The translations under genes were made by a program, and so were the position numbers. The notes beneath the pieces were generated by a model. That model was given only the letters and a program-made list of their open reading frames with translations, did no database searches and was not told the DNA's origin. From Acanthochlamys bracteata (taxonomy: Eukaryota; Streptophyta; Magnoliopsida; Pandanales; Velloziaceae), in assembly GCA_019914995.1 (NCBI GenBank), contig CM034145.1:124001-188000 (forward strand): a stretch of 64,000 bases of DNA. Direction: 5' to 3'. Numbering within the stretch: position 1 is the first letter of the stretch; each line of letters begins with the position of its first letter. Shown here piece by piece: positions 1-64,000 of this stretch.

Positions 1-3083
<3,083 letters not shown>

Positions 3084-4619
3084 GGTGAAGCACTTGCTAG
3101 ACTGGACTTCAAAAAATGAGGAAAGTTCCAAATCTCATATAGTTCAAGTTAAGTTATTATTGTCTTACCTGAAGAAAGTTATATAATGCTCCTCAATGCC
3201 ATGATTTTTGAATCACCAAATACAGAGGAATTTTCAATTCTGTGTCATAAAACTCGTGTCCTATTAAAAAACACTCTAGATAGTGCCCGCATAATTAGTT
3301 ATATAGCAGACGACTACATAACTGTTTCTGACATCTCCAAAAATGCATGAAATGTGCAGGTCATTTGTAGAGAAGATTTCAGCATTACAATTGCTTGTTG
3401 CTACAAGGCTACCATGTTGCTAAGAGTAGAGATGTGTGTCCTATGCCTATCTATAATAATCAAAGCAAGGCAAATTTATCCAAATCATTAAGTAACAAGA
3501 AGCAGCTTATTTAGCAGAACAAACCAAGAGACAAAGAAGCACAGACATACGCATTGCGAAAGATCACTTTAGTGGTACATCCAAATTGGACGATGAACAG
3601 CTGCCAAGAGAGTAATCATTAAGCAAGAGTTATATGATTTGAGCAATAGAAAAAGAAGTGAAAGAAGAACTTTAACTGGTTACAACTATTTTTCCATGCA
3701 GTATCTTGTAATTACTCATTGTAAAGCATACTCAAACTACTATAGTAATAAAAAGACGTGAATATTTTCACTGATTGTAATGCTTTCCAACTTATGTTGG
3801 TTCCTCTAATAAGGGGTGGATTTAACAAATAACCTTGACAACCTGATCATAGCTTTTGCATCCAGCTTCAAGAGTGAAGCGCAGAGATTGAACAAACCTA
3901 GAAGCCAATTTAACAGATTAAGTAACTAATGCAATCTCAGTCATGTACCTCACCAATCCTAAGTCTGCATTAAAGTGGCACAGAAAAATTGAAGTATGTT
4001 TTAAGACCTCAACATGTGGAGAATTTAAACCCTCCGGGGCATATGGAGTACCAAGCTAAAGAAACAAGGCTTGTCCTCGTCTATTCTGATCTTTATTTGA
4101 ACCAATCAAAATATTTGGGAGAACACAAAAGCTAAGCACTATAGGAAAAATTCCGGTTCTGATAGGTGCACCTGACATGGCATTTCCCATTCAACATTAT
4201 CTCATGCAATGTTCATTTCTGATTTTTTATATCAACCATGGAGTGACTTAAGCTGATGCAGGAAAATAGCTATTCACTTCTAAATTACAGAAGCAAAATA
4301 GACAAACTATTTGATTTCAAACAAGAAAGAAACATGAAGAAGAAAAGCGAAGACATATGTATGTTTGTTGAGAAATGAGCTTCTTGAAAAGATTTGGCCC
4401 AAATAAGGAACTAAAACCAGAAGAAACTGCTTTCAAATTTCCATGTATGTTTAGAACATTATAGACAAAGGTAAGAAAACAATGTGTGATTCAAAAACAC
4501 AACTACTGCATGTAGTTGTGTTAGCTTCTGTATAGAATTCAGAGTTAAGATATGGACCGCATAAAAATGCCAACATAACTTGAAGACAGAAAGTTCACCG
4601 AACTATCATGAAGACTGGA
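3084..4619. other. Convergent intergenic region between PHOT2 and the PPR gene
   Basis: The 3' ends of the phototropin gene and the leftward PPR gene face each other here. Both 3' untranslated regions probably lie in this 1.5 kb. AATAAA-like stretches occur near 3745. I see no coding exon, RNA gene or clear repeat. Confidence 0.6.
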
Positions 4620-5942
4620 CTAAAAGGGCCTACGTGATGCTTTCTTCCCAAAGATTGCCTCCCAAACCATAGGAGTGTAAGGGCCCTTATTATTCATGTG
4701 CTCTCTAACAGCTCTGTCATCCATGGCATAACCTCTCTCTCTTAGTCTCCGAACAATAACTGCAGCTTCCTCTACACCCTTCTCCTTACAGAACCCGTCA
4801 ACCAGACCAGTGAAAGTAGCAGCATTTGGCAAGTGTTTGGCATCCAACATTTCCATGCAAAACTCGAGAGCATCTTCCGGTCTCTTCCCCTTGGTCAACC
4901 CCTGAATTGCAACCGCATAACTAAAAGCATTCAGCTCAATTCCATTCTTTTGCATCTTCCTGAATATCCGTTTTGCCTCATCAAACTTTGCAGCCTTACA
5001 GAACACCTCCACAACTGCAGTATAGATAACAACCTCAGGAATGGTCCCTTTCTCACGCATAAGCCCGAAAAGCTTCATGGCCTCCTGAATCAACCCATCC
5101 TTGGAGAGCCCGTCGAGCATCGCTACGGCATTGGGAATAAGCCCAGTCTCTTTCATCTTCCTGAACATTTCATCAGCATCTTGTGATGACTCTGCCTCCA
5201 CATTCTCACTCTGCAACTTCTTATCGGACTCAGCTTCTTCATCCTTCTTGCCTTTGCCAGCATTCCCAAGATTCAACTTTTCGAAAAGGGTCTCCCCAAT
5301 ACCCTTCTCTTTGCCTGTAGAACCTTCGATTCCACCCACAGCAGTATCAATCGAGCCATTGTTCCTGTCTTCTCCTCTTGGCCCAAAATCAAACCTTGGA
5401 TTAAATTTTTCATTTTGATCTCTGAATCCTCCTCTCTGTTCTCCTCCCATGAATTTTTCACGCATCCTGCGTCGACTCATTTCTCCCCTCTTGTCATCAA
5501 GATCAGATGAAAAGCCATTGGGACCTCTATCATGCAAAAGGCCACTACCCATTTCTCCATGCCTTTTCTCAAGCTCAGAAAACAAACCATCTGAATCTCT
5601 AGCACTCAACTTGAACTGTTTCTTCTTCATCTTTTCTTCTTCATCATCATCAACATTATCAAGATCAGCAAAGAAATCCTCAGTAGCTTCTCTCACCGGA
5701 GGCCTTCGATTGATCTCATTGCTGCTGTTAATCTTGTTGTCTCTGACGTTAAGATTTCTGAGAAAAGAATCTTCTTCTTCATCTGCTGCTGTGTTTCTTC
5801 TCCGATTGAAATCTTCACTTCTTGGTCTATTAGGTACTGATGAACTGAAGCAAACAAGCCTCTTCAACAACAAAAGATCATCCTTTGATTCTTTCTTCAA
5901 CAAATTCGAAGTGAGAACAGTCCTCCATAGGTTGGATTGCAT
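4620..5942 (-). CDS. Pentatricopeptide repeat (PPR) protein, At4g38150-like, probably organellar
   Basis: Single-exon gene for 440 residues. The frame stays open to 5963, but its first codon there is TTG. The first ATG (5940-5942) gives MQSNLWRTVLTSNLLKK, an arginine/lysine/leucine-rich start typical of a mitochondrial or plastid transit peptide. Residues of about 45-230 are charged and low in complexity (Glu/Asp/Arg-rich). About 160 residues nearer the C-terminus hold roughly four P-type PPR motifs (for example VVIYTAVVEVFCKAAKFDEA and NAATFTGLVDGFCKE). The C-terminus GPYTPMVWEAIFGKK is a signature I associate with the Arabidopsis At4g38150 protein. P-type PPR proteins bind organelle RNA and act in its processing or stability; the target here is unknown. 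It lies head-to-head with the mTERF6-like gene. Confidence 0.88.
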   Translation of the reverse strand: MQSNLWRTVLTSNLLKKESKDDLLLLKRLVCFSSSVPNRPRSEDFNRRRNTAADEEEDSFLRNLNVRDNKINSSNEINRRPPVREATEDFFADLDNVDDDEEEKMKKKQFKLSARDSDGLFSELEKRHGEMGSGLLHDRGPNGFSSDLDDKRGEMSRRRMREKFMGGEQRGGFRDQNEKFNPRFDFGPRGEDRNNGSIDTAVGGIEGSTGKEKGIGETLFEKLNLGNAGKGKKDEEAESDKKLQSENVEAESSQDADEMFRKMKETGLIPNAVAMLDGLSKDGLIQEAMKLFGLMREKGTIPEVVIYTAVVEVFCKAAKFDEAKRIFRKMQKNGIELNAFSYAVAIQGLTKGKRPEDALEFCMEMLDAKHLPNAATFTGLVDGFCKEKGVEEAAVIVRRLRERGYAMDDRAVREHMNNKGPYTPMVWEAIFGKKASRRPF

Positions 5943-6251
5943 CTTTTGCTCAAAAACAATCAAATCTTTAACTGTCCTTTCCCTTTTCTTCTGTTAAATT
6001 TCTTCTTTTGTTCGTCAAGGTGAAAAAAGTTTGGATTTTTGATCGAGGAGTTAAGGTTCTTGATTCTTTTTATTTACAAAAATATCCAGCTACTGATTTG
6101 AAATCAGTATAAAGATTAGGGGTGCTTATGGAAAATTTTCAAATTTCTTGGATTTCATTTCCATGGCAGGGGCTTATCATCAAAACTTCTTGTTATCTAT
6201 CCATTATCATGGAGCCTGAGTGAGCTCTCTGTGAAAGAAAACCCTTCAAAG
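5943..6251. promoter_or_regulatory. Divergent promoter and leaders of the PPR and mTERF6-like genes
   Basis: The leftward PPR start (5942) and the first, non-coding exon of the rightward mTERF gene (ending 6251) are about 300 bases apart. The transcription starts of the two genes must therefore lie very close, so a shared bidirectional promoter is likely. No canonical TATA box stands out in either direction. The promoter role is inferred from spacing only. Confidence 0.45.
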
Positions 6252-6929
6252 GTGAGAATTTTAAGTCCTGAACTTGATTCTTTTGTCTTTATTCTTAAAA
6301 TTTTGTAGTTGTTTTCTTCTTAGTGAGTTTAATTCATGGATTCTTGTGATGAAATTAGCTTCAACTGAATGTTCTTTTCAATGTGTTTGTGAATTTTCAA
6401 GTGCTTTCTTTCTCAGATAATTTTGTAACTGGAGAGAATTTTAGCTTGCAATTGATAGTTTCTGAGATGTTTATGGATTCTGGATTTTAAATTTAACTTG
6501 AACTGAGTTCTTTCTTGAATTCTAGAGTACAATTAGAACTTTCTGGTATGTTAATTGAAATAGTTCGAACTAATCAAGCATAAATCTTTGATGTAATTAG
6601 TTCAGAGCAAAGCTCTAACTCAGAAGGTAAAGGCTTTGAGTGCTCAAACCCGACGTGTTGTAAGTACTTTGTGTTTGTGAGGTGGAATTGAGCTTGAACG
6701 AATGCTTTAAGGTTTTGATATTGTTGATTACTTCTTACGAAACCCAGAAATCGCCATTATTGAAGTTTGTCTTTCATGTTAAAAGTTAACGTTCTTGAGT
6801 TCAGTCAACCCATTGGTTATTTTGCTCTTTTTTCCCGATTATAAGAAGCTGACTAGCTTAGTACCATATAGCCGACCCCAAATGTCAATAGCTTCATTGT
6901 TCATTTTATTGAATTGGCTTAGGTTTAGG
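6252..6929 (+). other. 5' leader intron of the mTERF6-like gene
   Basis: A consensus donor (CAAAG then GTGAGAA) at 6252 and an acceptor (GGTTTAG) ending at 6929 bound a T-rich 678-base stretch. It lies seven bases before the mTERF start codon. The body is T-rich with scattered stops, as expected of a plant leader intron. This is a prediction from splice consensus; no transcript was seen. Confidence 0.55.
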
Positions 6930-6936
6930 ATCTACA

Positions 6937-7932
6937 ATGGAAGTGATTGTAGACAAGAAGGCGACAGTTGCAGGTTTCTTGAAGGAGAAAGGATTCGATG
7001 ATAAGACCATAGATGGAATGCTGAGAAGATGCAAGCAACTCCAGAGTGTCGAAAGGGAGAGAGCTAGTGACAATTGGGGTTATCTCAGAAGCATAGGGAT
7101 TCAAGAGAGGAAACTCCCTCATGTTATTTCAAGGTGCCCCAAAGTTCTTGCTTTAGACTTAGACGACAAGCTAGTCCCTACGGTTCAATTCCTTGAAACA
7201 CTTGGAACAAAGCCCAATGCAGTTGCCTCAGCCATCACTAAATTTCCGTACATACTTTTGCATAGAGTTGAAGAGAAGCTTTGCCCTCTCCTGGCCTTTT
7301 TCCAAACATTGGGAATATCTGATAACCAAATAGGGAAATTGTTACTTCTCAATCCAAGGCTTATCAGTTACAGCATTGATGCAAAGTTCAAACAAATAGT
7401 GGAATTCTTCCTTAGCCTTGGCCTTAACAAAGAAGGGATGATAGGCAAAATCCTCATAAAAAACCCTTTCATCATGGGATACAGTGTTGAAAAGCGACTT
7501 GCTCCTACAGCTGAGTTTCTAAGATCGATCGGTCTGAAGGAACCTGACTTGCAGAATGTGGTTCTACACTTTCCTGAAGTTTTGTGTCGAGACGTGGAAA
7601 AAATTCTCAGAATGAATTTCATTTTCCTTCAAAATTGTGGATTTAGTGATCAGCAATTAGCAGCATTAGTATCTGGGTATCCGCCAATTCTAATCAAAAG
7701 CATCAAGAATTCTTTAGAACCCCGAATGAAATTCTTAGTACAAGTTATGCAGAGAGACATCACTGAAGTTGTTCACTATCCTGAATTTTTCCGGCACGGA
7801 TTAAGGAAAAGCTTGGAATTTCGACATAAGCTTCTGAAGGAACGGAACATAAACTGCAGCTTGAGTGAGATGCTGAACTGCAACCAGAAAAAGTTCGTTA
7901 GCAGGTTCAAAATTGTTCATGGGTTATCCTGA
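6937..7932 (+). CDS. MTERF6: mTERF family protein, mTERF6/PDE191-like
   Basis: Single coding exon for 331 residues, close to the roughly 333 of Arabidopsis mTERF6 (At4g38160). It is built of tandem mTERF helical repeats of about 36 residues, each with a proline-containing turn (SRCPKVLALDLDDKL, TKFPYILLHRVEEKL, LLNPRLISYSIDAKF, IKNPFIMGYSVEKRL, LHFPEVLCRDVEKIL, SGYPPILIKSIKNSL, VHYPEFFRHGLRKSL). It ends with the family tail SLSEMLNCNQKKFVSRF. In Arabidopsis the protein acts in organelle transcription termination and plastid tRNA-Ile maturation. That locus is numbered next to the PPR gene At4g38150, so gene order is conserved here. The start is the only ATG upstream of the first repeat. No strong transit peptide is visible, as I recall for the Arabidopsis protein. 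Confidence 0.9.
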   Translation: MEVIVDKKATVAGFLKEKGFDDKTIDGMLRRCKQLQSVERERASDNWGYLRSIGIQERKLPHVISRCPKVLALDLDDKLVPTVQFLETLGTKPNAVASAITKFPYILLHRVEEKLCPLLAFFQTLGISDNQIGKLLLLNPRLISYSIDAKFKQIVEFFLSLGLNKEGMIGKILIKNPFIMGYSVEKRLAPTAEFLRSIGLKEPDLQNVVLHFPEVLCRDVEKILRMNFIFLQNCGFSDQQLAALVSGYPPILIKSIKNSLEPRMKFLVQVMQRDITEVVHYPEFFRHGLRKSLEFRHKLLKERNINCSLSEMLNCNQKKFVSRFKIVHGLS

Positions 7933-9445
7933 TCATTTTCTTCCTGTATTTACACTTGGTTCTTCACCTTCTTCGCATGAGAGCTCGAGCATGTTGTGTT
8001 TAATGTTTAACATATTTCTGGCATTTGTGTATACTTCATCTTGTATGATTCTTTTTCAATGAAAAGCATGAGTTTCTTCTCATGCCACTCTCCTTACCTG
8101 AAACTAGCTTATCAACTTATTGTATTGATGATTTTAGTCTCAAATTTGAGCATGTTGGTGAACCAACTCAAAACCAGAAAGAACTGTTCGTTAATTGTTG
8201 CTTGTTTGAAATTAGCTCCAACAGCTTGCCTCTGATGAACAAGAATAGAAAAAAGACAGACGGTCAAAAGGAAACCTGGAATTCAGGATGAGTTGTTGGA
8301 TATTTTATTATCTTAAATATCTCAGCATTAACAACTCATTCATTTCTTTTGTCTTTTTAAATTTTAATAATCTCATAAGTTTTGACATATGTGCTCTTTC
8401 TTTCTTGATATTCATTTCGACTCAATTTCAATAGATTTTTAACTTGTAACTGAAGATAATTTCAGAATCCAAGAAACTTAAAAACAGATATTAATTGAAA
8501 CAAAGTTTCAAGGAGTACTATTGACTATTTAGAATCTGTTTAATTATACGAAGATAATTTCTACAAATAAATTTTAAAAATAAAATATAAAAAGTATATT
8601 TTAATGAGAGTATAATTTGGAATATTATTAATATATGAAATAAAATTTGAAGTTAAATTTTGATAAAATAAAATCTAGTATAAATGTGAAAGTATAATTT
8701 ATTATAAATATGAAAGTAAAATTTACAGAAATTATATTCTTATAAGTGAAGTGAAATTCACAGGAAATTGTAACAGTCAAATTTTTTTAGTTTAATTAAA
8801 TGTGAATCTCACTGTATTCTTATAAATCTGCAAGTAAAATTCTTTTGTTTATATAAATGTGAAGTAAATTCTCAGGAATTCAAATTTTGAAAAAAAATAA
8901 ATGAAGTTGGATTAGTAATTGAAATATACTATTTTATATAAACTAAAGAATTTAACATGCTGCATGCATCACAGGAACTACAAGACAAACAAGAGAAATG
9001 AGATAATAGAACAAACAAAAACTTAAATTTTAATGAACGTCAGCTGCTGCAACTGCAAGTCTGCAGCACGTCCTGGCACCCATAAATATTTCCAAAAATA
9101 TTTTATTTCGTTTCACTTTGTAAAGCCTCATTTACAAAAATTAAATGGAAAGTAGGCTGGTTTTTTCACTAATTGATTGATTAGTTTTAACCTGTCACAT
9201 TAAAATAAATATAAACATGTTATAAGTGCTTGGACAAGAACCAGGATGCCATCAAAGAAGTCAACTGTCCCAGCGTCACAGTAGAAGAGGGACAACAATG
9301 CCATTACAAGTTTTTGTTAAAAAAGTTATTTCTTTCTCCAGCTCGTGATCTTCAAGGGTCTTCCATTTCTCCTTCTTCTTCTTCAATCTTGAGTCTTCAA
9401 AAGATAGATTTGGTTCTTTTGTCTTCTTTATTCGTTCATTCACCA
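7933..9445. other. Intergenic region, AT-rich
   Basis: The first 400 bases probably hold the mTERF 3' untranslated region. From about 8510 to 8950 the sequence is a low-complexity AT-rich block with the imperfect recurring words AAATGTGAAAGTA and AAATTTACAG. It looks like a decayed repeat. The last 250 bases are the MATE leader, which includes CTT-rich runs near 9375. No exon is supported. Confidence 0.5.
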
Positions 9446-12177
9446 ATGACTTCAACAGAAACAGCTCCACTGCTGAAGAATAAGAATCAAGAACAACATC
9501 GAGATGGAGGAGGAGAAGAAAAACAAGAAAGGGGAAGTTCTTCATGGAGGAGTTGGAATTTGTGGTGCAGAGAACTAAGGTTGGTTTGGTACATTGCTGG
9601 ACCAGCAGTGGCTACTTCAGTGCTGCAGTATTCTCTCGGCTCTATAACGCAGACCCTTGTAGGACATATCGGAACTCTTGAGCTCGCTGCCGTCGGTCTG
9701 CAGAATCTTGTCGTCTCTGGCATAGGCTTCGGCTTCATGGTAAAAGATTCCATCTTCTTCTTCTTCTTTTCGTATTTCTTTCTTCCGTTTTTTGTTTTTC
9801 TGCAATCTTTTGTTTTTAGGTAGTGTTAAAGGTGTGGTCTTTGAGGATTTCATCAATCAGAGTTTTAGCTATTTTCTCTTTGCAAGTGAGTCCTTTCATG
9901 ATTTCTAGTGCATAAACAGATTTTCTTGAAAGGAATTGATGCAAAAGTTGTTTTTTGAAGAGTTCATCATGGCTATTTTTTAAGTACAACCAAAAAAAAT
10001 TTGATCTTTCTTGAAGCTTCCTTTTGTTGTCATTTCTCCTCTGCACATTCTTTCTGTTTTAATGTGCTAGCATTCATTTGGTGTGTTTTGTAGCTTTTGC
10101 TTCAATGTCAAGAACAAAATTTTCTTGCCCATTTTGTTACTGTAAGCAAATTGTTTAGGGATTTTCTTTAGGGGCCTATTTACGGAAATTCTATTGTTCG
10201 TGAGAAGATGTTTTTGTCTGCAGTTGGGCATGGGAAGTGCCCTGGAAACACTCTGTGGACAAGCATATGGAGCAGGGAAGCTAAACATGTTAGGCATTTA
10301 TCTGCAAAGGTCATGGTTGATTCTGCTATGCACTGCAGTAATCATGTCGCCGATCTATATATTTGCCACTCCGCTTTTGAAGTTAATGGGACAAAGCAAT
10401 GAAATCGCCGAATTGGCTGGCAAATTCTGCATATGGATGCTTCCTGAACTCTTCGCTTTCGCTTTAAACTTCCCCATTCAGAGATTTCTTCAGGCACAGA
10501 GCAAGGTTTTGGCAATGACATGGATTTCTGCTGTCGCTGTGGTTCTTCATGTGATTCTAAGCTGGTTGTTCATCATAAAATTGGAGATGGGATTAGTTGG
10601 TGCAGCAATCACTCTCAATTTTGCTTGGTTTGTGTTGGTTGCTGGGCAGCTCGGGTATGTAATCATCGGATGTCGTGAGGATACTTGGACTGGTTTCTCA
10701 TGGCTTGTCTTCTCTGATCTCTGTAGTTTCTTAGGTCTGTCACTTGCATCCGCTGTCATGCTGTGGTATGATTTCTTTCTTAAAAAAAAATTCATAAAAT
10801 GTGTGTTCTCACAATTGAAACACCACGTTGATTTTAGGAGAAGGTTTTTTTGTCTTTCTTGTTTGCTGGTTATTCTTGAAACTCATTCAAGTTTGTAAAC
10901 TTCTTGCAGCTTGGAATATTGGGTGTTGATGTTTGTAATTTTATTAGCTGGACTTCTTCCAAATCCTGATATCGCAGTGGATGCAGCTTCCATTTGGTAA
11001 ACAATCTTCTTGTTCGTCGTTCTTGTAGTAATTCTGAAATGAATGAGCTAGATAGTGACAACTAAATGAATTTTCTTTTCTCATGCTGCTTATAAATCGT
11101 GACCCCTTGTGATCCCTATATATACAGCATGAATGTTGAAGGATGGGTTTTCATGATTCCATTGGGACTACTAGCCGCCGTAAGGTGAGTTTCCTCATGG
11201 TGAACAAGCCAAAATTTTATTCCTATATGTTAGTATGTTACCCTTTCCCTTGTAATAGTCTAATCTCCTTGAAGATGATTCCTACTTAGCTTCAAGCTTT
11301 TGTCACATATTACCAAATTTGTAATATTATGTTGTTTCCTTCGTAATCACAGTGTGAGAGTTTCCAATGAACTGGGAGCTGGACGACCACAGGCTGCAAA
11401 GTTTTCGGTACTAGTTGTGGTTACAGTATCCGTTATCATTCAAACCATATTAGCGCTTGCTGTTCTATATACTAGGAAAGAATTTCCAGTTATTTTTACT
11501 GAGAATCAGCAAGTAAGAGACAAAGTAAGCACGATGGCATATTTTCTGTGTGCTTCCATAATCTTCGCTAGCATTCAATCAATTCTATCAGGTAGGTGTC
11601 TTGGGGGAAAAAATATGTTCCATCAATCCGTTTCTTCTGTTAATCTGTAATCGAGTATTTACCTTTCTCTTCAGTTTTTCTTATCCCTGATTTCATGTGA
11701 GCTTTCAGGTATGGCTGTTGGTGCTGGTTGGCAAACCACGGTAGCGTATGTAAATCTTGGTAGCTATTACATTGTGGGCTTGGGAACTTCTGCCCTTTTG
11801 GCTCTCAAATTTAAGCTCGGTTTAGAGGTGTGCAAGAAATCCTAGCTTAACTGATTATTCCAATTGTTGTGCAAGTTTTAGATGACTCAATATCATCGTA
11901 CTACAACTACCTCATGATACTAATGATTGTTTTAATTTGTGTCAATAAAGGGAATATGGAGCGGTCTTCTTTTTGGAATTCTTGTGCAAACAATCATCCT
12001 TGTAGTAATTACTTTGCGGACGGATTGGGAAAATGAGGTGAGCTAAAGTTGACTTCATCATCTTAAGTAATGTTAGGTTTTTTATTTTTTTAGTTGCTAG
12101 AGGTAGATGATCAGCAATGATTTGGAATGACAATGCAGGCCGCATTGGCAAGTGACCGAGTATCAGCTCACTCGTAG
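9446..12177 (+). CDS. MATE efflux transporter (DETOXIFICATION/DTX, TT12-like clade)
   Basis: Eight exons with matching phases: 9446-9739, 10224-10765, 10910-10996, 11128-11184, 11353-11591, 11709-11827, 11951-12037 and 12139-12177, giving 487 residues. MATE proteins are 12-helix membrane antiporters that move organic cations, flavonoids or other metabolites out of the cytosol. Landmarks are the polar N-terminus with SWRSWNLWCRELRLVWYIAGPAV, then TLVGHIGTLELAAVGL, GMGSALETLCGQAYGAGK (the family hallmark), the mid-protein MLPELFAFALNFPIQRFLQAQSK, RVSNELGAGRPQAAKFS, LSGMAVGAGWQ and the tail TLRTDWENEA. The exon pattern and sequence fit the DTX27-41 (TT12-like) group. The upstream in-frame region from 9230 has no ATG that suits the family; 9446 gives the usual start. 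The substrate cannot be inferred. Confidence 0.92.
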
Positions 12178-13367
12178 ACGAGCCTTTGGACACAACCATC
12201 TGAATCTTCTTTTTAATTTAATTGCATTCTGTACTCGATATCCCTGGTCCCTATAAGCAATGAGGGAGCTTATCTTTGGGCAACGCGGGATGGGTGCTTC
12301 GCATATGCTTGGGTGCTTCTTCATGTTAGAATCAGCAACACTGAAGCATTTTTTGCTCCGTATGATGTGATTTTGCAGAGAGGAGATTGCTGAAGTATTC
12401 AGCTGTTTTTTTTCATGTTAGAAAAATTTGTGTTCCAAATTTTTGTTAAAAGACTTTAAAACAGGATTTTGTTCTCGAATAGAAAATTTTCATTACATAA
12501 GTTCATGAAGTAATCTTGTGATTTCCCATTTCAAGTATTTCAATTACTTTCTTGATGATAGGATATCAACGTTGTACGCTACTATATATCCTATCTTGCA
12601 AGAGGGATCTCACACAATTTTGATAATTTTGTTGATCTACGACGGGAGAGAAATGGTCTGCAGAAGAAAAATATTAACACTGGGTTCATAAGAAGGAAGG
12701 ATAATTTGTGGTTAACCATTGGACATGCGTATGTATTACGTACGTATGCATACAGAGTAAGACCAAGGGAAGCACCTCCTCAAGTACACCTGTTGATATT
12801 TGTCATACGCATGAATCCATGTGTAAGTATGTAGATAAACATTCAAGAGCTGACAGAAATTCTCATGAAGAAAAAACAATGCTGCAATTTTATATTTGTA
12901 AGATTTATATAGCTCGTTGTTGTCAAGTAGTTTTGGTCAACAAACATTTCAAGCTTCTTATACACCAAATGTAATTATAAGAATAATACTAAGCTCCGTG
13001 ACATTTACACATAAAACTTACCATAGAAGATTTGGTTGAATTCCGCAATATTAGAGCATGAGAATTGCTTTCTAGTCGCACATGGAAAACTCAAAATTTG
13101 CAACTGTTAATCATACGTATTAACATTCCATTTGTACTTCCAGTTTCTTTTTCTATCTGCAGTGCCCTTTCTGTGCAGACGTAAAGCTGCACTAGACTCT
13201 CTAGCTGGGAACAAACATGGCCTTCCATTGAAATTTTTGAACTTTCGCAGCTGATGCGTACCAAAATCTCTGATAGTCATCGTGATAAAGAGCAGGCAAT
13301 GTTCTCTTCTTATCACTAGCTGCAGTGCTTGAAACAAACTTGGAAATGAGAAGTTTCCCTTTCAAAT
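12178..13367. other. Convergent intergenic region between the MATE and DUF547 genes
   Basis: It carries the MATE 3' region and the 3' region of the leftward DUF547 gene. Short open frames at 12708-12974 and 13107-13337 have no recognisable content. A palindromic ACGTACGT-type word occurs near 12737. Nothing else is supported. Confidence 0.5.
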
Positions 13368-16236
13368 CTATGAAAGCAAATTTTGTTCTTGCTGATTGGC
13401 CAGATCTCTATGCACAAGATATCGGAAAGTAGAGTTGTATGGCAACCATTGTACATACTTATCAGGTTTTCCCTTACGGATACCTTGGATGAGTTTCTGC
13501 TGAGTTTCAGGTATGCAATCTTGTATGATATCCAACAGGTCAGGCAGTTCCAGTGAAGCATCCTTCGCATAGTGATACAGCAATTTTGGAAGGAGGATTT
13601 TCTTTTCCTTCTGAATTGTGACATTAGTGCGGATGAATTCTTCCTTAGCAAGTTTCAGCTCATGGGTGATGTTCTTGATAGTATACACTCTCACCTGAAC
13701 GTTAAAACAGAAGGATGGTTAAGTCGATTGCAGACTAATTCTCAATGAAGGGGAAAAGGGAGGTAGTCAGATAAAATAGTTACAGCAGGATCAGAGTGAA
13801 CGCCTGTACAAAGAGCAAAATGAGCTAACGGTTCGGGACAATCAAGAGCATACGGATGCTTATCACTTCCCTTCTTAAACTTTGAAGGCGAGAAGAAAAT
13901 GCGTTGCCACTGCAAACATAATTGAAGAGTTATTTAATCTAATCGAAGTTCACTATACACTAGATATTTGTCTTCAGAAACATTACCAATGTTGGAAGAT
14001 GTGGCTGGCAACCCAATATTGAATTTTGGATATCATAAGCATTCATTGTTTGGCCACCAACATTGTATTCTGCCTGCAATTGAGTTTTCACTTACCTAAT
14101 CAGATGAAAATCTTGATTTGGGGGTAAATGCTATACAAACATGTCTTTCAATAGTTGAAAGATCTCTTACTTTGAGGATTGTATAGTTGCTCTTCATTTG
14201 GTTTTCATGAAGACCGTATGCTAAAAGTGCCTGCAAAACATCACACATGTTAAGCAGATTCCATGACTTTTGTCATATTTTTAGCTCCAGTATCGAGTAT
14301 GTCTGGTTACGCACATGCATTATTAGAGCATTATGAATGTTTATCCAGAAAGCAAGCTGCCCAATGCGTGACATCTTTCTTGGATCAACAGTCTCCAGAT
14401 GCTGTATCAAAGACCTGGGACGTCGAAGACACATGACTTAATAGGGAAATCATCAAAGAATTCCGTAAATTAATGTTTGTACATATTTATATGTCCAATA
14501 TAAAACAACCGCTAACCTGAAATGAATCAGCATCTTAGAGGCATAACCAAATCGGTCACCATCGACACTTATCCTTATCCTTGGAATTTCAACCGTGGCG
14601 CTATATGAGCACCGCTTGCCTTTCAGCGATTCAAGCAAATTTGGGCTTTCTGTAGCCTCGTAATGGCATCTTGGGCTCCAGCTATCCCGTTCTTGTGGAG
14701 AAAATGTACTTGAAGAGGATGCTGTTGTTGAAGGTGAAGCTACTGGCTCCAATGGCTGAATTAGTGGGTCTGAAAGTTTGCAGTAGACAGCAGAGATGCA
14801 TTTGATCATCTCTTCAGACAGTCTACAAGGGATATCAGGTATATAATCCATAAGAGAAGCGCCAAGATGTTCAACAAGACTGCAGTGAGCAGAAACAGAT
14901 TTTGTGGAGTCCTGCAGTTGGTCAAAGATAAAGCATATCATATAAGCACTGATTAAAAAATTCAACATCAAAAGATTCGAGAGCTCTCTCTACAGATATT
15001 CATGACAGTAATATACCTGATCGATATCTACATTCGAAAGTGTGCAGATACCATTTTCTGCATAAGATGCCGAATGACGGATAGGAGATTTTTTCGCATG
15101 CTTGCAGTTCTTGGCTTTCTTGTTCTCAAGGTCCCAGTCGGTATGGGTTCTGCAGCTTTGACTGTTTTGTATTGATTTATCGACTATGTCAGCGTTTGGT
15201 TCTTTATGCACTGAACTAGCTTCAAAATCCAATGAGAGCCTAGAAGCCTGAGTAGGAACAGCAGGCGAGCTAGCTAGATAGTGCTCAAATGCTGTTCGAT
15301 ACAGTGAGAGAAGATATCTTTCCAAGCTTATAACTTCAAGCTCCAGAGTGACTATTTCATTCACTAACTCACCAATTGGCTGCCCAAATCAAGAACCACA
15401 GTTACCTACTATTCCCAGAGACAGAGAACATTGCGATCTAAAAATGTACTCGCAAAATTTCTCTCTAAATATTTCATGGACTACTGATTACCTTTCGACT
15501 ATCAACCTCACTTGATGATGAGGTAGGCAAAGATTCCGTACTTGGTAAACTCAAAGAACTCTGATCATGCTGCCTTTTATCAGGAACGATAGTCTGCACA
15601 TACAAATAAAATTTTAAAACGTTGACATGATATAAGGCTGTGGTACCAGTCGTAACAAAGAAGACAGGGTGCTTACAGGACTACGTTGTAGCACCCGAGA
15701 TGACATATTCAGAAGATCTTCATTCACCCAAGGGGTGCTGAAAATTGAATACACAAAAAGGCATAAGTGTTTATCTGTAAGTTTTAAGGCACTGAAAATT
15801 AACGACTCAAATTTATTCACATCAAGCAAAACCAGAAGTTCTAAAACTTGCTGGCTCACATAATTTTCAGACTCTATTGCCAGTAAAAGGAAATTCAAAT
15901 GTCAATTGAAAGAACATGTTAGAGGATTATGCAATTGAAAGTACAGCAAAATTTTTAGAAATTAAACAAAGATTTGCTCTTAGTTCCATAAGAGAATCAT
16001 AAAGCTCAAGTTTTTTCATTTAGTTTTTGAGATAATAAAGCTTGAGAAATTGACACAATCACAATGTTCAAGAAATTGAGACAAGTAAGCTTAACTATGG
16101 AATCAGGTAAGATTCATAAACAGTACCTCTGCGAACGCTTCCTTCTCGGAGTGGAAACAAAAGTCGAGTAACAACCGATGCCCGCCATCATCATAGAATA
16201 ATCTTCTCTCCAAGACCAAAACTTTGTTGTATGCAT
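13368..16236 (-). CDS. DUF547 protein with N-terminal MIP1-type leucine zipper
   Basis: Ten coding exons in transcript order: 16236-16127, 15737-15677, 15593-15492, 15382-15017, 14911-14517, 14414-14315, 14230-14171, 14073-13987, 13909-13784 and 13694-13368. All junction phases agree and give 577 residues. Exon 4 begins with a heptad-like helix (ELVNEIVTLELEVISLERYL) matching the ternary-complex-factor MIP1 leucine zipper. A Ser-rich linker follows, with CRLSEEMIKCISAVYCKLSD. The C-terminal DUF547 domain shows IGQLAFWINIHNALIMHALL, YNVGGQTMNAYDIQNSILG, HPYALDCPEPLAHFALCTG and YVQWLPYNSTFRYL. Biochemical function is unknown for the family; zipper-DUF547 proteins are presumed adaptors. The start ATG at 16236 follows an in-frame stop in the predicted leader. 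The 14315 junction needs the GT at 14314-14313. Confidence 0.87.
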
Positions 16237-18558
16237 TGATACTTCAAAATGAAAGCGCAGCCTGCCAGAATGAATCAGAATTCCAATATAAGCTGTTGAG
16301 CTGATCGTATAACATAGCACTGAACCTACTCTGAAAAATCAAATGAACCAGCTTAATGACGAACAGGAAACATTCCTCATCAAACAATAGGAAGAATTTT
16401 AAGGTACATTAGCAGACAACTCAAAAGATCAGAGGAATGACAGAGCTTCATCAGAGGAATTCAGCTTCTGACAGAGACAAACAGAAAAGCCCTCGTCGTG
16501 AACATGCAGAGGAGTATGATCCGACAAATTCTAAGGACAGATGTAACTGAAGGGAATTGATAGGGAAGAAGAGTAATACAGGCAATGGAATAATTGATTC
16601 TATATTCCTCAATTTTCAAAAGAAGAAAATGGAAAGATTTCAAGACTCACCTGGGAAATCCATGATCTTGCCATTTGCCAGCACTAGATGAATTTCTCTG
16701 AAAGAACACCTGAATCTTTACCGAGAACAGATTCTGCTAGGAACAACCAGAAGGTTTTAATCCAAGATGACTCAATGAACTAGGAATGCTTAGTGTTATG
16801 AAGCAAATAACTCCCGGAGATGATCCACAGATGCAGAAATTATAAATAACACCATTCCAGAGCTTCCCCAAGACTTCAATCAATCAAACATCACTGAAAT
16901 CAATGCTGACCCCACTAACACAAATCCAACCATAAAAGAAACATGTCATGAAAAAGAAGCTTAATCAAACATCCCCTAATCCTCCATAACTACAGACAAT
17001 TGTTCACTTGAACTGCTACTGCTACAACTGTTTCTGTTGAGCAAGAAAGAAAGAGGACAGTTAGCTCTGTCCAACCTAACACCCGTTTGATTAGTAGCAA
17101 CTTAATACAAAAAGTGAAAGTTAAGAACCCACAGTAATAATGATTAGTTTATTTGCAAAGAATGTGTTTGGAAGGAATTTACAAGTTTTAATAATCAAAT
17201 CTATCAACAATTCATACTGGTATGGAACCTTCCAAGGAAAGACCATAGCTTACTTTCCAAGATGATTTTTTTCTTTTTTAAAAGTTTCCTGCTGTAAATA
17301 TAAAAGAAACGGGTTGTAAAAGATTGGGTATGAAAAAGCAGGACAGAAGATGATCGAAAGTTGTCAGTCAGCAAGTGCAATCAATAGATTTTCCTTTCAC
17401 AAGAAATGCAATAAATAACTGCAGCTTGACAAATGAGAATCACCAGCTCGTTCTACTGTTGCACTGCAGATCAAGCAAAATCTAACCTCTCCATAACACA
17501 CTAACATTGACACCCCACCTCGTTTACTGTTCTCTCCATAAAAACTTAAGAAAAAAGATAACATCTTGAAATGAAATTAGCCAAATTAGCAAACTTCAGA
17601 TGGTAACATGAATCTGGCTAATGAATGTAATCACTAGTTGTAAAATGAGCTATACAGAATTAGCTTGAAGCTTTGTTTCCAATGTCTGTTATCTAGCTCA
17701 ACATATTGCAGTATGTATGAAACTAATACATCTTTCCCCAGATCTCATTAAATTCCTGGACCAAGATCCAAAGAGTACCAGAATAGTTTATACATAGGGA
17801 CACAGAAATATTGCAATAAACTATACTGCATATATTAAGTATTATCCAGCTGGGTCTTCTACAAGAAAATTTTTAATTTCTGTAGTGTTTTACCGATACT
17901 CAGACGCTTGTAGACACAGGAGGCAAGGTCACTGATCCATTTGTTTCTTCTCCATGAGAATACCAAATATTTGTTTGCCTATGTTCATGAACTTTGAGTA
18001 GGATCACACATTTTCTCAACTTACGAAGATCTCTATACACTTTCAACACGACGCTAAACAATTATTTATCAAACACATATTTTAGTCTTTTATTTTCATG
18101 AAACTTAAGTCACTGATAGCATATCTAAACACCATATGCATTAATCCAGCTTTTCTCTTTCGGGTGAACATAAAGAAATGGCAGTAACTTGCTGCTTGCT
18201 TTAACATGGGAATTTTATCAAACATTTTCTGGGCATGTAGTTATGTCCCACTTTCGATACAATAATGAAATGATCATGAATGTAAGTATTTGAGCCATTA
18301 ATTCATCGAGCTACCTAGGGAAACAAGTAAAAACACTATTCTAATGTTACCATTGGAGAAATAAATTAACCTAAAATTAATTGAACATGTAGTATTAGAG
18401 TAAAAAACACAAAAAATAATGGTTTACCTTGCTTGGAAGATTCCAAATATATTAACTTGAAGGGTTTGTTGAGGGATTCCTCACCATCACCATGCAGAGA
18501 GTAATAAATCATCTGCTCATCACGATAAGCTGATCTTTGTTGCCATGAAATCTTTTGA
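16237..18558 (-). other. Predicted 5' leader exons of the DUF547 gene with upstream ORFs
   Basis: On the minus strand, two candidate non-coding exons are bounded by consensus splice sites: 18558-18428 (acceptor TTTAATGCAG, donor CAAGGTAAACC) and 16736-16651 (acceptor TGTTCCTAG, donor CCCAGGTGAGTC). The leader part of the first coding exon runs 16261-16237. Joined, they put a stop in frame before the DUF547 ATG. They also create upstream ORFs: an 8-codon one from ATGGCAACAAAG, and one of about 45 codons that crosses the first junction and ends with SEKFI. Between the exons (16737-18427) I see only AT-rich intron-like sequence. Splice consensus is the sole evidence; the 18.4-kb exon could belong to an unrecognised gene. 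Confidence 0.35.
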
Positions 18559-20525
18559 CTGCATTAAACAAAGTGTATTAGTTTGAACGAGAGAGACCCA
18601 ATTGCATGCTTCTATACAATCAAAGCAAGATATCTTTTTCCTTGATCAATAGTTTCAACAACCAACTGATATTCCACTAAAAGTTGTATAAACAAATTTC
18701 ACAACTACCTGCCCATTTTAATTTTGAGCAGATTATGTGAAAGAATCCACACAAATGGAGTCATTGCTCGATTTTAATGAAAGAGCTGTAAATTTTATGA
18801 ATTGGTTGCAAACAAAATTGTAGTCAATCAAGTAGGACCAAATTTATTGCCCTCAAGTATGCCCATACTCCATGAATGTGTCTGAAACTACAAGTCTACA
18901 ACCTTCACTATGAGAAGAAGAAGGGCTAGTTCACACCTGGTTTCAAAAATCATATTCCTAAGTTCAACTTCAGCAACACAGCTTGCGTAATAAATTTGAA
19001 CATATGAACTTAAGATTAGATTTTAAATTGTAATTAGCAACTATCATCATCATATGCTTAACAAGAATATTATTTCTACTGCCGTTTTTACATTATATAT
19101 ATTCAGTTGTTACATATGAGCAATATACTACCAAAACAAAAAAAACCAAATGAGAAGAAGAAAGAACAGCTGCTTCTCTTGTCTTTCTCTGCAACTATAT
19201 AAGATGGTGATTATAATTGATGCACGAGAGTGTAATGCTAATGTTTTTGTAAGTTGGTGATAACCATGTGTCAGTAGTTACAACTGCTTAGGTGCAATTA
19301 GGTAGATTTAGTAGTAGATGATCTCAAACCTTGGTTACAAGTACTTATTAATAAATCTTTGAAAAAGATATACATTAAATACGAGACTATGTTTTTGTTT
19401 ACTGTAACGTAAATAGCAGATACTCAAAAGAAAATTCAATAGAATACAGATGGTAGAGAGGAAAGAAGAAGATATGTTGGATTACAGAGCCTCATTCCAA
19501 CAGTTCAACAGCTCAACTACATGGACACCATGTGATACAGTGAAGAAATAACCAATTTTGTCATCAAAGTCAAGTCAAAATAAAAAAAGTAAAAGGCCAT
19601 TACTAATAAATTGTTTATTATGTTTAGCTGGCTGAGGGACCAAATTGAGCTGGACTCAAATTGGGTGAGAGTCAAGTTTGGTTGTTTGTTGGAGGCCCAT
19701 GAAATTAAGGCACCTGTTGTTTTTTTTGGACATTTCTTTTGTTCTCTTCCCCAGGAGTAGCGATGGAACCCGTAACCAACCGTCCCAAGTTAAATTGAAT
19801 GCTACATATAGTCACGAAATGTGAATGCCTTTACTTAATAGTTCCGAAACAAGTAATTGGAACTATGTATGATTGAAGAAGAAGGCCCATTTCTATGAGC
19901 TGGGCTTCTTATCACTGTCTGGTTGTCCTCTCTTTGGGGTTAATAAGTGGGCCTTCGATGTTCTCATAAGTGCTTTTCAAAAATTTAATTTATAGTGCTT
20001 TTCAATCGTGTGCATGTCTGCTTATAGCTTTTGGGACAATTTCATGCTCACGAGCGCCACAACTACCAGTAAGGCCATGATGAAAGTATCACTTTTGCGG
20101 AACCCATTTCAGTCAACGACCCAAAGCATGCATTTTATCACCACTCGTTTTCAAGCAGTAAACCGTTAAAAATAGAACTACGAAAAATTTATAAATCTCG
20201 ATCGATAGTTTTTAAGGAAAGTTATGTTTAAAAACTTAATTGTAGTTTCATTTTCAGCTTCTTTTTCTGCAGCTGTGTTATTCATTACTCGTCTTTGAAA
20301 GGCCGATTCAAAAATTGAGGCTAGCTATACAACTAAACCTGGAGTTAGTAAAAGAATATGTAATTAATAAAATCTGAAATCATTCATTCCAATATAATCA
20401 ATCAAGTATTATACATATTACCTATTGAATTTTTTTTTCCAGTACATATATATATATATTCACAAGCTTTTACATACATAGATACACAAATTTTGTTCTG
20501 GTTTAATTATAACTAAACTACTAAT
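18559..20525. other. Intergenic region
   Basis: AT-rich and without supported exons. The right end is the 3' flank of the MIZ1-domain gene, with a short (TA)n run at 20449-20458. The left end would be the promoter of the DUF547 gene if its leader starts near 18.56 kb. No repeat with clear ends was found. Confidence 0.45.
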
Positions 20526-21245
20526 TTATGTTCTCAAGAGAAATATGCTAAGCTCTTGCTCGGAGCTACCGACCGGATTAATCATATGAAAAGATTCCGA
20601 GTCCGGTGACCCGACGACGCGTTTAAAGCTCGCTCTCAAATATAACACATCACCTTCAGCTCCAGTACCATTCGTCGCCGGCAAAACTCCGGCGCCTGCA
20701 GAAACAGACTTCATCAGCTTCATCACTGCCACGTCAGCTTCCGTCAAAGCTCTCTTCACTGCAAAGCCGATTCGTCTTCCGTTGCAGTACATCGCCCACG
20801 TCGGTGCTGCGTAAATCGAACCTAGTTCATCAGAAGCTCGCCGGGGACACTCGAGAGCTATGCGTAGTAGATCGCCGTGCCGCATTTCATGAGCGAGGTA
20901 TGAAGTAGGGCATGGAAGGTCTAGTAGAAAGAGAGGGGTTAGTAAAGTTGGCGTCGAACTTCTTTGGTGGATGCAGAAGCTTACGCGGCCGTGACGGTAT
21001 CCGAAGAAGGTACCGGCGACGATATTGGAGTACTTAGAATGACGGTTCTTTGTTATTTCTACGATATGATCGTTGATGTTGGATGAATAGGTATGAGAGA
21101 AGCAAGCAGGGGAGATGATACAGCTGAGGAGTGAGCGGAGGAGAGTTCGCCGCGTCGTGCTGTAGTTGCCGGAGCAGTCGACGGACGTTGCCGTGTCGAT
21201 TATGCCTAGTGGACCTGTTGTGCGAAGATCTATCATGTTCCTCAT
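20526..21245 (-). CDS. MIZU-KUSSEI1 (MIZ1, DUF617) domain protein
   Basis: Single exon for 239 residues. The frame extends to 21263, but that codon is TTG; the first ATG is 21245-21243. The DUF617/MIZ1 domain fills residues of about 70-239, with GTFFGYRHGRVSFCIHQ, PTSYLAHEMRHGDLLRIALE, WAMYCNGRRIGFAVKR, LYLRASFKRVVGS and the C-terminal hallmark DSESFHMINP followed by SSEQELSIFLLR. Arabidopsis MIZ1 is needed for root hydrotropism and acts at the ER. Most paralogues have no assigned role, so hydrotropism should not be assumed. The upstream 70 residues are variable, as in the family. The coding region is more GC-rich than its surroundings, and a TATA box lies 90 bases upstream. Confidence 0.92.
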   Translation of the reverse strand: MRNMIDLRTTGPLGIIDTATSVDCSGNYSTTRRTLLRSLLSCIISPACFSHTYSSNINDHIVEITKNRHSKYSNIVAGTFFGYRHGRVSFCIHQRSSTPTLLTPLFLLDLPCPTSYLAHEMRHGDLLRIALECPRRASDELGSIYAAPTWAMYCNGRRIGFAVKRALTEADVAVMKLMKSVSAGAGVLPATNGTGAEGDVLYLRASFKRVVGSPDSESFHMINPVGSSEQELSIFLLRT

Positions 21246-21333
21246 TCTTCTTCGCTCTAGCAAAAGAGAAGCTAGCTAGGCTAGCTGGCTGGCGAGCAAA
21301 TGTATGTCAAGAGTTTGAGGGGAAACACTAGGG

Positions 21334-21341
21334 TTTATATA
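21334..21341 (-). promoter_or_regulatory. TATA box of the MIZ1-domain gene
   Basis: Reading leftward the sequence is TATATAAA, about 90 bases before the ATG at 21245. That spacing puts transcription start near 21305, with a leader of about 60 bases. The match is perfect; the role is inferred from position. Confidence 0.6.
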
Positions 21342-22679
21342 GAAGAATATGCACGTAACGTTTGGTTTTAATCACGAAAAAATTTAACTTATATTAAGTA
21401 GATCGAAAAAAATAAAACAATTCGCATGTGCATATAATATATGATTTGAGTTTATAAACTATACTCTTTCGATTATCGACCGTCAATTTTAACATGACAA
21501 CTTTACGTGGTAGCATAGTAGTTTGACGACAAATATGAATGTAGATATAATTAGTGATGATGATGAGAAGTGGGTCTCATGGAAATGCATGCGCATGAAA
21601 GTGAGACATATATGGTTTCTAATCGTAGCTAGACATGATATAATAGTGAAAAAAGTTTGCTCATTTATTTGCTGCTGCCGTGGTTTTCATGAGTGAAGAA
21701 GGCAAAAAGACATTCACTGCAAATGGATTACAGTTCTTGTAGGTGCCTCTGCGGACACTGCCACTCATTAAAAGGAATCCTCATTGTTTTCTCTTATACA
21801 TGTTCATCCCACCGGCCAAAGAATGAATGAATACGTTCGACAAGTGCATAACGCCGTCGACGCTGCGACGAGAAAGGAGTCAAAGATAATAACTGCAACG
21901 ATGCAAGCAGTTCATGCCAAATGTGGCTTGAAGGCGAAAGAAGAATTGAAGATGAACATTTTATTAATTATATATATACGCATGTATATATATTTCTAGC
22001 TACTACTAATAATTTACGGTATGTTTAAGTTTTCAATATGATTTGATTTCAACGCGACACCAACCGATTCTCCGGGCAGGATTCACGTGGAAAACGACTA
22101 CTCGATCGATCAATCACCTTCTTCTTCTTCTTCTTCCCTTTCCATTTTGGATTCATTCATTCATGCCCTGGTAGGTCACTCATGACATGTGCTTATTCTT
22201 TAAAAAAAATTATATATATATATATATATATATTTCGTTATTAGGAGAGAAAATGAAGCACACTGAAGCTCATTAAATTTTTCTTAACATTTATCTTCCA
22301 ACGAAGCCTTTTTTTTTTTTAATTGATCTGATACTGACTATTTATTCTATAATGAATTTAGATAAAGGATAAAGAAGACTACTTGCTATAAAATAAAGTG
22401 AATTATTTGTCAACCGTTCTTAAATGAATAAGCTATTTGTTCTGAAATAAAATATATTATTTTATTCTAAAATAAAATAGATTAATGAAAATTTTGAATA
22501 ATATAAATTATAAAGTTATTTTAGCCCACATCTAAAACTAATTATTTATGAGAGAAATAAGTCTAAATTTTTATGAATATTATTTTCAAAACTATTGATA
22601 AGTATGTGGAACTAAAAATGTCGTAACAAAGAAGAAATACAGACATAAAATTGTTCATAACAATTAATGCAGAAGCTTA

Positions 22680-22714
<35 letters not shown>

Positions 22715-25320
22715 TAGCCCACGTTCAAAAATTATGAAAAAAGTGAATCTAAATTTTTATGAATATTATTTAGAATTATTAATAAGCAATGTCCACTAAA
22801 AATGTCAAACAAGAAGAAATACGGAGATAAAATTGTTTATAACAATTAATGCAGAAGCTATATATATAATCAATAATTAATGGAGAAACAATTGGAGCCA
22901 TTATATAAATTGGACTTGAATGGGAGCCCAACAACTTTTAAACCAACAAGTCAAAACAAATAGCCCATCTACTATCAACTAGCTAGAAACTTAAAAACAA
23001 CAGATTTTATTGCACATAATTTATTGCTAGTTTTTCTTTTTCTTTTACGTGGACAAGTAGAATCTGTACGGAAGCAAATTCGTTTCTCGAAAAATTTCAC
23101 TACTCAGGACGACATAAGAATTTCAGATATTTTTTTAATTTTTGGACTCTTATTGGTAATAAAAGTTAGTCGATGGAAAAGAAGGCATTCGTTTCTAGTT
23201 TTTCTTTTTTCCAACAACAACAAAAAAATTTATTACGTAGATAAGAGAATTATTTTTCTTTCTTAACAATTAATTTGTCGTCAAGTAATTTCCTTTCATA
23301 ATTTCTGGTGAAGTGGTAAAAAAAGTCAAAAAGAGGAAGTTGGGTTAATTAATTAGTCATGCGTTCTCTGATGTTGCTATTTATGTATTAATGTTTTACT
23401 CGATCGATCGCTTGACCAATTAATAATCTCACAAGCTTTCAATTTTTTACCCTTTTTTGACTTTTTCACTCATTTTATTTTTCGCACTAAAAGATGAAGA
23501 AATTTGATACGATCAAGATACGTTCACGGTTTTGATATTGATTGATGGTTTATTTTTTTTTCTTGGAAATTAATCGCTTTTAAGAACAGTTAATTCTGTT
23601 CTTTTTGTTTTTCATCTTCTACACATAAAGAGGTGTCTTTTATTTACTTGAACGAGCCACATCCCCGTCGCTGATACGTACTTCGATCGTATAACCGTTA
23701 TTAAAAAAATTTTCTAAAACAAAAATATTTAATAATTTTTTAAAAAATATTTCAAACATAGTTATAATATTTTATGACATTAAATTTTATATTTTGAAAA
23801 TTAAAATTTTATAATAAATTTAAAAATAATATTAAAAAATTAAATAATAATTAAATAAAAAAGTTTTAAAAAAATTTCTCCTAAATACTACCATAATATA
23901 TTTCTCACATAAAACAAAGTGCTCACATCTTACTCACTTTGACTTATACTTCTAAATAGTTTGATAGCAAAGTGCAATTATATAATTATTAATATTTTAT
24001 TGATATTCATTTACTTTGTGATCCAATTTTTATAATCAAATTTTCGTTTGATATTTCGATTAGTGATATTTTTATATCATTATGTTTTATCATAAACGTT
24101 CATAAAATTTCACCATCAGATATATTGCTTGTTTAATCAGATAATTATATTTAATTAAAATTACGAACGTGCATATAAAGACAAAAACGATAATATTTTG
24201 AAATGAGCACCATCTATGTTATTCGACACATAGAAAATGTCGTCGTCTTACGGCCCGCCATTAGCAAATAAACTAAGCTTTCACTTCCACTTAATCACAT
24301 TTTTATTAATAATCTATAGTTTCGGCAATACTTAATTAATCCAGCGATGACTGAAGAGGGTCTAACAATTAACTTTTTAATTACTAAAAGCTATAAACAC
24401 ACGATAACGACGATGATAATAATAAATTTTATATAAGAAATGATCGAGATAAGGATGAGATGGAATGTGTATATATGCTTTTGCTAGCTTCATGAGATAA
24501 AGTTGAAAGGGAAATATTTGGTAATTAGAGGAGAGGGTAGTAGTGGATCGATTCTTCACGACTCTCTCTCTCTCTATATAGTCTCTAGTGGTGCTGCCGC
24601 TATCTGATCGATCGATCGAAGAAAAAAAAAAAAACTAGAAATTAAAAAAAAAAAAAAAAAAAGAGCGGAGAATATTAAACCAGAGGTCGCAATCTTTAAT
24701 TGAAGACGAAGGGGTGTCGTGTCCCCCAAGTCACTTCCATGATTACGACCTCCGTTACAAAGAACTCCATCTATGTTTTTCGTAAATGCAGAAAAATAAG
24801 AAAGAAAAAGAAAAGATGTAGATCGATATGTAGATAAACATGATAAGAGCGTAATTAAGCAGGCAAGCAAAAAAAAAACTGTGACAAGTACAATTAATAT
24901 ATTAATTGAAAAAACTATATAGATAAATCGCACTACCTAGCTAGCACTAGCTAATCATCAACTAACTATTAGTTAGTTGTTAGTTAGTTCAATTCCTATA
25001 GCAAGCAATTGCTTCCCAGGAAACAAAACCTTCAACTGACACACATTTAAAGTATATACGCAGAAACAAGCATTTAGGTTACTATTCACAAAAAATAAAA
25101 TGAAACAAAAAAAAAAAATACATGCATGATCGAGTAGTTTAGCTATATGTTTTTCTTCCTTAACATTCTAGCAAGCAGCTGCTTGCATGATTTCTACATT
25201 GCTACTATTTTTTACTTCTACTATACATCACATTATATTACACTACGTACGCTACATATATATATATTATCTTCTCTTTTTTACATATATACTTGGGAAT
25301 TAAAGCTTAATTATCTATAT
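21342..25320. other. AT-rich intergenic region with microsatellites and decayed repeats
   Basis: About 4 kb without a supported gene. It holds a CTT run near 22120, (TA)n runs near 22211-22233 and 22693-22714, a diverged direct repeat (listed separately), and an AT block at 23700-23895. It also holds a CT run near 24563 followed by GATC repeats near 24603 and A-rich runs to 24661, and a palindromic TTAG repeat near 24960-24990. Open frames at 23024-23266 and 24574-24933 are hydrophobic and low in complexity and match nothing I know. The right end carries the PLATZ 3' region. Confidence 0.5.
22518..22860. repeat. Diverged direct repeat, two units of about 150 bases
   Basis: Unit 1 runs about 22518-22679 and unit 2 about 22714-22860, separated by an A-rich and (AT)n spacer. 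Both start TTAGCCCAC and share TCTAAATTTTTATGAATATT, AAAAATGTC, AAGAAATAC and AACAATTAATGCAGAAGCT in the same order. Related words recur near 35525-35600 and 38898-38970, so this seems to be a dispersed low-copy repeat family. No coding capacity is visible. Confidence 0.7.
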
Positions 25321-26197
25321 CTATCGAAAAGGAGCTCGGTGTGGAGTACCCTTTCTCCGGGAAAACCTGTGGCTGGCGATAGGAGGAGTTCCCGGAGAAA
25401 TACCCCCCTCATCGTCCGACCATCTGTAATTCGTTCCTTCCGATGATGTACGAATATTGTCAATAGCGGTTGATTTTCTTATTTTTCTAGGCGAGTAATC
25501 GTCTGATTCGTAGCCATTACTTCTCGGCCTTAACGCGAACGTCAGCTCTCGATCGCCTCGTTTCATGCCTCCGAGCTACAAATTTTTTTTTTTACAAATA
25601 ACAAAAGAATTTATTATTTATAATAAGGTAAGCTAGGTTTTCTAATGGAAAGTAATTAATTAAAGACGTGAGAAACAATTTGCGCGCGCGCTGTGCTACC
25701 TTGCAACCGAGAGAGCAGAAGCGGAAAGAATCCAAAAGACTTCTTGAGCAAATTTCACAGGTGTTAGTCACACCCTTCCCCGGCCTCGGCTGCGGTCGTT
25801 CGTTCAAGAACACGATTTTGGCGCTGTTTATAATGTAGGTCTGCACGCAAGAGATGTCAATGAACTTCGAAACTTCCGATACTCTGATCACGTTGTGGTA
25901 CGAAGACCTTCGTATCTGCAACAACATACAACAATAAGGCAGTGATCACTGAATTTTGGTAGCATATATGGAAAATGAAAAATTGAATTTGGTTTGTTTA
26001 GTTACCTGGACGACATGATGGTCCTTGTGGTGGGGGAGGCAGTAAGAGCAGAGGGCGTTGCCCGTGCAATCAAGACAGTACATATTACATTCGCTTTTGT
26101 GCGCGTCCGTGTGAATCTCACAGGGCACAAAAAAGTTCGTTTTCAGTAGTGGCCGGAGCCACGGCGGTCCTAAATCTTCTTCTCTCATTCCGATCAT
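25321..26197 (-). CDS. PLATZ zinc-binding transcription factor
   Basis: Three coding exons in transcript order: 26197-26006, 25915-25700 and 25575-25321, with phases in agreement, giving 220 residues. PLATZ proteins are plant-specific zinc-dependent DNA-binding proteins that prefer AT-rich targets and mostly repress transcription. The start [18 protein letters not shown] and the next segment [17 protein letters not shown] are typical. The zinc-ligand spacing is visible as C..H..H..C..C..C..C..C..H..H ([21 protein letters not shown]). The second cysteine set is [20 protein letters not shown]. The tail is Ser/Arg-rich and ends HRAPFR. The frame stays open upstream of the ATG into exon 1 sequence (ESHELAIENQKK), but no ATG is found there, so it is taken as leader. 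Confidence 0.93.
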
Positions 26198-26751
26198 CGG
26201 TCCAACCTGTTGATTATTCAAAAAAACGAAAACCCCGATCAAAAACATTGAAATATATATTAACTGTATGAATTCACATAACAAAAGAAATTCGATATGA
26301 GCAACACATACTTATAGAGTAAACGAAGGATTTTGTAAGATTATACATACCGTAACTTTCTTATTCTTGGCTCCTAAAAAGCCAATCTTCTTCTGGTTCT
26401 CGATAGCCAGCTCGTGGGATTCTTCAAAACAACCCAAAAGAATATTAAACTGTATGAACTCGAACAATGAAAGAAAAACAAACAGAACAGAGCAAAACGA
26501 AATAAAAAGTCCAATCTTTTCTCATCAGACAAAATGAGAATACTGAAGAAAACAAAAAACTGCGTATTAATCATCACTACCGCTTACCTATAAAAATACT
26601 CGAAAAACTGTAGAGACTTGATTGTAAAATGGGTTTGTAAAGCAAGAAAAACAGAGCAACGGAAGGCAAGAAGAATGAAGAAACACAGAACGAAAGAGAA
26701 GACTAAAAAGAAAGGATTGTGTTCAAGAGGATTCCGATGGGAATTTATATA
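26198..26751 (-). promoter_or_regulatory. PLATZ leader and core promoter with TATA box
   Basis: A TATA box (TATATAAA, leftward, 26744-26751) is followed by a leader that seems spliced. One leader intron has an acceptor (CAACAG) at 26207 and a donor (GTATGT) ending near 26350. The leader exon upstream of it is T/C-rich. Structure is from splice and TATA consensus only. Confidence 0.5.
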
Positions 26752-28046
26752 AGGCGGTGACATCAGCGGTCAGGATTGAATTGATAGACCATAAACGGTG
26801 GTGTAGGTGAATATCAGCCGTTGATATTTTACTTATTGGGTAGATTAAAGAGGTAAGATTGATGTTGATGGGCTGTGTTTGTAATTAATAAAAGATATTA
26901 AATAATTAATTACGGTATTAATTGAAATTGATGCTAACGTATATGAACTGTATTTAATTTTTTGAAAATTAATTACTCATTCAATCAAAAGTATTCTAAA
27001 GAACCTGTTCTCTTCTTCAACTTTTTTTTTGAATGGAAACGTACGTAAGCTAAAGAGAGCAACTTCTCGGGCCGTTTTGCTTGAACGGATACATTTTTTA
27101 CATCAATTTTCTTTTCAAATATTTCTCCAAACTTTTGCCAAATTATTTGTTTTAATGTGCAATTTTTTATTAGATATAAATTTTTTCTCGGTATGTATAA
27201 TAATTTAACACACAACAAAAGCATACTTTTATTACAATCTATTTAACTCCACTTAATTTTCTCTATATATCAAATTAATTATTATTTTAAAATTTACTTT
27301 TAAGTTTACGTAGAATTTAAATTTCATAAAAATTTCATTCTAATTTTTATTTCAATTTTAATTATTACTCAAAAATTTATTTTTAAGAAATTAAACTTTA
27401 CCTAGTTGAAACACCCGTAAGTCTAAAGATTGAAGTACTCACACCAACCAGAAAATATAAGAATTTGGAGGTGAAAAATAATTGTACCGATAGTGAAACT
27501 CGAAATTAAGGATAATTCCATTTGAAAAAGTCCTACAAATTGCGACGTGTAAAAGCATTTACGAAGACATGAAGAAAATCACAACATTTTGATCGTGATC
27601 TTTGTGTTTCGTTATCGATAACGATTAATTAATCGAGTAGTCATGTACCAACATTAAAAGAAAAATAATTGACAAAAGAAAAGGGTATGAATTAAAAAAA
27701 AATTCGTAGGAGCAATTATAAGTAGAAATACTATTTCAGTTTTAATTATTAATTATTATGTGAGAAATTTTATTTTATGTGAGTCAGTCTTCAAATTCAA
27801 TTAATACATTTGTAGGTGGATTACCCGATCGAATCTATTTCAGAGTTTTGTTCTAAATGTTAAAAATCTAAAATATTGTATGCAAACACAACATACAGAG
27901 TTAAAGGTTGGATTGTTTTGAACATCATTAATGTATCACACCATGCATGCATGCAGCCACTGTTTTTGGTACAAGATACATTTTCATATATAAGAAACAA
28001 AAATATTAAAACATCACAAAAGCTGCAATATAAAATTAAACGCTAC
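26752..28046. other. AT-rich intergenic region; right end is the 3' flank of LecRK-a
   Basis: Sequence 27240-27420 is a very AT-rich decayed repeat that resembles the block at 48640-48870. The last 150 bases resemble the 3' flank of LecRK-d (35825-35943), including the words ATGCATGCA, GGTACAAGAT and ATTTTCATATATAAGAAAC. No gene is seen. Confidence 0.5.
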
Positions 28047-29393
28047 CTAGAAAGCGAGGATATTGGAACAGGAGAAATAGTTGCATCGGAAAAAAGGAGC
28101 GGAACGATACTTTTTTCCGATAAAAGCTTGCCACACAAAAGCTGGCTTTGTCAACGGCACGGTCGGAGGAGGTGCGGCGGCCGAAATCATCTGTACAAAC
28201 TCTGTCATCTTCGGCCGGTCTATCGAGTTTGGATTGCTGCATGCGAGACCGAGCATCAATAACCGCTCTGCCTGTTCGGGATTATAATCTCCGGAAAGTC
28301 GGCCATCGACAGCTTCGAGGATTTGGCCTTCATGGTATAGATGCCAGACCCAATCGACGAGTAAAGGGAAGCCAGAGATGTCGCACCGTTGCTTACGGCC
28401 GCAAACAACTTCAAGAATAAAAGCGCCGAAGCTGAATACGTCAGACTCACGTGTTGCTTTACCAGTGTAGAAGCACTCAAAGGCGATGTAAGGGAGGGTT
28501 CCGGCTATATCAGTGTAAGAGCTTCGTCCGTTGTCAATGGCCCGGGCCAGACCAAAGTCGCCAAGACGTGCCTGGAAGTCTTCGTCGAGCATGACGTTGG
28601 ATGCTTTGAGGTCGCGATGCAAAACCGTCTGGTTGTAGTCGTAGTGGAGGTAATGAAGAGCCGAGGCGACTCCGGCAATAATGTTGTAGCGGCATTCCCA
28701 TTTGAGAGTAATCGGAACATGAACAGCTGCATCATCTCCGTCGCCGACGAAGAGGTGCTTGTCGAGGCTTCCGTTGGGCATGTACTCGTACACAAGTAGC
28801 AAGACACCTTTCCTGTGACACCAACCTATACCAAGAACAAACAATAACAACTCTCTAGCTTAAAACTTTTTGATCGAGTACTTGATTCTAAAAGAATCAA
28901 ATAACCAACGTAAAAAGTTACCAACTAAGGGTACGAGATGTCGGTGGCGAAGGCGGTTAATGATGCTGAGCTCTGCCAAGAAGTCGGCTTCGAATCGAGC
29001 ACTGCGTTCTTTCGAGAACATCTTTACTGCAACCTCGGTGGTCTTTTTACTACGGTCAGGTCCTGCTGCAGTACTACCGATGACACCTTTGTATACAACG
29101 CCGAAACCGCCTTCGCCTAACTTGTTCTTCTCGTTGAAATTCCTTGTTGCTTTCTTGAGCTGCTTGTACGCAAACTCCTTCGGCATGCCCGGTAATCGCT
29201 TAAGCGCCTCCGATATTGAATCAACTCTAGGTTCCTTTCCACGTTTACAGTACCACACAGCAGCAACGACAATCCCCGACGATAACATTATATATGTGAG
29301 GCGGGTCCGAGACCGGAACAGTATTGGTCCTAAGCTTATAAGAAGGATACATAAGACAATAACCACGGTGGTGACTGCTGCCCGCCGGTTCAT
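28047..29393 (-). CDS. LecRK-a: lectin-less L-type-lectin-family receptor kinase, C-terminus frameshifted
   Basis: Exon 1 is 29393-28922 and exon 2 is 28825-28047, joined in phase 1, for 416 residues. ATG 29393 opens MNRRAAVTTVVIVLCILL, a signal-peptide-like helix. After about 12 residues a second hydrophobic stretch (IMLSSGIVVAAVWY) leads directly to the juxtamembrane and kinase regions, so the whole legume-lectin domain is absent. Kinase motifs are present: GEGGFGVV, VAVKMFSKE, LHRDLKASN, LGDFGLARA. The activation segment reads GTLPYIAFE instead of the usual GT-x-GY-x-APE. A gain of about 4 bases near 28113 relative to copy c shifts the last 30 residues. Exon 2 is nearly identical to copy c. 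The upstream 700 bases resemble LecRK-g, not c. It may be a functional membrane kinase or a decaying gene. Confidence 0.75.
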
Positions 29394-30600
29394 CTAGGCA
29401 AACTATAAGAGGTCTACAAAAAGAAAAAGAAATGGAGAAGAAAGATTAGGGACAACTTTATCATCAGAGCTATTAATTTCTACTTACATATTGCATTGCA
29501 TTTCTGAGCAGATTCATATATTGTATTCTAAGCAAACAGTTGAATGTTTCAAATTGGTTAGGAACAAAAAAATTAATATTTTTGTTTCTATCCACTCTCT
29601 TTCTAATTACCTGCTTCTGAGAAGTAACCCTTTTTTTTGTACTAGTGTGGGCTATGATAGGATCCATTGTCACATGTATTCAACTGTGTAGATGTATTTG
29701 CTCGAATATTTTAGTTAATCCTTTTTTCATACTAAAATTTTTTTGTTACTTTCAGTGATTACATTTTCTGATCTATAAATATATAAGTTTGAGACTTGAA
29801 AGTCATGTATAATAGTGTTTTTTGGATTTTAAGGGCAACACAAAATCAATGATCACATCATACCTAAAATATTTGGAAAATCTTGGTGAAGGTCATCAAG
29901 GACGTGGATTAAATATTTGTTATTATGATTTAGTCCCTTAACCTGCAAATGAAGAAATCTGAATACTGTGTGTACTGATGACAGTGGTTAGTCATTGGTA
30001 ATTTGGGATAAGAATGTTTAATTTAAATGTGTGGGAACTTCTCTATTGTAATGACAGTGAAACGCAACATGCAGGTAACTAATATAACTACATGATCAGT
30101 CAAAGACAGAAAAAGTTAAAACTTGAAAAAGTCAAAATATAGAGAACAAAACTTAAAAAACTTGACCAAGTAAAATAAGTATTACTTCATACATATATAT
30201 CCTTTCTCCGGAAACGTTTGTTAAATTTAAGTCTTTATTTTGTGCTATTACAATTTTCTGGGATGCTGCTGTTTATGATCGATTTGCTGAACACGGTCTC
30301 TAGCGATTATTAATAGAAAATAAATTTTGATTTAGGCTAAGCAGTTATGTATGTCTTGTTAGCTAGGAAAATTCACAGACAAATCTAATGAACTTAAGTT
30401 TCACATATAACAAACCACTAATTAATTAAGTACTTGATGTTCTACCAAGTATGCAGATTTTTATTGCATCCCTCATTTAAAACACGCTAAATATTACATC
30501 TTCATTATGATACCACCATGCATATGTTTTTGTAGAAGGTTCATTTCAAATATAAGAAGCAAAAAGAAAACACCACAAAGAAGGCATTAAAAATGAAATA
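29394..30600. promoter_or_regulatory. LecRK-a upstream region homologous to the LecRK-g promoter
   Basis: Bases 29394 to about 30160 align, with gaps, to the region 58307-59770 upstream of LecRK-g. Shared runs include CATCTAGGCA at the start codon, TATCCACTCTCTTTCT, GCTTCTGAGAAGTAACCC, GATGTATTTGCTCGAATAT, GAGACTTGAAAGTCATGTAT and ATAATGACAGTGAAA-type words. The g copy carries two extra segments (about 58675-58910 and 59060-59530). The rest, to 30600, is AT-rich and serves as the 3' flank of LecRK-b. Confidence 0.65.
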
Positions 30601-32727
30601 CTATCTACGGAGGGAGGAAGTTGGAACAGGGGAAACAGTAGCAACGGAAAAAACTGCTGGAACGATGTCGTCATCAAAAGCTTGCCAAACAAAAGCCGGC
30701 ATGGTCAAGGGCACGGCCGGAGGAGGTACGACGTCTGCAATCATCTGCACCACTTCTGTCATCTTCGGACGGTCAAACGAGTTTGGATTACTGCATGCGA
30801 GACCGAGCAGTAGCAACCTCTCTGCCTGATCGTCGTCAAACTCGCCAAAAAGCCGACCATCGACAGCTTCGAGGATTTGACCTTCACTGTACAGATGCCA
30901 GACCCAGTCGACAAGTACATGGAAGCCAGGGATGTCACACCACTGTCTACGCCCGCATACAACCTCAAGAACAAAAATGCCGAAGCTGAATACGTCAGAC
31001 TTGCGTGTCGCTTTACCAGTGCGAAAGCACTCGAAGGCGATGTATGGGACTGTTCCGGCGAGATCGGTGTAGGAGCTTCGCCCGTTGTCAATAGCTCGTG
31101 CTAGACCGAAGTCTCCAAGACGTGCCTGAAAGTCTGCGTCGAGCATGACATTGGATGCTTTAAGGTCACGGTGTAAAACCGTCTGGTTGTAGTCGTAGTG
31201 GAGGTACTGAAGAGCGGAGGCGACTCCGGCAATGATGTTGTTGCGGCAGTTCCAAGAGAGAGTAGAAGGAGCGTGATCAAATTCTCCGTCGCCGCCGAAG
31301 AGGTGCTTGTCGAGGCTTCCGTTGGGCATGTATTCATACACAAGTAGCAAGACACCTTTCCTGTGGCACCAACCTATACATGCATACCAAGAACCAACTA
31401 TTATAAGAACTCTCTCTTGGTCGCAGCATTTAAGAGTAATTCATATTCATTCAATGGTCAGACAAAATTTACCAACTAACGGTACGAGATGGCGGTGACG
31501 AAGGCGGTTGATTATGCTGAGCTCGGCTACGAAAGCAGCTTCGAATGTACCACTACGTTCTTTAGAGAACATCTTCACCGCAACCTCGATGGTCTGTTTA
31601 CTACGGTCAGATCCTGCCCTGGTACTGACGACACCTTTGTACACAACGCCGAAGCCTCCTTGGCCTAACTTGTTCTTCTCGTTGAAATTATTTGTTGCTC
31701 TCTTGAGCTGTTTGTACGTGAACTCCTCCGGCATTCCCGGTAATTGTTTAAGCCACTCCGATATTGACTCCACTCTACGTTTGTGTTTACGTATATAGTA
31801 GCACACAGCTGCAGGTACAAGCACAGAAAGAATTATTGCTGTGCTTAGTAAGCCCACGAGGAGCTTAAATGTATTGGATGATGTTGGTGGCGCCCGTGAT
31901 GGGGGCGGGTACTGATTGTCGCGGAGATGGTAGACGGTGAGGTTCCATGCTAGGATGGAGTTGATCTGGTAGGTGTTAGAACCTGTTGATGCCGAGAAGC
32001 CGAAGTATGCATCCGACGAATTAAATATGTCTACGCCAAAGTTAAGAGGGGAATCGAGCACGCTGGTTTGAGGTTTCCCGTCGCCTTCCCTGGCTATGTA
32101 GGCCCAAATATGCTTCTTTTGGCCGTCATAGTCGATCCAAGCTCTGTACTTGGTCGGTGTCTTAGGTGCTAAAGTGATTTTGAAGGGCGTGAGAGATGCA
32201 GTAACGTTCGAGAAGTGGCTGTTGATATTGAGGCCGATGTGGTTGTCGTCGGGGTCGAACTGTTGCTTGAAGGTATCGAACTCAACCGCAATGAAACCCC
32301 TAGATTTAGGGAGACCAATGTACTCACCGCCCTGGCCATCAGTTTGCGAATAGGTAGATATGAGGAACGTGAAGCCCTCGCCGGGGGTCGGGTATGCTTG
32401 CTGGTCGATGTTGAACGTGAAGGAGGTGTTGAAGGAGGCAAAACTACGGCCGAACCACAGATTGATGTTGGGTATAAGAAAAGCTTGCCCCCATGAATTG
32501 AATTTATAACTACTGTTGCTTCTCTTCGGCGTAAGCTCAAGTGCGCCGTTGTCGAAAGTTGCAGAACCCCTGACGGTCAACCTATTGGTGACCGGCCAGT
32601 CGAATGAGAGAAATATGTAGTTGTAATGGAAGCGGAGCTCATCTTGTGAACCCGCCGGCGAAAAGCGGCAAACGTTCTCAAGAAGAAAGAAGATGATGAT
32701 CGTCGGTATTACCGCCGGTGGCCTCAT
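30601..32727 (-). CDS. LecRK-b: L-type lectin-domain receptor kinase
   Basis: Exon 1 is 32727-31473 and exon 2 is 31373-30601, joined in phase 1, for 675 residues. The start MRPPAVIPTIIIFFLL lines up with the other copies; an in-frame ATG at 32748 would add seven residues. Order: signal peptide, legume-lectin ectodomain of about 250 residues with the metal-loop motif VEFDTFKQ..FDPDDNHIGL, a proline-rich stalk, a membrane helix (LLSTAIILSVLVPAAVCYY) and the kinase. The kinase has GQGGFGVV, VAVKMFSKE, LHRDLKASN and DFGLARA. The activation segment is GTVPYIAFE, lacking the usual Gly and Pro. LecRKs act at the plasma membrane in pathogen, eATP or pollen signalling; the ligand here is unknown. It looks intact and ends PVPTSSLRR. 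Confidence 0.9.
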
Positions 32728-33548
32728 CGATGACCATGCAGACAACATATAGCTGCTTCACGGATGCAATTAATGGAAGAATTTCCATTGATTCAATTGT
32801 TGTGTGTGCATATATCTGACCACGATGAAAATGATAGCTAAGATAAAAACAATTGCTTGACACGGAAAGTCTTCATGCCTCTTGCAATATTCAAATTAAA
32901 TGGCATTGCTGCTGAGATAATATTCTTACATTAATAATTAGAAATCACAGCGTGTTGCGTACGTGGTACGTACATATATATATGACAATTAATTATAAAT
33001 TATGTTATTATACTAAAAGCATTTAGAATTTGAGAAAAGTTATTATACTTTTAGATATTTTCTCATTGACAGAACTAGAATATGATTTTTCTTTTCAGTT
33101 AATGAGTAAGTTATCCCATCATAAACTCACATATATTAGAGCAATGCAATTAAGACTTGCTAGAGCCTACAGTAGACTCGTGTGAGCATTATAAACAAAA
33201 AATTGATTACATCTTCATAAAGTGACTATAAAATACGGGCTCGAGTTTGATTCATAAGGTTTAGGATTGATGGGCTTTCAAGAATAAACTTTCTCTAGTC
33301 CCAAATATGAGGTTTGGGTAAATCCACCAAGAAATTAATGTCCCTGTCACTGGAAAATTCCCATATAATTTCCATCCCGTTGATTGTTTGGTCAGTGTGT
33401 TTATCATTGATTCTAAGATATTTTTATTTCATAACCAACTTCCAGTATTACATCTATCATGCAACATATGTTTTGGTATAAGATACATGTAAGAAGAAAG
33501 AAAAAAGATTAAAACATAACAAAAGATGCAGTTAGTATTACACACTAG
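32728..33548. other. LecRK-b leader and promoter; 3' flank of LecRK-c
   Basis: The word GCAATTAATGGAAGAA near 32766 is shared just upstream of copies b, d, e and the 39.9-kb fragment. The stretch 33090-33400 resembles the 3' flank of LecRK-d (35320-35790), for example GATGGGCTTTCAAGAA and CCCAAATATGAGGTTTGG. The middle is AT-rich. Confidence 0.55.
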
Positions 33549-34931
33549 CTACCTAATGAGGGAGGATGTTGGAACTGGAGAAATAGTTGCATCCGAAAAA
33601 ATGACGGGAATGATACTTTCGTCAAAAGCTTGCCAAACAATAGCTGGTTTTACCAACGGAACGGCCGGTGGCGGTGTGGTTCCTGCAATCATCTGTACCA
33701 CTTCTGTCATTTTCGGCCGGTCGAACGAGTTCGGGTTGCTGCATGCTAGACCGAGCATCAATAACCGCTCTGCCTGTTCAGGAACATAATCTCTGGAAAG
33801 TCGGCCATCGACAGCTTCGAGGATTTGGCCTTCATGGTATAGATGCCAGACCCAATCGACGAGTAAAGGGAAGCCAGAGATGTGGCACCGTTGCTTGCGG
33901 CCGCAAACAACTTCAAGAATAAAAGCGCCGAAGCTGAATACGTCAGACTCACGTGTTGCTTTACCAGTGTAGAAGCACTCAAAGGCGATGTAAGGGAGGG
34001 TTCCGGCTATATCAGTGTAAGAGCTTCGTCCGTTGTCAATGGCCCGGGCCAGACCAAAGTCGCCAAGACGTGCCTGGAAGTCTTCGTCGAGCATGACATT
34101 GGATGCTTTAAGGTCGCGATGCAAAACCGTCTGATTGTAGTCGTAGTGGAGGTAATGAAGAGCCGAGGCGACTCCGGCAATAATGTTGTAGCGGCAGTCC
34201 CAGTTGAGAGTAATCGGAACATGAACAGCTTCATCATCTCCGTCGCCGACGAAGAGGTGCTTGTCGAGGCTTCCGTTGGGCATGTACTCGTACACAAGTA
34301 GCAAGACACCTTTCCTGTGACACCAACCTATACCAAGAACAAACAATAACAACTCTCTCTTCGTCCCAGCTCTAGCTTAAATTAACTTTTTCCATTGAGT
34401 GATTCTAATTTCAGAAACATCAAATACATAACGTAAAAACTTACCAACTAACGGTACGAGATTTCGGTGGTGAAGGCGGTTAATGATGCTGAGCTCTGCC
34501 AAGAAGTCGGCTTCGAATCGAGCGCTGCGTTCTTTCGAGAACATCTTCACCGCAACCTCGGTGGTGTTTTTACTACGGTCAGGTCCTGCTGCAGTACTAC
34601 CGATGACACCTTTGTACACAACGCCGAATCCGCCCTGGCCTAACTTGTTCTTCTCGTCGAAGTTGTTTGTTGCTTTCTTTAGTTGCTTGTACTTAAACTC
34701 CTTCGGTACGCCTGGTAATTGCTTGAGCGCGTCAGATATTGAATCAAGTCTAGGTTTCTTTCGACGTTTGCTGTACCACATAGCTGCAGGGACAATCACA
34801 GACGACAATATTAACTCTAGGACTGTGACAATCCCAGGCTGGGAATATATTACTCCTAGGACGACAAGAAGGATACTTAAGACAATAGCCACGGCTGCCA
34901 AACACCCCCTTAGTATTGACCGATGGATCAA
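33549..34931 (-). pseudogene. LecRK-c: lectin-less receptor kinase lacking the N-terminal start codon
   Basis: Exon 1 is 34931-34445 and exon 2 is 34327-33549, joined in phase 1. Like copy a it lacks the lectin domain and has two hydrophobic stretches before the kinase (AAVAIVLSILLVVLGVIY and LELILSSVIVPAAMWY). The first codon of the open frame is TTG, at the position matching the ATG of copy a, and a stop lies three codons upstream. The first usable ATG is 34781-34779 in the second hydrophobic stretch. Translation from there gives 371 residues with no full membrane helix. Kinase motifs are kept (GQGGFGVV, VAVKMFSKE, HRDLKASN, DFGLARA), the activation segment is GTLPYIAFE and the C-terminus PVPTSSLIR is intact. 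It is either a 5'-decayed gene or one that now encodes a cytoplasmic kinase. Confidence 0.7.
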
Positions 34932-35943
34932 TTTTCAGACCACTTCCGTTGTGAGAATCGCAGAAAAAAATGGTGGAATAAAATAAAATTGAAGTTATCT
35001 AAATGTTCATAAATTTATTAGTGTTTTGACAACTATGGGTGTATTCTTTTCTCGTTAACCATTCAATTTTTTTTTTATATAAAAAAAAATCACTTATAAC
35101 TCCCTTTCAACAACATAAAAGAACATAAAAAATTACTTTTAATTTACTTTTTTTACAAAAAAATTAAATTTCTTTTAACAGTATTATTTATAAATACTCA
35201 TTTCTTAATACCACACTTTTGTGTAACTCACTCAAAAGCTTTTACTTAACCAGAATAAAAAGAAATTTTAGATTTCTCTTTGAGAAAACTTAATTATGAT
35301 TTTCACTTTTATTTTCAATTAATGAGAAAGTCCTCCAATCGTAAAGTCATACTAGAGCATAGCAATTAATAACTTATTTTGACGAATTTAATATTTTTTC
35401 AAAAATCAATTGGTGATAAAAATAGTAACCATAATTTTTTTAAATATCATTTTAACACTACATAGAGCAAGTGTTAAATGATAAATTTAAAATTATTATC
35501 AAAATTAATTGGCAAATAGAAAGAGTGAGTTTAAGTTTTTATAGATATTATTTCAAAATGATAAGTAAAGTGAGACTAAAATTTAGTTTAACACTTATTG
35601 ACAATTGTGAGCATGACAAACAAATTTTGGTTACATGCTCATACAGCAACTATAAAATATGAGCTTGAGCTTTATTTCAGAAGCTTTAGGATTGATGGGC
35701 TTTCAAGAAGAAACTTTAAGGCCCAAATATGAGGTTTGGATAATCACAAGAAATATCCCTACCACTGAAAATTGCGCATTTAATTTCCAAATCCATTGAT
35801 CGTTTTGAACACGTACTACGCATTAAATCTTCGTTGTATCACACCATGCATGCACTCACTGTTTTGGTACAAGATCCATTTTCATATATAAGAAACAAAA
35901 TATTAAAACATCACAAAAGACGCACTATAAAATTAAATACTAG
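34932..35943. other. AT-rich intergenic region; 3' flank of LecRK-d
   Basis: Right after the LecRK-c 5' end comes AT-rich sequence. At 35525-35600 there is a member of the dispersed GAGTTTAAGTTTTTATA repeat family. From about 35640 it matches the 3' flank of LecRK-c, which fits tandem duplication of gene plus downstream flank. No gene is seen. Confidence 0.5.
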
Positions 35944-38124
35944 CTACCTAACGAGGGAGGACGTTGGAACGGGAGAAATAGTTGCATCTGAAAAAATGGT
36001 CGGAACGAAACTGTCATTAAAAGCGTGCCAAACAAAAGCCGGCTTTGTCAACGGCACGGTCGGGGGAGGTGCGGCGCCAGCAATCATCTGTGCAGCTTCT
36101 GTCATCTTCGGACGATTGAACGAGTTCGGATTACTGCATGCGAGACCAAGCAGTAGTAACCGCTCTGCCTGATCGTCATCAAACTCACCAGAAAGCCGGC
36201 CATCGACAGCTTTGAGGATCTGTCCTTCATGGTACAGATGCCAGACCCAGTCGACAAGTAAATGGAAGCCAGGGATGTCACACCATTGCATACGCCCGCA
36301 AACAACTTCAAGAATGAAAGCACCGAAGCTGAATACGTCAGACTCGCGCGTCGCTTTACCAGTGTAGAAGCACTCGAAGGCGATGTATGGGACGGTTCCG
36401 GCGAGATCGGTGTAGGAGCTTCGCCCGTTGTCAATAGCACGTGCGAGACCAAAGTCTCCAAGACGTGCCTGAAAGTCTGCGTCGAGCATGACATTGGATG
36501 CTTTAAGGTCACGGTGTAAAACAGTCTGAGTGTAGTCGTAGTGAAGGTACTGAAGAGCGGAGGCGACTCCGGCAATGATGTTGTAGCGGCAGTCCCAGGA
36601 GAGAGTAGATGGAGCATGATCGGTTCCATCATTTCCTCCGCCGCCGAAAAGGTGCTTGTCGAGGCTTCCGTTGGGCATGTATTCATACACAAGTAGCAAG
36701 ACACCTTTCCTGTGGCACCAACCTATACATGCATACCAAGAACCAACTATAAGAACTCCCTCTTCTGAGCTTTAATTTGGATCGAGTTATTCATGTCTAA
36801 AAGTCAAACAAATTACTCAAAACTTACCTACTAACGGTACGAGATGGCGGTGGCGAAGGCGGTTGATGATGCTGAGCTCCGCTAGGAAAGCGGCTTCGAA
36901 TTTAGCACTGCGTTCTTTAGAAAACATCTTCACTGCAACCTCGATGGTCTTTTTACTATGGTCACGTCCTGCTGTACTACTGATGATGACACCTTTGTAG
37001 ACAACGCCGAAACCTCCCTGGCCTAACTTGTTCTTCTCGTTAAAGTTGCGAGTCGCCTTCTTTAGGTGCTTGTACTTGAACTCCTTCGGCATGCCCGGCA
37101 ATCGTTTGAGTGACTCCGATATTGGCTCCCTTCCAGGCATCTTTTGGCGTTTAATACAGCAGCATACAGCTGCAGCTATGGACACTACACCTGCTGTGCT
37201 CAGTATTCCCATGAGGATATAGTTGAACCGTGGAGCTCGCGATGAGGGCGGCACGGAATCAGGGAGATTGTCAATGGTGAGGTTCCATGCTAGTATGGAG
37301 TTGAGCTGGTAGGTATCAGAACCCGTTGTCGATGTGAAGCCGAAGAATGCCCTCGACCAATTAAATATCTCTTTGCCAAGGTGTAGGGGCGAATGAAGCA
37401 CGCTGCTTTGAGGTTTCCGCTCGCCTTCTCTGGCTATGTAGACCCATATATGCTTCCTCTGGCCGTCGTAGTCTATCCAAGCAGTGTAGTTAGTCGGTGT
37501 CTTAGGTGCTAGGGTGATGTTGAAGGGCGTGAGCGATGCAGTAACGTTGGAGACGATGCTGTTGATATCGAGGCCAATGTGGTTGTCGTCTGGATCATAC
37601 GGTTGTTTGAAGGTATCGAATTCAATCGCAAAGTAACCCGGATATGTAGAAAGACCGAGGTACTGACCTCCCTGCTGTCCCAAAGTGAAATACGTAGTGA
37701 CGAGGAACGTGAATCCCTCACCAGGGGTTGTGTTTGCTTGTCGGGCTATGTTGAATGTGAAGGAGGTGTTGAAGGAGGCAAACTGACAACGGTTGATAGC
37801 TCCGGAGTTGCCGTTTCCTGTGCTGTTGTTAGAAGCAGGGTACCCGTTGTAGCAGTACCAAAGATTGAAACCGTTCCAAAGTGCAGCATCTCCCCATGCA
37901 TCGAATCGATTGCTGTCGTTACTGATCGGGGTAAGCTGAATTGAGCTGTTGTCGGATAAAGATGCACGGCCGGCTGTGTAGATGAGGTTCTTCATTGATG
38001 AATTGAACGTGTGAAATGTATAGCTGAGAACGTCGCGTGGTTTCTCTGAATCCGCCGATGAAGAACGGCAAAGGATCACAAGAAGAACCAAGATCGTAAT
38101 CAGTACTACCGCCGACCTCATCAT
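35944..38124 (-). CDS. LecRK-d: L-type lectin-domain receptor kinase
   Basis: Exon 1 is 38124-36828 and exon 2 is 36722-35944, joined in phase 1, for 691 residues. Start MMRSAVVLITILVLLVILC is a clear signal peptide; it aligns with copies e and f. A longer frame from ATG 38196 would put 24 extra residues before it and is less likely. The ectodomain is a legume lectin with many Asn glycosylation sites and the loop IEFDTFKQPYDPDDNHIGLD. A helix (LMGILSTAGVVSIAAAVCCC) precedes the kinase, which has GQGGFGVV, VAVKMFSKE, LHRDLKASN and DFGLARA. The activation segment GTVPYIAFE is atypical. The C-terminus PVPTSSLVR is intact. The 0.9 kb upstream is shared with copies e and f. Confidence 0.9.
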
Positions 38125-39547
38125 GCAAGCTGCAGGAGAAGGAATGCAATTAATGGAAGAATAAGCTAGCTGCATGCATGGTATAGGTTCTTGCATCTGT
38201 TTATTTATTTAAAATGGGTATGTTAGTGTCTAATGATGAAATTGATAGCTACGAGAAACGTAAGCTTGACACAGATCTCTTTCTCTTCATGAAGAGAAAT
38301 GGCATTGCGTGATAAAGAGAAATGGTTTCTGGCACACCAATCCACACGGTTTCCATCCTCTCAAATACAATGAAAGTATCTACGTCGAGAGGAAGGATTA
38401 TTTACACAGTTAATCAAAAGAATGGAAGCTCTTGACTATTTTTATTGAATTAATTTAAAATGATCTTATTGTAACGTAAGTAGGTGGAACTTAATTCGTT
38501 GTGAATAAAAGTCTTCCCGTAGATAATAACCCCAACTTTTTTTTTAAAGCAAAAATATATTTTGTTCGCGGATAATATGATCAGCAAATTAGACCTCTTC
38601 TTCTTACCTTCTGGATTTTGAATCTATTCTTTTGAATTTTTATTTCTATTTTTTAATTTTTAAGGACAACTTTAGATTGAAGTTGTAGCTTGAAACTGAT
38701 TGTGAAAAAATAAAAATAAAAAAGAAAATTATTTTCAGCTTTTGAAAGAAGCCAAAAGCTAGAATATAGCTAACATCTTGTCGAATTATTTCACTAAAAC
38801 CAATCAGTTAAGGAACAGCAGGCACGGGTAGCTCATAAGCTCCAGAATTAATGTTTTGACGAATTGAAGGTTCTTTCTAAAGTCATTTGACAAAAATAAG
38901 AGTGAATTTAAGTTTTTATAAATATTATTTCAAAATTATTAATAAATAATATGAGATTAAATTTTATTTATACATATCCTCTGAGTGGTTATTTTATTTT
39001 TTATGTAAAATGAAATGTGATGTTTATTCTGAAATGAAATATACTATATATTTGAAATAAAGTGTACCACTATTTTAAATAAAATAGACTAATTATTTTG
39101 AAATAAAGTGGATCATAAAAGTTCTTAATGAAATAGACAATAAAATGAACTATCACGATCCTAAATGAAGTGGATATAGAAGTTCCTAAAAAAATGAATA
39201 ATAAAATTAAATTTAACTAGACTGATATGTTTTAGCATGTTTTGATATGATGTGACGAAGTTTTTAAACTTTGTATATCCTATTTAACAGACAATAAATA
39301 AGTGGATATTAGTAAAGTTTCTATAAGCAACAAATAAAAGAAATATGTTAGATAAATCTTCAAGATCAATTCAGAATGGAGTGATGAATTGAATTGATAA
39401 TAAAAAATTTTTGATTAATAATAGTTTTTAAAGATAGTCCGTAGATAGCCGGATATTTGTATTATAAATTTTCAAACAATATATTAGTACAGTAAATTTT
39501 ACAGTAAAAAAATTTAAAAGTCACGTGTAGATAGCCGGCTATATGTA
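38125..39547. promoter_or_regulatory. LecRK-d promoter block and AT-rich spacer
   Basis: Bases 38140 to about 38810 match the upstream regions of copies e and f, including ATTGATAGCTACGAGAAACG at 38241-38260 and AGCTTTTGAAAG..GCCAAAAGCT near 38740. A dispersed-repeat member lies at 38898-38970. The following 39000-39200 block of AAATAAAGTG-like words also resembles 22380-22500. No gene is seen. Confidence 0.55.
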
Positions 39548-39873
39548 GATAGCTCTCGAGGAGCCGTTTCCTGTGCTGCTGTTAGAAGCAGAGTAATCGC
39601 TGGAGCAGTACCGAGGATTGATACCGGTAAGAAGTGTAGCTTCTCCCCATTCATCGAATCGGTTGCTGTCGTTACTGATCGGAGTAAGATGCAATATGCC
39701 GTTGGAGGATGAAGATGCAAAGTTGCCTAGGTGGAAGAGGTTCTTGATTGATGAATTGAACGTTGGAAATGTATAGCTGAGAACGCCGCCGAGTTTCCCT
39801 GAATCAGCCAATGAAGAACGGGAAAGGAGCAGAAGAAGAAAGAAGATCATGATCATACTACCGGCGACCTCAC
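39540..39873 (-). pseudogene. LecRK fragment: signal peptide and start of the lectin domain only
   Basis: About 110 codons align with the N-terminus of copies d to f: SRSSLADSGKL, LSYTFPTFNSS, LHLTPISNDSNRFDEWG and SNSSTGNGSS. The residue matching the start Met is GTG (39873-39871), and one base is missing a few codons later. An internal ATG (39856) restores the lectin frame. Homology stops abruptly near 39545, followed by a stop and by short GTAGATAGCC repeats. No kinase or membrane helix follows, so this is a broken tandem copy. Its upstream flank (39900-40260) still matches the shared LecRK promoter block. Confidence 0.85.
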
Positions 39874-40908
39874 GTGCATTCACCAGCTGCACGGCGAGGA
39901 ATGCAATTAATGGAAGAAGAAGCTAGGTGCACGGTATAGTTTCTTGCATATATTTTATTTATTTAGAAGGGGATAGAATATATATTATGTCTCTAATGAT
40001 GAAATTGATAGCTACGAGAAACGTGAGGTTGACAGAGATCTCTTCTCTCTTCTTGCAACATTGAAATGGCATTGCGTGATAAGAGGGATCGATGGTTTTT
40101 GGCATCATTCCTAATGGTTCATCCTCTCCAATACAATGAAGATTTACAACGTTGATCAAAAGAATGGAAGCTCTTCACTATTTTTATTGTATTTTAAAAA
40201 GATCTTATAGTAAACGTAAGCAGGTAGAACTTAATTCGTTGTGAATGAAGGTCCTTCCCGGCCCGTAGATAACCTTCTTTCTTTCATATTTTGAATATCT
40301 ATAAGTTGTAAGTTAGTAAAGTTTCTATAAGCAATCAAATAAAAGAAATTAGTAGTGTCCGTGCAAAACTTTTAAATCATAAGTTTTTTAAGATAATAGT
40401 GTTTAAACATCAATTGATCTTTCATTTGGACCAAATTAAAATCTTACAAGTCATCCCTAAAATTGATTGGGTACTATGGCATGCGATAATATGCGGTCTT
40501 CTTAATTTAATTTGGAATATTCTTTCTTTAGTGTAATAATAAGAAATATGAACCGGTGAAGCTTTCTACGGAGTCATCATCAGTCCCTTTGACAAAACTA
40601 TTGATTGTTAAATAAAAACTTCGAAACCTTTTTCACGAAATTTTTTTGAGATTTAGAACTGTTTTTCTATTTCTTTAATGCCAATGATAAGACTATCTAT
40701 AAAAGTACGTAATCGAAGCTACGTAAGCAGTGTATTTGACTTGAACATGACTGGCTAAGTCTACGCAATACGAGATTAGTAAACGGTGTAGTTGATATCT
40801 GTTAGAAGCAGTAGCAATGTAGTTGTACCATTTTCATTCATAGACAAAGAACAATAATACCCTTTACTTTAACATGGATAGTTATCTGTTATCAACCAAC
40901 CTTAATGA

Positions 40909-42201
40909 TGTAGATAAAATTAACTAAGAAAAAACTCAGCGATTCTATCATAATCTATCCCGCAAGTGCACGATTATCGTCTACCGTATAGCAGATAACG
41001 AGTTTGTTCTACAAAGATTGTTGTTAACTTTAATTCAAATTTTTAACTAATAAAAATTGTGTCTGTAAAAGCGAATCAAAAGTGTACGAGGACTAAGAAC
41101 AAAAAGTAACGTACGGATCAAAAATAGGTATGCAAATAACTGAAATTTTAGAATTCACCACTAATACCTCTAATTTAATCTTTAAATAAATATGATAATA
41201 GATTATGATAATTGTAAATACTTTGTATCTAACACATTGGTCCAGTTTTTAAATATGATTTCTAATTATGACTTTAACTTTGGTCCAGTATAAAATCACC
41301 TATCGTTAGTGATATTCTAACTCCTTGTTTAGAAATTACTAATGATGCATTAGATTCTGCGAAATCATAAATCATGTAGTTACATTCACTTTGATTCAGT
41401 AAATATTAACTATAGTTATTAATCCTGTGATTCGTAAGTTATGCTCCGATTGGTCCTCGCAAACACAATTAATATAATAATTTAGATATCAAACTCAATG
41501 CTAATTATACATATAAATTTAACATCTAAACATCCTTTCAAATAAGAATTAACAACTCACATAAAATCAACAATCCATACATCACAAAATATCCAAGAAA
41601 TAAATTAAATTTATTAGGATTTCATCCTAACTCTAATTTAGAGAATTTAGCCACTCATATTAATATTACACACAATAATATTGTATGATAAAATATGAAA
41701 AAAAGAGAAGAAAGCAAATCTGAAGAATTTTTCGTCTCTTAATCTGATCTTCCTTCTGTCTCCCGTTCGGTTCTCTCTAAGTTTTTTGTTGGCTCTTCGC
41801 TCGCTCCTTGTTGCTCCTTCGATGGCTCTTCGTTGCTCCTTCGATGCTCTTTTTATAATAGAACTTCCTACCACAAAATTAAGCAAAAAATATCTTCAAG
41901 ATCTTCGGATTAAATTTGATATAGATTTGTTACTATATTTGATGCTAGATTTGATGCTAAATTTTTGATTTAGATTTGATTGGTCAAATGCATCAATAAG
42001 AATCGCCGCTTGATATTTTCTCCGTAATTAGCTCTTTTATTTTATTTTATTCTTCAATAATTTGCTTTTTTATTCACCTATACTTCACAAAATAAAATAA
42101 AATAAATTAATTCATATTATAAATAAAATTTTAATAAAAATCTAATATTTATTATAATAATAAAATATAATAAATATGTATTATTACATATTATCACTTA
42201 A
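40909..42201. mobile_element. Probable 1.3-kb non-autonomous insertion
   Basis: The flanks (to about 40905 and from about 42210) are contiguous in the paralogous region 55465-55560, so roughly 1.3 kb is extra here. TTAATGA occurs at both edges (40902-40908 and 42202-42208) and may be a target-site duplication. The left end holds the words CCCGCAAGTGCACGATTATCG, which I recall from plant repeats but cannot assign. The interior has a repeated GCTCCTTCGATG motif near 41810-41850 and no long open frame. Class is undetermined. Confidence 0.5.
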
Positions 42202-42964
42202 TTAATGACAATCTTGAAAAACCAAACTTCTTCCTATGTATGTACAGAAATCCAGAAAACAGAGAAGTTTGAAGGTTTTTTTACTGCAGCAATATGCAAT
42301 AAGTTCTTGCACACTACAAGTAAAATCAACACAACCAATACTAGATCTTATAGTAAACTATTTTTCTTCAATGTCGTGCGACTTTTATTGCCATCAGTGT
42401 CACTCACAACTTCATTATCGATTTTGTCAGAATGAATATTTTACTAGTTTATCTCAATGGACGTGAGACTTTTCTCGTATCTATCTCATTCAAAATTTTT
42501 ATTGTCAATTTTATCAAAATAAATACTTTACTGTTTAATTTAGTGTCAAATTAGTAAAGGACGGTTTGACAATTTATTAATTTTCAATTTATATTTTTAC
42601 ATATTTTTATAATAATTTATAAAATTCACTTAAAAATTAAAAATATAAAAAAAAATTTATGTAATAAAATTTTTAATTTTTAATTTTTATTTTTAAATTA
42701 AATAACAATATATTTATCAAAATAAATAAAATATATAAAAACTTTATTTTATAGCCATCCTACGCACTTTGCGACGGTTATGCCGAATATCCTTTACACA
42801 AACAATTCAGAAAGTCTGACTATTTGAAACATACACCAATGGATAATATAATTAATAACTAATTTAAATAGCGAGATAACAGTAACCTATATATGTTATA
42901 TTTTGGTTGTATTTTTTTAATTATAATTTATTTTTTATAGAAATTATTTAGCTTATTCTAATCA

Positions 42965-43562
42965 TAGTTGTAAAATCCGGACCGGTCTGTCCGGATCGAC
43001 TCAAAAATTATCGACCCGAAATATAAATCGATCGAATTTATAATAAAACCGTTTATACAATCAATCCGCTCCGACCCGCTTTGATCAGTTCTGACCCCTT
43101 CGTCCAGATCAAATCGAATTAAATTAAATTTTAAAAATTTAAATTTATGATATAGTGATGCAAAAATAATTATTATTAGCTTTATATTGAAATATAATAT
43201 ATAGTTTAGATTTTATTTTTGGATATGATAATGCAAAAAAATAAATTTGTTATATTTTATTTATAAATATTTTTTATTAGTGGATTTTAAGTTTTATATT
43301 ACTAATTCTATTAAATTGTAAAAAAAATAACAAAATTATTTTAAAACAAATAATTTCTTTTGAAATTTATTATTTAAAATATTTTTTTATTTTTCTATAT
43401 ATTTTTTATTAGTTTATTTTTTCTTTTATGCTTTTTAAAAAAATATTAATAAATGTTCGTGGTACTGTCAAAATTCTAATATTTTTAACATAATAGGTCA
43501 ACTCGTAATCTGTTGACTCAAACAGTTTTCTGATTCAATATCCAATCCAATTTTTACAATTA
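42965..43562. mobile_element. Degenerate inverted-repeat element (hAT-like MITE)
   Basis: The ends read TAGTTGTAAAATCCGG and, on the other strand, TAATTGTAAAAATTGG. The interior is rich in CCGACCCG-like words near the left end, a feature of common plant MITEs. No convincing target duplication is visible, so it is old or the ends are slightly misplaced. Confidence 0.4.
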
Positions 43563-43778
43563 CCTCGCCAACTACATAAAAAATGAAATGACACTTCTAG
43601 CCAAGAAAATATAAAATTAAACTTATTTTCATTAATATTATTTATAACAATTTATTTTACCATAAATTATTTTTTAGGTTGTTGCTTGCGTAAAAAATAA
43701 TGCACCCTTTACTATCAATCTTTTAACAACTTATCCAAATTCAAAGTTAAGCACTATCTAATGAGGGAGGAGGTTGGA

Positions 43779-45940
43779 TCAGAGGAAATAGTTGCGTCGG
43801 AGAAAATAGTCGGAACGATAATGTCGTCGAAAGAGCCAAACAAAAGCCGGCTTTATCAACGGCACGGGCGGAGGAGGTGTGGTTCCTGCAATCATCTGTA
43901 CGACTTCTGTCATCTTCGGCCGGTCGAACGAGTTCGGATTGCTGCATGCTAGACCGAGCAACAATAACCGCTCTGCCTGTTCGGGAATATAAACTCCGGA
44001 AAGCCGACCATCAACAGCTTCTAGGATTTGGCTTTCACGATGCAGATGCCAGACCCAGTCGACTAGTAAATGGAAGCCAGAGATGTAACACCATTGTCTA
44101 CGGCCGCATACAACTTCAAGAATGAAAACGCCGAAGCTGAATACATCACACTCACGCGTTGCTTTACCAGTGTAAAAGCACTCAAAGGCGATGTATGGTA
44201 GGGTTCCAGCGAGATCGGTGTAGGAGCTTCGCCCGTTTTCAATGGCCCGGGCGAGGCCAAAGTCTCCAAGACGTGCCTGAAAGTCTGCGTCGAGCATGAC
44301 ATTGGATGCTTTAAGGTCACGGTGCAAAACCGTTTGATTATAGTCGTAGTGGAGGTACTGCAGAGCAGAGGCAACTCCGCCAATGATGCTGTAGCGGCAG
44401 TCCCACGAGAGAGTTGTCAGAGCATGATCAGTTGTGTCATCTTGGTTGCGGACGAAGAGGTGCTTATCGAGGCTTCCATTGGGCATGTACTCGTATACAA
44501 GTAGCAAAACACCTTTCCTATGACACCAACCTAAAGACCCATATCAAGAACAAATAATAAGAACTCTGTTTCGCAGAACTTAAGTTTTGAGTAATTTACC
44601 TTAACACAAGTCAAACAAGTAACACAAACCATACCAACTAACGGTAGGAGATGGCGGTGTCGAAGTCGGTTAATGATGCTGAGCTCTGCCAAGAAGTCGG
44701 CTTCGAATTTAGCACTACGTTCTTTCGAAAACATCTTCACTGCAACCTCTGTGGTCTTTTTTCTGCGGTCAGGTCCTGCTGCAGCGCTGATGGCACCTTT
44801 GTACACAACGCCGAAGCTGCCCTGGCCTAACTTGTTCTTCTCGTTGAAATTGTTTGTTGCTTTCTTGAGCTGTTTGTACGTGAACTCCTTCGGCATGCCC
44901 GGTAATCGTTTAAGCGACTCCGATAACGGTTCCGTTCTAGGTTTCGTTTGACGTTTATAGTAGCACATAGCTGCAGCTACAAGTATAGACACTAGAACGG
45001 CTGTGCTTATTGTGCCCATGAGGAGTTTATATTTATTTGATGATGTCACCAGTGATGTGAGCCGGTACTCGTCGTCAGGGAGCTTCTCGACGGTGAGGTT
45101 CCATGCTAGTACGGAGTTGAGCTGGTAAGTATTAGAACCAGTTGACCCTGTGAAGCCGAAGTATGTTGTCCGCGAATTAATGAAGTCGTCGCTAAAGTCA
45201 AGGGGCGAATTGAGCACGCTGGTTTGAGGTTTCCGCTCGCCTTCTCTGTCTATGTAGACCCATATATGCTTCCTTTGGCCGTCGTAGTCGATCCAAGCAG
45301 TGTAGTTAGTCGGTGTCTTAGGGGCTAAGGTGATACTGAAGGGCGTGAGGGATGCAGTAACATTGGAGACGATGCTGTTGATATTGAGGCCGATGTGGTT
45401 GTCGTCTGGATCGTACGTTTGCTTCACCGTATCGAATTCTACCGCAATGAAACCCTTAGATTCGGGAAGACCAATGTACTGTCCAGCCCGGCCTCTACTA
45501 TAAGGATCGGAAGAGACGAGGAAGGCGAAACCCTCTCCGGGTGTTGTGCTTGCTTGCCGGGCGATGTTGAATGTGAAGGAGGTGTTGAAGGAGGCAAACT
45601 GACAACGTTGGATATCTCGCGAGGTGGTGTTTCCGGTGCTGCTGCTGGAAGAAGAGTAATCATAGTAGCACTTCGAAAATTTGATAGAGGGTTTAAGTAA
45701 AGCTCGTCCCCATGCATCGAATCGCTTGCTGTCGTTACTGTTCGGTGTAAGCTGCAAGGAACCGTTGTCGGATAAAGCTACAGAGCCTTCTCGTTCGAAG
45801 TGGTTTCTAAGAAGTTTGTCAATGAACATGCGAAATGTATAGCTGATAACGTCGCCGAGTTTCTCTGAATCTGCTGGTGAAGAACGGCAAAGGATCACAA
45901 GAAGAGAGAAGATCAAGATCAGTACTACCGGCGACCTCAT
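43779..45940 (-). CDS. LecRK-e: L-type lectin-domain receptor kinase with frameshifted C-terminus
   Basis: Exon 1 is 45940-44635 and exon 2 is 44530-43779, joined in phase 1, for 685 residues. Start MRSPVVLILIFSLLVILC is a signal peptide; the open frame to 45973 begins with TTG. The legume-lectin ectodomain carries VEFDTVKQTYDPDDNHIGL, and the helix LMGTISTAVLVSILVAAAMC precedes the kinase. Kinase motifs are intact: GQGSFGVV, VAVKMFSKE, LHRDLKASN, DFGLARA. The activation segment is GTLPYIAFE. About two bases are missing near 43832 relative to the other copies, so the last 20 residues differ (ending RRNYFL) and translation stops about 20 bases before the ancestral stop. The catalytic domain is complete, so the gene may still work. 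Confidence 0.87.
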
Positions 45941-47309
45941 CGTGCATGCAACTGCTGCACGGCAAGGAAACAATTAATGGAAGGAGTAGCTAGCTGCACG
46001 GTATACTTTTCTTGCATTGATTTGTTTATTATTAGAAGGGGGAAGAATATATGTTTTAAGTCTCTAATGATGAAATTTGAAAGCTACGAGAAACGTAAGA
46101 TTGAAATGACATTAATTGCGTGATACAGGAAATGGTTTTTGGCACCATTAAACGTGGTTTCAATCCTCACGGACCTCACCGATACAATAAAAAAGATCAG
46201 GTCAAGAGTGGAAGCTCCTTAAAATTTTTATCGTATTTAAAAAGATCCAATAGTGACGAAAGCAGCCAATAACTCGATGTGAAGGGTCTTCGCGTAGACA
46301 ACCCCAATTTTCTATATTTAAGAAAAAAAAAGTTTGGTCGCTGATAGTATGGTCAGCAAATTAGACCGTTTCTTCTTACCTTTAGATTGAACGAAAGTTT
46401 GTAACTCGAAACTTAGACTTCGTTCTTTTAGGGTTAGTGAGATTAAATTTTTGTTATATGAGCAACCTTAATATATATATTTCTCTGATAACAAAATACT
46501 GAGTTAATCATAATGGTCTCTTCATCATATGTTAATTCTTATAACTACTTCTGAAACAAATTTGTAGAAGTAAAATTGTTGAAAGTTTAAAATTTAAATC
46601 ATTTTAATCATATTTTGTTTGTCATGCATCTTAGATGTTGATAACTTCAATCTAAACTTTGTAATACATTTGTAGTGATTCGAATGTGTAAATAGGGCCT
46701 ATCACTAAGCCTGTGTAATATCGAAATCAACCAGAGTTTAATAGAAATAAACGTAAATTTTGAAATTTAAAATAATAATAATAATATATAAAATATTAAA
46801 TTTAAAGTGGTAATTAAAAAAAATAAAGTTCTGTGGTGATTGAAACGTGAGCAAACTTTCGATGTCTACAATGCCCATCCATTTTAATTCCATTCTTCAT
46901 TAATACCAATATTGTTGTCTCTCTGAAATCTTAAAATAATATAGGATTATTTGATTGAGCTAAAGTGAAGTGAGTTTTTTGAAACTAATTTTTTAAAATA
47001 AATTGTTAAAAGTTTATTAGGCTTTATTTGAAATAAATTTTTGAAATGATATTCTATATTCAATTATTAATAAATAAAAACTCAAAGTATTATTTATAAT
47101 ATATATATCCAATTTAGCGATACTCTTTATGTAAATTATGCAATCAACAAAAATATATCAAATCAGCTCCTCTTTCCTATCCTGAATTCCAAATTCGTAT
47201 CTCGAAACTAAAATAGATTTCAACTGAACCCTTCAAAAATTAAATCAAAATTTCCTTCTTCGTCTAATATAGGAAAATAAAATCACAACATTTAGAAAAC
47301 TACTCCGAA

Positions 47310-47583
47310 CAATAAGTAAATATTTGATAGTGCTTATTGAAAAAAAATTTTATGAAAAAGTTGATAGTTTAGAAATTTTTGACAAACGAATCTTATTGTT
47401 TTACTTCAAAAAATAAAAATAATTAATAAAAAATTTCACGATATAGAATTTTTTTATAATTTTAAAATTTTTAAAAAATTCTATAAAATATTTTAAATAT
47501 TTTTTTAAAAAATATAAAATACAAAATTAGAATAAAAAGAAAAAAAAAGTTCTTCCAAATATTTACTAAATGCGAGCCGATCA
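47310..47583. mobile_element. Candidate short MITE with AGTAAATATTTG inverted ends
   Basis: The left end reads AGTAAATATTTGATAGTGCTT and the right end, on the opposite strand, AGTAAATATTTGGAAGAACTT. The interior is almost only A and T. The ends match at about 16 of 21 positions. No clear target duplication was found. Similar AT-rich blocks lie at 23700-23895 and in the first WAK intron. Confidence 0.45.
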
Positions 47584-48042
47584 GAAAAACTACGATATTC
47601 AATTAGAGAAAACGCTTAAAAATTCTTATAAAATAAATTTTAATTAAAATAAAAAAGATTTTAAAACTTTTTCTAAAATGATTTTATTTTTACTATTAAA
47701 AAAATTATGTAAAATATATGTATTGCATAATATATATTTTTTAATTTAAAAAAAATTGTAATATAGTATGAAAATTTTGTTGAAAAATTAATATATTTAT
47801 TTGAAATGATAAGTAATTGAAAAACTCTTCCAAACGTCACCTTAGTCCAAACTGCAAACAAATCCAATCCAAAATCAACTCCGGTTAACCAATATCTACA
47901 AATCGCCTCCACAAACTCAATCAAATCCACATAAATAAGGAACTACACCACGTAATTAACACCGGCTTCATCAAATCTATTAATTTTAAGAAACAAACAA
48001 GATGAACTGAAAAAATTAGAAAAGAAAAAGAAGAAGAAGAAA

Positions 48043-48331
48043 GGGCGTGTTTCAATCGCCCGTAACTTTACTTTTTTCCGTCAGATTTTGAGTTTCGAAT
48101 AATTTATATGTTTCAATTACACAAAGAATTCAAAACTTTACTTTTACATTCAAAATTTCAGTTTCAACTTTTTTATTTGCACATTTTTTAATACAACTAT
48201 ATTTTTCAATTTTCACTTCCAAAATCTATTGAAACATAAATACTGAACTCCACTTCCATTTTATTTTTCAAAATATTTTACTTTCTATTTTTTACATTCA
48301 CGAAACTCAGTTACGGGTATTTGAAACACGC
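48043..48331. mobile_element. Candidate MITE with 20-22 base inverted ends
   Basis: The left end is GCGTGTTTCAATCGCCCGTAAC. The right end on the opposite strand is GCGTGTTTCAAATACCCGTAAC, a match of about 19 of 22. Length is about 290 bases, with an AT-rich interior full of ACTTT and TTTCAA words. The start resembles Tourist/PIF-type ends, but no TTA or TAA target duplication is evident. Confidence 0.55.
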
Positions 48332-50681
48332 GCAAAGACCAAGAGGTTGAGCTAACTAACCTGGAAATTTTATTAAGGAATTCAGATTTTTGGAAGGAGG
48401 TCGGATCGACCGAAAAACGCGAGCAACGATCGGAGATAGCAAGAAGGGTGAGCAGTAGCGAAATGCAGAAAAAATAATTTTTTATAAAAGTGAGCAAAAT
48501 TACAAATTTTATTTGGTTAGAAATAAACTAATAGAAAATATCATTCAAAAACAAAAATTTTGACCTAAATATAAAAATTATTAAAAAATTATTTTTTGTT
48601 AGAAAAAGGCAATTCTGATTACAAATGTGTTTTAATATCAAAGAATTTCACTTCTTTTATCTGATTTTAAATTCTATTTATTCTACGTATTTCAATTATT
48701 ATTCCAAATTTTTTTTATATTAAATTCTATTTTATCGAAATTTTACTTTAAAATTTATCTCATATGTTTTATTTATTATTTTGATCTCTATTTCTATTGA
48801 ATTTTAATTTATATAGAATTTTACTTTTAAGAATTAACTTTTAAAAAGCCTTCTGTTTCTGTAATTAAAACACACCCTTAATCAAAGTCCTATGTTGAAA
48901 CTAAATTCTTGCCAAATATTTAACTTTTTCATTGATGTGGTCCAAATTCTCTAGAAGTGTCTAGCATCGTCTACAGCGTCAATTTGGATGCTTCTGTTAA
49001 GATAGGGAAGAAGATAAGTTGTATCCTATTAAAGCTATTTTTTTTTTTCTTGCAAAAAGTAAAAGAAAATTAAAATTATCCAAACTTATACATTCAAAGG
49101 TTTTTCGTAGCAATATTCTCTCTCGAATTTTTAAAGAAACCTAATATGAACTGTTCAAAATAAATTAATAAATAAAAAGTTGTTGAAACTCCTAAATGTT
49201 AATTTTGAGAATAATAATAACTTAAAAATTATAGTTTATAATTTATATTTTATTGATAAGTTAAATCAAGTTTTGCAAAAATTTATAAAATAAATTTATT
49301 TTATATCCAGCAGACAACAAATTAGCTATGTTAAATCATAGTCATCAAACAACTAACTATTTAGTTATCGATTACATGGGATTTATTTACGAACAAAACA
49401 AAGGATCGAGTTTATCAACGAGGTGCCTGCTCAAGTTTCCAATTTAAAATCTTACAGACATACATATTAATGAAGCAAGATACACATATCATATTGTATA
49501 ATATCAATGAGCCAATCATTATTCTTATTCACAAAAATTGTCAAGTTTAATCTTCAAGAAGGAAGGCAAAAAATACAGACTCACTAAACTCAGGAAGAAG
49601 CAATAAAGTAGAGTCAATCAGTTAGAGTTCACCTCACTTAAGGCAGTCAACTCAGCGAGAAACAACAAATCAACAAAAACCAACTCAGCTGAAAAAATTT
49701 GAAAAAGACAATAGTTGAAACAATTTAGAATTGTAGGCGAAAGTTTCAAATTATCTTCATCATTGCATTTAATGCCGATAAAAATTTGTCACTGTAAAGA
49801 GATACCAATGAAAATTTTTCTCCAAGAAAAAGAACCAGCTATCTGTAAAAATAAAAAATATTATAAGAAACAGAGAAGCTGAAAAACAGAGGGTGTGAGA
49901 CACATCGAGTGAAAATTAGAAAAGAAATTTGCATTACATCGATTCAATTTCTCAGGTGAAGTAATTTCTCTTATTGTTAATCAGTTACAGAGCATCATCT
50001 TCATGTAACTAGTTTGATCATCTCAATAAAAAATTTTAAAATCATTCATTTATATTGAGATAAATTCTGTCCTTAACCTTATTTTTTAAATTTTCTTGTA
50101 AATGTGTGATATAGTGCTAGATGCGCTTGTTAAAAAAGTTCGGTTGGAGTTTGGTAAAAAGTTTTTAAATTTTGTAACATGACTATCAAGTCAGCCAATG
50201 AGACTGGGTATCTAGTAGGCTGTAAAGAGCTATCTTTAAAAAAAAACTCTTAAAAACAAGTGTGTTTGGTGAAGCACTTTGATGTTGATGAATATAATTT
50301 GTTAAAAATTTGGTAAAGATTTAACTCTTATAATAAAGCATCCATTAATATAGACAAAAGAATTTATCGAATTATGTAAATACTCGGAGTTCTCTTACAT
50401 TAACCTAAATACCCATAATAAATAGTGATAGTCTCTGTTTGCAGAATATAAAATTACTCATAACCAGTTGAAAACTTGCTAACTGTAGTTATACAAAAAT
50501 TTTATTTATCAAATCAATTCACTCTTTTACTCTTGGTTTGATCTTGCGGGAGATTTCAACAAAAGTTTGTAACTAAATTTAAAAACAGCAATACTTCGGT
50601 GCACATACTGTTTTTTACATATATAGTTCACAGGAAATAAAAGATTGAAAAACACTACAAAAGATGCAATTAAATTAAATA

Positions 50682-52866
50682 CTACCTAAGCAGGGATTCC
50701 GATGGAGTAGGAGAAATGGTTGCATTGGTGAATAGGGTCGGAACGATAAAATCGTCGTAGGGTTGCCAAACAAAAGCTGGCTTTGTCAACGGCACGGTCG
50801 GAGGAGGTATGATGCCTGCGATCATCTTTACGACTTCTGTCATCGTCGGCCGGTCGAACGAGTTCGGATTGCTGCATGCGAGACCGAGCAACAATAACCG
50901 CTCTGCCTCTTCGGGGACATAATTGCCTAAAAGCTGGCCATCGACAGCTTCAAGGATTTGGTCTTGACGGTACAGATGCCAAACCCAGTCGACGAGTAAA
51001 TGGAAGCCAGGGATGTCACACCATTGCCTACGCCCGCATACAACTTCAAGAATTAAAGCGCCAAAGCTGAATACGTCAGACTCACGGGTCGCTTTACCAG
51101 TGTAGAAGCACTCGAAGGCGATGTAAGGGAGGGTTCCAGCGAGATCGGTGTAGGAGCTTCGGCCATTGTCAATGGCTCGGGCGAGACCAAAGTCCCCAAG
51201 ACGTGCCTGGAAGGCTGTGTCGAGCATAACATTGGATGCTTTAAGGTCACGGTGCAAAACCGTCTGATTGTAGTCGTAGTGGAGGTATCGAAGAGCAGAG
51301 GCAACTCCGCCAATGATGTTGTAGCGGCAATCCCACGAGAGAGTAGTCGGAGGGTGATCGCTTCCATCATCTCCTTTGCTGACGAAGAGGTGTTTGTCGA
51401 GGCTTCCGTTGGGCATGTATTCATACACAAGTAGCAAGACACCTTTCCTGTGGCACCAACCTGTAAATTCATGCCAAGAACAAACAATATGAACTATCTC
51501 TTCGTCATTCATGTTCAAAATTCAAACGAATCACGTATAATTTACCAACTATTGGTACGAGATGGCGATGGCGAAGGCGGTTAATGATGCTGAGCTCTGC
51601 CAAGAAGTCGGCTTCGAATCGAGCACTCCGTTCTTTAGAAAACATCTTCACTGCAACCTCCATGGTCTTTTTACTACGATCAGGTCCTGGTGCTGCACTG
51701 ATGACACCTTTGTACACAACGCCGAATCCGCCCTGGCCTAACTTTTCCTTCTCGTTGAAGTTGTTTGTTGCTTTCTTGAGCTGTTTGTAGGTGAACTCCT
51801 TCGGCATGCCCGGTAATCGTTTAAGCGACTCCGATAATGGATTCGCTCTAGGTTTCTTTTGACGTTTATAGTAGCACACAGCTGCAGCTACAAGCATAGA
51901 TACTATAACTGCTGTGCCTAGTATTTCACCTATGAGGAGTTTATATTTATTGGATGATGTCGGTGGCGCCAGTGATGGGCCCCGGTACTCATAATCCTGG
52001 AGTTTGTCGAAGGTGAGATTCCATGCTAGGATGGAGTTGACCTGATAGATGTTAGAACCCGTTGACGCCGAGAATCCGAAGAATGCACCTGGACTTCGAT
52101 CTATGAAGTTATGGCTGGTAAATTGAAGGGAAGAATCGAGCACGCTGGTTCGAGGTTTTCGCTCGCCTTCTCTGGCTATGTAGACCCATATATGCTTCCT
52201 TTGGGCGTTGTAGTCGATCCAAGCAGTATAATTAGTCGGCCTCTCAGGGGCTAGGGTGATGTTGAAGGGCGTCAGTGATGCAGTAACTTTGGAGACGATT
52301 CTGTTGATATTGAGGCCGATGTGGTTGTCGTCTGGATCGTACGTTTGCTTCATCGTATCAAATTCAATCGCAACGAAACCTTCATTTTCAGAAAGACCTA
52401 TGTACTGGCCACTCCGGCCATCAGCACGCGGATAGGCAGTGACTAGGAAGGTGAAGCCCTCGCCAGGAGTTGTGTTTGCTTGCCGGGCGATGTTGAATGT
52501 GAAGGAGGTGTTGAAGGAGGCAAACCAACAACGTGGGGTACCTCCCCCTGTGGCGTTTCCGTGGCTGCCGTTAAAAGAAAAGTAGTCATAGTTGCAGTAC
52601 GAAAGTTTGGTTTCGCGTAAAAGAAAAGCTCGTCCCCATGCATCGAATCGGCTGCTGTCGTTACTGATCGGAGTAAGCTGCAGTGAGCCGTTGTAGGATA
52701 AAGATGCAGAGCCGCCTAGGAAGAAGGGGTAATTCATTGGTGAGTTGAACGAGGGAAATGTATAGCTAAGAACGTCGTCGCCGAGTTTCTCTGGATCTGC
52801 CGGTGAAGAACGGCAAAGGATCACAAGTAGAAAGAAGATGATGATCAGTACTACCGGTGACCTCAT
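50682..52866 (-). CDS. LecRK-f: L-type lectin-domain receptor kinase
   Basis: Exon 1 is 52866-51546 and exon 2 is 51460-50682, joined in phase 1, for 699 residues. A signal peptide (MRSPVVLIIIFFLLVILC) and a legume-lectin ectodomain at about residues 30-285 (IEFDTMKQTYDPDDNHIGLN) come first. A short stalk and the helix EILGTAVIVSMLVAAAVCYY follow, then the kinase from about residue 372. Catalytic motifs are complete: GQGGFGVV, VAVKMFSKE, LHRDLKASN and DFGLARA. The activation segment is GTLPYIAFE. The C-terminus PTPSESLLR is in frame. This is one of the cleanest members of the altered-loop group. The ligand and downstream partners are unknown. Confidence 0.91.
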
Positions 52867-53262
52867 GATTCATGCTGCAGCTGTAAGGCAGGAACGCAAT
52901 TAATTAATTGATGAAGAAGAAGCTAGCCTCCAGGTATAGTTTCTTGCAATTAATTATTTGTTCATTTAGAAGGGGCTAGAATATATGTTAGTCTCTAAAT
53001 GATGAAATTGATAGCTACGCGAAACGTAAGATTGAAGCAGATCTCTTCTCTCTCCTTGCAATATTGAAATGACATTGCTTGATAAGAGAAACGGTATTTG
53101 GCACCATTCCGCTTGGTTTCAATCCTCAACAATGCAATAAAAAATCAAGTTGAGTGGATAGGATTATTTTACACAGTTAATCAAAAGCAATGGAAGCTCT
53201 TCGTTGTGAAGGGACTTCCCATAGAAAACCCCAACTTTTTCGTTTAGAAAAAGAAGTTTGCT

Positions 53263-53817
53263 TAGGGATGGCAATATGATTTTATAGATCAGTTTCGAAT
53301 TGACACATATAATAATTGGATAAAAAATATTTAATTTTAATCCGATTTATTTATTTATATGGGTCAAAATTGTCAATCCTAATCCAATCTATTTATAACC
53401 GGATCAAACTCGAGTCGATCCATTTAATAATTAAATTATTAAATAAAAATTATAAATATTAATTTTTAATAATAATATATTAAAATTATTAATTATGATA
53501 TATTTAAAAAGAAAAAATATTAATTTTGACAAATTTATAAATTAAATAAAAATTAGTTAAAATTAAGATAAATTAAAAAAATATATATACAAATTAAATT
53601 CAAATTTTTTGCTTTTTTTTTTCTAATTATTAAGTAATATATACTATATAAATAGTTAAATGAATTAAACGGGTCATTTTCGGGTCAACTCGAACCCGAT
53701 CCGAACCCGTTTAAAATTTTCGGATCATTTTTGGATCGATCCAAAATCGATTCAAATCCGTTTAAGAATTGATCCGAGTCCGATCTTTTCGGATCGGATC
53801 GAAATTTGCCACCTCTA
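53263..53817. mobile_element. hAT-type MITE with 8-bp target duplication
   Basis: The element is 555 bases and is flanked by perfect 8-bp duplications AGTTTGCT (53255-53262 and 53818-53825). The ends are TAGGGATGGCAATAT and, on the opposite strand, TAGAGGTGGCAAATT. The 8-bp duplication and ends of the TAGGGGTGGCAA type place it in the hAT superfamily. The interior has no gene but has GGATCGGATC and CGGGTC-type words near the right end. The paralogous site upstream of LecRK-e (near 46329-46350) lacks it. Confidence 0.9.
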
Positions 53818-55721
53818 AGTTTGCTCGCTGACAATATGGTTGCAAATTAGACCGTTTCTTCTTACCTTTAGATTTAAATCTATTATTTTTATTTTTATAG
53901 TTATTATTTTTTTAGGGAGAACTTTTAGATTGAAGAAAAAGATTTTAGCTTGAAACTGAGTGTTAAAAAAAAAAATTTATTTTCAGCTTTTGAGAGGGGC
54001 CAAAAGCCAAGTCTAGCTAACATCTCTGTCGAATTACTTCACTAAAACAAATTAGAGCAGGTTTTGGATTGTTTATCAATCTCTGTAAGTTCTTTTTGGA
54101 CACCAAAACACTTATACATAAATTTTTAAAAATATTTTTAAAAATTTTGAAAAATATAAATAAAATATAAAATAATTATATATATAATTTTTTTAAAATT
54201 TTTATAAAATAATATATTTAAAAGAAAATATCAAAAAAAATTTTTAAGCACTTTCAAGCATTCTCTTAATCAGACAACGAACGTCGGTACTACGGAGGGG
54301 CCTACAAATATGGACACTCTGAGTCTCTGAGGGATGTAACTGTCGCAGGCCCGTTTATAAGAAGGCCCAATAATAGTAATCGGATAGTACGTACGGCCCA
54401 ATTTTGATAAAATTTGTGAGAGGCCTTAAAATATAAGCGACCAGGAAGTAAAGAAACTTCATAAGTGAGAATACCAAATATTTCATTTACAGTTTAAAGG
54501 TAATAAAACCAACTATTTTCACAAAATTTATTATCAAACTCCAATATATGACGACTTAACGCATTCCTTAAATCGTGCATATGATGATTTCGGGTAATAT
54601 CTGCCCTGCCACTATAATAAAGACTAATAAACAAAAAAAAGAACTTTATAAAGCTCTGAATGTTGAATACTCTTATAATAAATAGCCAATAAATAAAGAA
54701 CATAAGTTTTTTTATTATATTATTCATATAAAGCTATTTAAAATCGTAATATTTCCTGATAAAAAAGTCATAATATTTCTTGACACCATTTAAAATGGTA
54801 TCTTGATATGACATTTAAATTACTTCAAAATTTTAGAACAATAAACAAGTGCATGGAGATCTATATATAAGCCGCGATATGTTAGTAAAGTTTCTATAAG
54901 AGCAAGCAAATAAAAGAAATTCCGTGCAAAAGCTTTTAAATAATAAGTTTTTGTAAATGATGATTTCTAGACCTAAATAAATCTTACAAGTCGCTGTCAT
55001 TTGGACCAAAATATGTTTCTTGTTTTCCCTAAGCTTTGATTGGTATGTGCTGTCTGCTTAATTAGCAGCCTTTATAGAATAGAACTGTATACATTGGCAT
55101 GCAACACAATATATATGTGGCCTTCTTCTTTTATTTGCTTTACTGTAACGTTAACAATCAATCAATGAAGCATCCAAATTATGTATGTGAAATCAAATCT
55201 TTGAAAATTTTGCGTAGAATTTTTGAGATTTAGAACTGGTTTCTATTTCTTTAATGCCAATGATAATACTAGACATGCTTGAGTGCCTACGTAATCGAAA
55301 CTACGTAAGCAGTCATTTGACTTAAGCGTGATTCGCTAAGTCTACGCGATATGGGATTTTTAAGAAACCGTTTAGTTGAGATTACTGTTATACAATAAAC
55401 AGCGATCGCTGTTGTTGTATCGTTTTCATTCGTAGACAACAGAACAACTAACCCTTATTCTAATTAGCTATTATCAACCAACACTCTTCAAAACTAAATT
55501 TCTTATATATATATATATATATACAGAAACTCTATAATAAAAGAAAGTTACAAAGTTCTTTTTTACAGCAGCAATATGCAACAAGTTGTTCCACACTACA
55601 AATAAATCAACACATGCAACTAATAATTACTACATAGTACTGGCTTGTCTCAACACACAATAAAAAAGGGAGAAATCAAGCTAAACCTATTAATTTATGT
55701 TTTCCACACACAAATTTTACT

Positions 55722-55726
<5 letters not shown>

Positions 55727-55760
<34 letters not shown>
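55727..55760. repeat. Poly(A) homopolymer run
   Basis: There are 34 consecutive A residues in the 3' flank of LecRK-g. On the gene's strand it is poly(T), so it is not the tail of this gene. It could mark an old retroposed end, but no target duplication is visible. Length may be affected by sequencing error. Confidence 0.8.
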
Positions 55761-55762
<2 letters not shown>

Positions 55763-55911
55763 AGATGATCGCTTCATGAAGTTTTACCTCCCTTTCCTTT
55801 GGAAATCCCTTTTCAATTCGCAGTAAGTCAGCTCCGAAGCCTTCACCTTAGCTTTCTAAAGCCTGCATGGATGCTGACGACTTCGTTACGGTTCATTTGA
55901 CCGAGTATCTA

Positions 55912-58306
55912 TCACGCTCTTCCCATCTCGATGTTATGCTGGCCTGTAATCATGGACGTTGGTGATGTGACATAGCCAGAGGACGAATAACTTCGTTGAG
56001 TACTGCCGGTGATCCCGTATGTACTGCCATCGCCGTTGGACGGCTGATAAACAAATGCTGGCTGGAAAGGCGGAACCGGTGGTGGCGGTTGCGAACCTTC
56101 TACGATATGCACGAGTTCCGCAGTCTTTGGCCTGGCAAATGGATCAGGGTGGCTACAAGCAAGGCCGAGTAGAAGCAGGCGCTTGGCTTCGTCGGGATTG
56201 TAGTCGCCTAAAAGGCGGGGATCGACTGCGGCAAGTAGGTTGGTTTCACGGTGCAGCTTCCATATCCAATCAAGAAGACAACGGATTCCGCCAACCTCAC
56301 GGTATGGTGGACGGCCTGAAACAACTTCAAGAATGACAGCCCCGAAGCTGAAAACTTCAGACTCACACGTGGCTTTCCCAGTGTGGAAGCATTCAGGGGC
56401 AATGTAACCAAACGTGCCACGGACACCTCCCTGGACTTCGGTGTAGGAGGCTGTCATGCCGTTTTCTATTGCACGAGCTAGACCGAAATCACCTAGGCGG
56501 GCTTGGAAGCTGGCGTCGAGCATGATGTTTGACGCCTTCAAATCACGGTGGAATACCACTTGGTCGTATCCACCGTGCAGGTATTGCAGAGCCGTAGCAA
56601 CACCAACCAGCACGTTACATCGCCTGTCCCAGGGGAGGACCGGCGTTTCAGGAGTGCCGAACAGATGCTTGTCCAGACTGCCATTAGGCATAAATTCGTA
56701 GACCAAAAGCAGCACACCTCTCCTATGGCACCAACCTGCAGCAACAGTACATGAAAATCATAACAATTTTTTTACTTTTTACATTCATATAATTAAAGGA
56801 ATTCAAAGAAAAAACATTCTGGGATTTTAAAAGTCTCATTCATGTATATAGAAAACGAAACTGAAGCATCTCGCACATGGCAGACAACCTATAGCTAGCA
56901 GCATGACAATCTGGACCAATGAAAAACATACAACAACTTGGCAATAAACAAGAACAAGTTGAACACAACTAACAAGGTGCACAAGAAAAACAAGAAAGTG
57001 CAGACAACGATTGTTGTTCAGATGTTTACTTACCGACAAGTCGGACGAGATTCCTATGACGGAGCCGGTTGATGATGGTAAGTTCAGCTAGGAACTCTTC
57101 CTGGCACCTTCTGCTGTTCTCTCTGGAGAACATCTTCACAGCAACCTCAATATTGTTCCCTTCAGGTCCTTGGACAACACCCTTGTACACAACTCCGAAC
57201 CCGCCTTGTCCCAACTTGTTACTTATGTTGAAGTTGTTCGTTGCCTTCTTGAGCTCCTTGTAATTGAACTCTCTCGGCATGCCCGGCAATCGAGTCAATG
57301 ACTTTGATATCTCATCGACTCCTTTCATTCTTTTCCGATAATAACACAATCCTACAACTCCAAGAGTAAGTACCAATGCTACCAAAACTGCTGTAACAAT
57401 GGTCGCTATCATCCATGCTGGCGTGCTCCTTTTGTGGGGATGGGGGATGGCATCAATGGTAAGGTTCCAGGAGAGGATGCAGTTGAGTTCGTATGTCTTT
57501 CCGGTAGAACCTGCAAACCCAAAGTAGGACCACTGCTGAAGGTGCATGCTCAGGTCAAGAGGCCAATCAAGTACTGCAGCTGTCGGCTTTGGGGAGCCCT
57601 CTCGAGCAATGTAAGCATATATATGCTTTCTGTTGCCATCATAATCGATCCATATGGTGTAGTTGGCAGGAACCGTTGGAGCAATCGTGATGTTGAGTGG
57701 AGTCAACGATGCAGAAGTATTCGAGATGATGCTGTTGATGTTGAGCCCAATATGGTTGCCATCAGGATCATAGTCTTGTTTTACAGTGTCCAACTCCACA
57801 GCGATGAAGTTGTTACTTTTCAAGCCATCGGTCGTCTTGTTGGTGAGGCCAAGGAAGCCGCCATAGCTGGAAGGAGGAGGGCCGGAGAGGTCAGGGGCGA
57901 TAAGGAAAGCAAGACCTTCGCCTGGGGTACTGTTGTCAGGCCTATAAACGTTGACATTGAAGACAGTTCGGAACGAGGCCAGCCGACGGACAGTTGTAGA
58001 AGAGTTGTAGGAAGAGTTGGTGTAGTCATGCCACAGCTTGTACGGCTTATTCAGAAGAACGCGGCCGGACTTTTCAACAAGGTAAGTCTGGGGATTGTTC
58101 TGAGTGTCCGGTGTGATCTGCAGAGCGCCACCGTTGATAGAGCTATCACCAAGAGTTGCGAACACCGTGTTCTCATCAGACTTGTTGAAGCGGGTGTATG
58201 TGATGTTGAAGACATCCAGGTTCTGAGACTGGGCAGCCGGTGCGAGGAAGAGGAAAAGGACACATAGGAAAGGAACCACGGAGGCGGCTGCAGCCGGTCT
58301 GCTCAT
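55912..58306 (-). CDS. LecRK-g: L-type lectin-domain receptor kinase with canonical activation segment
   Basis: Exon 1 is 58306-57034 and exon 2 is 56735-55912, joined in phase 1, for 698 residues. The signal peptide contains VVPFLCVLFLFLAPAAQS. The legume-lectin ectodomain has VELDTVKQDYDPDGNHIGLN, and the helix MIATIVTAVLVALVLTLGVV leads to the kinase. Motifs are GQGGFGVV, VAVKMFSREN, HRDLKASN and DFGLARA. The activation loop is one segment longer than in copies a-f (VQGGVRGTFGYIAPE), with canonical Gly and Pro. The tail is longer, Ser/Thr-rich and ends HNIEMGRA. It is the most divergent copy and keeps the ancestral kinase form. It resembles LecRK-S.5/IX-type proteins by memory. A TATA-like TATAAGTA lies at 58391-58398. 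Confidence 0.92.
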
Positions 58307-60466
58307 CTAGGCAGATGTATCAATGTGAAAGACGTTCTACGGAAAACAATGGAGAAGACAGATTAAGGAGGTCTTTATCAACGGAGCTATTACTTATACA
58401 GGCCGGATTAAAATATCAACTGAGCAGATCAAAAAAATAAATAAATGATACATGCTTCTTTCAAAACGTTGAATATTTCCAATTGTTAGGAATAAAATAA
58501 AAAAAAAGAGTTTGTTTCTATCCACTCTCTTTCTCACCTGCTTCTGAGAAGTAACCCCTTTTAAAATTTTCTGGGTTTGAATAAGACTTTGTAACATGTA
58601 TTCAACTATGTAGATGTATTTGCTCGAATATTTTAGTTCGATTATTGTTTCCAGTGATTATATTTTCTGATCTACATTATAATTAAGAGCAAAAAAATTT
58701 CTTCCAATTCAAGCTTAGAGACAGTAGAATGAGTTCAATCAGTCCTGCAATGGACTTTTAATCAAGGTCGTCTAACACGTTATATTCGTTTACGTAGTAT
58801 ACGTGTATGCAGTTTACTTTTGATTAACAAAAAAACTTTTCAATGGATTTTACTTGGAGGAAGCTGCAACGAATCGGAACTCGCTTGCAGGTTCATGAAT
58901 GAAGCAACTATAAATATATAGTTTGAGACTTGAAAGTCATGTATTATATAGTGTTTTTTTAGATATTAAGGGCAGCACAAAATCAATGAGCACATCATAT
59001 GAAAATAATTGTTAAATATTGTTGAAGATCATCAAACAGGTTTATTATTATGGTCTCAACAAAAAATTTTAACAATTCAAAACAGGTTTTTGAAACAAAA
59101 ATATACATATGATCATTTTTTCAGACTAAAATGATAAGAACAAACCTTGTACGGATACTTCTGTTACGGGTCACGGTTACCAACTCTTAGAATATCTAGC
59201 CAGCATTTCAAACTTTTGCATAGCTTCTAGGATCAAATTCCTGCTTTCTGGATCTAGTACATTAGTTGTTCAAAGCAAGAAAAACACCAAAGCTTTGAAT
59301 TAACGACCAACTTCTGATGAAATGAAGTAAAGCAAGAATTGCAATCTGTTCTGCTAGTATTCTGTCTTAAACTGAAGTTAAAAATATATGACCAGGTAAA
59401 TCAATCATTCAAGATGTGTGTAACTAATGCTTTGTCAAATTAAAAATTATCCTGCTGATTCATGAGGGTTGACATTGGCAAATATATTCGAGGATTGACT
59501 TATTAAATAATTACGAAACATTAAAAAAAAAACCATGATTAGTACCTTAACCCCCAAATGAAGAAATCTATGAAAACAGTGTCACTGATAGTGCTTAATC
59601 ATTATAATTAGAGAGATACATTTTATTTTAAAGAATGTTTTGGAACATCTCCATCTCATAATGACAGTGAAATGCAACTTGAGATAACTGCATGATCAGT
59701 TAACTTACAGACAGAGGAAAAATATAAAAACTTGAAAGCATCATAATCATAGAGAATAAAAATTTTAAATCTAGAGTAGTATTAGTTCTAGTTCTTGGTA
59801 TTAATACGACAGTACGGAACGGAATTTTAAAATTTTTTCTATAACTTCACCATTTCAGCTAAATAACTCTTTGCCTAACACAGAAGTAGTACCGGAAACT
59901 TCTTCGGGAGTTCGTTTGAACCGGAAACTTACTAATGTCTTTCGAACATATTCTTAGAGCACAAAAAATGCACCTTCCGAACACAAGTCATTACTGGAGG
60001 ATTCCCACTCCCATTCGCAACCAAGGTTAATCAACGTAGATGCTTCTCTTCTATCAAATTGTTCAAAAGCAGGAACAGCGATTGACATACGGTGGCATGA
60101 AGGTAGACTTACTGCTGTTGCTGAGTTCTCCATTGTCATTAACTATATATAATAGACAGAGGAAGAGCAGAGCCATGGCTTCAAAGAATTGATTCAAAGA
60201 ATCCCTCTCAAGGCTGATTAAAATTCTAAGATTAGTTGCTGCAGCTCATATGGTTGCTAAAAGAATTGATCAATACAGATGAAGATGTATTTTGCAAAGA
60301 TTATTTTCCAAAGGGGCTAGAAAATATATGTAATAGTTCGAAAGCACAGAGAACAAGTTCGATGCAAGCAAACACTCCTTTCAAACCAAGAACAGAAAAA
60401 TACAACACTGGCAAGCACACATAATAAAATAGCAAATGCAAGGTTTGTACTATAACATCACGGCAA
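58307..60466. promoter_or_regulatory. LecRK-g upstream region and WAK 3' flank
   Basis: 58307 to about 59770 is homologous to the region upstream of LecRK-a. It has two segments not present there (about 58675-58910 and 59060-59530), which may be insertions. A small leftward open frame at 60136-59954 starts with ATG behind a TATA-like TATATATAG and encodes about 60 residues (including INLGCEWEWESSS). I do not recognise it. 60180-60466 probably includes the WAK 3' untranslated region. Confidence 0.5.
59954..60139 (-). other. Small unrecognised open frame, about 60 codons
   Basis: From ATG at 60139 or 60133, the frame encodes about 60 residues of mixed composition, with a Trp/Glu-rich patch and an acidic C-terminal half. 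A TATA-like stretch lies just upstream on the same strand. No known family, signal peptide or partner exon was recognised. It may be a chance frame. Confidence 0.2.
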
Positions 60467-63400
60467 TCAACGCATTAATATCGAGGGCAGCATAGAATTA
60501 ACTGAAGAATCGTTCTCATCATCAGTGATGCCATCGTATGACTTACCCCCAATCAACTTTTGAACTTCATCTTCATTCTCACGAAGCCAAGGGTGGTTGC
60601 TGGCCCTCCTGAGCCCCTCCAACTCCATCGCAACTTCTTTCATGGAAGGTCTATCCTCTGCTCTTAGTCGCAAGCAGCTCCGTGCGAGCTCAGCAACAGC
60701 AGTGAGTTGCTCCTTGGAACCTTCATCAATTACCCGCTGCTCTAGAATCTCAAACAGCCGGCCTTTCTTCATGGAAGATATGAAATGCATGGCTAAGTTT
60801 CTGTTTTTGGCTGCTCTGTGCTTATCCACAGGCTTCTCACCTGTAAGGAGCTCAGCAAGAATGACACCGAAGCTATAAACATCACTTTTATCAGTAAACT
60901 GAGTCGTCAGTAAATACTCTGGGTCCAAGTAGCCACGCGTTCCTCGCACCAATGACAAAAGACCGTGCCCATCATCAAATGGAACCAATCTTGAAATTCC
61001 AAAGTCAGATACTTTGGCAAGATAATTGTCATCCAAAAGTATGTTGGCAGACTTTACATCCCTATGAATGATTGGTGTGGAAGCGGCTGAATGCATATAC
61101 GCTAATGCTCCTGCAGTTTCTGCAGCGATCCTGAAACGGTTGTCTAGCGACAATGAGCCTTTGTGATTTATGTCGTGGATGTGGTGGAAGAGGGTTCCAT
61201 TTGAGACGAACTCATATACAAGCAAAGGAACTTCAGTCTCCAGACAACAGCCTAGCAGCTTCACCACATTTCGATGGTTGATATGAGACAAAACCACCAA
61301 TTCATTTATGAACTGTTCAATTTCAATTTCATCCGTAATTTTGGATTTCTTGATGGCGACAATAGCTTGATCCGGTAGGGTGCCTTTGTAAACTACACCA
61401 GAGCCTCCACGGCCTATAATATTTTTCTCATTGTAGTTGTCTGTTGCATTCTTAAGCTCTTCACTTGTGAACTTCACATTTGAACGGCCTTCTAAAGAAG
61501 AGATTTGTTTCTCAAGCAACAAACCACCATTTCTTGCAAAAAACTTCTCCTTGAGATCAATGAGTTTCTTCTTTTTATTGATCCAGTACAACCAAGGGAT
61601 AGTAATGGCTAGGAAGAAGCCGGCCAATACCCCACCTACGATTGCTGTTGAAGGAAGAACAAGTTTAGAAAGATGGCAAAGGACATTAACATGGACACCA
61701 TTCATGGAGTTAGTTGAGATGAACTTCTTATTTTATAAATATGATGGGATGAAAAAAGCTTATTTTTATAATAAGTTGAGACTGATTTTTGAGTGAAGAA
61801 GTTCTCGTAAGTTAATACTTTTTTGTATGCATATATCGTTTGTGAATATCTTTTCAAATATAAATTAATTGTTTATTTTAATACATTTATTAAAATGTAT
61901 TTTATTTTAAATTTATTTTTCAAAATTTTTTATATTTGACATTAATTTTATTAAATAATAAGTAATATTTAAAATTTATGAAATTTATAAATAATATAAT
62001 TGATTATATAAATATACAATAAATAATGTAATTATAAATTTAATAATATTATTAAACAATTAATATAATTACATTTTGTAAATAATAAGTAATAGTTTAT
62101 ATTCTTAGAATTTTATATAATATTATAAGAGTAGTGTCGGGATACATACGAAATATAATGAAATAATAAGGACAGCATCGTCCGAAATTTAGAAACATAT
62201 CCTTATTTTTTAAATGATCTAGTGTTAAAAAATAGTTTCACAGTAAATGTTTATTTCGATAAATTAGAGGACCTTTATTATGGATAAGCCGCGATATAAG
62301 ACACCCATTTTAATAAACTGGTTGTGCCAAATGGGCCTTTCTACTGTTTTAATATGCCCAAGTAAGCGCTTTTAAACAGGGCCTTTATAAATTCTATCTC
62401 TATTAATTAAGCGCCGTATCCAGTTGAAGGAAACGCCGAGGAAGTAACCAACAAGTCGTTCTCGACTATTGGAATATATACCTGGAAGAACTCCACGGGG
62501 AGGTGACCTGCAACCACTTCCAGTTTTGCGACCATCGCCTTGCTGCCCCTTTGGACATGTGCAATAGTAGCTTCCTTGTGTGTTAAAACACAGTACGCAT
62601 GGATTATCAGGCTTCGCGCACTCGTCAATGTCTACGACAAAAGAGCAAAACAATTTTATTAGGCAAGTTTTAATCAAATAGAGTAAAAATAGATGAATTA
62701 AAATAGAAGGATGGAGCTTACCTGCGCATCCATGTTTAAGATATGGGTTTCCTTCATACCCCACGTCACAGTTACATCGATATCCAGGACCGTTGGTTGA
62801 GTTCACGCAAACGCTGTTGTCGGCAAGACATGCAAAGCTCGTGGAATTCAATCTAGCCTTCTCACATGTTTGGTTTCCCACCGCCCAATCCATCGTCATG
62901 GGTAATCGACTCACGTTGAGCAGATCAGAGAAATTGCTCGTGCTAAAGCTAAAAGAATCTATATCCACCAGAAAGCCGTAGCTGCATGGGTTGAACTCTA
63001 AGCATTTTGAGTGGTTATAATAGCTTCCAACTCCCAATGAGAAGGCTTGCATGCCTGCAGGGATAGGGGTTTCGCAGCAGCCAACTCCACTGCACGTTCC
63101 GTTCTGAACGTAAGCTAATTTGTTGCAAATGGAATAGCATCCAGTCCATGAAAACGTCTGCAAATCCTGCATGCAAGCAAGGCAAGCAATTCTATTACAC
63201 CTTCAAGCAGATAAGAAGTTCTTCCGAAATCATGAATGATTGTCAATTTTATTCTATCCGAGTTGCCATCATGACCCATTCTTTCCGTCCTACCATGTTT
63301 TATACATCTATTTGTCTCCCTTGAAAGCTTTCCAGGAATACTTCTACAAAAATTAAGCTTTTACAACACATACAAAGAACATCAAATCCAAAATCGCCAA

Positions 63401-64000
63401 GACAACGGTCGCTGATAGCTTTAGCAACAAGTAGAAACCAGTCGCGAGATAAGCGTCAATGTGTACGCCTAAGCCAAGTTCTATGAAGAAACTATTGAAA
63501 TTGTGCTAGATGAACTTGTGGATGTTAGAGTGTGCTTATTGAAATTTTTTTTTTCTAAAACAAAAAGTATTTTAATTTTTTAAAAAATGAATTCTAATTA
63601 TTTGATTAAAAAATAATAAAATATAATAATAAAATTTTTTATATATATTTTTAATTTAAAAAAGTAATAATAAAATCTTTTATAAAATTTATTGAGAGCG
63701 TGAAATAAAATTCTGAAATGAAAAGAAAAAAATAATGAGATAATAAGTATTTTCAAACACGATCGAAATTGGACAACTAGAGCCATATAGATAGATACCA
63801 GTAAATAGCCTAGGCTGTCACACCCGATCGCAACGAATTTGTTGCGAGTCCGTGAGAATGTGTAAGGGGTACTCGTAACATTGATCCAAGGTATGTTTTG
63901 ATATGATTTGGAAGCATTAACTGCACCAGCTGTCCTGTTGTAGCAATCTTTGGCTATGTACATATCCACGTGAACGAGCCCAGCTGCGAGATCGATATCA
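60467..64000 (-). CDS. Wall-associated kinase (WAK), 5' end beyond the window
   Basis: Exons in transcript order: 64000-63799 (continues off the right edge), 63166-62722, 62631-62482 and 61644-60467. Phases agree at all three junctions, giving 658 residues so far. The GUB_WAK pectin-binding region shows YIAKDCYN, PYTFSRTRNKFVAIGCD and GTCSGVGCCETPIPAGM. An EGF-like part (NGPGYRCNCDVGYEGNPYL) and a calcium-binding EGF (DIDECAKPDNPC) follow, then the helix VGGVLAGFFLAITIPWLYW. The kinase has GRGGSGVVYKG, VAIKKSKI, HRDVKSANILLD, SDFGISR and GTRGYLDPEY, all canonical. WAKs link cell-wall pectin or oligogalacturonides to defence and growth signalling. A kinase-only reading from ATG 61705 is possible but less likely, because the spliced phases fit. 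Confidence 0.9.
61645..62481 (-). other. Long WAK intron between the EGF and kinase exons
   Basis: Donor CTTCCAG then GTATAT ends at 62481 and acceptor TTCAACAG at 61645 bound 837 bases. The split codon G|CA gives Ala before the membrane helix. The interior at 61840-62130 is extremely AT-rich. Another AT-rich block (about 63520-63760) fills much of the first visible intron. Confidence 0.7.

Follow-up and report, generated by a model that had tools for sequence, protein, structure and literature searches.

Six tandem gene copies on the minus strand (copies a to f) share the activation segment GT[V/L]PYIAFE and differ from the other LecRKs compared in this genome at three positions that are otherwise fixed, and the residues needed for catalysis are kept in all of them. 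The window, i.e. the whole stretch of 64,000 nucleotides that was analysed, comes from Acanthochlamys bracteata (contig CM034145.1). The best reading of its sequence places a to f in the L-type LecRK family as RD kinases competent for catalysis, which would have undergone a concerted change around the P+1 loop, the APE motif and the alphaF-alphaG loop. We take them for a lineage-specific form of receptors that are already known as a family. With moderate confidence we regard them as active RD kinases whose P+1/APE platform may have been retuned, with altered docking or activation. Position numbers follow the PKA chain.

Gene array and activation segment

A sequence-only reading of this DNA had described six tandem LecRKs. 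Six tandem copies on the minus strand are present (Table 1), but only four of them (b, d, e and f) are full LecRKs. The legume-lectin profile PF00139 matches b, d, e and f with 160.1, 156.8, 158.7 and 150.3 bits, respectively (cut-off 26.3). For a and c no match to this profile was found, and they are therefore not classed as LecRKs. When spliced sequences were scanned with the kinase profile PF07714, f, a and c reached 152.8, 154.8 and 156 bits. For b, d and e exon 1 alone was scanned (41.3, 41.4 and 46.0 bits), and their exon 2 matches exon 2 of f at 81, 82 and 86%. All six copies have open kinase frames and GT...AG splice ends. A hydrophobic stretch between the lectin and kinase parts was seen by eye in the translations. 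In the translations of copy c there is no in-frame ATG upstream of the presumed transmembrane segment. The leader of copy a resembles that of copy g, and the C-terminal tail of copy e uses a different frame from that of copy f.

Table 1. Gene copies and related features of the window (all on the minus strand)
Feature	Positions	Strand	Intron	Segment	Segment positions	P to Q codon (237)	Description
Copy a	28047..29393	-	28826-28921	GTLPYIAFE	28476..28502	28389-28391	Two-exon kinase gene; presumed transmembrane segment; without lectin domain
Copy b	30601..32748	-	31374-31472	GTVPYIAFE	31030..31056	30943-30945	L-type LecRK, full-length
Copy c	33549..34934	-	34328-34444	GTLPYIAFE	33978..34004	33891-33893	Presumed transmembrane segment and kinase; without lectin domain
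Copy d	35944..38196	-	36723-36827	GTVPYIAFE	36373..36399	36286-36288	L-type LecRK, full-length
Remnant	39605..39856	-					Lectin-exon remnant between d and e
Copy e	43779..45940	-	44531-44634	GTLPYIAFE	44181..44207	44094-44096	L-type LecRK, full-length
Copy f	50682..52866	-	51461-51545	GTLPYIAFE	51111..51137	51024..51026	L-type LecRK, full-length
Copy g	55912..58306	-	56736-57033	GTFGYIAPE	56392..56418		Canonical neighbour; 4-residue insert before GT

Both forms of the segment, GT(V or L)PYIAFE in a to f and GTFGYIAPE in g, were located at exact positions on the minus strand, as had been read earlier. The pattern GTxxYxAFE has 7 matches in the 195.5-Mb genome and all 7 belong to the clade, namely a to f and a broken copy on contig C7 (copy h); the reversed-pattern control gave 0. 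The occurrence of the motif is not due to chance. Pro at 203 ahead of an intact xPE had 0 matches in the genome. The GTxGYxAPE segment of the other LecRKs found here is absent from all six copies. For the sequence-only reading the same residues in many unrelated active LecRKs would have been a refutation; in this genome neither residue occurs in any of 22 other LecRKs, all of which carry the G and the P.

The same reading had called the Gly of GTxGY nearly invariant in active kinases, which does not hold. Another residue is found here at 75 GTxxYxAPE sites of the genome (23 + 52; reversed-pattern controls 1 each), these sites being counted by pattern match as putative kinases, and Chk1 reads GTLPYVAPE. 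GTxGYxAxE gave 141 genome matches, 100 of them among the matches listed (reversed-pattern control 0). This Gly is characteristic of receptor kinases rather than of kinases at large, and the GTxGYxAPE segment is not required for kinase activity in general.

The activation loop had been described as shorter, and compared to g it is, by 5 residues. Most of this difference stems from the 4-residue insert carried by g, i and j, genes that probably resemble the S.5 clade. An unusually short loop in a to f was rejected, as the loop is 1 residue shorter than in the other aligned LecRKs of the genome and in the LecRK kinase structure 6cth. The Pro of a to f may have replaced the Gly of GTxG, or it may be the Pro of the g-type insert (GVVP), brought into place by the loss of 12 bases; the position of the gap differs between two alignments. 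A 24-residue query against the PDB gave no match. A literature search for PYIAFE, GYIAFE, PYLAFE, GYLAFE and PYVAFE found none of them, which carries little weight given its poor coverage of subscription papers. GTLPYVAPE and LPYVAPE were not found in papers either, and the Chk1 sequence was taken from the PDB instead.

Three altered positions and their origin

Among 22 other LecRKs of the genome 64 columns are invariant, and three of these are altered in all six copies: Gly became Pro at 203 in the P+1 loop, Pro became Phe at 207 in APE, and Pro became Gln at 237 in the alphaF-alphaG loop. The 22 sequences comprise g, i and 20 of 21 further loci (L025-L045). Left out were j, whose frame is broken at the APE, and L044, which has a very long branch and keeps GTLGYIAPE. 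The aligned sequences are a part of 149 genome matches. Positions 203, 207 and 237 sit on, or pack beneath, the substrate-docking side of the C-lobe.

The split of a to f from all other sequences has an ultrafast bootstrap of 100, in agreement with the earlier proposal that the change arose once, before the duplications. The nucleotide trees of exon 2, of the kinase part of exon 1 and of the lectin part disagree, with support that is moderate in places: b and d group in exon 2 (support 98), and d groups with g/i/j in exon 1 (support 79). Gene conversion between the copies is possible and, if present, would inflate the apparent conservation of the motif. However, four different synonymous combinations of codons 203 and 207 are found, so a single conversion event alone is insufficient to account for its invariance. 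That P, F and Q themselves have been retained is of little weight as evidence, the neutral probabilities being 0.19, 0.09 and 0.19 for sites that were chosen for their invariance.

None of the 22 other LecRKs of this genome departs from the fixed residue at any of the three sites, which suggests that they are not freely exchangeable in the family. This tells against the foremost alternative, namely that active kinases underwent a structurally compensated swap at the three sites that is neutral for function, with substrates and activation as in the g-type. Some observations fit such a swap. Well-known kinases differ from one another at 203 and 207, and 203 varies at the 75 genome sites. In PKA W222 packs on A206-P207 (PMC10515842), and E203, P207 and P237 all stand in a table of highly coupled sites of Ser/Thr kinases (PMC2690836; the paper describes two networks, either of which may hold 207 and 237). 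The changes could therefore compensate one another. The table entry counts for a retuned platform as well, although the presence of all three sites in this list has p ~0.08 within PKA 200-239. Two points weigh against a retuned platform. PKA Glu203 is a surface docking residue, therefore a change at 203 may be mild, and Ser stands at 237 in the solved LecRK kinase domain 6cth, so beyond this genome the site is less fixed. Furthermore, the stem leading to a to f is very long (dS saturated or >3), which would have left time for neutral exchange. The three-ratio codon model gave no sign of positive selection on it, its omega of 0.045 being an unreliable estimate at a branch length of 3.5 with saturated synonymous change. 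Overall we consider a neutral swap less likely than a retuned platform, but it is the likeliest of the alternatives.

Catalytic residues and selection

The beta3 Lys, alphaC Glu, HRD Asp, DLK Lys, catalytic-loop Asn, DFG Asp, hinge Thr and APE Glu are present in all six copies. The same is true, as read from the translations, of the Arg of 'RP' that is expected to pair with the APE Glu. The earlier statement that the catalytic Lys, HRD Asp, DFG, APE Glu and its paired Arg are kept is thus borne out. A hinge Thr is found in >99% of RD RLKs and in 30% of non-RD RLKs (PMC4718614). With its catalytic residues and the Glu208-Arg280 pair intact, each of the domains of a to f is to be read accordingly: they are most likely active RD Ser/Thr kinases.

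A second alternative is that the altered P+1/APE region abolishes phosphotransfer and that the proteins are pseudokinase or scaffold receptors signalling through partner binding. A pseudokinase has lost at least one catalytic residue, and none is lost in a to f. The five residues that serve catalysis only (beta3 Lys, HRD Asp, DLK Lys, catalytic-loop Asn, DFG Asp) are kept in 6 of 6 copies against a neutral expectation of 1.9e-6, or 6.8e-5 when b, d, e and f alone are considered; the Thr, Tyr and Glu of the activation segment are retained as well. Several observations favour this alternative. The region is sensitive, since ERECTA loses function drastically on substitution of Tyr in the P+1 loop (PMC5441908). 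Maize SIRK1, which has DYS in place of DFG and PPE in place of APE, showed an inactive conformation in the crystal, yet it can bind an ATP analogue (PMC5445127). In rice a pseudokinase has been proposed, a jacalin-lectin kinase whose motifs read HKN and PPE (PMC13165441), and BIR2 is a plant receptor pseudokinase (PMC10868138). However, in these cases, unlike in a to f, letters of DFG or HRD or the ATP site have been lost. The catalysis-only residues look selected, which makes a scaffold role less likely than the other options raised in the sequence-only reading, and we regard it as improbable. Working kinases with a retuned docking site are therefore more likely than dead ones.

The kinase domain of a to f is under purifying selection: its omega is 0.218, far below the value near 1 that would have contradicted the sequence-only reading, and omega=1 is rejected (2dlnL 183.7). 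The claim of selection rather than decay stands for most copies on this basis and on that of the catalysis-only residues, but not for the tip of copy a, where omega is 0.42 and omega=1 is not rejected at 5% (2dlnL 3.4). Apart from this tip, the idea of a drifting array with the motif as an inherited relic can draw on the lectin domain missing from a and c, on copy h disrupted by frame changes and on the lectin-exon remnant, yet it is very improbable, as each of the tips b, c, d, e and f taken individually departs significantly from omega=1 (2dlnL 14.0 to 26.0) and the kinase frames and splice ends of a to f are open.

A proposed retuned docking platform and known kinases

The three residues fixed in the 22 other LecRKs changed on the branch to the common ancestor of a to f. 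The P+1/APE platform of what are most likely active RD Ser/Thr kinases would thereby have been retuned, leading to different docking of substrates or partners or to a different settling of the activation segment. We infer that these proteins are produced, that they are active and that their docking or activation is altered. Specificity and catalysis reportedly depend on largely separate sets of residues (PMC4644237). More tentatively, and with rather less confidence, the coordinated change of 203, 207 and 237 may have created a new platform that redirects substrate choice or lets the activation segment settle without phosphorylation, followed by tandem amplification with a faster-evolving lectin ectodomain. 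AlphaFold, run on the exon-2 part of f together with six relatives from the window, reached a mean pLDDT of 39 and a pTM of 0.26, and the model was not used.

The array represents a natural experiment, in which docking-floor residues fixed in relatives of the same genome changed and the catalytic residues stayed under selection. The canonical relative g adjoins it as a control, and a handful of residue swaps would suffice to test what the APE Pro and the GTxGY Gly do in receptor kinases of plants. A word of caution also follows: the P+1/APE sequence alone is no basis for calling a kinase inactive.

With S.5-like L-type LecRKs such as CaLecRK-S.5 of pepper (PMC5066492), its putative kin, the family shares a legume-lectin ectodomain and an RD kinase domain. 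In contrast to these, a to f have P203, F207 and Q237, and two copies lost the lectin domain. Solved chains of Chk1 have the identical G-T-L-P-Y, but Chk1 keeps the APE Pro and is not a receptor kinase, so that the likeness is confined to the segment. In the Pfcrk-5-type CDK subfamily of Apicomplexa APE is changed to PLE together with a P+1-loop motif (PMC3239843); these kinases belong to the CDK group, the residues are others and the origin is unrelated. In CK1 SIN replaces APE (PMC2690836), and unlike in a to f the APE Glu is missing as well. Wee1 reads LANE and, as in a to f, is without the APE Pro. Neither CK1 nor Wee1 has Phe at this position. Taken together with Chk1 and the apicomplexan CDKs, they indicate that each kind of change seen in a to f has a precedent in well-known kinases.

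Structure of the kinase array and its C19 counterpart

Seven related kinase genes with two exons each form an array, comprising six tandem copies (a-f) with an altered docking segment and the neighbouring copy g, which reads GTFGYIAPE. Exon 1 of copies b, d, e, f and g encodes the lectin domain and the N-lobe as far as LVG, together with a leader and a stretch of hydrophobic residues (judged by eye in each case); exon 2 begins with WCHRKG. All nine modelled copies have a phase 1 intron bounded by GT...AG; its length is 85-117 bases in a-f versus 298-347 in g and in i and j, two g-type copies on contig C19. Full L-type lectin receptor kinases (LecRKs) are encoded by b, d, e and f, while a and c consist of kinase and hydrophobic stretch only. 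Inspection of the translation of c revealed no ATG in frame upstream of the hydrophobic part. The leader of g and the 5' end of a share 71% identity over 146 bases. Copy a seems to have a g-like leader fused directly to its hydrophobic stretch and kinase, which would fit loss of the lectin domain via recombination between neighbours.

Features of the array, its surroundings and related loci
Feature	Location	Remarks
Pentatricopeptide-repeat protein ORF	window 4620-5963	447 aa
Array flanks	window 24.6-27.0 kb and 60.5-61.4 kb	match C19 around 6.80-6.82 Mb
Kinase array	window 28047-58306	minus strand
Leader junction of copy a	window 28860-29478
Remnant of lectin exon	window 39605-39856	between d and e
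Perhaps a repeat element	window 50169-50555	about 71% identity to DNA upstream of copy j, C19
Kinase ORF beside EGF_CA ORF	window 60467-63172	412 aa and 266 aa; probably one wall-associated-kinase-like gene
Copy j (L047)	C19:6800000-6808500
Copy h (L049)	C7:537000-544500	motif match at C7:541629
Leu variant of GTxGYxAxE	C2:12616951	in stretch with stops

The C19 region matching the array flanks is probably a duplicated chromosome segment. In the stretches read it carries only i and j and no genes of the a-f type. Exon 2 of j is nearly identical to that of i, and a one-base difference breaks its frame at the APE motif, making it either a recent pseudogene or an assembly error. Synonymous change (NG86) is saturated or >3 when copies a-f are compared with g or i. 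Within a-f it amounts to 0.15-0.61, and for the pair of g and i to 0.45. Judged by these distances and the C19 content, the lineage of a-f seems to predate the separation of g and i. It appears to be missing from that part of C19, having been lost there or having arrived on C20.

Distribution and origin of the altered segment

GT[LV]PYIAFE is present in all six copies, as the sequence-only reading had stated. All motif counts and comparisons refer to one plant genome. Across its 195.5 Mb GTxxYxAFE matched 7 times, always within this clade (a-f and h; reversed control 0). Copy h is a dispersed seventh copy with lectin and kinase parts, broken by frame changes, which retains GTLPYIAFE and GRRQ. 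Pro at the same position ahead of an intact [ASPT]PE gave 0 matches in the whole genome. GTxGYxAxE matched 141 times (control 0), with the APE Pro in 99 and Leu in 1 of the 100 matches listed. The Gly of GTxGY had been called nearly invariant, which does not hold: GTxxYxAPE with another residue occurs at 23 + 52 genome sites (controls 1 each), these being pattern matches, not individually confirmed kinases. Solved chains of Chk1 read GTLPYVAPE.

In a kinase-domain protein tree of 30 sequences (a-g, i, j and the further loci L025-L045) a-f split from all others with an ultrafast bootstrap of 100, in agreement with the proposed single origin of the change. The same value was obtained for the group of g, i and j and for the split of a-f plus g, i, j from the remaining LecRKs.

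The loop ahead of GT had also been described as shortened. This is true relative to g; compared with other LecRKs a-f are merely one residue short. In an alignment that included other LecRKs from this genome, a 4-residue insert (GGVR, GVVP) is present in g, i and j and absent in a-f. In a second alignment the gap falls after the Pro instead, and because of this difference the Pro may either replace the Gly or have been shifted beside the Tyr by a deletion.

Selection on the kinase domain

The expectation that the a-f kinase evolves under constraint was borne out by a codon model (315 codons): omega was 0.218, and omega=1 was worse by 2dlnL 183.7. A three-ratio model including g and i (304 codons) gave 0.19 for a-f and 0.19 for g and i, with no sign of positive selection on the stem to a-f (omega 0.045, stem saturated). 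In tip tests omega=1 was rejected for five copies (b, c, d, e and f) and not for a (omega 0.42, 2dlnL 3.4). Taken together, a and c (0.285) did not differ significantly from the rest (0.207; 2dlnL 1.1). In b, d, e and f the lectin domain evolves faster (omega 0.495, 236 codons) than the kinase (0.222). The beta3 Lys, HRD Asp, DLK Lys, Asn and DFG Asp are all kept in the six copies. The neutral probability of this is 1.9e-6, or 6.8e-5 for b, d, e and f alone, assuming site independence and no conversion between copies; conversion may have taken place. Retention against neutral expectation is our main argument that catalysis, beyond the fold alone, was selected after the docking change.

Proposed working and parallels in other kinases

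The 22 other LecRKs share 64 invariant columns. Copies a-f all retain 58 of these; 3 more differ in either one or five copies, and 3 differ in every copy, namely G to P, P to F, and GRRP to GRRQ. Gap-free alignment to PKA from GT to the alphaF-alphaG loop places these at 203, 207 and 237 (numbering taken from chain positions). PMC2690836 lists E203, P207 and P237 among the sites of Ser/Thr kinases that are highly coupled, reports two networks tied to substrate-binding regions and names E203 as a docking site for P-6. The overlap with the coupled sites is only suggestive (p about 0.08 for the range 200-239). Position 237 is Ser in the solved LecRK kinase domain 6cth. According to PMC10515842, the packing of W222 on A206-P207 is needed for substrates to be recognised. 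Copies a-f keep the pair Glu208-Arg280, described as a hub in PKA (PMC3415842).

Most likely the a-f lineage represents a lectin receptor kinase with intact catalytic machinery and a rebuilt C-lobe docking floor. The Pro preceding the P+1 Tyr would stiffen the substrate-meeting turn; Phe for the APE Pro and Gln at 237 may refit the packing beneath the docking floor. A pepper S.5-type LecRK is reported to contribute to broad resistance and to priming (PMC5066492); an immune function of a-f would be a guess. CK1 has SIN in place of APE (PMC2690836). Of the natural parallels encountered, the nearest is a CDK subfamily of Apicomplexa, for which PMC3239843 describes a change of APE to PLE alongside changes in the P+1 loop.
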